In this document: positions 1-64,000 of the stretch, in pieces | How the letters are laid out: each line of letters starts with the position of its first letter | Numbering within the stretch: the stretch's first letter is position 1 | Source: Scenedesmus sp. ARA3 | Taxonomy: Eukaryota; Chlorophyta; Chlorophyceae; Sphaeropleales; Scenedesmaceae | Assembly: GCA_004335835.1 (NCBI GenBank) | Contig: RWJK01001533.1 | Coordinates: 2,759 to 66,758 of the forward strand | Direction of reading: 5' to 3' | DNA: 64,000 nucleotides | Made by a program: the position numbers and the translations under genes | Notes under the pieces: model-generated | What the model was told of the DNA's origin: nothing | Database searches by the model: none | What the model saw: the letters and a program-made list of their open reading frames with translations, nothing else

Positions 1-10
1 CCCCTCCCAC

Positions 11-88
11 CTGCGCATTGAGCTCCACGTAGGGCGTGCCCAGCCTGAGGAAGCGTGCAAACAGCGACTCGTCCAGCCGGCTGTACAC
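11..88 (-). repeat. 3' echo of AQR exon 22
   Basis: About 75 bases repeat the donor-side part of exon 22 ([11 protein letters not shown].. to ..YVELNAQ, real copy 235-310) with their own GT donor, just downstream of the exon in gene sense. The copy lacks an acceptor. Confidence 0.8.
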
Positions 89-234
89 TTACACACATTT
101 TCCTTACCAGCCGGCTGTGCTTTTGGATCTTGAACAAGCAGCCTCCACCTATCTACTGAGCTGCACGTCAGGCATGTCTGCTCGCAAACTGCAGTTTCCA
201 AGGCCACACACTTCTGCATGATAATGCACCCTAC

Positions 235-3200
235 CTGTGCGTTGAGCTCCACGTAGGGTGTGCCCAGCCGTATGAAGCGCGCAAACAGCGACTGGTCCAG
301 CCGGCTGTACTTCTGGAAGGCCATGTTCTGCACCACAGGAGGCAGCTGGTGGTGGTCGCCTGCAGGACAGCAGCAGGCAGCGCATGGAGGAGCGCAAGGA
401 GTGATGCGCAGGGAGGTGCGCTCAGTGCAAGGCTTGCGGTGGGTGCAACAGCTGTGCCGAGGGTGAGAAACCCATACGCCCGTAGCGAGCAATTAATTGG
501 TGTTCTGACAAGTACTGTCACAGTGTAACAGTTTGTAACAGCCTTGAAACATACCGATGAGGATGACGCGCTTCAGGCGAGCCACGCCGTCCTCCTGGCG
601 CTGCAGCACCATGGGGATGAACGTCTCCACCTCCAGCACCTGGCGCAGCAGCAGCAGCAGCAGCAGCAACAGTGTCAGTAGCAGCAGCAGTGTCAGTAGC
701 GGCAGCAGCCATGATGCTGTGCAAGCTATTGTCTGTGTAGGTTCGTTGCATTGTTGCATGAGGTAAGCCCAGCTGGATCACGCCTGCATGACATGCAACA
801 ACAGAAACTTCCAACTGAACCAACAGAGCTCCAGTCAAACCCAATGGTCAAACTACTTGGTCAAACTAGCTGGTCAAACCCTTGGTCAAACATCTCTACC
901 AGAACCCCACCTGGCCCGCCTCCTCCATGACGATGTTGTCATACTTGAGCCCCAGGTTTAGGAACTCGCGGCGCTTCAGTGCTGCATGCGTGCAGGTCAT
1001 GGCCACCACCTTGGCCTGCTTGTTGCACAGGTAGCTCACGCGGTCAGCCTGCAGCAGCACATGGTGCAGAGCACATGATGCACAGTGTTAGTGTGGGCCC
1101 GTAGCTAAATGGTTGCACAGCTAGCTCACACGAACTGCCGCACATCAGCGCATCGTGCCTAGCATGAAATACACGGTTGAACTAGTATCGGTGTGAGCAG
1201 ACCCAAACCAGGTGTACTGCGGCTGCCGGGCCCCTGCCACACCAAAACGACATACTCAGCAACCTGATAGCAGGCGTGGCTGCATCCACGTATGGTTCGC
1301 ATTTTATAGCCGCTGCGTGAGCCCACCTGGCCCTTGAGCAGCTCGAAGGGCCGCGTCTCCTCCAGCTCCTGGAACAGCAGCCGCAGGTGCCTGAAGCAGC
1401 CCTGAGCCACCTCCATGTCCTGCAAGGGGAGAGGCAACGACGGCCGACAGGCACGGCAGTAGGGTTCAGAGGGTGTGTCGAGAAGGTGCCTAAAGCAGCC
1501 TTGGGGCAACCTCCATGTCCCGCAAGAGGAAGATACACCAAGCAGAAGATGAGGCCAGATAGCACCAGCCATCATTGTCCAGCTGCACAGCGATTGATGC
1601 TCAAAATATGGCTACAGGGAACAACGCATCCAGTCAAAGGCCCGTTGACCCACCTCCTCGTAGCTGCTGCCCTTGAACAGCGGCTGCGGCGCATCAGCAA
1701 AAAACTCCTTGAAGGGGAACAGCTCCCCTACCGATGCTGCCACGCCCCTGTGCTGCTGAGATGACACGGCCGCAGTGAACTTCTCCCACCTAGGGTTTGT
1801 GCAGCAGAGGGGGTGTTTGTTAGCAGAGGGTTGATGGTTTGTCGAGCAGAGGGTTGTTTGTTTGTTCAGCAGAGGTTGATTTGTTTGGAAGGCAAAGCAG
1901 TGAACAGGGGTAGGGCGTTGCAAGGCAGTTCAGTACAGGGGTGATGCAGTGCTTGGTGAGGCGGTACACGATACAGCAGTACACGGACAGGCACTGCAAC
2001 TACTAAAGGAGTGCCCAATGTAGGGATGGCTGTCACAGTGCATCCCAGCATAGAAGCGCAACAAGACACCATCAGCAGCGCTAGCAACAAAGACTTGACC
2101 ATCAGCATCAGCATCGCTGGCAATCAAGACTTGATGCCCTTAGCTGGCCAATCAGTGTGTGTAACGCTGCTGCGCTGCTGGCCCTTGGTCCTGCTGCCAC
2201 TGCCTGCAAGGCACATGCGAGCCACAGTGCCTGATGCCTAAGCATGACCCCACCTGCTGAGCACGTGCAGCAGCCAGAAGTAGCCAGCTGTCTCACAGGT
2301 GTACTCAGCGTGTGGCACCCCCAGCAGGTTGGACAACTTCTCAACCTGTGCAGGTGGCAGCGACAGCAAAAAAGGCGCAAGCAAGGCAGCAGGGCAGCAG
2401 CCATGGCATGTGTAAGGAGGGTCGTGGGTCGTATACAGGGGTCAGCATGAACATAACAGGCACGACAATAAGGCAGTAACACAAGATCCACAAAAGCTGC
2501 TGCTATTTGCTTACCTCCGCGAGCAGCGTCAAGCGCCGCGCAAGCATGTTGTTCACTCATCGTGCACGGGAGACGTCATAGTCACACCCAAGTCCTGCTC
2601 GCCCACGTCGTTGACCAAGGACACAGCAGTAGCCGCCACGCATGTACATGCTGTTGCACCCTGCTCTCAATGCATCCAATGCAGGGCAACACCAAGATAC
2701 AACCTAGCAGCCGCACAACAACAAGGGATCACAATGAGCTGGGCATCCCTCACCTCTGCGAGCAGCGTCAAGCGCCGCGCAAGCATGTTGTTCACGCGCC
2801 CCGCCCGCGAGAAGTCGTCATCAACGTTCAAGTCCCGCTCGCCCATGCCCAAGCGCAGCAGGTAGCGCGCGGGGATGTCCCGAGCCACCATCTTCTCGAA
2901 AAGATCGTTCAGCGCCTGGTTGCTGTGCGTGATGAGCAGCGTGCGCTGCCCCGGGCAGTTGTGGTACAAAACCTGCAGCACATCAGAAGAAAGGCGGGCA
3001 GAAAAGCAGCGCAGCAGCATGAGGGGAGCCAGAAGATGCAGCATTGCCCGGCCCTGCCTGCAAGCCGCGATAGGCAGCAACATGACCGGCAAAGAAAGCC
3101 AGGCCACCTGCAGCCCCTACACTGCTGTGCCAAGAAGCAGCAGAGGTGCAAAATCTAACTGAAGGACCACAAAGCACCGGCCAGGCTCAAAGCAGTGCAG

Positions 3201-6200
3201 CTCTCACCTGCAAGATCTGCACTGCTACGCGCAGCTATGTGTGGCAGCTGCAAGATGTGCAGGCAAACCAAAGTACACAGCTGTGCTCACCTGCAGGATC
3301 TGCACTAACACACGTAATTGCAGCAAGCAGGGCAAAAACACGACACCCATGCACAACACAGCTCACCCGCAGGATCCGCAATGCTATGCACAGCAGCGAT
3401 AAGATTCTATCAGCGCCGCAGTTTCTCACCTGCAGGATCTGCACTGCAGTGTCTGTCTTGCCAGTGCCGGGCGGCCCCACCACCATTGTCAGCCCAGGCT
3501 GCACACCATCTGCACACCATCTGCACTGCTACGCGTGGCTATGTGTGGCGGCTGCAAGATGTGCAGGCACAACCAAAGTACACAGCTGTGCTCACCTGCA
3601 GGATCTGCACTGCTACGCGTAGCTATGTGTGGCAGCTGCAAAATGTGCGGGCAAAACAAGAAATACACGGATGTGCTCACCTGCAGGATCCGGACGGCCT
3701 CACACAACTGCAGCAAGCAAGGCAAAACACAACACCCACCCAAGCATAGCTCACCCGGAGGATGTGCAGTGTGTTACACAGCAGCAGCAAGATCTTAGAA
3801 AAGTTTGAAATCAAAACGCCGCAGTTTCTCACCTGCAGGATCTGCACCGCCGTGTCTGTCTTGCCCGTGCCAGGAGGCCCCACCACCATCGTCAGCCCAG
3901 GCTGCACACCCGCAGCAACCGCCTCAACCTGCACCGATGTGAACCTCACATCATTGCCCTTTGGCTTATCTTCCGGATACGGCCCCATGTTGATTGGCTT
4001 GTAATGCTCGACCAGCAAGACCGGCCTACTGCTGCTGCTGCTGCTGCTGCTGCCATCTGCTGCCGCAACGGCGGCGGCGGCTACGTCTGTCGTGGCTTTA
4101 GCGTCTGCGCCGCGCTTGGTGCTTCCGGGTGCCGGCTTGAGCTGCTGCTGGTCAGAAGGGAAAGCGACCTTGTAAGGCGGCGGCGGCAGCGCTGCTGCGT
4201 CGTATGTGCCGCTGCCTGTGCTGATGCTGCTGCTGCCGCTGCTGAATGTGACGTCATATTGCGGGAAGCAGTCAATCAGGTGCTGCGCATCAAGGAATGT
4301 GTCCTGTGAATGATAGCAGCAGCAAGGTAAAACACAAACCGTCAGTGAACGGCTGTTACTGCAGTACTGCAACCAGCGCAACGATGGTACCCTGACGTGT
4401 TCTGTGTGCAGCACTGTCGCAGGCGCAGGCTTGTTTTCATAACAGCGCAAGCGGACGCTGCGTACTGCCATGACGCTCAATCCGCAGCACATGTGCAACC
4501 GCTGTCTCGCCATCGCAACAAACACCCATCAGGTGCTCTAGTACTGCAACCTGGTGAGCAGCGTGCATTGACAGCTTCATCATGATTGTTATAGTCGTCT
4601 TTTAAAAAAAAGCGCCACCTTGAAGTCCACTGCGCGCAGCAGGCCTGGCATGGCGCTGTAGTGTGCCGCCCCCGCGGCCCCATAGCTCAGGAAGATGTCC
4701 ACCAGCCACTCTACTCTAACCACATACTATCCTAGCCAGCTGCCCCAAACACAAATACATGCGCTGCGTAGCCGTCTTTCTGCTGCTCACCCCTCCCACT
4801 ACATTGCACGCGCAACCAACTGCCGTCTTGTCACAAATCACAACCAACCGCAAAAAACCCCACCTTGAAGTCCACTGTGCGCAGCAGCCCCGGCATGGCG
4901 CTGTAGTGTGCTGCGCCCGCGTCCCCGTAGCCCAGGAAGATGTCCACCAACCACTCCGGGATGACCAGCTGCTCATTGAGGCTGTCACGGATGGACTCCA
5001 GCACAGCCTGCAGCAGCAGCAGCAGCAGCAGCTTCAGCAGCTGCAGCGGTTTCAAACGGTGCGATTCAATGTCGCACGGCACAACCAGCCGCAGACCATG
5101 CAAAATAGGGCCATGCAGTACCAGTGTCAGGGCGTGCACGCAAGAGGAGGAGGGATAGCCGCGTGCACGCACAGCACAACGCATGCAACCTGGGCGGATG
5201 TCTGCTTCAGCCCACGGCGCGGCACCCATTTCGTAATCCAAGCGTGAGGCTGCACGTGCACATTGTTTCACTTGGTCAGTGAAAACACATAGTGCGATTC
5301 CACGTTCCTGCTGCTGCACACAACATCCTCGCAAGGCCAGCTCTGCTGCCGCCACCTACCTTGAAGTTGTTCTCCTTGGCGTCTCGCCGCATGACCACAT
5401 TGAGCGCCGGGTACACGTCCGGCGCGTCACCCGAGGCAGTCGCGTTCACATCCAGCTGGTACTGAGCCGCATCCAGCGCCACCACATACGTGCGCACAAA
5501 GCCTGCGGCGAAATCAAAAGCATGTTAAGTTGGCTGCAGTGCATCCAGCGCCACCACGTACATGCGCACAAAGCCTGCGGCAATGAGACACAGCAGGGTT
5601 GCTTTTGTCAGCCCGTGCAGTGGCATTCACATCCAGCTGGTGCTGTGCCACAACCAGTACCACCATGTACGTGCACACAAAGCCTTCAGGTCCATTTAAA
5701 AATGTATCGTCAACCATTCAGTCGCAGCATTTGGTGAGTGTGAAAAGGCCTTGGAGCCGCATGCAAGTTGAGGATGGTGTTGCTGGCGGGATAACTCAGC
5801 AGACACATAGCCCGAATCGCATGTGCACAGGGTTTGATGCTGTGATCCCACACACCATGAGACAGTCCAACATCACTGTCGTGTGCCATAGCTGCACATC
5901 GCACGGCCCCTCGCTTGCACCAACTACACCAACCTAACCACTGTCGTTAATCTCACCTTTATATGGCTTGCGCTCGTCCAGCCGCACCCTGCCCGTGAAG
6001 TCGTTCATCAGGCCACCCTCCTCGTCCCGCACCTCCACCACCTCTCACAACCACAGCAGCTGCTCAGCTGCATTGCACTTCCTGCCCTTGCTCACATCAA
6101 ATAGCCGTATGCATCCTCACCTTTTGCTGACAGCAGCTGCATGGCTGCATTCGCATTGAGCTGCTCTACTTTATTAACATCAAAAATCTAATCTATACAT

Positions 6201-9200
6201 CACGTCTGTCCTGCCTCTCACCTTTTGGAGGCTTGCGTTCGTCCAGCCGCACCCGGCCCGTGAAGTCGTTCATCAGGCCACCCTCCTCGTCACGGACCTC
6301 CACCACCTCAGCGCCACGCACCGCCAGCAGCCCCACGCGCTGCACCAGCGGCAGCGGCTGCCCCTTGCGCAGCCGTGCTGCTTTTGCAGCTTCTGCAGCC
6401 TCCTGCTCGTTGGGCGGGTTCACTGCGGGCAGGAGTGAGAAAGGGTAGACAGCGAGTGTGCAGATTGGCTGAAAAGGGTGCAGGAAGGTTGCAAAATGCA
6501 CGATGACGCCGGAGATGGGGCTCGTAAGCAGCCGGCTTGCCTGCAGGGACCAAGCAAAACATAAGGGCCGAAAAATGGTACTGTATGACAGCTGCGCAGC
6601 CCCACGCGCTGCATCAGCGGCAGCGCCTGCCCCTTGCGCAGCCGCGCTGCTTTCGCGGCCTCTGCGGCTTCCTGCTCATTGGGCGGGTTCACTGCGCACA
6701 GCGTTGAGGAAAAGAAGACTTGTTGTGTGCAGATTGTTCAGGAAGATCGCAGGAAGTATGGCACGCAACACCATTTACATGCTTGTCAGTTGACAGCCAT
6801 GAGCTTTTCACGCCTCTTTCAACAATTCCTCATGGGAGGTGAGGAATTCCTCACTGCCTCACCTCCCATGAGGAACAGCACGTCGTGCTGCTTCAGCTCA
6901 TCCCAGCCGCTGGCCATGTCACCACGCAAGAGTGCTGCCTGCCCAGCAAACCATGCACACGCAGACCAACATCTGCAGGTAGCTGCCGCCAACAACCACG
7001 CAGCTGCAGTGCGGCTCCTCACCTGATACCACCAGACAGAGAAGCAGCCGCACCGACCCCGCCACACACCTTCCGCAACCCCACCTGGCAACCCCACCTG
7101 CCAACCCAATTTTATATCAAGTTGGCAGATGTCCTTTCACACCGCCTCACCTCCCATGAGGAAGAGCACGTCGTGCTGCTTCAGCTCGTCCCAGCCGCTG
7201 GCCACATCACCACGCATGCCGCGCGTGTCCACCACCACCTCCGCCAGCACACTGGCGGGGTGCGCCTCACCCACACGCGGTGCCGACACCTGCAACATGA
7301 TGATGCGCACGGCATGGCAGGCAGGCAAGCAGGTGAGCGCTTGGTTGCAAGACAAACTACAAAACATATTGCTCAGCAAGAAAGAGAGTGCTCCAGTGCA
7401 TGGAGGTCAGTCGCATCCTTGCTCCTCATCTGCACAGCATGTACGAGCAGGAGGGTGCACCAGACTTGAACTGAGGTGCCCTGCGCACTGCCCGCTATCA
7501 CAAGCATTCCCTGCCGCTGCACGCAGCTGAGCGTTGCGGAAGGAGGTGCAAGTAGCAGGACTAGCAGGAAGGACGCAGCTGATACAAAACTGCCCTGCCT
7601 ACGTGCAAAGGCTGCCCACAAACTGCTGCGCATCACAGGCAGTAAAATCCAACCCCTGCCCCGCACCTGGGTGATGCGGAAGGAGGTGAGGGGCGTGGCC
7701 ATCTTTGACCAGCCGCTGAACACGATGTTGTCGTCAAAGTCGCGCCCGGGGTTGAGCCGCTGCAGCGCCACCTGCGGGAGACAAAAGATCGATCAAGAAG
7801 CATGATCAGATGCAGCATGACGGCGAGAAAGAAGGAGAAGAGAAACAATGAAGTTGTCATGCATGGCTTCAAACTGGTGATAAGCAGTGGAGATGTGAAG
7901 TCGACACAGCTGGGTGCTTGCAGCTGCAGCTTCCCAACAGAAACTGCTTCTCTCACCTCGATGTCCTCGCGGACTTCGTACGCTGCCTCCAGCCGACACA
8001 GGTGGAAGATGCACAGTAGGTAGACACTAACCTACACACAACCACACACTTCACGGTCATCTTGATACCCGCATGATCCCACCAAGAACTCTCTCACCTC
8101 GATGTCCTCGCGGACTTCGTACGCTGCCTCCAGCCGGAACAGGTGGAAGTTGCGCAGCAGGTAGTCAGAGGGGCTGAGGAACTGCAGGTTGAGCTTGGGC
8201 AGCGCCAGCGGGGCTCCGCCAGAGTAGGCCGCAGTGGGGATCTGCATGCCAAGAAGTATAGATGGACAAGTGTAAGAAGGTCTGTGTGGTACGAACGCAT
8301 GCTGAGGAACTGCAGGTTGAGCTTGGGCAGGGCCAGAGGGGCACCACCGGAGTAGGCCGCGGTGGGAATCTGCAATCAGAAAGAAGATAGACGGATGATT
8401 GTCGTCGATCTGTGTGGTATAAACACATGTTGAGGAACTGCAGGTTGAGCTTGGGCAGGGCCAGGGGGGCGCCACCAGAGTAGGCCGCAGTTGGGATCTG
8501 CATGCCAAGAAAATATGATTGGACAAGTGCAGAAACGTCTGTGTGGTACGAACGCATGCTGAGGAACTGCAGGTGTGAGCTTGGGCAATGCCAGGGGGGG
8601 CACCACCAGAGTAGGCCGCCGTGGGGATCTGCATGCCAAGAAAAGCAGATAGACGGATGATTGTCGTCGATTTGGGTGGTACCAACACATGCTGAGGAAC
8701 TGCAGTTTGAGCTAGGGCAGCACCAGCGGTGCGCCACCAGAGTAGGCCGCCGTGGGGATCTGCATGCCAAGAAAAGATGAATCAACAAGTGTGAGAAGAT
8801 TGTTGTGGTACGCACGCATGCTGAGGAACTGCAGGTTGAGCTTGGGCCGCGCCAGGGGGGCGCCACCAGACTAGGCCGCCGTGGGGATCTGCACGTCAGT
8901 ATTGGGAGGCACATGTCAACAGTGAGCAGCACACAGCAAGCTCACAAAGATGCTACAGCCTGAGGACCTGCAGGCTCGCGTAGTCGCATCATGCGCGGTG
9001 GAAACCTGCACAGAATGCCAGCGACTCATACGTCGACACGCATGCACACATGTGGAGGGAGCCCAGCTGTGCAAGTGCCGTTGGCTGTTTGACTGGGCTT
9101 CAAACTCAACCCCGTGAGAAGCAAGCTTGAAGGCGGTCAAAATCTTGGACCTCTGATCTTCACACCCCAGAGCTGCACCCGCAGCTGCCTGCAACGGCTG

Positions 9201-12200
9201 GCACAAAGCACAAACAGCCGCACCTGTGTAATGTCCCAGAGCAGGCCCTCATTGGGGTAGATAGGCATGGCGTTGATGGCTGCCCGCTGGCTTTAAACGC
9301 AAACCCCAGTACAGTCTGCACCTTACACCCAGTCAACTGAAACCCACCAGCCGCAGCTGCTTGCATCATGCTGCGTCAGGCGGCCTTCAAGCACCAGCAA
9401 AATCAAGCAATGCTCATTCACATCACACTACACGCAAGCATGAGGGCCCAGCACCACTTTCCGCAATCCCTACCTGCGTGGTGTCCCAGAGCAGCCCTTC
9501 TGTGGGGTAGATGGGCATGGCGTTGATTGCTGCCCGCTGACTGGCGCGGCGCTGGTAGGTGGAGACCAGCACGTCAAGCAGGAAGTCCGGGTCCTGCACG
9601 CACGCGCGATGCACAAACAACGCAGAGCAAAAATCAGCAACCAAAAGCGGCACTGGCAGATCTCGAGCAGGCGCTGGTAGGTGGAGACCAGCACGTCAAG
9701 CAGGCAGTCCGGGTCCTGCACGCATGAAGCACAGTCACTCATTCAGCAGGGGCCGTAGCTATGCATGTATTTGAGTTCTTTGAAATCCAGAAGCCACATA
9801 ATTTTGTCCTTGAACAGACGCCCAGACACAGCAGCCGCTGGTCACCGGAATGTTGTACAACAGGTGACCGCACCTGTGCCCAGGGATCGTCCTCGCCAAC
9901 CAGCCGCAGCTGCCGGCACACCAGCTGCACCAGCTCCTGAGGCGCCAGCTGCCGCAGCGCTCGGCGCAGGCCGTCAGGCGCACAGGCTGCTGCGCAGTTT
10001 GCCAGCGCCAGGTCATACAGCTGCGGCCAGTGCTTGAAGAACAGCCGCTGCAGCTGCGAGACCTGCAAGGTGAAGCAGCAGCAGCAGCAGCAGCAGCAGT
10101 TGAAGCCGGTTCATGAGTATGCATGGGCAGCAGACGCAAGCATTACGGGTGGCATGCAAGGGGCTAACAATGAGGCATTGATCTACCCAGTCGCGGCACG
10201 TTGCCAACCGCACAGCTGTTGGGACAGTGTGCAAGGCACTTCAAAATGGTCCAAAATGTACGATTTAAAGCACAAAGCAGGCCTCAGGGGTCCAGACATG
10301 GTGTCAGCAGTGGCGGCAAAGCCGGCTCAGCGGTGCTGTAATACCAGTAGCGTTGTCAATCGTCACGGGCCACACACAACAGCCGCGAGTGTCGACTTAC
10401 AAAAGAAGATAGATGTGCACAGGTGTCTGCTGCCGGCGATGGCCTACCACAGACCATGGACTGCTTGGGAAACTTCTCAATTGTGATGTGCAGGCACCCA
10501 CATGTACATCATTGCAAACGGCATCGACATGGATTCCACACAACAAAACCGCATGATCGCCAGCACATGCCTTTTCAAATAGAGGGTAAAGGCCAATGTG
10601 CCAATCTTAGTAGTGTGAGGCCATCAGGGGTCCAGACATGGTGTCAGCAGCAGCACAAGGCATCAATGCCCATGCCTCTGCAGCGCCGTTTACCAATGGC
10701 TTAGTCATTCATCACAGGCCCATATACCGCAAGCCACAATGTGCATGAACAGTACACAGCAATTGAACACGACCATAAACCATACCCCGTGCGCACTGCT
10801 GTTCGATAACTGTGTGAATTCAGCGCCCTCAGACAAGGTGCACCAGGGCTGCACGTACCAACGGAACATACAGCAGACCGTTGGCAATAATAACCGTTCA
10901 GGATATTTTAAAGGCGGTCAGGGGTCGAGACATGGTGTCAGCAGGTGTCTTAGCAGAAGCCAAGTCTCAGCAGCGCCAATACCAATGGCTGAGTCATTCA
11001 TCACCAGCCAAGACGCAGCGGCACAGCAAGTGCAAGCGTGGCAGGACACTGCATCGTGCATCTGCCAGCCATGCGGCAAGTGGACAGAGATGTCACGCAT
11101 TGTCAAAGCAAGAACAATGTTTCTGATCGTGTGCATGCTCGGTGAGGCCGTCAGGGGTCCAGACATGGTGTCAGCAGGAGCCTTGGCAGGAGCCAAGTCT
11201 CAGCAGCGCCAATACCAATGGCTGAGTCATTCATCACAGGCCAAGACGCAGCAGCACAGCAAGTGCAAGCGGGGCAGGACACTGCATCGTGCACCTGCCT
11301 GCCATGCGGCGAGTAAAGTGCACAGAGATGTCACGCACTGTCAAAGCAAGCACTATGTTTCTAAACGTGTGCATGCTCGGTGAGGCCGTCAGGGGTCCAG
11401 ACATGGTGTCAGCAGCAGCACGGCACGGCTGTGCCAGGCATAAGCAACGCCGATTACCAGTGGCTGAGTCATTCATCACTGGCCACATGCGTGCCATACG
11501 GCTGCCACTTTTTGAAATAATCACATTCTAAGGCAACTGTAACGCCAGCAACTGCTAATCCACCACCCAAAAGGCTAACCAACTCACTCGACTCCTACGA
11601 CTGGCTTCCCCGTTACCCCACACACAGCACCCAAGACATACAGTACCAGCAGCATAACCGCCCTGCATACACATAAGCCATCCATGTTACTAACAACATA
11701 ACAAGTAACATAACAATGTAACAGCCGCCGCACCTGGTCGTAGTGCCCCGCGACCACGTCGTCCTCCTTGACGTGCTCCGCCGTCAAGAAGAGTGCAATC
11801 AGCATGCGACATAACAAATAACATAACAATGTAACAGCAGCCGCACCTTATCGTAGTGTCCCGCGACCACGTCGTCCTCCTTGAGCTGCTCGCCAGTGTG
11901 GTCATTCAGCGGGAAGTCACAGTAGAAGGCCAGCAGGTCCAGCAGCTGCCGCAGCAGCTTGCCGCCCGGCGAGCTGTACAGCGCGGAGCGGCGCGCCTGC
12001 AGGTGATTTGCAAACACATGAAGAACACATGAGGAACCGCAGCGTTGCAGCAAGGCAAGAAGGCCAGCAGGTCCAGCAGCTGGCGCAGCAGCTTGCCACC
12101 TGCTGAGCTGTACAGCGCAGAGCGGCACGCCTGCAGGTATCATAGCAGACAGATGGCAGTGTTATGACAGTGTCACACTAGCAGGCCAGCAGGTCCAGCA

Positions 12201-12774
12201 GCTGCCGCAGCAGCTTGCCGCTGGGGGAGCTGTACAGCGCAGAGCGGCGCGCCTGCAGGCATTATAGCAGACAGATGGCAATGTGATGACTGTGTCACAG
12301 TAGAAGGCCAGCAGCTCCAGTAGCTGGCGCAGCAGCTTGCCGCCCTGGGAGATGTACAGAGCGGAGCGGCGCGACTGCATTGGCAGACGAATCGGCGCAG
12401 CAAGCAGTGTTGGGCTGTAAGCAATCAGGCATCAGGTACAGCAGCTGCCGCAGAAGCAGCCTTCACAGCTCACTCTGCATTAGCCAAAAAGTGCTATTTG
12501 TGTGTGCAAAAACAAAGTTGCGCAGAGTTGCGCAAGATCAAGCAAAACCGCGCCCCACCTTGACAAGCAGCTGCTGGTCCTCCAGCAAAGCATGCACGAA
12601 GCGCCGCGTAGGCAGCTGACTCAGCAAGTCAATCAGCCACTCCACAAATCGCTCCAAGTGGCGCAGCTGCATCCGCTGCGCCTGCTTGCGCTGGTTGCGC
12701 TCTTTCTGCTTGCGCGCCTGCTGCTGCTTGCGGCTTTGCTGCTGCCGCTTGCCGCCTTGCTGGTGGCCGTTCTG

Positions 12775-12807
<33 letters not shown>

Positions 12808-14254
12808 ATCTTCTGCTGTCGTCAGTGCATTGTCTGCTGCTGCAGGCTCCACTTCAGCCTCTGCTGCAGCATCTTCTCCTTCTTGCTCCTCTTCCTCTTC
12901 TTCTTCATCCTCTTCATCTGCCTCTGCTTCTGCTTCTGCTGCAGCTTGCGGCTGCTGCTGCTGCTGCTGGCCAGCCAGCTGAGCATCAGCAGCGCGCAGC
13001 ACACTCAGGAACTCCTGAATCATGCCTGGCAGGAAGCTGGCTTCAGCCCTCGGAAGCTCTGCTGCTGCTGCTGCTGCTGCTGCTGTCCCCTCGGCATCAG
13101 CCACCGCGGCATCCCCAGCTGCCGCATCCTCTGCCTTGGCTTTGCCTTTGTCTTTCTTCTTGGACTTGCCGCCGCCTGCTGCTGCCTTGGCTTCTTTCTT
13201 CAGCAGCGCTTTCCAGCGCTTGGCGAGTGCAGGCTGTGCAGCGAGCTCCAGCTGCAGGCGGCCGTGTGAGAGGCCGTGCCAGATGGGCAGGCTCACAAGG
13301 CGGAGCGCCTGGCGAATGGCAAAAGAGGTGCAGGTTTTGAGCACAGCAGAGGACAGCACACAGCAGCAGAACGTCAGCAAAGCAGAGGGCAGCACAAGAA
13401 GCATAACCTCCGTTCGACAGAGCAGAGGACAGAAAACTGTTTGCCACCCTCAACGTGCTCAGAACCTCCAACTCCTGGGCAGTCTCCAGATGTCCCAAAT
13501 GTGCTGCTCCTGCACCTGCTGCTGCTGCTGCTGCTGCTGCAGCAGCAGCCTCTTACCTGCAGCCGCACAGCTCCATATTCCAGCGGCTGAATGCGTTGAT
13601 CACGACCAGCAGGTAGGCTTGCAATGAATGTTTCGTACCAATACAAGTACAAATACCGTCATGTTATCTCACCTGCGGCCGAACCATCTCATCCTCTAGC
13701 GACTGGAATGCGTTGATCATGAACAGCAGGTATGCCGTGGCTTCGTGCTGCGCCAGCTGCGACCAGCGCTCAGGCAGCCGCAGCGCCAGCAGCCGGCTGA
13801 AGAAGCCCGGGAACACCTCCTGCAGGCACACCGGTGGCATAACACTTAATAACAAGTTGTATGACTGTTACTAACATGTCATGACTGTGTTATAACATAT
13901 AGGAGAGCAAAAGCAAGTTACAAAGATGGACGCGCATTCCAAAGGTTGGCAGGGAAAAAACACATGCGTAGCCTTGAACTAGCCGGCTCTCAGAGCCGAT
14001 GGGGAGCTGCTGCTGCCGACAACATAATGCCCATGGAGGACTTCAGGATGCATGTGGCTGAACACAGAGGAGTTCAAGCACCATAACAATTCATAAGCAT
14101 TGCCGCACCTGTCTGCTGTGGAAGGCTGTCCAGGCCGGCACGCCCTCCCGGAACTTCTCGTTGACCATGACGGCGATGCTCATCACATGCGCGTCGCTGG
14201 CAGTTGCAGGGTCAAAGTGAGGCCACAGGTAGCCCTCCAGGTACTGAGATACCT

Positions 14255-14295
<41 letters not shown>

Positions 14296-15963
14296 GCGGC
14301 CGAAACACACAATAAGTATGTTGTGCTGCCGGGGTGCTGTCGACCGCCAGGGTGCAACACATGTCTGCTTGCATGCTTTCAAATGCAATCTAAATGCAAT
14401 CATGCAGGTATAATTATTTATTTACTTGCTACCACAACGTAACATCCTCCGCCAGCTGCTGCAGAACACCCCTGCCACACTCCTGCACACAACACACCAA
14501 TATACACAACTGCACAATGAACCAACATACACAACCGCACTTCGAGCAGCATCAAGCGTCACAGCAGCAACAGCATGACAACAGCAGCTGCACCAGCACG
14601 GCACGACACCTTTGTTTGGACTGCTTACAGGCAACACACAGCTTCACTGTCAACAACAGCAGCTGCACCAGCACCATAACAAACTGGCGCCGCACCTCCA
14701 GCAGCATCACGCGCCGCAGCAGCGGCGGCTTGTCCCTGCCCCCGCCCAGCTCCTGCTTGTAGATCTGCTGCACAAGCTGCGGCTCAAACGGCTGCTGCTC
14801 CTCCTTTGCGCGCGCAGCCTCGGACCAGTGCTTGGCTGCGAGCTGCGTCAGCCGGTCGCCAGCGATCTGAGGCCAGGCACAAGCAGCGGGGCGTACGCGG
14901 GAGACGGCATGAATGTTCAGCAGCATGATGGGTGAGCATGTGTTGGACCAATGCTTGGCTGCGAGCTGCGTCAGCCGGTCGCCAGCGAACTGAGGGAGGC
15001 CAGGCGTAAGCAGCGGCAAGTGTATTTGAGAGGAGAAGAGGGGGCGTGCGTGAATGTTTCAGCAGCATGATGGGGTGTGCACATGTCGGGTGGGGAAGTG
15101 CAGAGAAGTGTGTAGGTGCGTGTCAGCAAGTGAGGGACTGCGTGCTTGACATGCAGAGGCTGCAGCATGCCAGTGCGACCAACCTCAGTGCCGCTGCGGA
15201 CCCAGCGCACACAGGCTCGCAGCCATACCCTTATGTCTAGGCAGATGACGCATGTGAGCAAGCAGTACCAGGTGCGTCTCTAGATGCAATAGCGCCATGC
15301 TGCAGCTACGCGCGCCCCCCCAGATTACAAAACGCTGGGTGACTAGTGTACTGCTGCTGCTGCCACAGTCGCCATTGCTGCACCATGCACACAAATGGAT
15401 GCTGGTGCTGCTGCTGATCACAGCCCTAAATGCACTGCGTGTGCAGCTGTGCATGATGCCGCAAGCGCTGGTGCATGTGACAGTGCTGCTGCTGCTGCTT
15501 CTGTGTGCTGCAGCTGCAGCTGCAACAGCAGGCGCTGCATGTTCAATCTTGATTTGACAGCTTAAGCATCCTTGACAGCATTAATGTTGCCAGCGCTGCT
15601 GCTAGCAAGCTTGTGTATTTTCCTGCAAGCATGCCTTGCACTGCAGCTGCGATCTACGCTGGCGATGCTGCAGCTGGTGAAGCAGCAGCATCAGCGCCAG
15701 AGACTGCAGCATAGACTCGGCAGTGCTGTTGCTGCATCAGCTACTCAAGTACAGTGCAGCTAATAGCAGCTTACCTCCTCGAGTGTGAGCATGCCACGCC
15801 CTGCTGCCTTTGCACCGGGCGGTCCTTGCTGCTGCTGCTTCTGCTGTTGCTGCTGCTGCCTGCGTTTGTGTTGCCCAGCGGCCCTCTGCACCACCACATC
15901 CTCCACACTGGTGGGACGTGCTTTCTTTGCAGGAGGGCCGTCTGTTGCATCGTCCCTCGCCAT
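235..15963 (-). CDS. AQR: Aquarius (intron-binding protein 160), spliceosomal RNA helicase; 3' end beyond the left edge
   Basis: Aquarius is an SF1, Upf1-like helicase that binds introns upstream of the branch point within the XAB2 (intron-binding) complex of the nuclear spliceosome. I join 22 exons (high to low): 15963-15775, 14866-14696, 14252-14109, 13819-13673, 13308-12559, 11996-11847, 10062-9874, 9593-9474, 8241-8098, 7771-7667, 7289-7151, 6422-6222, 5502-5360, 5007-4864, 4303-3833, 2972-2754, 2345-2254, 1789-1654, 1419-1327, 1048-911, 639-555, 359-235. This gives 1365 codons in one frame. The armadillo-like N-terminal part is recognisable ([31 protein letters not shown]). Helicase motifs follow: Walker A GPPGTGKT (about 1054-1061), [17 protein letters not shown] at the DEAA-box position (about 1290-1293) and GDHHQLPP (about 1324). 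The remaining RecA2 part lies off the window. Exon 5 carries a long Ala/Lys/Glu-rich insert. The ATG at 15963 is the only suitable one. Introns are full of partial exon copies (see repeats). Confidence 0.95.
1482..1523 (-). repeat. 5' echo of AQR exon 19, acceptor lost
   Basis: A copy of the first about 35 bases of exon 19 lies upstream of it. The position of the acceptor reads CTTGCGG in place of CTTGCAG, so the copy is dead as a splice site. Confidence 0.7.
2508..2610 (-). repeat. 3' echo of AQR exon 16
   Basis: The end of exon 16 ([12 protein letters not shown] and preceding bases) is repeated with a GTAAGC donor, about 150 nt downstream of the real junction. The homology decays toward 2610. 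Confidence 0.8.
3200..3830 (-). repeat. Nested repeat of the AQR Walker A exon end and its donor
   Basis: Two higher-order units of about 400 bases (about 3206-3515 and 3592-3910, the second containing the true exon 15 end) each consist of four sub-units that begin with a donor-like word (plus strand CTCACCTGCAGGAT). Starts are near 3206, 3287, 3361, 3427 and 3592, 3677, 3752, 3829. The 3427 unit repeats the Walker A coding part ([17 protein letters not shown]) almost perfectly. All extra units lie downstream of the exon in gene sense. Confidence 0.85.
4610..4716 (-). repeat. 3' echo of AQR exon 14
   Basis: About 100 bases repeat the donor-side two thirds of exon 14 ([20 protein letters not shown] to VDFK) with a GT donor, downstream of the exon. 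Minor substitutions separate the two copies. Confidence 0.85.
5533..5692 (-). repeat. Two 5' echoes of AQR exon 13
   Basis: Copies of the exon 13 start ([20 protein letters not shown]) lie at about 5533-5582 and 5612-5692, upstream of the real exon (high end 5502). Each keeps an AG at the acceptor position. The second copy is longer and more diverged. Confidence 0.8.
5954..6046 (-). repeat. 3' echo of AQR exon 12
   Basis: The last about 85 bases of exon 12 ([20 protein letters not shown]) are repeated with a GTGAGA donor downstream of the exon; the real junction is at 6222. Confidence 0.85.
6593..6702 (-). repeat. 5' echo of AQR exon 12
   Basis: The first about 100 bases of exon 12 ([20 protein letters not shown]) are repeated with a CAG acceptor upstream of the exon. 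Exon 12 is therefore flanked by half-copies on both sides. Confidence 0.85.
6828..6932 (-). repeat. 3' echo of AQR exon 11 with a 17-bp inverted repeat over its donor
   Basis: Bases 6857-6932 repeat the end of exon 11 ([20 protein letters not shown]) and its GTGAGG donor. The donor junction is also present in inverted orientation at 6828-6844, giving 17-bp perfect arms (6828-6844 and 6857-6873) around a 12-nt spacer. Confidence 0.85.
7949..8012 (-). repeat. 3' echo of AQR exon 9
   Basis: The end of exon 9 ([13 protein letters not shown]) is repeated with a GTGAGA donor, downstream of the real junction at 8098. Confidence 0.8.
8242..8895 (-). repeat. Tandem array of five extra 5' halves of AQR exon 9
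   Basis: Beyond the real exon 9 start (8241), five further copies of its first about 70 bases ([20 protein letters not shown]) lie upstream in gene sense, with acceptor positions near 8370, 8501, 8629, 8761 and 8891, a period of about 130 bases. Most keep an AG acceptor and the same flanking intron text (CTTGGCATGCAG). None has a donor. The array is open in some frames, giving a spurious 255-codon ORF. Confidence 0.9.
9222..9292 (-). repeat. 3' echo of AQR exon 8
   Basis: The donor-side 65 bases of exon 8 ([17 protein letters not shown]) are repeated with a GTGCGG donor, downstream of the exon. Confidence 0.8.
9664..9726 (-). repeat. 5' echo of AQR exon 8
   Basis: The acceptor-side about 58 bases of exon 8 ([16 protein letters not shown]) are repeated with a CAG acceptor, upstream of the exon. 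Confidence 0.8.
10280..11480 (-). repeat. Five-copy intronic repeat, unit about 235 bases, AQR intron 6
   Basis: A core word (plus strand GGGGTCCAGACATGGTGTCA) recurs near 10287, 10627, 10919, 11154 and 11393. The last three copies share a unit of about 235 bases that also includes CAGCGCCAATACCAATGGCT and GAGATGTCACGCA. It does not resemble any exon of the gene and is a purely intronic tandem duplication. Confidence 0.85.
11695..11785 (-). repeat. 3' echo of AQR exon 6
   Basis: The end of exon 6 ([12 protein letters not shown]) and its GTGCGG donor plus about 25 bases of intron are repeated downstream of the real junction at 11847. Confidence 0.8.
12055..12385 (-). repeat. Three 5' echoes of AQR exon 6
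   Basis: Copies of the exon 6 start ([20 protein letters not shown]) lie at about 12057-12136, 12178-12260 and 12300-12383, upstream of the exon (high end 11996). Two keep CTGCAG at the acceptor; the third reads GCAG preceded by TGCCAAT. None has a donor. Confidence 0.85.
13556..13620 (-). repeat. 3' echo of AQR exon 4, decayed
   Basis: A diverged copy of the end of exon 4 ([17 protein letters not shown] against [17 protein letters not shown]) with a GTAAGA donor, downstream of the real junction at 13673. Confidence 0.75.
14253..14292 (-). repeat. (CTG)13 tract abutting the AQR exon 3 acceptor
   Basis: On the sense strand an uninterrupted CTG run ends directly in the CAG acceptor of exon 3. 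There is no other pyrimidine-rich tract at this 3' splice site. Confidence 0.85.
14942..15080 (-). repeat. 5' echo of AQR exon 2 with upstream intron
   Basis: About 48 bases of the exon 2 start ([13 protein letters not shown]) plus about 75 bases of the preceding intron are repeated upstream of the exon (high end 14866). Confidence 0.8.
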
Positions 15964-16646
15964 CTCTACGAGCAGAGACGGTGTGCTGCCTGCTGGCTGT
16001 TCTTAGTGAGAGCAGGCCATGCTGCGATATGATCGCCGGCACCCCTTCACAAGATCAGCCTCAAAACGTTTGTTCAAAGGTTAGAGGTGTTGTCGGAGTG
16101 AGTGAAGAAGTACACAAGCAGAGCAGGACGATGAAGGTACAGGGCGGCAGGCAGCTCGGAACAAACCAAATCAAAACAACTTGACTCCAAAACACTGCTT
16201 AAATCAGCGGTCATGCTTGCACGCACCCGTACCCGTTGAGAGGCACTGGTGACAAGGAAAGGTAACACAGCAGGGCTTGGGTCTCCCGCGCTGTTCTTGT
16301 TCATGCTCCCTGGTTTCATCCTTGAAGCTGTGCTTGAAGCTTACAACGTTATCTCCTGTGGGCGCTTATGCATGCAGTATCTGTGTGTACTCTAGTCTCC
16401 CCATCTGCGCTGCAGAGGGCTAATATCCTGAATCCACAGCACAGGAACAGACAGCACCTGCTGCAACACCGTCAAATCGACAAGAAACAGCTGAAACCAG
16501 TCAGCAGCAGCAAGGGTGCCCCTCATAGCCTGCTTGGAGCAGTAGCAGCCAGCTGTTGAGGAGTTGCTGTGCAGCCAGGCCAGCCAGCGCTGCTGCAGCA
16601 CCATCCAAGCCTGCTTTGCTGCCTCTAGCGTGTTGTCCTTGCCAGC
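15964..16646. promoter_or_regulatory. Shared upstream region of AQR (-) and LENG1-like (+)
   Basis: The start codons of AQR (15963, minus strand) and the LENG1-like gene (16647, plus strand) face away from each other across 683 bases. I find no supportable exon in between. The interval must hold both 5' UTRs and both core promoters, so it is a candidate bidirectional promoter for two splicing-associated genes. I see no convincing TATA box. Transcription start sites cannot be placed from sequence alone. Confidence 0.5.
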
Positions 16647-19295
16647 ATGGGAGGCCATGGCGGCCTCAACATCTTGCCACAGAAGCGATGGAACGGTGAG
16701 AGGCTCTCAAAGCTTGCACGTGGCAGTGTGCCATGCAACAAGCACATTGTTGACTCTCATACTGATGGGACACTGCATGGCGCTTATGTTACCGCTTCTT
16801 CAACACCATGCATGATTGCATCAATCCTGCAAGCTGGTTTAGCCCAGTTCAGCCGCTACCTGTAGATGAGGCCGCCCTCAGCATCGTCATGAGACCCCCC
16901 ACGGGCAGCAGAGCAGCTGCAGCAAGCGTGCATGCACACACCTTCAACAGCAGCCCATATTAACACCAGCAACAGCCACACCCTCACAGTTCACAAACAT
17001 TTGTCAACTTTGGCTCAAAAGTGCTTAACCATCCTCTCTCTGTGCCTGCAGTGTACAACCGCGACAACAAGCTCAAAGTTGCGCGGGATGAGGCCAAGCA
17101 TGCAGCAGAGCAGCAGGAGCTGCAGGAGCGCCACAGGGCAGCAGAAGCCCAGGCGCGCCGCAAGCTGCTGCTGCAGCGCGCTCGCCAGCGGCGGGCAGAG
17201 GCGCTGGGTGGTGCCGTGGAGGCAGGCAGTGACAGCGGGAGCGAGGAGGGAGAGGAAGGGCCTGGACAGCAGCAGCTGGAGGACGAGCAGCAGCAGCAGC
17301 AGCAGCAGCACAAGCGACCCAGGCACCAGGAGCTTGCGGAGGAGCAACAGCAGCAGCAGCATGTGGAGGAGGAGGATGAAGTCCTGCAGCTGCAGCATGC
17401 TCAATATCAACAGCAGCAGCAGCTGGCGCAGCAGCAGCAGCAGGATGAGGCTGAGCCGCAGCCTGTGCTGGAGCACATCAACTTTTGGAAGGAGCAGGAG
17501 GCCAAGGCGCAGCACCCTGAGCGCCAGGTCAGCAGCCTGCTGCTGGTGTCACGGCTGCTGCAGCAGCACTACCTCGTGCTGGCCCTGCTAGCCCTGCTGC
17601 TGCACATGATGCTGTGGGGTTGATGCTGACTGTTTTGCAGAGCACAGCTGCGACTGCAGTATGATGCACGTGTGGGCTCGCAGAGGAGCTGCAGAGGCGT
17701 TGGCGTGACTAGAGTAATTCAGCTGTGGTTTGCTTCCCCAGCTGAGATTGCTGACAGCTTCTACGTGAGACACAGATTGCAGCCGCCCTTGTGCGCACAA
17801 AACTATATATCTCTGTAGCTTTCAGCCGGTCCGTCCATTGCTCAACTAAACGTTGTGCCTGCCCACCCTCTGCCGTGCGCCTGCTTGATGCCTACAGAAG
17901 GAGCAGCGTGATGAGAAGCGGCGCAGAGGCAACCCAGACACACTCACCAGCGATGCCCGCTTCGATGAGAGCTTCAAAATGGCACACGGTTTAACAGGGC
18001 CTAAGCCCTGGTACGCTCGCGCGATAAACCCCAAGGCTGCGGCTGAGCTGGAGCAGGAGCAGCAGGCAGCTGAGCAGCGGCGGCTGCGGCAGCAGCAGCA
18101 GCAGCAGCTGCGGCTGCGGCTGGCAGCGGGGCTGCAGCAGGAGGTGCTGCCTGCTGGTGAAGCCAAGCAGGGGAAGCAGCGCAGCAGCAGCAGTAGCAGT
18201 AGCAGCAGTAGCAGCAGTAGTGGTTCGTCAGACAGCGATGGCAGCAGCAGCAACAGCAGCGCGGACCGCAGGCGGCGCAGGCGGAGCAAGCACAAGGACA
18301 AACATAAGCATGGCAAGAGCAGCAGCCGCAGCCGCAGCAAGGACAGCAAGCACAGGAGTTCGCACAAGCGCAGCAAGGACAAGGTGTGTGTTCGGTAGCA
18401 TTTGTCTTGTGTCTGCGTTCATGCACACGCAACATGGCTGTGTGCATTGGAGGACTTGTGAAACGGACAGCTGAGCTAGCACCACGCTTTTGCTGTTGCC
18501 CTGCACCATGCGCTTACTCGGTTGGCCGCGCCTGCACAATGCACGGCCCGCGTGACTGCTGCAGCGGAAGCAGCGGCAGCGTGGCAGCTCCCCAGGTGCA
18601 GCAGCAGCAGCAGCAGACAAGGCTGCAGCGCTGGCGCGGCTGCGTGCTGAGCGGCTGGAGCGAGAGGCGGCTGAGCGGCAGCGCAGCTTGAAGGCCACAG
18701 GCCAGTGGTGAGTTGCTTGTGCTACATTGTTGTTATTGACACAGAAATCTTTCAAGTTGCATGCATGCAGGCTATCGCGGAATCCAAGAAATCTGAGGTA
18801 TTATGTGTTCTGTTACAGAGGGATTGCACTTGGATGCGTGCATGCATGCATGTATGCATGCAGGCAGGCCGGCTGTTGCGCATTGACCCCTTATCGTCCA
18901 GTGATGCCCGCATCCAACGCATCATATAAACGCTATGGCCAGTTGAAGCGTGGGATGGGTGGTGTGGTGCTTTGGTGGAAGCTGAGTGCATTCTAGCTGC
19001 AAATGATCTTGCATGCGTGCAAACACCGTGCAGCACTTTGTACGCTGAGAGGCTGGTGTGGTTGTTTGCCCCTCTCTGTTGCTGCTGATGCCGCTGATGC
19101 TGCTGATGCCGCTGATGCTGATGCTGCTGCTGCTGCTGCTGCTGCAGGGTGCCAGGCACCAAGCGCTACCATAGCAGCTACGGCTATGCAGATGCCCTCA
19201 AGCAGCAGGGTGCTGCTGGTGGGGCTGTCGCGGCAGTGCGCGGGGCAGCAGCAGCTGCAGTGGATGGCTTGGGGCAGCGCTTTGCTCGGCAGTGA
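16647..19295 (+). CDS. LENG1-like / Cir_N-domain nuclear protein
   Basis: Exons are 16647-16695, 17052-17527, 17898-18383, 18565-18707 and 19148-19295, giving 433 codons plus stop with all phases matching. Residues 8-31 (NILPQKRWNVYNRDNKLKVA onward) are the Cir_N signature shared by LENG1 and the CBF1-interacting co-repressor. A basic coiled region follows, with polyQ and acidic stretches. GPKPWY marks the conserved middle, and an RS/SK-rich segment is encoded near 18190-18380. The LRAERLEREAAERQ helix plus the KRYHSSYG tail match the LENG1 C-terminus. LENG1-type proteins are nuclear, and I recall human LENG1 being reported in purified spliceosomes; its biochemical role is not established. 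A TGTAA lies at 19530-19534, about 235 nt past the stop. Intron 4 ends in a CTG tract running into its acceptor. The family call is firm; function is inferred. Confidence 0.85.
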
Positions 19296-20341
19296 GCTGC
19301 TGCAGTTGCTCGGCATGGCAGCGGCTCGCCACTACATGTTACAGCATGCCTTGTGTGGTACAGTTACTCCCACAGTGCAACCTTGGACATGCGTGCAGCA
19401 TGTGTGAAGCAGAGTGCGGCCAGCAGCTGCCTTATACGGCAAATTTCATTGCACATGTCATTTGGTTAGCCAGTTACTCAGCAATGTCTGTCGGGCGCAG
19501 ACTCTGCTGGCTTGGCAGTGCAGTGTGGATGTAATATTCAAACAGCTGTGGTGGGTTCAAGCGCCAATCATCTCACCTTGTACAGCCCAGGACCACAACA
19601 CCCATCCCGCACGGCGCTTTGAACATATATAGGCGAAGGGTCAGAGGCAATTTTGGAAGGATTAATGAGTCAGTTCCTCTGAGTGTGCAGACTGTGTGCA
19701 CTGCACTGCTGCCTTGGCAGCTTATTTGATTTGGAGAGGGGCAGCAACGCATGCTAGCCGGTGCTTTCAAGTGTCGTGATGTCTGTGACTTGAGGAACGC
19801 ACAGCTCGTGAGAACGAGCCTGCACATAATCCTGCGGATAATTGGATTTGAATTAGCTGTTGCATGAAGTATCAGCAGCTCTGAACATGCTGTGCAGCAC
19901 CGTTCCTTGGGTCACGTCTCTACGCCGGGAACTTCCGCCCAGCTCCTACTGTGACACCTACGCTGCAGGTGCTGAGCACCTCTCCCAAATCTGGCACAGG
20001 TTTAATGTTCATAGACTAGCAGATTATAAAAACCTGCACTTTGAGAAGGTGTGCTCACAGTTGCACTGCTGTTAGTCACGGTGAACAACAGGTCTGGTCA
20101 CTGCGGTCACTTTTGCATTTCCAATTCGTCGGTCAACGCGCCCTCCTACAAACCGCATAGCTATATATGTGATCGGGTGTCTAGAAAGTAAAGCTGGGGA
20201 CTTACGATCGTTTGTGCTGCGTATTGCTAGCGTGCTGCTGCTGCTCCCGTCGGTCGAGCTAGCCCACACGGTTGGTCTGTGGCGGTCTGTAGTATCACCC
20301 GTTGATAGTGAATTACATTTCTATCCGGTCAGCCACACGCC
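19296..20341. other. 3' region of the LENG1-like gene and upstream region of the gulonolactone oxidase gene
   Basis: No coding exon is supportable here. It holds the TGTAA at 19530 (likely LENG1-like poly(A) signal) and a TATATA-containing run at about 20160-20168, roughly 175 bases before the next ATG. That run could be a TATA box, but its position relative to a start site is unknown. Confidence 0.45.
19530..19534 (+). terminator. TGTAA polyadenylation signal, LENG1-like gene
   Basis: TGTAA, the usual polyadenylation signal of chlorophycean algae, sits about 235 nt after the LENG1-like stop codon in the sense direction. Function is inferred from motif and position only. Confidence 0.45.
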
Positions 20342-21462
20342 ATGAGGACTACGCAGCAGGTGCAGCGATTACTGGTGGTGCTTGCGTTGTTCGCTGTGGT
20401 TACAGGTGCGATGGTGCTCCAATTTTGATGTAACCGGCTTTCAATGAGGCTGGATGGATAATAGTTTCATGCGCTGCGTCATTACATGACTGGCAGCGGT
20501 GGTGACGCACGCTGCAGGCTGTAGTTTCAGCGTGCCGATTTGAACAACGTAGCAACCCCGCAGCGCAAATTTCAATCCGGATTACTTCCATGCGCATTTG
20601 ATAGCAAGCGTTGAAGACGCTTCTGCACGCGTTGTCACCACGGCGGTTGGCTCCTGATGCTGACAGCAGCTGCTCCCCGACTCACTGCTGCTGACTGACA
20701 CACAGGAGCTGCAGCGCAGCAGGCCGCTAAAAAGCCCGCCAACGCCAACGTCTACAAAACAGCCAACTCGTATGTTGCAGCATACCACTACCTGCAGTGC
20801 GCTGCAGACTCCATGCCGGTTCCTGCAAGCACTGCAGAGGTGGCCGCAATTGTCAGCTGGTACTATGCAAAGGCACGGGCGGGACAGCGGGTGACGCTGC
20901 GTGTGTCCCGTCCCAAGTTCCACAGCACAGCCACCTTTGTGTGTCCCTTGGCGCCCGCCCCCATCAGGCCTGCAGCTGTTGCGCAGGAGAGGGCACCACA
21001 GGGAGGCAAAGCTCCGCTTGAGATTGCCATCCTGCAGAGCAAGCTGAACAAGGTGTGACCACACACCGTGCACGGTTAACATAGACAATGACTAATGATA
21101 GATTTGCAGCAGGCAAGGTCCTGCAGAGGACGGAATGTTGATTGCATGCATTGCCAGTAGCTAGCCGCTAGCCTGCTGAGTGCACATAGCAAGGCAAGCT
21201 CGGCGGTCGGCAGCGATTGCAGCAGCATGCTGAATTGTTGCTATTGCAGACAACAATCCGCAGGTGCACAGGCTGTACCGACCAAAACATTAACAGTAGT
21301 GGCACTGAAGCTGTAAGCGTGTAGCAGCGGGTGGTGCTGTCTTCACATGCAGTTCCTGGCATGCTGCTGCTGCTGCTGCTGCCTGTCCCTGCTGCGGCAA
21401 GTGCTGGCTGTCAACAAGCAGAAGTACACGTTGCGTGTGGGTGCAGGCATGCGAGTGATGGA

Positions 21463-21505
<43 letters not shown>

Positions 21506-22318
21506 CACCCTGCTGCTGCAGGTGCTTGCTGTTGGCAAGCAGAAGTACACGATGCGCGTGGGTGCGGGCATGGGGGTGACGGAGCTGCTGCCTGCTGCTG
21601 CTGCTGCCTGCTGCTGCTGCTTCACCCTGCTGCTGCAGGTGCTTGCTGTTGACAAGCAGAAGTACACGATGCGTGTGGGTGCAGGCATGCGGGTGACGGA
21701 GCTGCTGCCTGCTGCCACCAAGGCGGGCATGAGTGTGCAGGTGAGGAACAGCATCCGCATGTGCAATTCAAGCAGCTGCACCTCTCAGAAGCTACAAATA
21801 AGACACAGATGGATGCAGATCGTTCATGTCCATTGCAACAACTTCGCCTGCTTGTTTGCTCTGCATTCTGCAACACCATGTCACCCTCAGCCTTGTGCCT
21901 CCATTCTCTAAACCCACGGTTGCAACAACAATGTTACATAACACCTACCTACCAACAACAAAAAACACAATTTGTGCTGCTTTGCAGATCGGCTCGCTGC
22001 CAGCCTATGCGGGCCTCACCCTTGCGGGTATCCTTGCCACATCAGCACATGGCAGCGGGGACAGAACCACCAACAACCTCGCAGACACTGTCTTGGCAGT
22101 CACATGGGTCGATGGCCGCGGCCGCATCCGCACGTCCACACGCAAAGATCCGGAGTTTAAGGCGTTTAACGGCGGCGTGGGTGTGTTTGGGGTTGTTACA
22201 GAGCTGCTGTTGCAGATGACGCCTGCCAGCAACACGCAGCTGATCACGGTGATGAAGGATGACAAGGATATGATGGGCGAGATCAACAGGCTGCTTAAGG
22301 TGGGTGCATTAAAGCTGC

Positions 22319-22359
<41 letters not shown>

Positions 22360-22514
22360 ATTATGGCAGCAGCATGCACTTGGTGTAGCGGCTGATGCGT
22401 AGACGATTCTGAGCAACATGCGGACAAAACAAAGCCTAGGCGTGCACATGCACTCCCCGCTGTGGTGAATTAATCAAGTCACAGCATTACACGAAGGTCC
22501 TGACAACACTGCCC

Positions 22515-22572
<58 letters not shown>

Positions 22573-22622
22573 NNNNNNNNNNNNNNNNNNNNNNNNNNNN
22601 NNNNNNNNNNNNNNNNNNNNNN

Positions 22623-22693
<71 letters not shown>

Positions 22694-23950
22694 TGCTGGT
22701 CCTGCAGATCAGCCCGCATATCCTCATCCACTGGCGGCCAGATGCAGCCAACTTCAAGGCCTTCCTAGTCAGGCCGGCCCCCAAAAGCGCGCGTGTTACG
22801 CCAGGCGTCAACATGACAGTGCTGCCGTCCATCGCCGATCAGGTGGGTCATGTTCTAACACTGTTATTTTATAGCAATGTTATATCATTTGCAGCTTTAA
22901 GGCCTTCCTAGTCAGGCCGGCCCCCAAGGGCGCACGTGTTACGCCAGGCGTCAACATGACAGTGCTGCCCTCCATCGCCGATCAGGTGTGGCATGTTATA
23001 ACAGCGTGATAACAACGTAGTCACATTTATGGCAATTGGGCGGCTGGTTGGTGCCAGTGGCAGCATGGCTGCCGGAATGCAATTGATGTTGCTGCCGATT
23101 AGGCAGGGCATGCTGTAATAATGTTATGAAAACGGCGTTAACGGTAGCTTTCTACATTATCAGTTGTGCCTCTGTAGCTCACATGTTTTTCACACTGCTG
23201 CCTGCTGTTGACTGCTATGCCCTGCAGGCCACCATGGCGCCAATGGTCAATATCTGGCACACCACGCTGGGCGATGACAGCGACATGTCAGAGTTCCTGT
23301 GCCCACAAGTGGTGAGCAGCAGGAGCAGCAGCAGCAGCAGCAGCAGCATGCACATAAGCGGCATATAAGCAGCAGCAGCATGCACACTGGCAGCCGCACC
23401 TGCAGCCAGCAGCCAGCAGCCAGCAGCCAGCCAGCCGGCTGTGTTTGGTGTGCGTGTCTCAGGGGCCTCTCTTCCACTATCACAGGTAGCAGCAGGCACG
23501 GCAAGCGACAGCCGGCCAGCCCCCAGCTTGGCATTCTGTGCATCCGCATACCTTGAGACCTCAAATCAGCTGGCTTTTCTCAAGGTTTAGTTGTCTCTTC
23601 AGCATCTGATAGTGAACCAAGGATTGATGGTGCACCTGCTTTTTGCGTTGTTTAGACTGACGGCTCTTTGAAGGCTGCGTGGGCCTCCAAGTAGCAGGCC
23701 CCCAAGATTTCGCTAATGGTTACTACTGCGGGGTTTATTGTTGTTGCTGATGTGCAGACTGACGGCTCTGTGAAGGCTGCGTGGGCCTCTAAGTGACAAG
23801 CACCTGATGGATTGCTAAGGATTGGTGATGCCTGCTGTTTGTCATGCCTGCCGTGTGTTTGTTGTGCAGACTGACGGCTCTGTGAAGGCTGCGTGGGCCT
23901 CAGTGAAGGGCGAGCGCGTGGCCAATGTGACCGGCCCCACCAACAAGTGA

Positions 23951-23991
<41 letters not shown>

Positions 23992-25318
23992 CCATGGCAT
24001 GCTCTAGTCAGCAACGACATTGCCGCAGCAGCACAGTCCAAGGTGCTGCCCAGCATGCAGAGCAGTTGGCTGCTTAAGTTTGTGTTGCATTGGCAAGGTT
24101 GACCAGGTTGTGGCCAAAACAAAACACAAGCCGGCACGTGATTGAACCACATGTCACGTGGCCTGTTACTGTGATGGTGTGTTACATCTTGTTACTGACA
24201 ACCCTGCTGCTTGTGTATTGCTGCTCCTGCCGTTGCAGTCTGGCGGCCTCCGAGTGCGACGAGCACTGCGCGTGGAACGACCGCCGAGTGTTCAACGGCA
24301 CAGCACAGGTACAACAGATAATCAACCAGCAGCAGCTGCTGCATTGCAACTTGTGTCTCCATGTGTTGTTCTAGCAGCAGTTGCCGCAGAACATGCTGCA
24401 TGCAGCACTGCTGGGAGGACATGAGCTGCTACCTGCCTCTGCTAGCAGCTGGAGTGCAGGTGACTGATAAACCCCCTGTCCCGCCTGCCGTCTTTTGCTG
24501 GCTCGCACTTCAACATTTGATCCTTCTACACCACCCTCGTCACCTTGCAGGATGCTGAGTTCACGATTGAGTTCGAGCAGCTGGCCGGCTGGATCTCTGA
24601 TGTGAAGCGCGCGTTTTGAGTGCACATGATCTCAACCCTGTCGCGCCTGCCCCTTCCTGCCTTGCCTGCACTGCAAACCACTCTCATCACCATGCAGGAT
24701 GCTGAGTTCACGATTGAGTTCGAGCAGCTGGCCGGCTGGATTGCTGACGTGAAGCGCGCGTTTGACGTGGAGCTGCGGGAGGGGGGCAAGGCCAAGTACC
24801 GCTGCCTGGGCCTGGGCTACATGTGGTGAGTCATGTTTAGGGTTCAGTGGTTTATGCCGATCAATGAATGCAGTGGGTTATGCAGATCATTAAATGCAGT
24901 GGTTTATGCAGATCATTCAATGAGTACTGGTGCCGTGTGGCGAAGTGCTGCTGCCTGGGCCCTGGGCAACATGTGGTCAGTGATGGCTGTCGATGGTGGT
25001 GTTGAGGTGCATTCCTGCAAGGGTGTAGGGGTTGGTGTCGAGTGTTGCACCCTGGCTGCGACAAGTTGATTAGAAAAAAATTGTTGCATATAGTAGTGTT
25101 GCTCACATGAGCATGGTTGTATAGGCATTGTTTACAATGAATGAAGTAGGAATTCTTGGTAGCGTGTAACAATTTCACTCAACCTGTGCTTGATTGTGGT
25201 AACAGTTGTTTGGTCTGTACAGTTGTATAAGAACGAATTGAGTTGTGCTGTGCCTGATGCTCCAGCTGATGTATGCGACTTCTCCGCCACCACAGACGGC
25301 AGTAGCCAAGGTTGGCTC

Positions 25319-25368
<50 letters not shown>

Positions 25369-27039
25369 AGGATTCGCTTCGGGCAGGGCTATGATGGCAT
25401 CACCGCCACCACCAGTGGCATGAAGCGGCCCGTGTATGTGCAGTCCACCTGGATGCGCTCTCGCGTGGGACCCCTGTACCAGATGAGGTGAGGGCTTCAC
25501 AAAAATCGAAGCCATGCTTACTATCAACATGTGATTTGTCTCTTGTCTGCGGCTGCTGCACCAGGTGATGTAGGGCTCCTTGCAAACAGGGATGTGTGTC
25601 TGCTGTTGCCCACGTGTGTCGATCATGTATCACATGTGCCGCAGTGATGTGTGCTACCCTTGGACTTGAGGACAGCCCTGACCAGGGTTCATCACGCAGC
25701 ACCGGTGGCCGCAAATGTGTGCTGATCTCTGATAGCAACAACCCGATTCACTTGGCAGGATGCTCACACTGCCGATGCTGCTGCTGCTTCTGCTGCTGCT
25801 GCTGCTGCAGGTACCAGTTTGTGCTGGACTTGATCGAGGAGCTCACGCTGTGCAAGTACAAGGGCAGGCCTCACTGGGTGGGTGGTGCTAAAGTTGCAAC
25901 AGTATCACAGCAAGCAGGTTTGAACTGCTGATGAAGCAGTGAAAGCCAGTCGGCAATTTCCCCTAATCAAAAGTACAACGGCAGGCCTCACTGGGTGGGT
26001 GGCGCTGGCCACACAGACACTATTTGAAACACCAGGATCGTTCATGACAGTACACTAGATGCTTTGCAGCGCTGCCGAGTGATGCAGTGCAGCGTGTCTT
26101 TGATACTGTTTATAACACATGGGGCAGTCAACCCACCCTCACTTCATGTTTCACCAAATTTGATGTGATGTGAAGGTGCACGTGACTGGCTGGGCAAGAA
26201 GCTTGACGGCACAATCAGGCTTCTGCGGCGTCCAGGGTTTGTTTTGTTGTAGCCTGACATAGCCTGACAGCTTGGCTGCTGCTGTCCCTGCGCCTGTTGC
26301 GCTGAACATTGCCATCTCCAGGTCAAAATTGCAAGAGGGGGTAGAGATAGAGTAGCTACATGGCAGGGCGTTTCACCGCACCTTCCTGCACCCTCGGTGT
26401 CTTCAGTTGGTCACGTGTGACTCGCACTTGAAACCACTGCTGCCGCCGCTTTCTGTTGCTGCAGGGCAAGAACTTTGACCGCACCTTTACACACCCCAAG
26501 TGCCCCGTTGCGCCGCTGTACCCCAAATTTGGCCAGCTGCTGGCCCTCAGCAAGCAGCACGACCCAGCAGGCATGTTCAAAACAAAGCTCTTTGACCGGA
26601 TGGTCAACCAGGGCAAGTTTGACCTGACTCCGCGCTGCAGGTGAGCTGGCGCACACATTTCAAATGGTTGATATTTTTGCAGCAAGCACAGGTTTGCAGC
26701 GGCAGCTTCAGTCATAACAGTGGCGGTGCTTACAGGCAATCGGAGCTCACAAAAACAAGAACAGCGGCAAAAAGGCAAACTGCTGCCATACTGTTAGTAG
26801 TGCTGAGCAGACAGCGTCATGTCTGCACCTGTCTAACCTGCTGCTCGCTGCTGTGGTCTTTGATGTCCTGCAGCGCCCTCAACAAGTGCTATTGCAGTGC
26901 TGATGTCCATTGTGCGGCAGGCCACAAGTGTGTGCCCTCTCTGGCTTTCCCAGGCTACAAACTGTGCAAGGCTGCCATGAAGAATGAGCCAGGCTCCATC
27001 CTGCCTGAGATGCTCATGGCAGCTGTCAACGCTGTTTAG
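20342..27039 (+). CDS. Plant-type L-gulonolactone oxidase-like FAD oxidoreductase, secreted
   Basis: Thirteen exons: 20342-20405, 20706-21052, 21639-21740, 21988-22299, 22708-22842, 23228-23311, 23870-23946, 24239-24308, 24698-24825, 25371-25487, 25811-25877, 26465-26640, 26874-27039 (614 residues plus stop, all phases consistent). Residues 1-25 form a signal peptide (MRTTQQ, then LLVVLALFAVVTG). An FAD-binding PCMH-type domain follows, with SAHGSG at about 190-195 where plant homologues have GAHGSS. The ALO-type C-terminal domain contains HWGK (500-503), the signature of aldonolactone oxidases. The Cys-rich tail (CALNKCYCSADVHC then a C-x-P-G-like end) matches the plant GulLO tail. Family members oxidise L-gulono- or related aldono-lactones toward ascorbate, or make H2O2 outside the plasma membrane. 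Substrate cannot be told from sequence. An assembly gap lies in intron 4, and several introns hold partial exon copies. Confidence 0.85.
21391..21738 (+). repeat. Three-copy echo of oxidase exon 3 (two 5' partial copies plus the real exon)
   Basis: Copies of the exon start (LAV.KQKYT.RVGAGM) lie near 21396-21467 and 21529-21590, with the complete exon at 21639-21740. The copies lead into CTG tracts instead of a donor, so only the last forms a complete exon. The second copy keeps a CAG acceptor; in the first it reads CAAG. Codons differ slightly among copies, so they are diverged and not simple assembly duplicates. Confidence 0.85.
22515..22701 (+). repeat. (CTG)n tract interrupted by an assembly gap
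   Basis: A CTG run from about 22516 enters 50 Ns at 22573-22622 and resumes to about 22699 with occasional CTT. It lies in intron 4 of the oxidase gene, just before the exon 5 acceptor at 22707. The 50-N length looks like a default gap size, so the real repeat length is unknown. ORFs called through it (polyQ, polyA, polyL) are artefacts. Confidence 0.9.
22893..22985 (+). repeat. 3' echo of oxidase exon 5
   Basis: A near-identical copy of the last roughly 90 bases of exon 5 (FKAFLVRPAP.. to SIADQ) with its donor, placed downstream of the exon. It follows TTTGCAG, so it might be spliceable, but starting at that AG it would duplicate about 30 residues and shift phase. I treat it as a non-functional tandem copy. 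Confidence 0.8.
23655..23800 (+). repeat. Two 5' echoes of oxidase exon 7
   Basis: Copies of the exon 7 start (AG acceptor, then TDGSVKAAWAS) lie at about 23655-23697 and 23757-23798, upstream of the real exon at 23870. Both run into a TAG or TGA soon after the homology ends, so using them would truncate the protein. Confidence 0.8.
24546..24620 (+). repeat. 5' echo of oxidase exon 9
   Basis: A copy of the CAG acceptor and first roughly 70 bases of exon 9 (DAEFTIEFEQLAGWI), ending in TGA at the point where the real exon continues as FDVELREGG. It lies upstream of exon 9 at 24698. The surrounding intron text (CACC.TCGTCACC / CTCATCACC before the acceptor) is also duplicated. Confidence 0.8.
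25320..25370 (+). repeat. (CTG)16 tract abutting the oxidase exon 10 acceptor
   Basis: About 16 CTG units run straight into the CAG acceptor at 25370, so the repeat itself occupies the polypyrimidine-tract position. Confidence 0.9.
25967..26007 (+). repeat. 3' echo of oxidase exon 11
   Basis: A short copy of the end of exon 11 (KYNGRPHW) with the same GTGGGT donor and following bases, about 90 nt downstream of the real junction at 25877. Confidence 0.75.
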
Positions 27040-29767
27040 AGGTTTGAATTGTGTTATAACACGCTTGCGCAGTTACGCAAACTGCTTGCTGCATCAGGCC
27101 CTGAAGAGGCTTGGCAGAGCCAGCAGCATAGCGTTACATATGCTCGATACCTTTTGTGCATCTTTACAATATACGAGAAAGGATGGTTACATGTGGGTCC
27201 TGGCAGCATCTTAGATGGTACGAGGCACAGCAGTATGAACCCATATATGCACCTGCATGTTGTTGCTGGATGGCCAGCAAGCAGCGGTGGAGTGTTACTG
27301 GCAGCAGCTGCTGCTTGGATGATGCGTGCTTGTTTGCGTCTTGGAAACGTGCTTTTGTCATTGTCAGAGCCTCAGTCTGTTGTGGGCGCGTGCTTTTTAC
27401 TGCTGCATCCATTGCTGTACTTGAGTGTAGCCAGCGCCTGTCATTTAACGCAGGCGGCAGTGACAGCACACTTGCGAGCAACAGAGAGACTTGGTGGCTG
27501 GCTGCTAGCAGATATGGCACGGATCTGGTGTCCATGCACACTGTGTGCACAGCTGTCATATAGGCATAGACAGCCAGCAGGAGGCCAGCAGGACTGGCGG
27601 CGGCCAGCAGCATGGTGCACAGCAGTTATCTTGTGGGCGGATTGAGGTTTACCAGCAATGCTGTTTGCTTGGAATGTTTGTCGTATCACACACAGGTGAT
27701 GGATTTTGCTCACCCCCGGCTATGTACAGCACGTGCTGGCATGGTGCTGCAAGACTGTTGCAGGTGTTGGGCTTCCTATTGCATGAGGTTGTAGCTCATG
27801 CACGCAGGTTTTGCCGGCAGAGGGGTGTTCGTGCGTGCTTTTGCCGTGACGTGCATGCACTGTACGCCAAACCTATGTTGATTGTTGCACCATCAGCTCA
27901 GGCTGAAGCCTGCTGATCAGCTCTTTGCATATGTTCACAGAAGGTACTGGTTCACTGAACATTGGTTCAGCTGCTGATCCCTGTATCTAACCCTGTAGGC
28001 TCATTGAGGTTCTGTAGTGCTGGCTCCTGCCTGGAGCCGCTCTGCGGCAGTGTCAACGTGCAATATTGCTTTTCTGCTGCGTGAGACCATTCCGCAGCTG
28101 CTCATCAATGTAGTTAGTGAACGTGTACACACAACCTGCTTCCAGGCAAATGGCATTGCGAGCAGAAGTGAAAGAACAGTGGGTTACACACACCAACCAG
28201 CAACACAAAGGTCACAGGCTGCAACTGCCGTAGGAAGCAGCTGCATGCACAGCCCGATCTGTGCACGCCACACGCACTAGTGCAGTGTGCCAACGCCAGC
28301 AATAGAGCTAGCACAAAAGGCCGCAATAAGCTCCTTAAAGACAGGCACATGCACATGCTGCGCCAGCCCGTACTGGCTGTCATCATCTGCTCGTCTCCAA
28401 AAAGACCTGTGATAGTAACCAGAGCACATGCCAAAAGCAACAAGAGGCAAGCAGACGGCATTTGATGGCGAGAACGCCCTTGACACAGTCATGCATCAAC
28501 CCGGCACCTGCCAGATGCCAACATCTCATTGCAAAAACAGACAGCTTGCTGCTGTTTGCATCGATTTCTGCCAGAGTCGGTCTGCCATGCCCGTGGCGTC
28601 CGACTACAGCACTGCTATTTCAGCAGCGCAAATGCTCAGCAGGCATTGGAGCTAAGGGCCACAAAAAAACATGCAAGCCAAACAAACTTACAAGCGCGAA
28701 CCCTGCCTGCTATGCTGCCTGTGCTTTTGATGGAATTGCGCAAAAGCACCAACCTATATCCGCAACATAACAGAGCCTGATGCTACATTGCCCCTGATCT
28801 ACTCCTGATGCTACATCCACACACTACATCAGCAGGCACCCTGCACCCCTGCAACCTGCAAAACCCAAGCCTTGGCTGCCAGCAAGTGTACAGCTCCACT
28901 GCTGAGCAGCTCTTGCAATCAAATCATGCACGGCAGGAGCCCCCCACCCCTCCTGCCCTGCAACCCCGCCCTGTAGTACAGGCTGATACAGCACTGGAAA
29001 GTACACATGGAACACCGAAAACCCCTTGCAGAGCAACCTCTGCCAACGAACAAGGCAATGCATTGTCGCTGTTGCCATGCCATGCAAAACCACGATTTGG
29101 TGTAACACCCACCCTGAAGCCCTAGCTGCCATCAGCAGCTGGTGCATATGTACAGGACTCTGCTGTCGTTTGAGGTCACATGCAGGTGCACTTATTGGTT
29201 GTATAACAGACACAGCATGACGCGCTGCTGCTGCTGCTCTGAGCAGTCAACACGCACACCAGGACACTTTGTGATATGCCCAAGCATACCACACAGGGCA
29301 CTTGAAGGCAAAGCAGCTTAGCCTTGCTGCAGTGTGCTTTATGCACTCCGTCACAAATACACACTCATGTGTGCTGCTTCACTTTGCAGACACACAACTG
29401 GCAACATATATGTCAACCACAAACACCGACGCAGAGTGCAGCCGCTGCAGAATGCTGCAGCAGCTGCTGTGCTGCAACACAGACACCAACAGCTCAAACT
29501 TACACTCCCGACTATAAGCTTTGCAACCAGCACTCAGCGTTCAGCCAAACCAGTCTTGCCGCAAAAAGAATGAGTAATGGCATAGGGATGCTGAGCACAA
29601 AGCACACGCAGGCATGCCTGCAGACTTCCTGCAGGCATGCAGCAAATCATGCTGCTGCTGCTGCTGCTGTTCAACACCAGCCCTTGTGCAGTTGCCGGTG
29701 TACAGATCATCATTCAAATGCCAGACAGCCAGCTGCCAAGCAATCCACTTACAGCACAGCCACAGCA
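27040..29767. other. Gene-free interval between two convergent genes
   Basis: No exon here can be supported. The plus strand is G/T-rich from the oxidase stop to about 28120, then A/C-rich to 29767. This matches two 3' UTRs or transcribed tails meeting head-on: the plus-strand oxidase on the left and the minus-strand gene on the right. Short ORFs here show no family resemblance. Confidence 0.5.
29749..29753 (-). terminator. TGTAA signal just after the 29768 stop (minus strand)
   Basis: TTACA on the plus strand reads TGTAA on the minus strand, 15 nt past the stop. It is unusually close for a poly(A) signal; others of the same sense lie near 29500 and 28690. Confidence 0.3.
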
Positions 29768-30766
29768 CTACACCAGCCAGGACGCCTGGAACTGCTGCTG
29801 CAGCGAAGGGCCCTGGCACACGCGGTTCAAGCTGTAGTGTGTGCAGTGGCAGCCAGCGCCGCCACCATGATGCTGACTCAGCTGCATCGTCTTCAGCAGG
29901 TAGCAGCCCTGCAAGCTGTCCTGCAAGTCCCGCGTCTGCACCACAAGGCCATAGAAGGCCAGCTTCGACTCGCTGCTGCACTTACTGCTGCTGCTGCTGC
30001 TGCTGTGGCTGCTGCGATGTTGGTGCTGGTGGGAATGGCCATCGCCATTGCAGCAGTCTCCAAACTTGCCAGACATCATCTCGTCTGCTTCTACCTGGTC
30101 GTAGCTGCAGGTTGCAGCACTCTGGCTGCTGCTGCTGCTGCTGCCGTGGGGGCAGTTGTGGCATGGCTGACCACGAACCTGACTGACCACACACGGCTGC
30201 TGCTCTGACACCACAGGGTGAACCAGGATGATTGCATCATGATCGCTTCCTGCTGCTGCTGCTGCTGGCTGCTGGTTGAGGTGCTTGCGCTGCACATGCT
30301 CCCAGCCAAGGCTGAGCTCTGCAGGATCTATCCGGATGAGCTGCATCTGCAGCAGCGGCCTAGCAGTGACCTTCAAAATGAAGGGGGCACCATCCAGCTG
30401 CTTGACTACTGTCTGCACCATGGCTTCAAACCACATCTGAGACCAGCGCTGCATGTTGCTGCTGCTGCTGCTGTTGGGGCTCAGGACTAGGCCAGCGCTG
30501 CTGCTGGGCTGGGCGCTGCGCAGCAGCGCGTAGCTGGCAAGGTCATTGCTGTTGCTGGGTGCTGACTCAACCACAGCAAGCGAACTCCTGCAGGGCACAC
30601 GGTGCGCAGGGTACAAGCGGGTAAATAACATTTGCTGTGGTGAATCGTGTGCAAGCGTGGAGACAGCGACTGTGTGGCCCATGTGGCGCCGTAGGTGCGC
30701 TGACAAGCACATGATGACACAGCCATCTCCTGTATGCATCACATGACCAGCAGGCTTGAGAAGCAT
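29768..30766 (-). CDS. Uncharacterised algal/plant protein with Cys-rich C-terminal motif and ...SWLV end
   Basis: A single open frame of 332 codons. The N-terminal third is low in recognisable features. A central conserved-looking block reads FILKVTARPLLQMQLIRIDP then ELSLGWEHVQRKH. After a His/Ser/Gln-rich low-complexity stretch (HSHQHQHRSSHSS) comes LAFYGLVVQTRDLQDSLQGC, then YLLKTMQL, a CHCTHYSLNRVC cysteine motif and QFQASWLV at the end. The block order and the Cys motif remind me of the plant/algal family of unknown function DUF7148, but I cannot confirm that. The ATG at 30766 is the longest start. An acceptor-like CCCTGCAG around 30590 leaves open that the true N-terminus comes from an upstream exon. 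The C-terminal half is the more reliable part. Confidence 0.6.
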   Translation of the reverse strand: MLLKPAGHVMHTGDGCVIMCLSAHLRRHMGHTVAVSTLAHDSPQQMLFTRLYPAHRVPCRSSLAVVESAPSNSNDLASYALLRSAQPSSSAGLVLSPNSSSSSNMQRWSQMWFEAMVQTVVKQLDGAPFILKVTARPLLQMQLIRIDPAELSLGWEHVQRKHLNQQPAAAAAGSDHDAIILVHPVVSEQQPCVVSQVRGQPCHNCPHGSSSSSSQSAATCSYDQVEADEMMSGKFGDCCNGDGHSHQHQHRSSHSSSSSSSKCSSESKLAFYGLVVQTRDLQDSLQGCYLLKTMQLSQHHGGGAGCHCTHYSLNRVCQGPSLQQQFQASWLV

Positions 30767-32280
30767 CGCTGTTTGTGGCTCAGAACACTGAAATCAACGA
30801 AGTTTGGTACCCGTCAGCCCCTCAACCAGACTACTCACGAGCTTGCAGAGGTCCGGATGCGCAGCGCTGCTGCAGCAGCTGCTGATGGTGGGCGTGCAAG
30901 CAACACTCCGTTGCTTGACATACTAGCACCACTAGCCTTGCAAGGAACCCTAAGAGAGCTCCGCATGTGGCTGAAAGCATGCATCGCTGGATGCAGTGGA
31001 GGGAAGCTCAGCGATGCCGCGTCTATGGTGAAACGAACACAGCAAGGTTCAGCACCCTGCCAAACGACGAATTCGCTCTATGTCAGCCACACAGAAAAGG
31101 CAAAGCTTGCGCTCGACTGGCTCTTTGCAATTATGAACTGTTCTGCTCAGCACAGTGTGCAAGTAGTGTTGCAGTGTTCCAATTGAAGCTAGGTGAGCAA
31201 GTTCGTGACGAATTTATGGAATGGATGCATCTAAGACTGCCACTCGCTGGACTTGCACCGGCCTGTTGCCAGAGCGTGTTGCCTGTGTGCTTGGCACACG
31301 CCCCTTGTGTCACCGTGACACTGTCACGTAGCGTAACGACACCCCCGCCTAGATCCTCTGACCCTTCAAATTACCTCCGTAGTTAACTGCAAAATACTGT
31401 GTTGTCTGCCATGCCCCGTTTGTTTACCGCTGAGCATGTTGACTGATCCAGTGCTTTAGTCACTGTGACTAGGGCTCGGCGGGTTGCCTGATGCTGGTGC
31501 ATGAGCTGTTTACAGCAACAAGACACGTGCGAAAATAGTATGGATCGTAAACACATTCAACGGCTGGAACCAACTGTGTCCTGTCGCCCATGTGGTACTG
31601 CTATGCTACAGCACCAGGTGCAAGCATACCACTCAGGCTGTCACCACGTCAAACGCCACCACACCCACTATCTCACAGCCAAGGGCCCGTCACGGCGTGC
31701 CTGCCCCATCCGCGCGAGCCGACTGGCTCCCATAATGCCAGCATAGATCATGCACGACAAGTATGTTGCATGAGGGGTTGCCCTTCAGGAGAAGCCACCG
31801 CTGGCACCAAATGGGTGGGAGTGACTCCGTTACCACTCACCACCGCTGGTAGCGTGTGGCGACCACCCAGACTCGCATGAGCGTTTGCCAACCAGTGGCA
31901 ACCCAGATGCAGACAGAGGACCATACCAGCACATATGCCGGCAACACCCCCCACCCCCTCCCCAGCTAGCACATGATTGCACTGAACAATTGGCCATGCA
32001 AGTTGAAGTCTTCCACGTGCAGCGCAGTGACTGCATGTGGGCCGCAGCTGATCTGAATCACATCAGTAACATGCTGTATAAAAGCACCTGAGCTTGTTAT
32101 CCAACAGCTATGGCCAACCTGCCAACGAATCTCGCATTCAAACGTGCAAGCAGGCGCAAGTGTGTGAAAACACCAACTAGCTATAATCACACTGCTGCTG
32201 CTGCTGCTGCTGCTGCTGCCGCTGCTCCTGTGAAGCCTTACAGCTTCAACACACCGCCCTGCCAGCCGCCAGCCGCCGCC
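30767..32280. other. Interval between the 29768-30766 gene and SNRNP27
   Basis: No coding exon is supportable. The right part (about 31900-32280) is A/C-rich on the plus strand and carries TTACA at 32238, fitting the 3' UTR of minus-strand SNRNP27. A (CTG)n run lies at about 32192-32219. The left part should contain the promoter of the upstream-facing unknown gene. Confidence 0.45.
32238..32242 (-). terminator. TGTAA signal downstream of SNRNP27
   Basis: TTACA on the plus strand reads TGTAA in the sense of SNRNP27, about 40 nt after its stop. It is the first such motif after the COA6-SNRNP27 pair. Confidence 0.45.
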
Positions 32281-33849
32281 TCAATCCCTGATAACCTTCT
32301 CATTCGTGCGCTCCGCAGGCAGCGGCCTGTTGAAGCCGCCGCGGCGGTTCATGTACTGCCGAGCAGTACGCTTGCTCTTTATCTTTATGCCGCTCGCATT
32401 CGCTGACTCATCCTCCACATGCTTGCCCTGCGTGCTGTCAAAAGTGAAGGGAATGCCCATCATTTGCATCATGCGCAGCTCCTCGGCTGTCAACTCAGCA
32501 CCAAAGTTTGGCCCTCCATCTGCTTCTTCCCCTGCTGCGTCTGCATCTGCTGCTGCGCTGCCATTCGCATGCGCGCCATCAGCACCCCGCGTGCTGCCGC
32601 TGCGGCCGCGCTTGCTGCCGGGAGAGCGGCTCCTGCTGCGGCTGCGGCTGCGCTTGCGGCGATCACGCTCACGCTCGCGCTGTTCGCGCTCCCGTTCACG
32701 CTCTAACTCCCGCCTACGCTTGCGCTCCCGCTCCTCCCGCTCCTCGCGCTCCCTGTCTGCTGCGTCCCACTCCATCTCCCGTTCTCGCTCACGCAGCCTG
32801 TCCCGCTCGCTGCGCTTGTCGGCTTTATCTGGCAACACTGCTGCAGCTGCCTCATCTGGTGGCGGCGGGAAGAACGCTGCGGCCGGCTCTGCAGCTGGCG
32901 GTGGTGGCAGTGCTACTGCTGCTGCTGGGCGGCTGCTGTCACGCTCGCTGCGGCGCTCCCTGCTGCGAGACCTGCACGGGTGGCAGCATGTGCGCGCAGC
33001 AGAAGCAGCAGCAGGAGCAGGCAGCAGCTGTTCAGGCCACGGCACTCAGCCTATTCACGCAAAACACAATGCCCTGTTCCATGCGCTGCCTTCCAATCAT
33101 TTGCGACACAGTCGAAGCCACCTCTGTCATTGCGAAGGAGACACACAGCCAGCGTCAAACTCACTTGCCTAATGTCTTGTAAGCAGAGTGTGCAGCACCT
33201 GCAGACTCTGCTGGAGCAAACTTGCTGCCACCGAATCCGTGCACTGATGCTGCTGCTGCACCGCTGCCGGCCTGCGCCTCACCTGCGCCTGCGATCTCCC
33301 CGCTCCTTTTCACGCTCCCTGTCCCTGGAGCGAGACCGGCTGCGCTCGGGGCGGCGCTCATCGCGCCTGCTGCGGTCTCTGTCCCGCTCCCTGTCCCTGC
33401 AGGGACAGGGAGCAGCACAATGCAGCAGTTGAAGGGCCATGCGTGAGGAAAAGCGTGAAGGCAGTAGTGCATGGGGGAAGCAATGCAGTGCAGTGCGCTG
33501 TGATGACAGGATTGCACACATGTGGCGGCAGTGCAGTACCATGGATAGATAGCACTATGGGCATACAAAAAATACGATAATTGAGCATAGCAGTGGCACC
33601 AGGCTAACAGCGCAGCAGCTCCCTCCCACAGCACACGGACGCCCTACCAAACAGCACGTACACATGAGAGCAAGCCAAGAGCAGCACCCACCTATCCCTA
33701 TCTCTGTCCCGGTCTCTCTCCTTGCAATCTCTGTCTTTGTCCTTGTCGCCCCTGCTGCTGCGCTCCCTGTCCCTGTCCCTTTCCCTTTCCCGCTCCCTGC
33801 TTCTGTGGCCACCCGCTTCCTCAGGTTCACGGCTGTCCCCACGCCCCAT
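32281..33849 (-). CDS. SNRNP27: U4/U6.U5 tri-snRNP 27 kDa protein (SNRNP27)
   Basis: Exons 33849-33692, 33396-33283 and 32971-32281 join in frame to 320 codons plus stop. Most of the protein is an RS/RE/RD-rich domain, a hallmark of splicing factors. The C-terminus carries the family signature: [20 protein letters not shown], then [20 protein letters not shown] (about 289-308). That tail binds near the U6 ACAGA/5' splice site region in the tri-snRNP. The human protein is about 155 residues, so this one is roughly doubled by RS expansion and an Ala/Pro-rich linker, plus a short extra tail after FNRPL. The ATG at 33849 has a strong context (GCCATGG). It begins only 42 nt after the COA6 stop, in the same frame. 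The intron 1 acceptor lies inside a 28-bp perfect palindrome. Confidence 0.93.
33386..33413. repeat. 28-bp perfect palindrome across a SNRNP27 3' splice site
   Basis: Bases 33386-33413 are a perfect inverted repeat with no spacer, centred on CTGCAG. The minus-strand acceptor of SNRNP27 exon 2 falls in its middle, and the arms read GCTCCCTGTCCCTG. In the pre-mRNA the end of the intron can pair with the start of the exon. Confidence 0.9.
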
Positions 33850-33891
33850 GGCTGCTACTGCTGCTGCTGCTGCCTTTTGATCTACAGCTGT

Positions 33892-34649
33892 TTACTTCTG
33901 TGCTGCTCCTGCAAGGTTGCCGGCTGCTGTTGTTGCTTTGCTGTTGATCGCTGCGTACTGCGTCTTCAGCTCCCGTGCCCGCTTGCTTTGCAGCTCGTCA
34001 AAGTGCTTGACCTGCAGCAGACCAGCAGCAGCAGCAGCAGCAGCAGCGGCGTAGCAACAGCATCAGTATTAGCAGCGCCTGAAGCACCATACAGCAATCA
34101 GAGCCCAGCAGGCACAGTCGTGTGAAGCTGGCCTTGAAGCAGCTCACATGCACTGCAGCAGCCAGACTATACACACATGCTGTTGCAACGGTCCACATGT
34201 GAAAAGCACAAATGCGCCTCCATTGTCAGTATGAGCGAGGTTACATACATGCACACATGATACAGAGACACAGAGCAGCTAGTTGCTGTCGATCAGTCAC
34301 GCATAGTCTTGCTGCAGCTGCTGCACATGTGCAGTGGTAGCTGCTGCCATCACTGCAATGCAGCTGAGCACCCTTGATCAATGTGAAGCGTTGACCACAC
34401 CAAGGCAGCTAGCATACAGTACTGTTCCAGTGCCTGCAGGTGACGTGCGCTACACCCGCCATAGCCCTCAAAACTTACCCAGCTAGGCAAGCAGGCAGAC
34501 TCAAACTTTGCCCTCAGCTGCTTGCACTTGCTGGGGATGTCGCCTTTGACCTCCAGCAGCCCACACTCCCTCAAGCACTGATAGAAGGCGTCCCTGGCAC
34601 TATAGCAGACGGCTCTGCCAGAGCGTGTTGTGGCTTTCTCACTGGACAT
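33892..34649 (-). CDS. COA6: Cytochrome c oxidase assembly factor 6 homologue (COA6)
   Basis: Two exons, 34649-34479 and 34011-33892, give 96 residues, close to the family's usual size. COA6 is a small CHCH-type protein of the mitochondrial intermembrane space that helps deliver copper to COX2 in complex IV. The CX9C-CX10C motif is complete: C15/C25 and C42/C53, within CYSARDAFYQCLREC and CKQLRAKFESAC, followed by LPSWVKHFDELQ, as expected. The donor is GTAAGT; the acceptor follows a CTG-rich tract. The ATG at 34649 has a weak context (CTC before ATG), and an in-frame TAA lies upstream, so no longer start exists in this exon. No TGTAA lies between its stop and the SNRNP27 ATG 42 nt later, suggesting a shared transcript. 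Confidence 0.93.
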
Positions 34650-34918
34650 GAGATGCTGCACCAAGCTCCCAGCACAGCAATCTGCAAACACGCCGGGTAT
34701 CGATTATGACGGTGTGTGATCGAGCTCTCATGCCTGGCTTCACGGTAGACGAGCTCTGCTGAAGGAACGGGTTGTGCAAATGACAGTCAGGGCAGGTGCG
34801 TCACTGCAAACGCCCGAGCCAGGTCCGCACAGGCTTGTGTGGAGTCTGCAGACATGCAATGTGCTTATGATGGTGAAGAGAGTGCAATGCTGCACATGCT
34901 GAGAGGCTGCCAGTAAAC
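34650..34918. promoter_or_regulatory. Short shared upstream region of COA6 (-) and the membrane protein gene (+)
   Basis: Only 269 bases separate the two divergent start codons. Both promoters and 5' UTRs must fit here unless either gene has an unseen 5' exon. No core-promoter motif is clear to me. Confidence 0.45.
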
Positions 34919-36942
34919 ATGGTAGCCATTACTCGGCCTCTGCTGTGTTTGTCGCCCGCCGAGCAGGAGCTTGAACAGCTGTATCGCGAGCATGTTAACA
35001 AGTCCTACTTGAAGATCGACCACGCATTGTGAGTGGCTGTGTGCTGCGGCATTGCTGGTGCTGCTGGCAGTTCACCAAGCTAGCTGCACAGCGCATCTCT
35101 CGCGTATCAGGGCTACAAACAGTTGTTGCATGGTTTTACCAGTGCAACCTGGGCTGCAGACCACCAGAGCCCAAGTTGTGCGGGCAGAGCTTTGCAGTGT
35201 AGCAGCCTGAACTGCAGGCCAGGATCCAAATGCGTTCAACCCATCATTGATTGGCAGCACAGTTTTAGGTTGCACTTGTATGCGTGCAAAACCAGCTGAT
35301 GATCAATGCTGAGTAGCTCTGCACCAAAATGTATAGCAATACTTGAAGGTGGTGTGCCCACACTGCTGCTGCTGCATGTCGCAGGTGCCTGTTCAAACTG
35401 TTTATCACCGTCTTCTGTGTTGCCGGCCTGTTGGCGGGAGCCTTTCCTGCAAGCACATCCGGCATAGCAGCGTGGCTAGCCTACCTGCTCACTCTGGCGC
35501 TGCATGCAGTGCTGCAGCAGCAGCCGGGCTTCTACGCCGCTCGCAGGAGCTGGCTGGTGTTACTTTTTAAACTGCTGCTGACAGCTGTGCTTATGAGCCT
35601 GGTTGTCACATGTGTGCTGGAGCCCATCAGTTCTATTGGCAGCTACGCAAAGGTGCTGCTGATGGGCAGCGGCATCGTGATGCTCAACTGCACAGGTGGG
35701 CGCGCGCGACGCGCATGCAACGGAAGCATGGCTGTATAGTTCACACTATTGCCTCTTGGTCCAAATGTCAGCCAGGCACAAGGAGTGGCTGGGAGCAGAG
35801 TGCACCGATGTCATAGCAGTAAAGAGTAGCAGCAGCAATGTTGACGCACATGCCGTGGTGCAGGTGCCTGGCACTGCAGACACATCGGCGCTCAAATGCG
35901 GGGCCTTAGCGCATAGCACAGAGCAGTCCCTCAGCATAAACTTGCAATCCTGCTGCTTAGCACCAAGCGCCTGACACTCAGTGCTGCTGCTGCTGCTGCC
36001 ATCTCCCACGCCAGGCATCTGCATGCCAGTCATCTGGCGCCGCCACGTGCAGCTGTCCCTTCTCGCCGTCGCCGCCTACAACGCCGCACTGCTGCCGTCT
36101 GTCGTGGACACGCTGCTGTGCACGCCAGCCTCCCGCGCTTACACACGCAGCTTGTACAGGGCCATTGATGCCACAGCCTTCAGTGTAGGCGGCATGCTGC
36201 TGCCGTTCCAGGCGCTAGCGCTGCCCGAAGCAGCACCACGCGCGCAAGCGTATAATGTGGTGCTGTGGCTGCAGCTGTGCCTGGGGCTGCTTGTGCCCTC
36301 GGTGTGCCTGTACTGCCAGGAAGTCAGGTGGGTGCAGGAAGGGCGCTGACTGTTGAGTTGAGTAAGGCTGCAGGACAGGTGTGCTGCGTGTGTCTTGCTG
36401 CAGCTGCTGTACCAGCGCAGTGCCTGTTGGAGGTGCGCTTGGGTTGCTTTGCTTTCTGTGCTGCCATCTAGATGCACAATATGCAGGGTAGGCATGTTAC
36501 GGCTGATCTCCGATGTGTTGTACACTGCTGTCAGCATCAACGTAGCTGTTTTGACAGTCATCTTTTGCCTGCATATCTATTGCTGTGCAGGTCGCGCTCT
36601 GCTTTCCTGCAGCTGCTGTCAACCACGACATCGACTGCGCCGGTACCGCCCTGCCCTGCGGCCTCCGCAGCACCCGACGCTGCACCACGTGCAGACTCGG
36701 CAGCGGCTGCAGCTGCAGCACTGCAGCGGCAATCTGAGGATATTGCCTGCCGCGCTGCTGCCTTGCCAAAGCAGCCGTTGCTGGCGCTGCTGGTGGTGCT
36801 GCTGACTGTTGCGCTGTGGGCTCTGATGCATGCGGCATCTGGGCTAATAGTTGAGGTTGGTGATGGGCTGCAGAGCGCGCGCTGGTTTGCACGCATCACC
36901 GCGCAGCACGGCGCAGGCAATTGCATAGGTGCGGGGTGGTGA
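34919..36942 (+). CDS. Multi-pass membrane protein of unknown function
   Basis: Exons 34919-35028, 35385-35695, 36015-36327 and 36591-36942 join in phase to 361 residues. After a soluble N-terminus (MVAITRPLLCLSPAEQ) I see about seven hydrophobic segments: LFKLFITVFCVAGLLAG, GIAAWLAYLLTLALHAVL, WLVLLFKLLLTAVLMSLVV, a weaker one at VLLMGSGIVML, LSLLAVAAYNAALLPSVV, VLWLQLCLGLLVPSVCLY and, near the C-terminus, LLALLVVLLTVALWALMHA. A Pro/Ala/Ser-rich loop (about residues 250-300) precedes the last one. I recognise no family motif. Similar multi-pass proteins of unknown role are common lineage-specific algal genes. The exon structure is supported by clean GT-AG sites and continuous hydrophobic coding. 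The last exon could alternatively be spliced again near 36929. Confidence 0.65.
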
Positions 36943-39884
36943 GGCGGCTCCTTTTGTTGTTTGGGTGTGGCTCTGTGATAGGCGTTGCTGCTGGCCAGGT
37001 GTTACATTTGATCAGGCAATGATGTGCATGTCGTTGGTTGTGTGGCTGGCATGTACAATGATCAAGATGTCTTCACGACAAAGCGGCGTTTGCTTGAATT
37101 ATACACAGTGCCATATGCATAACTAATACGAGGTCAGCCGCATGCACACAAGGACAAGAAGGCAAGGCATGGCTAGTTGTTATCGGCTTCTTGGCAAGCC
37201 CCTGAGCGCTGTATTCATGTGCGTTGTGTGCTGCATCGCGGGGTAGACATCAATCTGCTGTGCTGTTCTATCTGCGTGTCATGGTGCTCTTTCATACGGG
37301 TGGGGGGAGAGTACTGTGGCTGCTGGTTGGCTTCAGCAACTGACCTTGAGGGCATGTGGGGGCACCATGTGTGTGCGCCACTGTATCATACAATACACAG
37401 AGGTGGTTTGTTGCAGGAGATGGCAGTTTGAATCTGTGTTGCGACCAAGTGAGTAGCTTTTCTGGCAGAACTCTTGAACGAGGATGCTGTCAGGCTGCAT
37501 AGGGCATGTGTGACGAACAGCACAATGGGCTTGTGTGGCCAAGCATACAAACCCTTGCATCCCTTGCCCCTTGCATGCCATGGCGCTCATGTTGTGTACT
37601 CAGCAGCATTCGGTGCCTTGCAGATGATGCAGTTGCTTATGCAGAGGGGGGAGTCGCTCTTGCAGACGATGGTACATCAGACTGGCAGCATTGTTGAACA
37701 GGAGCAGCACTGACGCGGTCTAGGGGTTCAGGCGCAGCTTGGCATCAGCCCAGCGTATGTGTTACGCATCTGTTCTTGAGACAGTTGGTCTGTCGCTCTC
37801 GCTGTCACTAGGTACGTGTGTTTCTGCCGCTTACTTACTATTTGACTATGGCAGAGGGTTGCTGTGCCTGGTGCTGCCACAGGCAGCAGCAGCTCAACAG
37901 AATTGGGGATTGGGGATGGCTATGAACAGCGATGGTAGTATCAACAGGTCCTGCAATGTGCAGGCCCTGCATGCCCAACCACGCCTATTCTACTTCGCAC
38001 AGTTGTCCATCACAGTTGTCTTAGTTATCGGTGCGCCACTCGCCCACAGTTGCACAACTTTTTTCCTTTTCAATCTTGGCTTCACATATATTATCTGCAC
38101 GTAGTCATGCGTCCTCCTGAGTCAGCACTGATATTAGGCTGTTTTCTGTGTTTGGAGGAGGTGTACCAAGCAAGAATGGCAAGGGTCACATGCAGCGCAC
38201 CTTGCATCGTAGTGCGCGCAAGTTGCCGTTTAGCCTTGCCTGTGGATTGCAGGCTGCTGGCTTGGTGTTGATGCTTGGGTTTTCTGTGTTACGTGTTCAG
38301 AGGCATTTGAATCTGTTGAGACTGGCATATGCGTGCCATGTTGTGCTGTGCCAGCTTGAAAGTGTCTTTGCGCCTTGGCTTGCTCAGCAGCATCTGCTAA
38401 GCATCGGGCCAGTTGGGCGGTGTCTGTAGGGGCTTGGCGGCTAGCAGCGTCTGTAGGATGAGCGACATCTGTAGGCAGTGTATGTAGGTGTCTGGCCAGT
38501 AAAAGCGGCCTGCGTGTTGTGTGTGCTGCTGCGTTGTTGCTGCTGCGGAATGGGGATCGGTAAGGGCTTCCTACCTACTTCGTTTTTTTTTTGGTGGGCA
38601 GGCTGCAGCTGCGGCTGTATGCAGGTTTGCCTGCCAGTGCTCTGGTCTGGTGCTGAAGCCTGTGTGAGCCATTGTTGTTTAGCAACAGATGGAAGGGCCT
38701 GCTTGTTAGTGCTTCGTTGCGCCTGGTGTCTTTGTGTCGCTGTGCAGAAGATTCTCTGCATGCCTTTTGTAGGCGGCAATTGCCAGGGTCTGCTTGCTGT
38801 GCTGCCTTTCAGTGTGAGCAGCCAGCAGTGCAGGTGGTGCCTGGAGCTAGCAGTGCTTCGCACTGGCGATGTTCAGCGCAGTGCACCAGTGAGAGTTCTT
38901 GTCAGGGCGTGCGTTTGAAACACAGCATACACGACATTCAAGCACTTGATTGGATGTGCTGGTCCACGTAATGCATGAGGAAGCAGTTTTCTGTGTTTTC
39001 TTTGTGAGGCGCGTTAATGCGTTGTCTTTTATGTGTATGGCTGCTGCTGGCAGTTGGTGCTACAAATCCAAGTTGTGGATCTGTTTGCACAGCCTTTGCA
39101 GCTGCTTTGCAACCAGGGCCTCTGACGACGCCATCTTGACTGTTGGCCGGCCACAGTTTGGTTGCAACCAATTGCTGCCTGCCATGAGCGTGTTGTATGC
39201 TTGCCAGTAGAGCATGCTTGTGCACGTTTTCATCATGCACGTCCTCCTCCTGCGTTCTGTGTACTTGTCATGGCTTCAGCACTGAAGGTTGCTAGCTGCG
39301 CCAGTGTTTCTAAAGCGTAACACATACATGGTGCTATGCTAGCCCTTTGTGTCTTTTCCTCAGCTTGATGTCCTCCATGTGGCGGCTGTTGCCATGCACT
39401 GGCTGAGCTCAAGTGTAGAGGCATGCGGTGCAAGGTGCGCAGTTGTGCATTTACCATGCCTAAAACTGTCATATTACATGCTTAAGCATCAAGCCTCCTG
39501 TGTCCTGTTGACTGCGGAAGAGCTGTCATTGCATGGTCAGCACTCATGAATTGCGTGGGCATGTACCTGTACGCGAATGTCTCGCACAGCATGACAGCAG
39601 TGCATTGTTGACGTGTGCACAGATGGTTATGATATGTTGCATTGTGCTTTGCAATGTGCGACCTGCAACCCTTTTTACATGGTGTTGTGCTGTCAGTCAC
39701 AGCCTGTCACCATGCAGTACAGATGTCATGCCGTCATGGGCCCTGATGTGGTTTAACTGGTGCTTCACGCCCCTGATCTGGCCTTGATACACAAATTGCA
39801 CATAACTAGAACAGTTTCATATCATCAGCAAGCGCCATCGCATTATCGAGCTTGACTTTCAACACGCTGAGAAAAACATCGGAT
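36943..39884. other. Long gene-poor, G/T-rich stretch
   Basis: The plus strand is strongly G/T-rich to about 39780, like the 3' regions of other plus-strand genes here. ORFs up to about 120 codons exist (for example 37739-38104, hydrophobic), but they begin at non-ATG codons and show no motif. It could be a long 3' UTR, a non-coding RNA or plain intergenic DNA. I find no exon I can defend. Confidence 0.45.
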
Positions 39885-42812
39885 ATGTCGCAGCAGCGAC
39901 AAAAGGCTGGCCTGCAACTGCTAAGCTGCAAGATCAACGAACACTTCGGCATCGTAACAACTGCAGAGCAGCTGCAAGCACATGGATGGATCAGCTGGCA
40001 GCGCCCAGGCAACAGGAACAACTACTTCCAAAACGAACAGCTGGGGCTTGGACCGTTTATCAACTCGCCTAGCGTGATCAAAGCCATAGAAGCAGCTGCT
40101 AGGCTTGGTCAGAAGCAGGATGTAGCGGCCATGCTGGGGCATCATGCGGTGAGTGCTGTACTGCTGAGCAGCCGCTGCTGTACATTGTACAACAGCACCG
40201 TTGATGCCTACATTGGCTGCTTAACAGGACATACAACCACACTAAAGCGTGAAATTGCGTTGTATACGATGTGATGTGATGTCCTGCTGTGCCGCACATC
40301 ATGACAATCTGTGATGTTGCAGGAGCAGCTGATACAGGCTGCGCCCCTTGATGCTGATGATGACACCCCCGAGGAGCTTGACACAAAGCTGCCTTGGCAG
40401 CAGCTGATTGAGGCGTCACAACAGCACCACCAGCAGCAGCAGCAGCAGCAGCATGATCAGGCCCCGCCCCATGATGTTGAGGAACACCACCACCAGCAGC
40501 AGCAACAGCAGCAGCAGCAGCAGCAGGCAGGAGAGGATCCTGCCTTACCTACGGACAACAGCCCTACACTGGTGAAGCAGGTCAGCATCAGTTGCCTAGT
40601 ATACAAAGTGCTGCAGTGCTGTGCAGTGAATAAGCACAGTTGTTGCTGCAGCAACAATCGTCTGCAACGTGTGGCCACAAGGCATCCTCTGCAGGCTAGC
40701 AGCAGCAGCAGCAGCAGCCTCTGCTCCGCACGGCTTTGCTCTTCATGCGCCTATCAAACCTTACCTTTGCTGCCTTTGCAGGAGAGCGCAGAAACAGCAG
40801 CCCTGCCCAGCCACCTCATCTGGCTTCCAGCAGACAGGGAGCAGCAAGGCCTCGCCACCATTGCAGAGTGGCTCTCCAAAAGCATGGCCGCAGGCAGCGC
40901 CGCAGCATTCACAGCAGCGTTGCTGCAGCAGCGGGGCATGCGCATCGCAGCAGCTGCGGAGCGCGCCCCGGGGGTAAGGAATTACGTGTGGTGGCCTGCG
41001 GTGTTGGTTGAGGGGCCTCTGAAGATGCACAGCTTCAGGCATGGCGCTGAGCTGTTGCTAGGGAGGGAGGACTGCAGGACGGTGAGTGTTCGAGTACTGC
41101 AGTCTTTGTATAAGAACGGATTTACACATCCGCAGAGTCCTCACGGACCGCGTTGGATGAGAAACTGCACATTCAAGCAAAGCTGCGCCAGAAGACCTCT
41201 GACCTTTGTGCTGCCTGAGGGGGCGCTGAAGATGCACAGCTTTCGCACGGGGCTGAGCAGCTGCTAGTGAGGGAGGACTGCAGGCGGGTGAGCACCCTAG
41301 TGCTGCTGCCGGGTAGTTGTGCTCAGGGTGCAGGCAATAGGTCTGGCGCTCATTGTTTTGCAAGCGGTGATGTGCAGCCTGGTTGATTAGCCTGATGGTT
41401 CTCTGTTGTAGCCATACTGATGGCAGGCCTGTGCTGTGCCAGAGCCATGCAACACAGCGCCATGTCACACTTGTGTACTGCATGCTTGCTGCTTCACAGG
41501 GGCTCGGGATCACAGAAGCTGACCTGTCACCAGCAGCAGCAGCAAGCGCAGCAGCCACTGCAGGCAAGGCCAGCAGCATCTGGGGCAACACAGCTGCAGG
41601 TGGTCCTGGTGCCTGGCGCAGCAGCAGCAGCAGCGAGCCACCTGCCAAGCGCAGCAGGCCTGCTGCTGCAGCAGCAGCTGATGCTGGGCATGCGTGGCAG
41701 CCTGATGTAGCAGCAGAGCTGGTTGGCGCTGCGGCGGAAGCAGACAGCAAGGCTGCAGCGGCAGTTGAGCAGGTATGGGTGGGTGGCTGGATGCAGAGCG
41801 TTAACTTTGTGTGGCGGTGGCTAGCCACTGTTAGGCAACTCCGCGCAGAGGGCAGCAATCCATGGCGACACTTTGCTCGCGCTTTGCTCACACTTTTGCA
41901 CATGCCCAACTGCCAATTTTGCCATGGCCCACACAAAGCGGAGCAGTACATTGTGCAGCAGCAGTGCCTCACTTGACAACATAACTGCTATACACCCTGA
42001 CGCTGATGCGTAATACTGGCCAGCATTGACCACAACACCGACACCAGCTGCTGCTGCTACGACACACGCACTCAATTCTGGCCTGCCCCTTGCAGCTACG
42101 GGCTGCACTAGAGCCAGTCAAGCCCATTCTGACCTGGACGCCAGCAGCATACAGCAGCCTAACAGCAGAGACACGCACAGGCCTGCCGGCAGCAATCGCA
42201 GACTTCATCGTAGCAGCAGATAGCCACATCACGCAGCTGCAGCGCGGCCGGGCAGCCCTGCAGCAGCACGCAAAAGCTCGGCCGGCACATATGCGGCACT
42301 ACAGCCTCAGGCAGCAGGGAGACAGCAGCAGTACAAGTGTGGTTGGCAGTGTCCTGCAAGCTGCGGCTGCAGCTGTGAATTGGCTGCAGGGCAGTGAGCA
42401 GCAGCGGCTGCTGCAGCGTGCGCAGCAGGCGCAGCTGCAGCAGCAGCAGGCGGAGCAGCGCAAGGTGCTGTCGCCGCTGAGGAGCAGCCGCCGGCAGCAG
42501 CCAGGGCTCAACAGCAGATCTGCTGCGGTTGCCGAAACAGCTGCTGCAGCAGCAGGGGCTCCTGCCGCGGCTGCAGCTAATGTAGAGCTGCGAGGGCCTG
42601 GGCAGTCTGCGGAAGCAGAGAGTGCGGTAGTAGTGCTGACTCCGGTGCTGACTCAGCAGGGTCAGCAGGCTTTATGTAGTGAGGAAGATCTGGGTGCTGT
42701 GCGGCAGAAGATGGCGCAGCTTGAGGCTGAGCTGGCAGCGCTGCAGCAGCGGGAGGTGGCCCTGGCAGCAGGCAGTGAGCAGCTGTGGGGGCCGTCCCCT
42801 GTGACACCCTGA
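39885..42812 (+). CDS. Hypothetical polyQ-rich protein
   Basis: Exons 39885-40148, 40323-40580, 40782-41081, 41500-41772 and 42096-42812, all phase 0, give 603 residues. The N-terminal 88 residues (MSQQRQKAGLQLLSCKINEH onward) look globular, with GWISWQRPGNRNNYFQNEQL and an Ala-rich helix. Exon 2 is dominated by Q and H runs. Exon 3 contains HLIWLPADREQQGLATIAEW and possibly KMHSFRHGAELLLGRE. Later exons are Ala/Ser/Gln-rich, with a possible bipartite nuclear signal (PPAKRSRP) and a C-terminal coiled coil (AVRQKMAQLEAELAALQQRE). A nuclear scaffold or transcription-related role would fit but is speculation. No known domain is recognised. Exon 3's end (40974-41081) is less certain, because GGTAAGG at 40973 could be an earlier donor. 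Confidence 0.6.
41207..41290 (+). repeat. 3' echo of exon 3 of the polyQ gene, frameshifted
   Basis: About 80 bases repeat the end of exon 3 (GPLKMHSFRHGAELLLGREDCR in the real copy at 41015-41081) with its own GTGAGC donor, downstream of the exon. A one-base loss near the GGGGCTGAG puts a TAG in frame, so this copy cannot encode the segment. Confidence 0.8.
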
Positions 42813-43286
42813 GGTCCCTGAGGACTGCACTGCAGTGCCTCCTGTCGCACTCTTGGCAGGGATGCTTTAATGTTGCCAGAGTCGGCGGAAATATCACTGG
42901 CGCGTTGCCGCAGCACAAGTGCTTGGCAAGTACATTCTAAAAATACCACAGTTGCAATGTTGCTGTTGTGGCTACAGCTGAAGTCCGCTGCTGCAGCTGT
43001 TGTGCTTGGGCGGATCCCCGGTTGTACTAGTGGTCGGTATGATGTGGGCACCAGTGCGTTGGTGGTCAGCAACTGTGCTCAGCACAGCAGTCCTGCCTAG
43101 ACAGTTGGCCTCACGCAAGTAACCTCCTACAAGTGCATGCATACAATGCGGCGCCGCCACACACAGGTGTGCATGGTGACCGTACAAAGCCAATCAAACC
43201 TCTGCTTCAAACCCATGTGACACTGTCAGTAACATGGTGCCCAACCGGTTACACCACACTTTCAGAGATCACAGCACACACAGCGC
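42813..43286. other. Convergent 3' boundary between the polyQ gene and the PIH1 gene
   Basis: No gene. The plus strand is G/T-rich to about 43090 and A/C-rich after it, matching two 3' UTRs that meet. TTACA at 43249-43253 reads TGTAA for the PIH1 gene, about 34 nt past its stop. Confidence 0.5.
43249..43253 (-). terminator. TGTAA signal downstream of the PIH1 gene
   Basis: TTACA on the plus strand reads TGTAA in the PIH1 gene's sense, 34 nt past the stop. Confidence 0.4.
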
Positions 43287-45166
43287 TCAGTCCAGCTCCG
43301 TGTAAGCTGAGTGAGCAACCGGCAGCTTTGAGAAAGCATGTGGCGCCTGATCCACCAGCTGCTGCACCCACTGCTGCGCCGACAGGTACGGCAGCTGCAC
43401 CTGCAGCTGCTTACTGTCAGGCAGCAGCTGTGCCTCAGCGCCGGCACTGCTTGCTGCAAATGGCAGCTGCACAATGCAGGGCCCACCAGCAGCAGCGTCA
43501 GCAGTCACTCGCAGCTGCCGCCCGCACACCTCAACCTGTATGCTGGAGTCTGACCAGCTGCTGCTGTCAGATCTATGTGGCAGCTGCAGTGTTACTACCA
43601 TATGCGTCACTGCCTTGCCTTCACACTTCACGCTGTGCTGCCAGCCGCCGCCGCTGCTGCCGCTGCCAGCCAGCACCCTAGCTGCTGCTGTTCTGCTGCT
43701 GCCATTCTGCTTGCTGCCAGCATCCGCTGGCATCTGCCTGCTGCTTGCCGCATCTCTGCTGCTGCCTGATGCAGCCTTCGCCTTGCCGCCTGCTGCGGCT
43801 GCAACTGCTGCATCTTTCTGGCTCGGCGGCAGCGCAAAGCTCGGGGCCTCATCTCGTTGCAGCGTCACATCTGTCACTAGCTGCCGCTTGTCAACCCGCA
43901 CGCGCTGCTGCCGCACTGCAGCGCCTTTGTATGCCATCTTCGGCAGCTTGAACTTCGGATCTAACTCCAGCTTGTGCTTGCTGGACACCTGCTGCAGGGC
44001 CAGCTCTACTACCAGCGCCTTCAGCGGCCTGTGCTGCTGCGCTGATTTGAAGATGTCCGAGTTGATGATGCAGTCGACGGTGCTGCACGGCTGCCCCGAT
44101 TTGTCTGCATCTGCTAGCAGCTCGCTGCAGCTGAGGGGGAAGCGCAGCGCCTCTGCATCTGCTGCTGCTCCTGGCGCATCACGTGCCAGGTTTTCAAGTG
44201 CCTGCAGGCAAGCCTCCGGCATGCTGCCGTTGTCCCAGCCGCCAGGTGCCGGAACCTGCGGCAGCAACAGCAGCAGCATGTGCGGCGCAGGGCACCAGCA
44301 TGTGTTCATAGGCACGTCGGCGGCAATGATTGTGTCGAAGATGTTTGCGCAGACGAATGCTAGCGTGTGCGGCCAAAGTCATGTTGCGTTTGCTGTGGAC
44401 GCGTTGGATGCCACAACATATGCAGGATTGTAGTGAAGCTGTCCTGCAAGCATGCAGTGCCACTTGCGACGGCGTGCAGCTGCTGTTGCTGCTGCAGGAA
44501 TTGACAGGTGTGCCCTGCGCAGCCCCCTTGTCGTTGTCTGTTGCGCACCTGCTTGCTGTGGCAGATGTTGATGAACACTTTCCTGCCTTCCTTGTCTGCC
44601 GTCTTCACAACAAACCTGCGCAGCATAACGTTGCGATAAGGTTCAGTAGGCACATGCTTGGCAGTGTTGTTGTGCAGCACATTGAAGCGACATGTGTGCA
44701 ACCCCACTGGGGCCTGCCTGCCGATCTGCTTCATAGGCTTGTCCCTATTAATCATATTGCGCGTGCAGTTGCAAACATTGACGGCAGCAAAGTAGTCCCA
44801 TGTATGTGGCAGTCTCCTGCAGCCCAAAGCTGCTGCTGCTGCCGCTGGTGGCTCACCCTGGTTCAGGGGTGATGTTTTGTGTTTCCACGTCGCTCGTGGG
44901 CTGACCCTTTGCACGTTTCACATTGTTCATCAGCTCCTGCAATCAGACAGTTGTGGGATCAGGCTGCTGCCGCTGATGCTTGACAGACAGCAGCAGAACA
45001 TGCTAGAGAGCCCACGCAACAGGCTGATGCGCACTTGCAGCTCCTCTGGCACGGGACCCAAGCGCTGAGCAGATGATTCGTATGACTCCAATAGCTTCAT
45101 CATCTCCTCCAGGTCCTTTTGCGATAAGTCTGGCACATCCATCATCTGCTTCAGGCCCTGCTCCAT
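43287..45166 (-). CDS. PIH1-domain protein (dynein preassembly / R2TP adaptor family)
   Basis: Exons 45166-45035, 44936-44857, 44615-44549 and 44255-43287 join in phase to 415 residues. PIH proteins link client proteins to HSP90/R2TP. In algae the ciliary members (MOT48, PF13/Kintoun, TWI1) preassemble axonemal dyneins in the cytoplasm. The N-terminus is helical (SQKDLEEMMKLLESYESSAQ). ITPEPGFVVKT, then GRKVFINICHSKQVPAPG (about 81-98), is the classic start of the PIH1 domain. STVDCIINSDIF and KHKLELDPKFKLPKMAYKG complete it. After an Ala/Ser-rich linker comes a CS-like C-terminal domain (about 300-415, THMVVTLQLPHRS.. to ..KQLQVQLPYL). Which PIH subfamily it belongs to cannot be settled by eye. 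Its head-to-head position with IFT57 favours a ciliary role. Confidence 0.88.
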
Positions 45167-45562
45167 GCTGCTGCCTGCCGGTGGGTTCAGCTGTGCAGGT
45201 TGGTGGTCCTCTTCTATTTACACAACCCGTGACAATGGTTTTGTATAATAGTACATGGGTGCATGCGATCAGTCAGTAAGAAGCGACGCATGTGTTGTGG
45301 GAAATCGCGGTCATTGACGGTCAAGGCCAGGTTTCAATTATTCGTGTCAATCACAGCATCGCACGTGCTGGCGTCGTGCTTAAACATTTAAAGTTTGTAA
45401 GTACCGCTTTAAGCAACATCGAGATGTCAAGCTTGCTTGTCTGACCTTGCAGCCTGGCCAGCTTTGGGGGCAACATGGGAAAGGTGCAGATGTGGACCCA
45501 TACATGCCTGCACTGCAGAGAAACGTATAAAATAACAATTTAGATGCGATGATTGTCTCTTG
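45167..45562. promoter_or_regulatory. Bidirectional promoter candidate, PIH1 gene (-) and IFT57 (+)
   Basis: The two divergent start codons are 396 bases apart with no coding sequence between. Both genes are cilia-related, so a shared regulatory element that responds to cilium formation is plausible. I did not identify a specific motif such as an X-box with confidence. Confidence 0.5.
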
Positions 45563-48500
45563 ATGCAGGCAAATACCACAACAGACAAGGCAAGCAGGCG
45601 TGCCACAGCTGAACGCGACCCAGGGCCTGCAGCAGGTGCACCAGCAGCAGCAGCGCCAGCGCAGGTGCCTGCCATGGACATGGCGCCACTACGCGCAGCT
45701 CCACAAGGACGCTCACTAGAGGTAAAACATGGCAAACAACTGCTGCCATGCTCAGCAATTGAAGATGGCAAAGAGAAGTGCACACACACTTTGTCATAAC
45801 CAGACTACCAGTCCAGAGACTGTGCACTCTTTGACGAACATGCGTGATGCTGGCTTGCTTGTGTTGCAGGCCATGCAGCCCGAAGACGTCTACATGGTGA
45901 GCTTGCATCTCACTATAATGGTTGTAGCGCAGCTTTTGCTGCAGCAGCTGAAGAATAGCTTGAATCAAGCAGCCATACATATGGATGCCTGTACACGCCA
46001 GTCACTGCCTGCAGCTCAGCTACCTCGCAGAGACGCAAAAGATCATTGTGGAAGCTGCCAGGGAAATTGCTGTAGACGTAATGGCTAAAACCAAATGTTG
46101 ACAACTGTGTTGTACTTGCAGGATGCGCTGGTGTACAAGCTGCAGCTGCTGAACTATGAAAGGGACTTCTGCAGGCGAAAGTAAGCAGATGCTGCATCAT
46201 CAGTAACACGGCAATAAGCAGCGCAGCAGCTTCAGCATACGGCATGCAAGTATTTTTGCAGGCAATGATGTCAGCCTGACACAGTCACAGCAGCAGCGCA
46301 TCTGCTGAAGATTGGCCAGCAACCACTACAACAGTGAGTGCAGCTGTCTCTCCACGCTAGCATCAAGCAGCTACACATCAAAACTCCATCGTTTGTTCAA
46401 CTGCAGAAAGCCACACCGCAAGGGCCTGAACCCTACATACTTTGCAGCACCCCAGCCAGGGCAGGCCGGCAATGAGCAGTTCTTCTACTTCACAAACCTG
46501 GTAAGGACCGCAGACACCACTGCCTGCTGTGCAGAAACCACTGTGTACCTTGCAACTGTATTTATCAGAGCAGAATTCTGCATGTTTAGTATTCAACCAG
46601 TCGCATGCGCTGGCATTGTGTTGGTGCAGAAACCCAGTGCAGCTGCAAGCTGTGATTGAATGTGAGTGGCACTTTCCTGGCTGCTTTTCACCGTCATGCA
46701 GGCTGCCTGGCTGCTGCAGCTGTGCGGCCTCAGCGTGGCGACGCCCAAGGAGTTTGATGACCCAAATGCAACGCTGCAGGGTCTGATGCAGGTGCGTTAT
46801 TTGTACTTTTGTTGATGTTGGAGAGACCATGTGCGTCGCCCACAAGCGGTGAAGTTTGCAGGCAGTCCTGAGCAGTGCACAGACGCAACCTCTGCATTGC
46901 GCGCAGCATCAAGCAGGCACAGCCTGTTCCATACCGCCACTAGCAAAAAATCAGCAGCAATCTAGCAGCAATCCAGCAACCTGTTTGCCGGCCGTGCGTT
47001 GTCATGCTCTGCCGCCGCCTGCAACAGGCGCTGCGGTCGCTTGGGTTTGCGCCGCCCAGCTACCCGCCCACCAAGCTGGCAGCAGGCTATGGCCGCGAGG
47101 TGTGTGCGCTGCTGGACTCGCTGGCAGACGTGACGCTTGAGCGGCGCGGCTTTGCTGCCAGCAGGCCGGTGTACCAGCAGGACAGGTGAGGCGTGCTGTA
47201 CCACACGCATGGTCTGCCTTGCCAACTGTTGCGTGCTCGCTTGCCTGCTTGCCTTGATTATGATCATATTTAAAAGCTGCACCATCCTCATCAGGCTGTG
47301 ACTGACTGCCAAGGAGTCTGGGGCAGCGTTGCGCCACGTGCAGGGCACTCATGACTTGGTCATGGTTGATGCTTGCAGGGCAGACATAGATGAAGCTGAC
47401 GCAGCAGACGTTGATGAGGACGATGCTGCAGACATAGCCACAACAGTGAGTGCATTGGGCGATGGGCTGCTCTGTACCTTCATGGCTTCACAATCTCTCC
47501 TGCGACCATGGCAAGATGAGGCAGCGGAGCGTGGCAGGAGCGTGGCATATCATACAGTGTACTTGTTATGATGCAAGTATGCTCTGCAGCCAAGCTAGCG
47601 TGATGCTTGCCAAAGCTCAGGAGCAGGTGTCTGAGGGTCGCAGCTTCAGTGCTACTGCTGGTGGCACTACTGGGCGCCACGGCAGAGCATGCTGGCAACC
47701 TGAGGCATCACGTGCTGTTGCATGTAGGCCAAATAGTTACATGTGAGTCCAAGCACCATCCTTGCATTGCTGCTCATCGCTGCTGGCTGCACTCGTGCTT
47801 GCGCAGGCCGGCCAGCAAGCAGAGGAGTCTGATGACGAGGGGCAGGAGACAGCGCTGCTCTGGGGTCGCGCTGCTGACAATTCGCCGTCACCCACAGCTG
47901 CAGCAGCAGCAGCAGAGTCCACGGCAGTAAAGCAGGTGCTGGTGTCCACGGTGAGCAAGAGGGCCTAGTTTGCGGACACCTTTCTGGCACAGCTGCACGT
48001 AAGCACTCACTGCAGACATGAGAATTCCTCGCCAGGCTATGAGCAGATCTGTGAATAGCAGCAACTCACGACACATTGACAGCACATGTGCGACTGCTCT
48101 CAGTTGGAATAGCCAGCTGTAGTGCTGCAGCACGTTGGCAGGCGAGTGGGATTAAACTGCACCATCTGCCCCTGGGGTTGGGCTGTTGGACTGTTGCGTG
48201 TCTCAGGTGGCCCCTATGCAGTGGCGGCTGGAGGTTGAGCGCGTGGGGCCGCGGCTGCGCACCAACCTTGCAGCAGAGCAGCGCGACTGGCGGCAGCACT
48301 TGGAGGCTGCACACGCCAGCACACAGGCGCTGGCAGCCTCCTGGCCAGATGCAAAAGCAGTACTCACCAAGCTGGGGTCTGAGGTGTGGCACATGCTTAT
48401 TGCACTGCGCATAACATGCACGTGTGCAACTGCTGGTGCACTAGCAGTGCATGTGTGGGGCATCTTTGTGTATGCCTCTTGCCTTGCGGTGGGCCCACAC

Positions 48501-49438
48501 GGCCTGTGGCGCTGGGGGATGCGCACACTTTATGCACGAATCGCTGCTTGACGTTCAGGGATGATGATGGCGCATGTGTTGTATGCAGGTGGCTGCCAGC
48601 TTGGAGAAGGTGGAGGGGCGTGAGCGGCAGCTGAATGGCCAGTTTGATGGGCTGATGGTGCAGTACCAGGACACCCGGCAGGAGCTGATGGCAGCACAGG
48701 AGGAGTACAACAGGTGTGTGGCAGCTGTTTAGTGCAGCGCAGCGTGACCAAGGTTGGCATGCAGCAATCAAGCTGCATCACACATGCTGACCACCTGCAC
48801 CCGCTGCGTCAAGTGCAGCTGCAGTGACTGCGTTTGCGCACTGGTACTGCTAGTAGCAGGCGTGTGTCTGCACAAAAGGCTCGTCACATACCTTGCTCCT
48901 GTAAATGCCACCAGGTGCACGGAGCTCATCAGCGAGCGCAACAATGAGCTGCATCGGCTGGCATCAGCGCTGCAGGATGCGAAGCAGCAGCTTGACAGCA
49001 GGGGCAGCAACCTCAGCGACACATCGCCGCTGGTGCGGCTGAAAGCAGCCATGGCCAACTTGAAGGCAGAGCTGCGGCAGATGGAGCTGCGCATAGGCGT
49101 GGTCAGCCACCAGGTGCGCTGCTGCTGCAGCAGCAGCAGCAACTGCTGACCAGCTGCTTGCACAGGTTGCTTAGCTCTTGCTGTAGGTGATTGCGCTGTG
49201 CACCAGGCTGCAAGGAGCGTGCTGCTTGGCAGCAAACACACCTGCCAGCTGTCTGCTCATCACTGTGTCATGGACCAAATGCAACAATGACTTCACCTCT
49301 GATGACGACTTCAGCCATGTTGCTGCTTGCTACCTGTTGCAGGTGGTTTCACTGAGCCTGCGAGACAAGCAGGCAGCGCTGGTAGATGCAGCCAAGCAGC
49401 AGCAGCGGCTGAGGGACGCACCCGGATCTGCAAAATAG
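45563..49438 (+). CDS. IFT57: Intraflagellar transport protein 57 (IFT-B complex)
   Basis: Twelve exons: 45563-45721, 45870-45896, 46122-46180, 46407-46500, 46702-46791, 47028-47185, 47379-47445, 47807-47950, 48207-48383, 48589-48713, 48915-49113, 49343-49438 (464 residues, phases consistent). IFT57 is a peripheral IFT-B subunit that partners IFT20 and is needed for anterograde traffic in cilia. The N-terminal calponin-homology-like domain is clear: LQLLNYERDFCRR, then LNPTYFAAPQPGQAGNEQFF, LAAWLLQLCG, EFDDPNATLQGLMQ and PPTKLAAGYGREVCALLDSL. An acidic linker (about 205-265) follows. The C-terminal coiled coil includes the conserved SPLVRLKAAMANLKAELRQ and MELRIGVVSHQ. Exon 2 is only 27 nt. 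TGTAA motifs at 50049 and 50063 lie about 610 nt past the stop. Confidence 0.95.
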
Positions 49439-50764
49439 CGCAAGTCATGCGGTGGGCCAGGCGTGCGCGGTTCAAATGCAGATGGCCTCAGCCCGTGCAT
49501 TGATTGGTGTCGCCACTGTCCTGGCTGTGGTGCTGCTGCAAGAAGTGTGTTGGCCTCCTGAACATGCAGTCTGTAGGATGCGGCATACGCAGTGATTGCG
49601 TACTGTGTGGCACACAGTATGCACTACCCTGCTACTTTTTGGTCGGGGTGCTCGGCACCTCCTGTATAGGGCGCTGTGACGTGTTCTGGTGGTGAGGCAA
49701 TGCCTCCCACTCCCGGCAATTGGCTTCGCTGTATTGTGCTGTGTGTAGCAAGCCAGTAGGATCCCCCCCTGGTAGCATAAATAAATGTCCTCATTCGTGG
49801 TGTATGGTGCCGGGGTTTGTGCTGATCGGGTTGGGGCTCTGGGAGGAGCTTGCGCGGGGTTGGGTTGAGCACAGCACTGAGTCAGTGCTTGGAGCACTGC
49901 ACCTGTGGCACCGCACCTGCAGGAGCAGCAAGAAGCAAGCAAGCGTGCTGGCACACAACACTGCCTCTGCTGATTTAGTTATCTGTGCTTCTATATGCCT
50001 GGGTGCTTGATATGGAGTATATGGCGTCACTGCAGTAATAGCAGCTGCTGTAATGATGGCATTGTAACCAGTGGCAAGATCGTAATATTCCGCTACACCG
50101 TCAGCAATATAGAAGTACAACAGCATCCGGCAGTGCGCTCACGCCGGTGATGTGGAGGCTCTGGTTTTTGTTCTGCAATAATGAAGTCGATGACAGTACA
50201 TCACTCGATCGGGAAGTAGACGTCAGACCATCCATTGCGCATCCAATATACGCTTTCGACACATATTCAGCACAAATTGTTGTACGAAATGTACGTGACT
50301 GCGTCCTGATCTGGTTTTCGTGAGCGTTGCCCTGTCACTGGCAGCAGCTTAAAGCAGCACCGACTGCAAGGTGAGTTCAGTATAATTTGCAGAATCAATA
50401 CAAGTGCTACACGTTGCTTTGACCGTTGCCTAGCCCCAAGTGCACGCACGCCAAACCCTGAGTGTGTTGGACGCGTGTGAACATTGTGGTGGCTTCAGCA
50501 GTTGTGGTCGTTGCTGGTTACTGCAGCTTTCGCCTTCTCTATAAGCTTTTAATAGGGCGCGTGATGCGTGAAGCAGTGAGGCAGACAACAACAGGCCCTG
50601 ATTCTGGTGACCATCAACACAATATGCGATCTGCTTGAGTCGACAGAAGTCAGATGCGAAGTAGCCTCATCAGTCTCAAAGACAAAAGACCGCGAGCCTG
50701 AGAAGCGTGTGTGCGCTGTGGAGCATCTCCTGGCATTACTGGCACTTCCACCTGCTGAGGGGCA
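49439..50764. other. IFT57 3' region and cyclin upstream region
   Basis: No exon is supportable. The first half is G/T-rich like other 3' regions and ends near two TGTAA motifs (50049-50053, 50063-50067). The remainder should contain the cyclin promoter and possibly an unseen 5' UTR exon. Confidence 0.45.
50049..50067 (+). terminator. Paired TGTAA signals downstream of IFT57
   Basis: Two TGTAA motifs 14 nt apart lie at the right edge of the G/T-rich region that follows the IFT57 stop. They are the likely poly(A) signals for that gene. Confidence 0.45.
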
Positions 50765-52491
50765 ATGTGCCGCGCAGCTGAGGACCTCAAGCTGTTGGGT
50801 TCTAGTTCATTGGAAAGCGAAGGTGGTGGTAGCTGGAGCCGAGAGCAGCAGGTGCGCAGCCAGTGGCGCTCCACCAGCCACTGCTGGAACCAAGCAACGG
50901 GTAAAGCAGTCGCCTGTTCCCCTACGCTCGCTAACAGCCTTTTCGCGGCAACCGCATGTTTGGGCTGCGTTCATTGACAGGCCATCGACAGTCAGGACTC
51001 TCAAGAAAGCTGCTGCTTCGACTTCGAGCTGCCCTCTGACAGCAGTGGCTGCACCAGATCATCATCAGAGCACCTGCCACAGCCTCAGGACCTGGAGTAT
51101 GAACACACGCTGCACGAGCAGGAGGTATGACGCTCCTGCAGCATCCCAGGGACACAGCAAACATACCAGTGCATCGTTTTGCACAGCAGCTGTACTGGAC
51201 ACTGTACTGCTGCTGTCATGCTCAGTCCCAGCTGTTGCAGAAGCGCCTCTGGGCAACTTGAACTGTCACTTACAAACTGCTGTTTGTATTTGTCCTGCCT
51301 ATGGCTGTCTGCTGGATGCACTGCGCACCTGCAGCTCAGCAGCGCCCCAGCCAAGCAGTATGTGCAGCAGCTGTACTGTGGCGGAGCCACTCAAGCAGCG
51401 GCTGTGCGCAGTAGCACTATTGACTGGATGGTAGACACGGCTCAGCAGCTGAAGCTCACAAGCGACTCGCTGTTCCTGGGAGTGCAGCTGCTGGATCGCT
51501 TCCTAGCAGCTGTCCTGCAAGAGTGCGCTGATGTTGCAGCAGCGCAGGCGTTCCTGCAGTCTGGCAAGCTGCAGCTCTCTGCCCTCACAGCGCTGTGGGT
51601 GGCTGCAAAGTTTGAGGAGTCCTGCGCGCCTGGTGCCAGCACGTTTGTGCAGCACATGCCAGGCGCGTTGCATGGCAACTGCCGCGTGCTGCTGCAGCAG
51701 CTGCTGGAGGCCGAGCAAGTGCTGCTGACCACAGTTGACCACCGCCTGGCAGCCCCCACCGCCAAGACATTCCTGCGGCGCTACCTGGCACGCGTGGCTG
51801 TCTCGCACCCCGTGTACTTTGCGGCTGGCTACGTCGCTGAGCTGTCCTTGCTGGATAGCGGCATGCTGTGCTTCCTGCCCAGCATGGTTGCTGCAAGCGC
51901 CTACGTGTGGGGGCTCAAGCTGATGGGCATTGAGTGCAACGACGAACACCTTACGCGGCTGTCTGGTGGGTGGCTGGGTCGGCTGGGCGCTAAAACAGCT
52001 GCACTGCACATCAGTTGCAAGCAGTGGTGCATGCTGCAGGCATGCTGCCATTGTTGTGTTGAAGCGAATGCTTGCAGGAAGGGGATACAGTGCATGCCGG
52101 TCAGCTTCCCTGTCAGCACATCGTGGCAGTGTTACTGAGGATGCCTAGGACCTTGACCCCTATCATCTAAATCCATGCTGCTGGATGCGCTGCGCTGCTC
52201 TTTGCTGTGCTGCATGGGTGTGCAGGCTACAGCCTGTCGCAGGTGCTGCCTTGCCTGCTGCGCGTCGCGCGCGTGCACACCGCGGCATGCAACACGCAGC
52301 TGCCCTGCGCCATCAGCTGCAAGTACCTGGATGACAAGCTGGAGCAGGTGGCAGCGCTGCCGCCAGTGGAGCAGCACAAAGTGGTGCAGCTGGAGCAGCA
52401 GCAGCTCCTCCTGCTGCAGCAGCAGCAGCAGCAGCAGCTCTACCAGTGCCAGGTGAAGGACGCAGCTGCAGCCTGCAGCAACAGCTGCTAG
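50765..52491 (+). CDS. Cyclin, A/B-like
   Basis: Exons 50765-50851, 50981-51124, 51335-51965 and 52226-52491 join in phase to 375 residues. Mitotic-type cyclins activate cyclin-dependent kinases. The N-box is recognisable: STIDWMVDTAQQLKLTSDSL at the MRAILVDWLVEV position, then LDRFLA, LQLSALTALWVAAKFEE and LLEAEQVLLTTVDHRLAAPT, then KTFLRRYL. AAPT-KTFLRRYL resembles A-type cyclins (LAAPTVNQFL). The C-box helices follow (YVAELSLLDSGMLCFLPSMV, ASAYVWGLKL) and the protein ends in a polyQ run. The N-terminal 77 residues are acidic/Ser-rich without a destruction box I can identify. The ATG at 50765 is the best visible start, but an upstream exon is possible. A donor-like CAGGTGAAG at 52450 leaves the last about 15 residues uncertain. 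Confidence 0.82.
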
Positions 52492-55400
52492 CTGCCGTGG
52501 GTTTGGTGGCCAGCAGCGGTGGATTGCTGCAGCGCTCACACAGCGCAGGTGCATGTTCAAGAGTGCAGTACAGGGCACAGCCAGCGTGTTGAGATGTGGG
52601 GGCATCTCATTTGAATATAGGTGGTCGTGAGGTGTTGCGCACAGCCACCGAGACAACACAGTGGCGGCAAAAACATGTGCGCCACAACAGTGTGTGCTCA
52701 GCTCCCACCTTTGGTGACCGGTGGGCAAAGGAATACGGATGTTCACAGTGGGCAGGGTACCTCAGGCAGTCACAGGCTCACGAGAGCTCTTTGGTGGGGG
52801 TGTTCTGGTGGGGTGCAGTGTAGGTTTTGCTTGTCTGCTTCTCCGAGTTCTTTGAGGAAGCGCCAGGGCCTTTGTGCAAGGGGCGGCCAGGGATATGCTG
52901 CACACCAACCGACTTGCTTGCCAGCGGCGGCAGTTGCCCATGCTGATTCATGGGGTGTGCTGTGTGTGTTCTGTCATGTGTAGCTTGTGTGTGCCAATAC
53001 GAAAGGCGCGTGTGGCACTGACTGGCGTAGATCAGGGTGTGTAGGTGCAGGTTTCAAAGAATGGGTTTGGCCCTAACTCACGTGCGTTCGGTATGTTATG
53101 TGGCTTTGTGCTGTGTCCTGGGAACGCTCTGGAGTTCTGTGTTGCTCTACTTGTGCTCGGTGCTTTTTGGCTAGGTAGGATGGCTCAGCAGCCCTTGCTC
53201 TGTGGCTGTGTTCATCTCCATACTCTTGTTCTCCTGCTTGTTGCGAGCTACCGTGCTGTGGTTTTCGAACAGTCGTGAGCGGAGCTGTGAGTGAACTGGG
53301 TCGAATGTGATTTACACATACGTTTGCGTAGTGGGCAGCTTGTTTGTGATTGATGCTGGGCGGAAAAGGCTGTTCCACTTGCTATGCCTACTTGTGATCT
53401 TCCACGTATGCATTGCTCTGTGTTTTAGTGCCCGTGCGTTTTAAACCTTGCAGTGTTTGCTTCACTTCATGTGCCTGCAACCTCTGCCTGGTTTCTTTCT
53501 AAAATAGCGGCACGCGGCTGGCTGTATAGGCGATGTGCTTGTTTTGTCAAAAACCAGTATGCGGCAGTTTGGGGTTGAGCTGGTGTGAACAGCGCCCTCT
53601 GTGTGGCTGCTGCCTTGGCAATACCACAATTGTGCTGCTGCATGCGCAGAAATTGATGGCTACAGTGGTACAGCAATCACCCATCATGGCAGACGTGGCG
53701 TTTGGTGTGGGCTTGCCTGCATGAGATGCTGTACACACTGGCATGGTATGTACCGGGTGAGGTTACAGCCCTGTGTCTGTAGCGACAACCGCCGTGCAGC
53801 TCTTGCTGCGGCAATGCTGCATCAAGTGGGGCCTTGTGTGGCGTTTAAACATTACAGCTGGTCATGGCAATCTGAGCATGCAATGGACATGGTGGTTGCG
53901 GCAGCAGCTGCAGGAGCGCACCTGCAGCTACGGCAGCCCGTACTGCTGTGCAGGGCCACTGCGCGCTCTGCAGTTGCTTGCTTGCACCATCGTCTGCACA
54001 GAGTGTTCAGGAGTTGTGCTTTTGCAGTGGACAGCATGAGGCTGCTGGGCATATGCATAGCAGAGGGAGGGAGTGGTCCTGGCAGGCGTGGCAGCGCATG
54101 GCCTGCTGGCACACATGACGCACAGCATGGAAGCGCAGCACATGCATCCGCCTGCACGCTGCTGCTGCTGCTGCTGCTGCAAGTGGAGCTAGACCGCTTG
54201 CAGTGGTTGGGTAGTGGAACGGGCAGCAAGGTTTCAGCGCGCTGCAAGCCAGCGCCTGCTGCTACAATGTGCTTCTCTGGCTGATTGGAGATGCACTGGT
54301 GCAGTGTGCATGGGAAGGTTGGGTTCTTGGCATGCCTGTAGATGGTGTGTGCTCAGCGATCACGTCTGCAGCAGCAGGAAGATGCCATGCAAATTGTGCA
54401 GGCTGGCACCTGTGGCAAGCGCATAGTGTGTACAGTCCAGCCGCACAGGCCAACTACAGACATAGCAGCAAAATGGTATTACGCCCTCGATCACTGCATT
54501 GCTTGGTGCAGTCTGGGTGTGGTGTACTTTGTACGGTGCCTCATATGACCAGTAGCACCACACTGCAGCTCTTGCGTCGTGGAATCAAAACCCTTACTAC
54601 AGCTGTGACCTTCCTGGAATTCAGTTTGGAGATGCTCTGCCGCCCCGGTGTGTTCACAGTGGGTGCAGCACATGCTATGCGGCTCCCACTGCGCCGCGCA
54701 GCAGTTTGCTTGAGGCACACTGTATTCTTTCTTTTACAGCACTGGTGTTGTGTTACGGCTTTGTGATCACCCACCTCTGTGCCTGTTCAAAGCACACACT
54801 GTGGTTGCCGCCGCGACGGCTGATGAAATTGCCAAACTGCTAGTATTCTTTCGTGTCTTGGAGTTTATCCATGCCTTGAGAGAAGCAGGACACGGCTGCT
54901 TGCATTTCTTGCCTGTGCCATTGCTTCATGTCCCTTGGATGCTACCTTAGTAGGTTACACTTGCTTGATTGCAGCATTTATCCTCGTATGTGCTGCATTT
55001 CTAGCTGCGTACTTGTTATTCATATGTGCACTGATGCCACTTTGTGATCAGTGATACAACATATGCTTACACAACTGGGCATCTGCCTCCCTACAGTAGT
55101 GCAGCGCTCTGGTACCGTGTGAAGACACACGGGCCTGATCACAATCAGGTTTGTGGGCTATGTGCGTATGATGATCAGGCACTTGTCCATGTCTGCATTA
55201 TGGTTTTGGGTTGGTGGCTGCGTCATGGCATGCACGATTGCATGTCTTGCTCAGCTCCTGCACACTGCTGTTAGCGTAGGTGCGCGGTGCTTGTGTCGCC
55301 CCTTGGGCCTCTACATGGTTTGCTGCAGCGTCTGAGCACAGCCTTTTGGTTCGAATCCAGGGCAGGCAGTTGTGCGGTTGCAGCTTGGTGCGGGGCACCC

Positions 55401-57985
55401 CGGTGCTGCTGCTGTACATGGGTAGGGTAGCAGTGCTGATGGTGTCTGGTGGCACTTCTGTGTGGTGCGCGCGGATGGGAATGTCCGCAGGCGACCGTCA
55501 TGCGGCGAGGTGAGGCGGCTGTGTGGCGCACCACATTTTGCAGTTTGTGTGCATGGATGTGTTCTACACACGCAGACTGGTCTGTGCATGCGTGGGCGTG
55601 TCCTGCAAGTGCCCTGCGTCATGCTGTGCTGCGCGTGTCTTTTTGGTGTTGGGTAGTTTTCCGGTCAACAGCTTGGCACGGCTGCACTCGCTGCAGCAGC
55701 AGTGCACCGTGTCTTGGCGAGGGGTTGCATTACTTCAGGGTTGGGCAGGGGCTGGGAAGTAGGCATGGATCAGCTAGCTGGTGTGCCTTGGTGCCGTATC
55801 ACCGGCGGTGTGAACACTTGTGCCGGATGACATGAAGGGGGAGCAATCACAGGGAGGTGCTGTGACCGAGGTACGTTTCCACTTCTGCTGTGCTGGGTAG
55901 GGAGCTCAACCGCTCAGCAATTGAACTGCTTTGTGCGATATGGAACCTCTTTGGTAGCATAGTATCACCTTTTAGTAGGACCAGGAGTATCTGCAGCTTT
56001 TAGGTGCAGTGCAGGTAGTGGCAGAGCTGTTCAGGCAGAGCTGTGAGTGGCAGTAGGTGGCAGGAAAGTGGGGCGTCGAAACGTATGCGTGGGGCAGCAA
56101 GATTTCAGGACTTTGCTTTCTGCCAGGGCATGCTGCTGCTGCAGCCTCCTGCACTGCCAGGGCACAGATGTTGGGCGGTGCTGGCGTGCGCTGCAGGTTG
56201 TGCCTTGGCTGTCCTGCATGGCATGCAGCGCTGGCATCATGGCTGGCCATGCTGTGCTCAGAATTGATTTTGCTGCTTGTGTTTCGACGATTGCAGTATG
56301 TTTGAGTCTTCTGTGCCACCTATGTGCATGCATTGCTTGCCTTTCACCAGCACTCACTTCCACCGACAGCTCAGCAGCGCTGTGCGCGCACTGCGAGCAC
56401 CACTGCGCTGCTGGCGCGGGGGCTGCTGTGTGTTTTGCATGTTTCTGCATGCCCTGTGGCGGCGCACGGCAACACCCATGCTACCACCAAAAGTTGAGCA
56501 TCAGCCGTCTGCAAGGCAGGCGCCCAACCGCACATTTTGGAAGTGCAGTGATGCATGTGCGCTGTGCAGCGATGCATGTGCGCTGTGCAGCGATGCATGT
56601 GCGCTGTGCGGTGATGCATGTGCGCTGTGCAGCGATGGATGATGTGCACATAGGTTGTACGTGCAGTGTGTTGATGGTGCAAGCATCAGACTGGTGCACC
56701 TCCAAGAGAAGTTAGCGGCATGTGCAACCAACGGCATTTGAGCACGGTTTCTTTTTGAGGGCAAGCAGCGCATGGCGTCCTGCGCGAAGGCTCTTGCACC
56801 CTGCACCTTTGATTTGCCTGCATGCTTATGCTGTTCCGACATGTGGCTCAGATCCACATGGGAGCTGCCAGCAACAGGTTGCAATGCTGCAACATTTTGC
56901 ATTGTACTTGGCCGCATGCATATGATGTGTCGCTTGCATACCACGAATTGTGCTGAAAGCAGCGCAGTGTGTGGTGCCATGCGTGCTGTTGACATCAGGA
57001 CACCAGACGACAGCCTGCCGAACTTGGCTTGTTTGGATGAGGCGCACGCAGCAGTGAGCAGCAGTGGGCTGTGAATATGCACGGCGCCGAACTGCTGTAC
57101 ACTGCTCTGTGGGGAAGGCGTATCTTTGCGTTGGTGTGATAACTTGGTGTATGGTCAGACGAGGCGTACATGTCTGCACCATATGTGTAACTAGGAAGTT
57201 TCACTGCAACACGCCTGATTCAAGAAGTGTTGTGCGCAGCGTCGAAAATCCTGATGATGCCCTGCACCGCAGCAACTTGAAGTTGCTTGCCGTGCCACGG
57301 TGCCAGTGGTCCAGTGTTTGGTGGACACACCTGACGTATGGTGTTGTCACGGATCTGTCCGTTTCACCGGCATAGAGTTGCAACGGACACTGCCTCTACA
57401 GGCCCCTTGCAAGCCAGTGATGTGAGGCCTGCACCTGCAGTCAATGTGACATGGGGTGCAAGTTTGGTAGGGGTGTCAAACCCTAAGCATCTACGATACA
57501 TCGCCTGATGCTGCTGCAACGCACCCCACTGCATTTCAAACTCAAATAGTCACATGCTGTCAGAACTTTCATACTGATTTTGTCAAGCTTACGCGCTCTG
57601 CGGCAGAGCCAACCGTTGAGTTCTGACTTCAGGTATGTTCTCGCGTGCTGGCCCGCGTGCTGGCCCAGGTCGGGAGCATCGGTTTGTGCGTGCGCAGGAA
57701 AAACATCAGCCATGGAGCGAATACAAGACTGCCCGAATCTCATGCCGTAGGGTGTAGCAAGCAACTGGAGTGATTCAGCATCAGCAGTAGCGGCAGCAGC
57801 AGCAGACCCTGAGCTAAGCAATACTGAGTGTGGAGTGATTGATTGCTGGAAAATAAGTTTCAAGCGGCGTGCAGTGTGCATCTGCGAAGTATCCCATATG
57901 TGACTTTGCTGCTGCACATCACAGGGAGCACTGCAGGCTTCAACAGTACCACTGGTCTGGATCTGAGATCAAGGCGCACAGCAAC
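52492..57985. other. 5.5-kb gene-free, G/T-rich region
   Basis: I searched both strands and found no exon chain I can support. The plus strand is persistently G/T-rich to about 57480, like the 3' regions of plus-strand genes. It contains a 21-bp tandem repeat at 56548-56638 and an isolated B-box-like word at 55348. A long non-coding transcript, several lineage-specific genes without visible homology, or intergenic DNA are all possible. Confidence 0.45.
56548..56638 (+). repeat. 21-bp minisatellite, about 4.3 copies
   Basis: The unit GATGCATGTGCGCTGTGCAGC is repeated with one or two substitutions (CGGT for CAGC in one copy). Because 21 is a multiple of three, it is open in several frames and generates spurious ORFs (CALCSDA, MHVRCAA). 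Confidence 0.9.
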
Positions 57986-60504
57986 ATGTTTGCTGTGCTG
58001 GATGCCCACAGCAGCAGTGCCGATGCCTTAGTTGTCTCTTGGGATCCTCCTCAGCACATACAAGTCCCAAGCAGCAGCCATGCTGCCGCTGTGCAGCAGC
58101 CCCTGCTGTCTGTGTGGGATGCGTTGGCCGCACCAACTGTCTTCATGCAGCAAGCGCTTGTGTTCAAACAGGCCATAAGCACGCCTGACCTGGCAGCTGC
58201 TGTGCAGCTCGTACTTGAGCGCTACCCTGCACTAGGATACAGGGTTGCCAAGGATCAGGTAAGACCCCTAAGCCGTGTGTGCATGGCATTGCAATTGTTG
58301 AAGTGTAGCAGTGCAGTATGAGTGGTTTGCGGCAGCACAACACGGCTTGTTCTGTTGATGGTGCTACGCACCTTGAGCTGAGGCAGCATGTAGCGTGTTG
58401 AGGCATTGCTGACCCAGCGCGCCTGCCTGTCCGCGCTGTGTTGCTGCAGGATGGCAGACTCTGCCTGTGCCCTCCGCCTCCCCCAGCAGCAGCAGGCATC
58501 ACACTACTGCAAGGCAGCTCACCAGCCACTCTGCAGCAGCTGCTGCAGCACAGCAGCGGCGCCACCACACCTATGCAGCTCCCTACCATACAGCCAGAGC
58601 AGCAGCAGCAGCAGCAGCAGTTACTGAAGCTGCCTGAGCTGCCAGATGCTCTGTTTGGACAGCTCCCAGGCGCACTGCTGCCCGATTACCTGGACAATCC
58701 TGGTCTGTCTCTAGTGCATGTGGCATTGGTGCAGCTGGCTCATGGTGGATGTGTGTTTGGACTGCGGATGAGTCACCTCTTGGGGGACTGGAGCAGTGCC
58801 AGGCTGCTGCTGCGCAGCATTGCAGCAGCATACAGCCAACTCCAGCGGCCTCGCCTCGAGGGTGCTGAACACAACACTGCTGGGGCTGCAGCTGGCAAGG
58901 ACCTCTCAACAGCAGCAGCAGCACCTGCAGAGTGTCCTGCACCTGGCAGCGGCAGCAGCAGCAGCAGCGTGGTGGCAAGCCTGCCGCAGCTCACGCCAGC
59001 AGCGCCGCTGCTGAACAAGCTTGTGGCTGCAGCACGGCAGCAGCTGCCAGCCGACTTTGAGCCAGTGCGGCTGAAGCTGCAGCAGCCGGCAGACGCTGAC
59101 TTGTTTGAGAAGCTTGCACAGCTCAGCAGCAGCAGCAGTGGGAGTGGCAACACTGGAAGCAAGGGCTGTGGCGAGGACAATGGCGGCAGCAGCAGCAGCA
59201 ATGGGCAACCGCAGCGCATCACTTACCATGTGCTGCCCGAGAGGATTCAGCAGCTCAAGCGGGAGGCTCAGGCAGACATAGCAGCAGCAGCAGCCAGCAG
59301 TGCTAGTGCAAGCAGTGACAGCAGCAGCAGTAGGGCGTGTACCTCGCACAATGTGCTGCTGTCACGGCTACTGCAGGTCTTTTGCTCCCTGCCGGGGCGT
59401 GAGGGTCTGTCGCATGATGTGGCAGTATCTGCTGACATGCGTGGGAAGCTGCCGCAGCAGCAGCGGCAGTACTTGAGCGAGCAGCAGCTGCAGCAGCTGG
59501 GTGCGGCGTTTGGGAACTTCTTTGCCTCTGTGATCCTGGAGGATGCATTGCCAGGGAGCAGCAGCCTGGGGGAGCTTGCAGTGCAGCTGCGTGCTGCTGT
59601 TGACAGGTTAGGTTAGGGGTAGGTTGATGGTTAGGGGTAGGTTGATGTGTGTGGATTGGCAGGTAGGGAGTGCGTGTGAGTTGGTGCGCGGGTCGTTCGG
59701 TGACACGAGTGACATGCTTTTGGTGAGGTTGCCTGTGAGGTGTTGCTAAGGAAGGCAGCCAGCCTGATCTGCGACGTTTACAGTGAGCTTGGTTGAGTTG
59801 CGGAAATGTGGCTGGCGGCTGGGGCTGTACACCCAAACCCCGCGGCATCAGGCACGCTCGCACAGATCACCGCTAGATCACAAGACACTGCGCAGACTTA
59901 ACAGCAGTGTCTCATGTGCATTGTGCAGCTTTGATCGCCGCCTAACATGCATGCTGCTGCTGCTGCTGCTGCTGCTGTCATCTGGGCCAGGGGGATCCAG
60001 CTGTGGCTGCCTGACCTGTCCTGGGCATCTGGCGTCATGGGCATCTCACATGCAAATCTCGAATGCAACCAGCAGCAGCAGCAGCCGCAGCAGGCAGAAG
60101 ATCTCTCGGGGGCACTTCCACCGTCATCAGCAGGAGCCGCCGCCGCCGCCGCAGCAGCAGCGCACGAGGGCAAGCAGCAGCAGCAGCAGCAGCAGCAGCA
60201 GGTGACCTGGCGGCGCCTGCATGCCATGGGTCCCCGCTGCCTGCTGCAGCAGCAGATGCAGCTGGGGCTGCTTGCCTCTCTGTCAACCACGCAGTGGCCA
60301 CTAGATTACGCTGCTGATGCCAGTTTTGCAGGGCAGCTGCCTCTGCTGGCTGTGCCGAGCTTCAGCCAGCCCCAGCCCTATCCGCTGCTGCTGATGCAGC
60401 AGGGGCCTCCTGGGATGGGTGGAGGGCTGCTGCTGCATGTGTGGTTGGATGCGGCGGAGGTGCCGCTGCTGCAGCAGGCAGTTGCTTCACGAGGGGGCCT
60501 GTGA
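57986..60504 (+). CDS. BAHD-type acyltransferase
   Basis: Exons 57986-58258, 58450-59606 and 59991-60504 join in phase to 647 residues. BAHD enzymes transfer acyl groups from acyl-CoA to alcohols or amines in the cytosol. The catalytic HxxxD is present as H200-LLG-D204 in GLRMSHLLGDWSSARLLLRS. Other matching blocks are LVHVALVQLAHGGCVFGLRM, YHVLPERIQQLKREA, SHNVLLSRLLQVFC, DVAVSADMRGKLP and FGNFFASVILED. The second signature DFGWG is not intact; DYAADASFAGQLPLLAV sits roughly where it should be, after LWLPDLSWASG. Family length is about 430-460, and the excess here is polyQ, polyS and polyA insertions. The intron 2 acceptor at 59990 follows a CTG tract; the alternative at 59927 breaks frame. 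TGTAA at 60763 lies 259 nt past the stop. Substrate is unknown. Confidence 0.82.
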
Positions 60505-63500
60505 GGTTGGGCCAAGGCTTGCTTGGAATAGAGCGGCAGCTTGTTCATGCAGCTGAGGTGCTGGATCAACCATGTGCACAGCGCTGAAGCTGTGATGTTG
60601 TGCCGATGTTGGTGGTTTCTTTTGAAGTCTTGCTTGAAGTCTTGCTTGGAATTGACCGGCAGATTGATCATGCAGCTGAGGTGCTCGAATGGTTTTGTGG
60701 CCAGCAGTAAAGCTGATGTTGTGTTCCGGCGTGATGACGAGCTAGCGCAGATCCGATGGTAATGTAAGACAGGCTGGCACTGGGGTCAATGGAGCGCATG
60801 TCATGCTGCCGAGGCGCTCGTTGTTGTGTGACCAGCAGTAAGGCTGTTGACACAGAGTTTGCGTTGTACATGTAACCTGTGATCTTTCGTGCCGGCAATA
60901 TTGACAGACTAGCGGCCTCAATGGTGATGTGGCTATGGCTTACAAGGTACCTTGATGGTGGTGACTACAGCAAAGTGGCATGCCAAGTAGTGTCAGCAAG
61001 CGCGACAATGGACTGTGTGGAGATACAAACATGATTGCACTGCCACCAAACCAAACCTACAACTGCCACAGCTGGCCAACACCAGCTGGAATTCACGATC
61101 AGGCATGCAGCTACACTGATAGCAGTGACTGCCGTAAGCTACGCATTTCGCTGAGCACCACCACAGCCGACAACCGCAACACAACAAGCGCCTGATACCA
61201 GGCATGCAGTGTTGATACAATTGAAACCAAGGCGTGCATTCATTGGCTAGTGGCAGGACCAAGCGCGCTGCGCGTCTACTTGCTATGCAGGTTGTCCTGA
61301 AAGACACAATCTGATTGCGGCAGCCCTTTCCACACGCAAACAAAAGCCCCTGTCAGCATGCCACAACAGCATGGGGGCAGGCTGCCAGGTGAGCTGGCGC
61401 GCGCATGCTCACCCCGGTGCATGTGCACTAGCATTGCAGGGCAGTTTTCAGGTTGTAGAAATGTACTGCCCAGCATTGCGTGAGGCACACAACACCGGCT
61501 GCACCCCAAGCATCTGCACCATAAGCTGAACTGTGCATGGTGGACCAGCAACACCATCCTTGATCCTTCAATCACCAATGCACAGCCGCCGTCATAACAC
61601 CGTGGCAAAAACATTGTGAACGCGTGCAGCCAGTCTCCAAATTTCTAGCGTCGGACTCATTTCGGACTCAATTGCTGCATCCTGCACAGGCTCTTGCAGC
61701 AGAGCAACAGGAAAGAAGTCGAGTATTGTGGCCCTGCGCATCATGTGTGACGCAGCAGGGCACAAAAGAAGATGAAGCAGCGGTGCCTGTGCTACTGTAA
61801 AAGCTGTGTAAGCTTGGTTTGCTGCAGTGCACCAACTGCCAATCCAGCGTTGCATGGAACAACTCGCATGCGTTGTGTGTGTGTGTGCGCATGCATGTAT
61901 GCGGCTATGTAACCCGTGTCAGTGATGACATGGCCACTTGCCCAGCTGCCGCATATGCCTGAAAAGCAAAACCTTAACTGCTTCCTGTCAAGGTACCCAC
62001 GGGACGTCAAAATGCACATGCAGATACATCGTTGTGCTGATTTTGTGTTGCGCACAGCAATGCACCAGCCACGCGCAGCAGGCGCCACAAACATCCACCT
62101 AACCGCCCCATTCGGCAGCTGCTGGCTGCTGTCAACTCAGCATGAGCGGCTGTGCTGCTATTGCTGCTCAGAAGGCCGCTAGTGAGCCAATTTCAACAAC
62201 AACACAACACGCCTTTAAGGGTTGGCGAGGCCCCTGCAAAGACACAACCCACCTTACCCCGGGCACTAGCCCAGCCAGCCGCCAGCCAGCTCATTTTGCA
62301 TGTCCAGCGCGGGCCTTCCAAGATACAGTGCCAGCACGAGTCACAGAGTCATGGGTCAACACACTACAGCCCCGGCGACTACAGCCCTTGGCAGGCAAGA
62401 AGTGGCATTGTGTGAGCTGAGAACCAGCGTAGGGTGCTCCTGGTGCGCCTGCTTCTGCCTCCAGAGCTGGCTGGACGGCCAGCAAAAGCAACTGGCAGTA
62501 CATCCGCATCAGCAGATGCATGCGTGTGCGCACATATTCGAGAAATGCACCAGGCCTCAGCGGCCAACTAACAACGGGGCTCAAGGTATTGCCAGCCACA
62601 CCTTCACCTATGAGCTATGTATGATACAGTAGCTAGGTACCAGCACACATGGTGACGCAAGCACAGCAGCAGCGTTAACGGCAGCATGGTCGCATGACAA
62701 TGTCGGCATACATGCGAGAAATGCGCTGGCTTTCTACTGTTTGCTCCAGCGTCTGCTGTGCCGTGGCCGCAGCAGTCAAGTAGCTCAACTAGCATGTAGA
62801 GAGCTGCCGTGTGTAACCTGAAAAACAGACCTACTGCTCCAACATGCACAGCCACCACCACAGCCGACCACATACCCTAGTGCCCCAGTATTGGGACGTG
62901 CTCCGCTGATCAACAGCAACATGTGACAGTAAGTACAGCAGCGTGCGTGTTGGCGTCTGCTGCAGCAGCGGAGAACACAAGCATCTTGCAAGTACAGCAC
63001 ACTCTGCTCTGATGGAGGATGGCAGACTGCTAGCACCAGCACACCGTGACAAAACTGAAACACCACATGTTTTCCCGCTCAGACCCGCACAAGGACTTGC
63101 TTTTGGGTCAGCCGTACGTACTTGAGTCGCCCTATCATCATTTAACCACAGCAACCCAACTGTTGCAGCATGGAACACTACCAAGTAGCTGTCTAACCAT
63201 GCCGCAGCGGTGCACTGATGAGCCAGTGCTTTGCAAACACAGCAAGCACTTTGCACCCCTCCCAAGTGTCCCGCAGGTAGCACAGCCGAGCAGCCTAGCC
63301 AAGATTAAGCCAACGCAAGCAATGCAAGCACCCTTGCCCGTTACACAGCAGATCTGCCCGCCAAGAGTCTCACAGCACGCCGCCACCTACAATTTTAACT
63401 GCATGTCTTACACGCAGGCGCGGACACACAAATCCCCTAGCCCCATTCCACGCCCATGCTCCCTGTGTATGTGTACAATATGCCTGATCTTGATCCGAAA

Positions 63501-64000
63501 ACAACAAAGTCAAAGACCCACAGCCGGCTGATGCGGCATCCAGCTCCACTGTATGCCAACGCTGCTGACGGCCGCTTCTCAGTGCTTGCTATGTGGTGCC
63601 GTTCAGGTGCTTGCATACACAAAAGTGCCCCACAGCCGATCTGTAAGTGTGCTGCTGCAGTCTTGTGCATGCCATTAGCTTTGCTTGCGGTGTGCATCAG
63701 CACTCAGCATCAGCACCAACATGCACCAAACAGCTGCTTGATTTGGGGCCCACCCATCATCCTCGCGCATCACAAGAATCTGCATGTAGAAAGACAGTTT
63801 TACGCATGGCAAATACACAACTGCGCATGTCCGGCAAGCCCGCACGGTGTGCTGTGACCACCTCCCACATGCCAATCTTCCACAACCGCCGCATGCCCGC
63901 ACAGTATGTTGTTAACACCCCAAACCACCCACATGGCATGCTGTTGCCAAAGCCAAGTGACTCAAGCGCTGCACAGCAGCTCTGCATGAGCCGACAGGCA
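60505..64000. other. Right-hand gene-free region
   Basis: The first about 460 bases are G/T-rich with TGTAA at 60763 and 60871, fitting the BAHD 3' region. From about 60970 to the window end the plus strand becomes A/C-rich, the composition of 3' regions of minus-strand genes here. No exon can be supported on either strand. I expect the 3' end of a minus-strand gene just beyond the right edge. Confidence 0.45.
60763..60767 (+). terminator. TGTAA signal downstream of the BAHD gene
   Basis: TGTAA lies 259 nt after the stop, within the G/T-rich tail; a second copy is at 60871-60875. Confidence 0.45.

Follow-up and report, generated by a model that had tools for sequence, protein, structure and literature searches.

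Tandem exon duplication leaves local direct copies in introns, in the form of complete exons with both splice sites, and minisatellite-like intronic arrays are laid out head to tail. The half-exon copies described here, hereafter called echoes, have local direct exon copying in common with the former, but are complete in 0 of 66 cases; with the latter they share the head-to-tail arrangement (here with periods near 120-130 bp), whereas the echo unit is half an exon plus one splice site. For the potato RdRp gene, a single junction-spanning tandem duplication is reported (PMC4974935), through which the gene gained a spliced intron and its mRNA gained exon sequence. The potato copy is direct and in tandem and joins the 3' end of an intron to the 5' part of an exon, acceptor and flanking signals included, which is the geometry of a 5' echo; unlike this case of one gene and a new intron, echoes are apparently left in the intron, are numerous, lie on both sides of exons and decay. 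Introns can also be gained when a stretch of exon holding AGGT, which then supplies both splice sites, is duplicated and turns into an intron, according to a review (PMC3443670; Hellsten 2011 and Gao and Lynch 2009 as cited there and in the potato paper). This process resembles the echoes in being a short within-gene tandem duplication that duplicates splice signals, and differs from them in that echo units run across a junction that was already there and have left no evident new intron. Inspection by eye of eight exons revealed no AGGT at the inner (exonic) ends of the echoes. Junction-spanning duplication is known to us so far only as isolated cases. Among the matches listed from the open-access literature there was no genome-scale description of half-exon copies, which is weak evidence of novelty, and the word 'intron' was not found in the accessible parts of genome papers of relatives (PMC12571836, PMC7955037).

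The exons of four genes were fixed by spliced alignment to homologous proteins. Two of these genes, AQR and a gulonolactone oxidase gene, lie in the window, that is, the whole 64,000-nucleotide stretch of DNA analysed; the others are a paralogue of the oxidase on another contig and a predicted aldo/keto reductase, 99% identical to that of T. obliquus, in sample L018. Because L018 was picked for its richness in repeats, its echo density cannot be taken as typical. The exons, extended by 12 nt of flank, were used one by one as queries against both neighbouring introns, and the same introns reversed or reverse-complemented served as controls; for AQR and the oxidase an echo required a score of at least 24. 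Matches rich in CTG/CAG were masked or dropped, and triplet repeats within exons are therefore uncounted. The gene models include apparently spurious exons of 25 nt (oxidase paralogue) and 9 nt (reductase), and the spliced aligner yields zero-length exons at CAG-GT motifs, which are artefacts in the AQR and window oxidase alignments.

The search returned 66 junction-bearing half-exon copies in the 57 homology-defined exons of the four genes: 25 in AQR, 8 in the gulonolactone oxidase, 4 in its paralogue and 29 in the reductase. At least one echo is borne by 27 of the 57 exons, one of the four genes having been picked for its repeats. Every copy is in direct orientation, reaches one exon edge and is sited in the adjoining intron, with 34 of 34 acceptor-side copies upstream of the parent exon and 32 of 32 donor-side copies downstream (19 of 19 and 14 of 14, respectively, in AQR and the oxidase at a score of at least 24). 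None of the 66 lies on the wrong side and none is a complete exon copy, and the control introns of the four genes gave no match in 224 comparisons. In AQR and the oxidase, 0 of 136 controls reach a score of 24, the maximum being 22.6; the rule is obeyed by 4 of 4 echoes in the paralogue (controls 0/52) and by 29 of 29 in the reductase (controls 0/36). The splice dinucleotide is retained in 31 of 33 AQR and oxidase echoes and in 25 of 29 reductase echoes, or 56 of 62 together. Half-exon echoes are thereby confirmed as real, non-random and present also outside the 64-kb window. Two more reductase matches, outside the 66, stop short of the junction (exon nt 21-49 and 3-81), and both lie upstream.

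An initial annotation of the window had counted two dozen or more partial exon copies in the introns of AQR, the oxidase and a polyQ gene, where we find 25, 8 and 1. Its proposal that exons be aligned to their own flanking introns bore out the placement that it had described, with copies of 5' parts upstream only and of 3' parts downstream only (66 of 66, against 0 of 224 controls), as well as the usual presence of an acceptor or donor (31 of 33 in the two window genes). It had also seen no complete second exon, which agrees with 0 of 66 whole copies, though one copy of AQR exon 12 is nearly whole. The reading frame of AQR is open across all 22 exons, which differ by few residues from the public Tetradesmus obliquus protein; together with the reductase, this points to T. 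obliquus itself or to a species very near it. The AQR gene and its echoes are as follows.

235..15963, minus strand: AQR (intron-binding helicase aquarius), 22 exons in the window, 25 echoes; from P0001 (T. obliquus) and P0002 (transcript-derived, from a relative)
14929..15005, minus strand: exon 2, 5' echo, nt 1-60, acceptor TCAG; spacer homologous, p 0.003
14535..14597, minus strand: exon 2, 3' echo, nt 117-171, weak, partly CTG-rich; spacer similarity not significant
13551..13618, minus strand: exon 4, 3' echo, nt 85-147, donor GTAA; spacer similarity not significant
12294..12379, minus strand: exon 6, 5' echo, nt 1-81
12172..12259, minus strand: exon 6, 5' echo, nt 1-81
12047..12138, minus strand: exon 6, 5' echo, nt 1-88
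11722..11803, minus strand: exon 6, 3' echo, nt 87-150, donor GTGC, inner end meeting that of the 5' echoes; spacer 93% alike
9656..9724, minus strand: exon 8, 5' echo, nt 1-58
9222..9292, minus strand: exon 8, 3' echo, nt 52-120, donor GTGC, inner end meeting that of the 5' echo
8301..8898, minus strand: exon 9, five 5' echoes in an array, nt 1-67 or 1-69, period 128-131, common exon end point
7949..8026, minus strand: exon 9, 3' echo, nt 75-144, donor GTGA
6852..6948, minus strand: exon 11, 3' echo, nt 56-139; spacer similarity not significant
6596..6701, minus strand: exon 12, 5' echo, nt 1-96
5951..6138, minus strand: exon 12, 3' echo, nt 16-201 of 201, 76% alike, nearly the whole exon, its extent of low confidence
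5607..5685, minus strand: exon 13, 5' echo, nt 1-77
5541..5581, minus strand: exon 13, 5' echo, nt 1-34
4607..4711, minus strand: exon 14, 3' echo, nt 52-144, donor GTGG; spacer similarity not significant
3418..3529, minus strand: exon 15, 3' echo, nt 372-471; more similarity in the same intron at about 3188-3700
2510..2636, minus strand: exon 16, 3' echo, nt 103-219
1484..1530, minus strand: exon 19, 5' echo, nt 1-35, acceptor lost (GG)
6..86, minus strand: exon 22, 3' echo, nt 50-125

The gulonolactone oxidase and the polyQ gene contribute the following.

20342..27036, plus strand: gulonolactone-oxidase-like gene, 13 exons, 8 echoes; spliced alignment of P0121 and P0122
21389..21458, plus strand: exon 3, 5' echo, acceptor lost (AA)
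21510..21583, plus strand: exon 3, 5' echo
22892..22997, plus strand: exon 5, 3' echo, nt 42-135, donor GTGTGG
23647..23698, plus strand: exon 7, 5' echo
23748..23796, plus strand: exon 7, 5' echo, 37 of 37 aligned exon bases identical, one indel
24540..24616, plus strand: exon 9, 5' echo, nt 1-66
24939..24985, plus strand: exon 9, 3' echo, nt 93-128
25971..26006, plus strand: exon 11, 3' echo, nt 44-67
41208..41287, plus strand: polyQ gene, 3' echo followed by donor GTGAGC; parent exon 40782-41081 an ab initio call

The array at AQR exon 9 repeats a unit of acceptor, half exon and spacer at a regular 128-131 bp. Positions 7957-7986, within the 3' echo of the same exon, correspond in 10 of 10 residues to an extra exon in the public protein P0001, which is missing from the transcript-derived protein P0002. 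Since P0001 comes from another source and already has this echo as an exon, the echo is not new. The same observation argues against an assembly artefact in which two haplotypes were merged, as do arrays of up to six copies with graded divergence and the failure to find a second copy of window positions 2200-5510 elsewhere in the assembly (40 of 90 candidates scored); the assembly is an 87-Mb draft in 1567 contigs, which is what such an artefact would have in its favour, and we find it hardly credible. For the same region, which holds AQR exons 13-17 and their echoes, an origin from an introner or transposable element was rejected, since its matches to other contigs fall only in short stretches of its CTG/CAG-rich parts (40 of 90 candidates scored).

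Self-comparison of the window revealed many local direct repeats, as did that of 20 further samples, taken at even spacing and none longer than 10 kb. Over 26 sequences and 311 kb, with CTG/CAG-rich matches removed, local repeats number 162 direct versus 1 inverted, and 159 of the 162 direct repeats lie within 1 kb, with peaks of spacing at 100-150 and 225-275 bp; 5 of the 26 sequences surveyed have no local direct repeat. Repeat density per 10 kb is 6.5 in positions 1-41.3 kb of the window, 0 in 41.3-64 kb and 5.3 elsewhere. Ab initio exons, which are less certain, gave 112 matches versus 1 in 2818 controls, comprising 70 of junction type, 19 covering a whole called exon and 23 internal. The placement rule is obeyed by 60 of the 70 junction-type matches. 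For 7 of the 10 exceptions and 9 of the 19 whole-exon matches, the called exon is itself an echo according to protein alignments (window or L018); the other 3 exceptions (L002, L016 and L025) and the other 10 whole-exon matches concern exons called ab initio only. Of the local repeat pairs within AQR and the oxidase, 22 involve an exon, and the 7 that are exon-free all come from a single array in intron 6 of AQR. Beyond the window, 21 of 152 pairs lie clear of any exon called ab initio.

The intron 6 array has conserved end blocks, RTGATGA-like and CTGA, which we take to resemble the box C/D snoRNA motif. No Rfam family exceeds its gathering threshold in the window, and the intron that holds this array gave just two Rfam matches, both at chance level; a search with a pattern from 18S rRNA, aimed at the snoRNA-like array, gave no match. 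If the array is counted with the 22 exon-touching pairs, nearly every recognisable local repeat in the two genes contains likely functional sequence.

How would half exons come to lie in this way? We hypothesize that echoes are the leftovers of short tandem duplications with breakpoints in an exon and in the adjoining intron, whole-exon and within-exon events having been selected out, and we give this reading a probability of roughly 0.8. A unit of about 70-290 bp would be duplicated head to tail across one splice junction. The copy still joined to the remainder of the exon would stay the functional exon, and the other, left behind in the intron with a single splice site, would then decay; additional rounds would give arrays, and duplications of or within an exon would be purged by selection since they alter the protein. 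The placement rule follows from tandem geometry, because duplication of an intron end with an exon start keeps the second copy functional and duplication of an exon end with an intron start keeps the first. The rule is thus a signature of tandem duplication, which dispersed copying would violate. As evidence of selection it was rejected, and the strict placement rule of the initial annotation stands as an observation (66 of 66) and falls as a separate finding, since the geometry alone suffices. The proposal in the same annotation of tandem duplication with one breakpoint in the exon and the other in the flanking intron is favoured by the 162:1 excess of direct repeats, by the placement of all 66 echoes and by the 17 of 32 spacers that resemble their predicted partner.

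Comparison of intron spacers with the collinear partner predicted by tandem duplication found 17 of 32 similar at p<0.05, 13 of them at p<0.01, and 15 not significant; echoes with these 15 spacers have exon parts that are 73-100% alike. The spacers bear on an alternative in which an intron break is patched from a nearby exon edge, with no duplication of the spacer. Such templated insertion would suit the 15 of 32 spacers without significant collinear similarity and the examples inspected in which the match runs about 2-27 nt into the intron. However, it predicts inverted patches and patches on either side, and we see 1 inverted repeat in 163 and 0 wrong-side echoes in 66. Moreover, when indels are allowed, the AQR exon 2 spacer can be followed collinearly by eye, and it is significant in the spacer comparison (p 0.003). 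We regard templated insertion as improbable.

When units of the observed sizes are placed at random on three gene models, about 28% of events cross one junction and take in at least 30 nt of exon, 6% copy a whole exon, 8% fall within an exon and 48% lie in introns only. This corresponds to 0.21 whole-exon copies per one-junction event in three of the four genes, or about 7-8 for the 37 echo-bearing exon sides (35, plus 2 in the paralogue). The observed number is 0, which supports a selective filter such as the initial annotation had invoked, and within-exon copies are likewise absent from the four homology-defined genes with CTG/CAG tracts masked. A selective cause for the missing whole-exon copies, and a spliceosome that ignores the echoes, would complete the account. 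Besides the 15 spacers without significant similarity and the behaviour of exon-derived parts described below, two observations count against the model: exon-free repeats are near-absent in the two window genes, versus about half of events expected to be intron-only under random placement, and 10 whole-exon matches fall on ab initio exons outside the four genes.

In exons echoed on both sides, the inner ends of the two echoes lie within 10 nt of each other in 6 of 11 cases, versus 1.6 when lengths are drawn randomly from the full set of echoes. Of these 11 exons 10 are homology-defined; ab initio exons shorter than 70 nt and ab initio matches in the window and L018 were excluded. The result is 6/11 for the best-scoring copy (p 0.0015, 0.0012), 5/11 for the nearest (p 0.0071) and 6/11 for the longest (p 0.0018). 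In three of the six coinciding exons the two echoes share 5-10 nt, in the other three they stop 5-9 nt apart, and the five that do not fit (best score) have gaps of 11, 26, 28, 56 and 81 nt. This coincidence favours a different origin, in which many echo pairs are the scar of one event, an exon break repaired by insertion of a whole exon with its flanking intron ends. The inserted copy would be the working exon and the old exon would be split into halves on either side of it; an exon break would be survivable only if the inserted copy had both splice sites, and the exon-derived parts would later be kept alike through exchange with the exon. Such repair would explain the matching inner ends, the anchoring to exons and the absence of whole-exon copies, and, if true, it would make introns a repair margin for exon breaks. 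Against it, only 11 of 54 exons with any echo (ab initio included) are echoed on both sides, and in the array of reductase exon 9 most inner ends are unpaired. We regard an origin in break repair as rather unlikely. The simplest account is that junction-spanning tandem duplications occur repeatedly and that whole-exon copies are selected against, with a slower decay of exon-derived parts in addition.

The exon parts of echoes are 0 to 27% diverged. A high present rate of duplication, which the initial annotation had read from the echo density, gains no support from this divergence or from the echo in P0001, which is not new. When echoes of one exon are compared with one another, their exon-derived parts differ less than their intron-derived parts do in 10 of 11 groups, and in some groups the flanks are nearly as dissimilar as unrelated introns. 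Within the array of AQR exon 9, the differences are 72/690 in exon parts versus 161/589 in intron parts. Over 55 echoes, 172 of 347 codon differences are synonymous (0.496) versus 0.385±0.029 simulated, and 0 of 200 simulations reach the observed share (excluded were ab initio pairs in which the exon contributed under 30 nt or extended under 12 nt past the match). Exon-derived parts thus decay more slowly, and a simple dead copy predicts neither the slower decay nor the synonymous lean. Base composition was rejected as the source of the synonymous excess, since a base-specific simulation still gives 0.385. CpG, with a share of 18% at codon position 1, 14% at position 2 and 21% at position 3, was rejected since the excess at position 3 persists at non-CpG sites (0.091, 0.054, 0.151). 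On reasoning, gene conversion as the sole preserver of exon parts is not supported, since it should lower the synonymous share rather than raise it. In the AQR exon 9 array, the outer copies, which carry stops or frameshifts, fit neutral serial copying from the parent. For the entire array this process was rejected, since it does not fit the nearest copy, where the codon differences from the exon number 7 synonymous but 0 nonsynonymous (1 of 24 window echoes tested, and perhaps a chance result).

Could some or all of the echoes be functional coding half-exons under selection, serving as alternative first exons, as alternative last exons or as mutually exclusive parts? The synonymous excess and the survival of exon parts beyond that of their flanks would fit this possibility, as would synonymous:nonsynonymous ratios of 58:36 in frame-intact and 45:86 in broken echoes, a split made post hoc. 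However, the synonymous share is just 103/225 (0.458) in 35 homology-defined nearest echoes, and simulation gives 0.40-0.42 (SD 0.04) for 24 of these. As aligned, the 33 echoes of AQR and the oxidase contain 33 non-triplet indels, and they have 5 stops, so that most are not translated in their present form, and when the splice site of an echo is computationally put in place of the true one, a frameshift or stop results in 59 of 62 cases. Moreover, the extra exon of P0001 is missing from the relative's transcript-derived protein. For these reasons a coding function is quite improbable.

Annotation is misled by the echoes: many were taken for exons by a gene finder trained on this assembly, and the public protein P0001 includes one. 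Because 56 of 62 echoes keep their splice dinucleotide, yet its use breaks the protein in 59 of 62, the species offers a natural test of how real sites are told from decoys. Decaying half-exon copies could also be used to date duplications and to measure decay within genes. With an echo at 27 of 57 exons, intron growth here appears to be strongly shaped by junction-spanning duplication, and the echoes are a record of that growth in a green alga close to Tetradesmus obliquus.

Local direct repeats are distributed unevenly, such that none is found at the survey threshold between window positions 41300 and 64000, whereas the density elsewhere is 5–6 per 10 kb. Across all sampled sequences, repeat spacing exhibits peaks at ~100–150 and ~225–275 bp, to which multiples within arrays contribute, and only one pair lies <100 bp apart. 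The highest density of half-exon copies is observed in the aldo/keto reductase gene of L018, a sampled sequence outside the window, where 31 copies occur over ~7 kb (L018 81–7296).

The half-exon echo at window 7957–7986 is present as an extra exon in P0001, the public T. obliquus AQR protein, and spliced alignment shows that a 10-residue stretch of AQR is thereby duplicated; this extra exon is likely an annotation error. In AQR intron 15 (window 3200–3700), several CTGCAG|GTGAGC-type sites can be read as acceptor and donor alike, and for this reason the spliced aligner returns zero-length exons there. The sole exon-free local repeat locus found within the two window genes is an array in AQR intron 6:

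10279–11487, minus strand, five tandem copies in AQR intron 6

In these five copies, near-invariant GTGATGAnTGAC and CTGCTGACACCATGTCTGGACCCCTGA blocks flank a variable middle, a layout that we take to resemble that of box C/D snoRNA genes. An Rfam search returned no family at or above its threshold.

An oxidase-like gene family has members on L037, a second sampled sequence, and on contigs C936, C1205, C875, C1411, C1426 and C829 of assembly G000. The C936 gene carries echoes at exons 9 and 12 (numbering of the window gene). A donor-side echo is present at exon 9 of the C936 gene and of the window oxidase gene alike, and the other echo places are not the same. These differing places suggest echo turnover.
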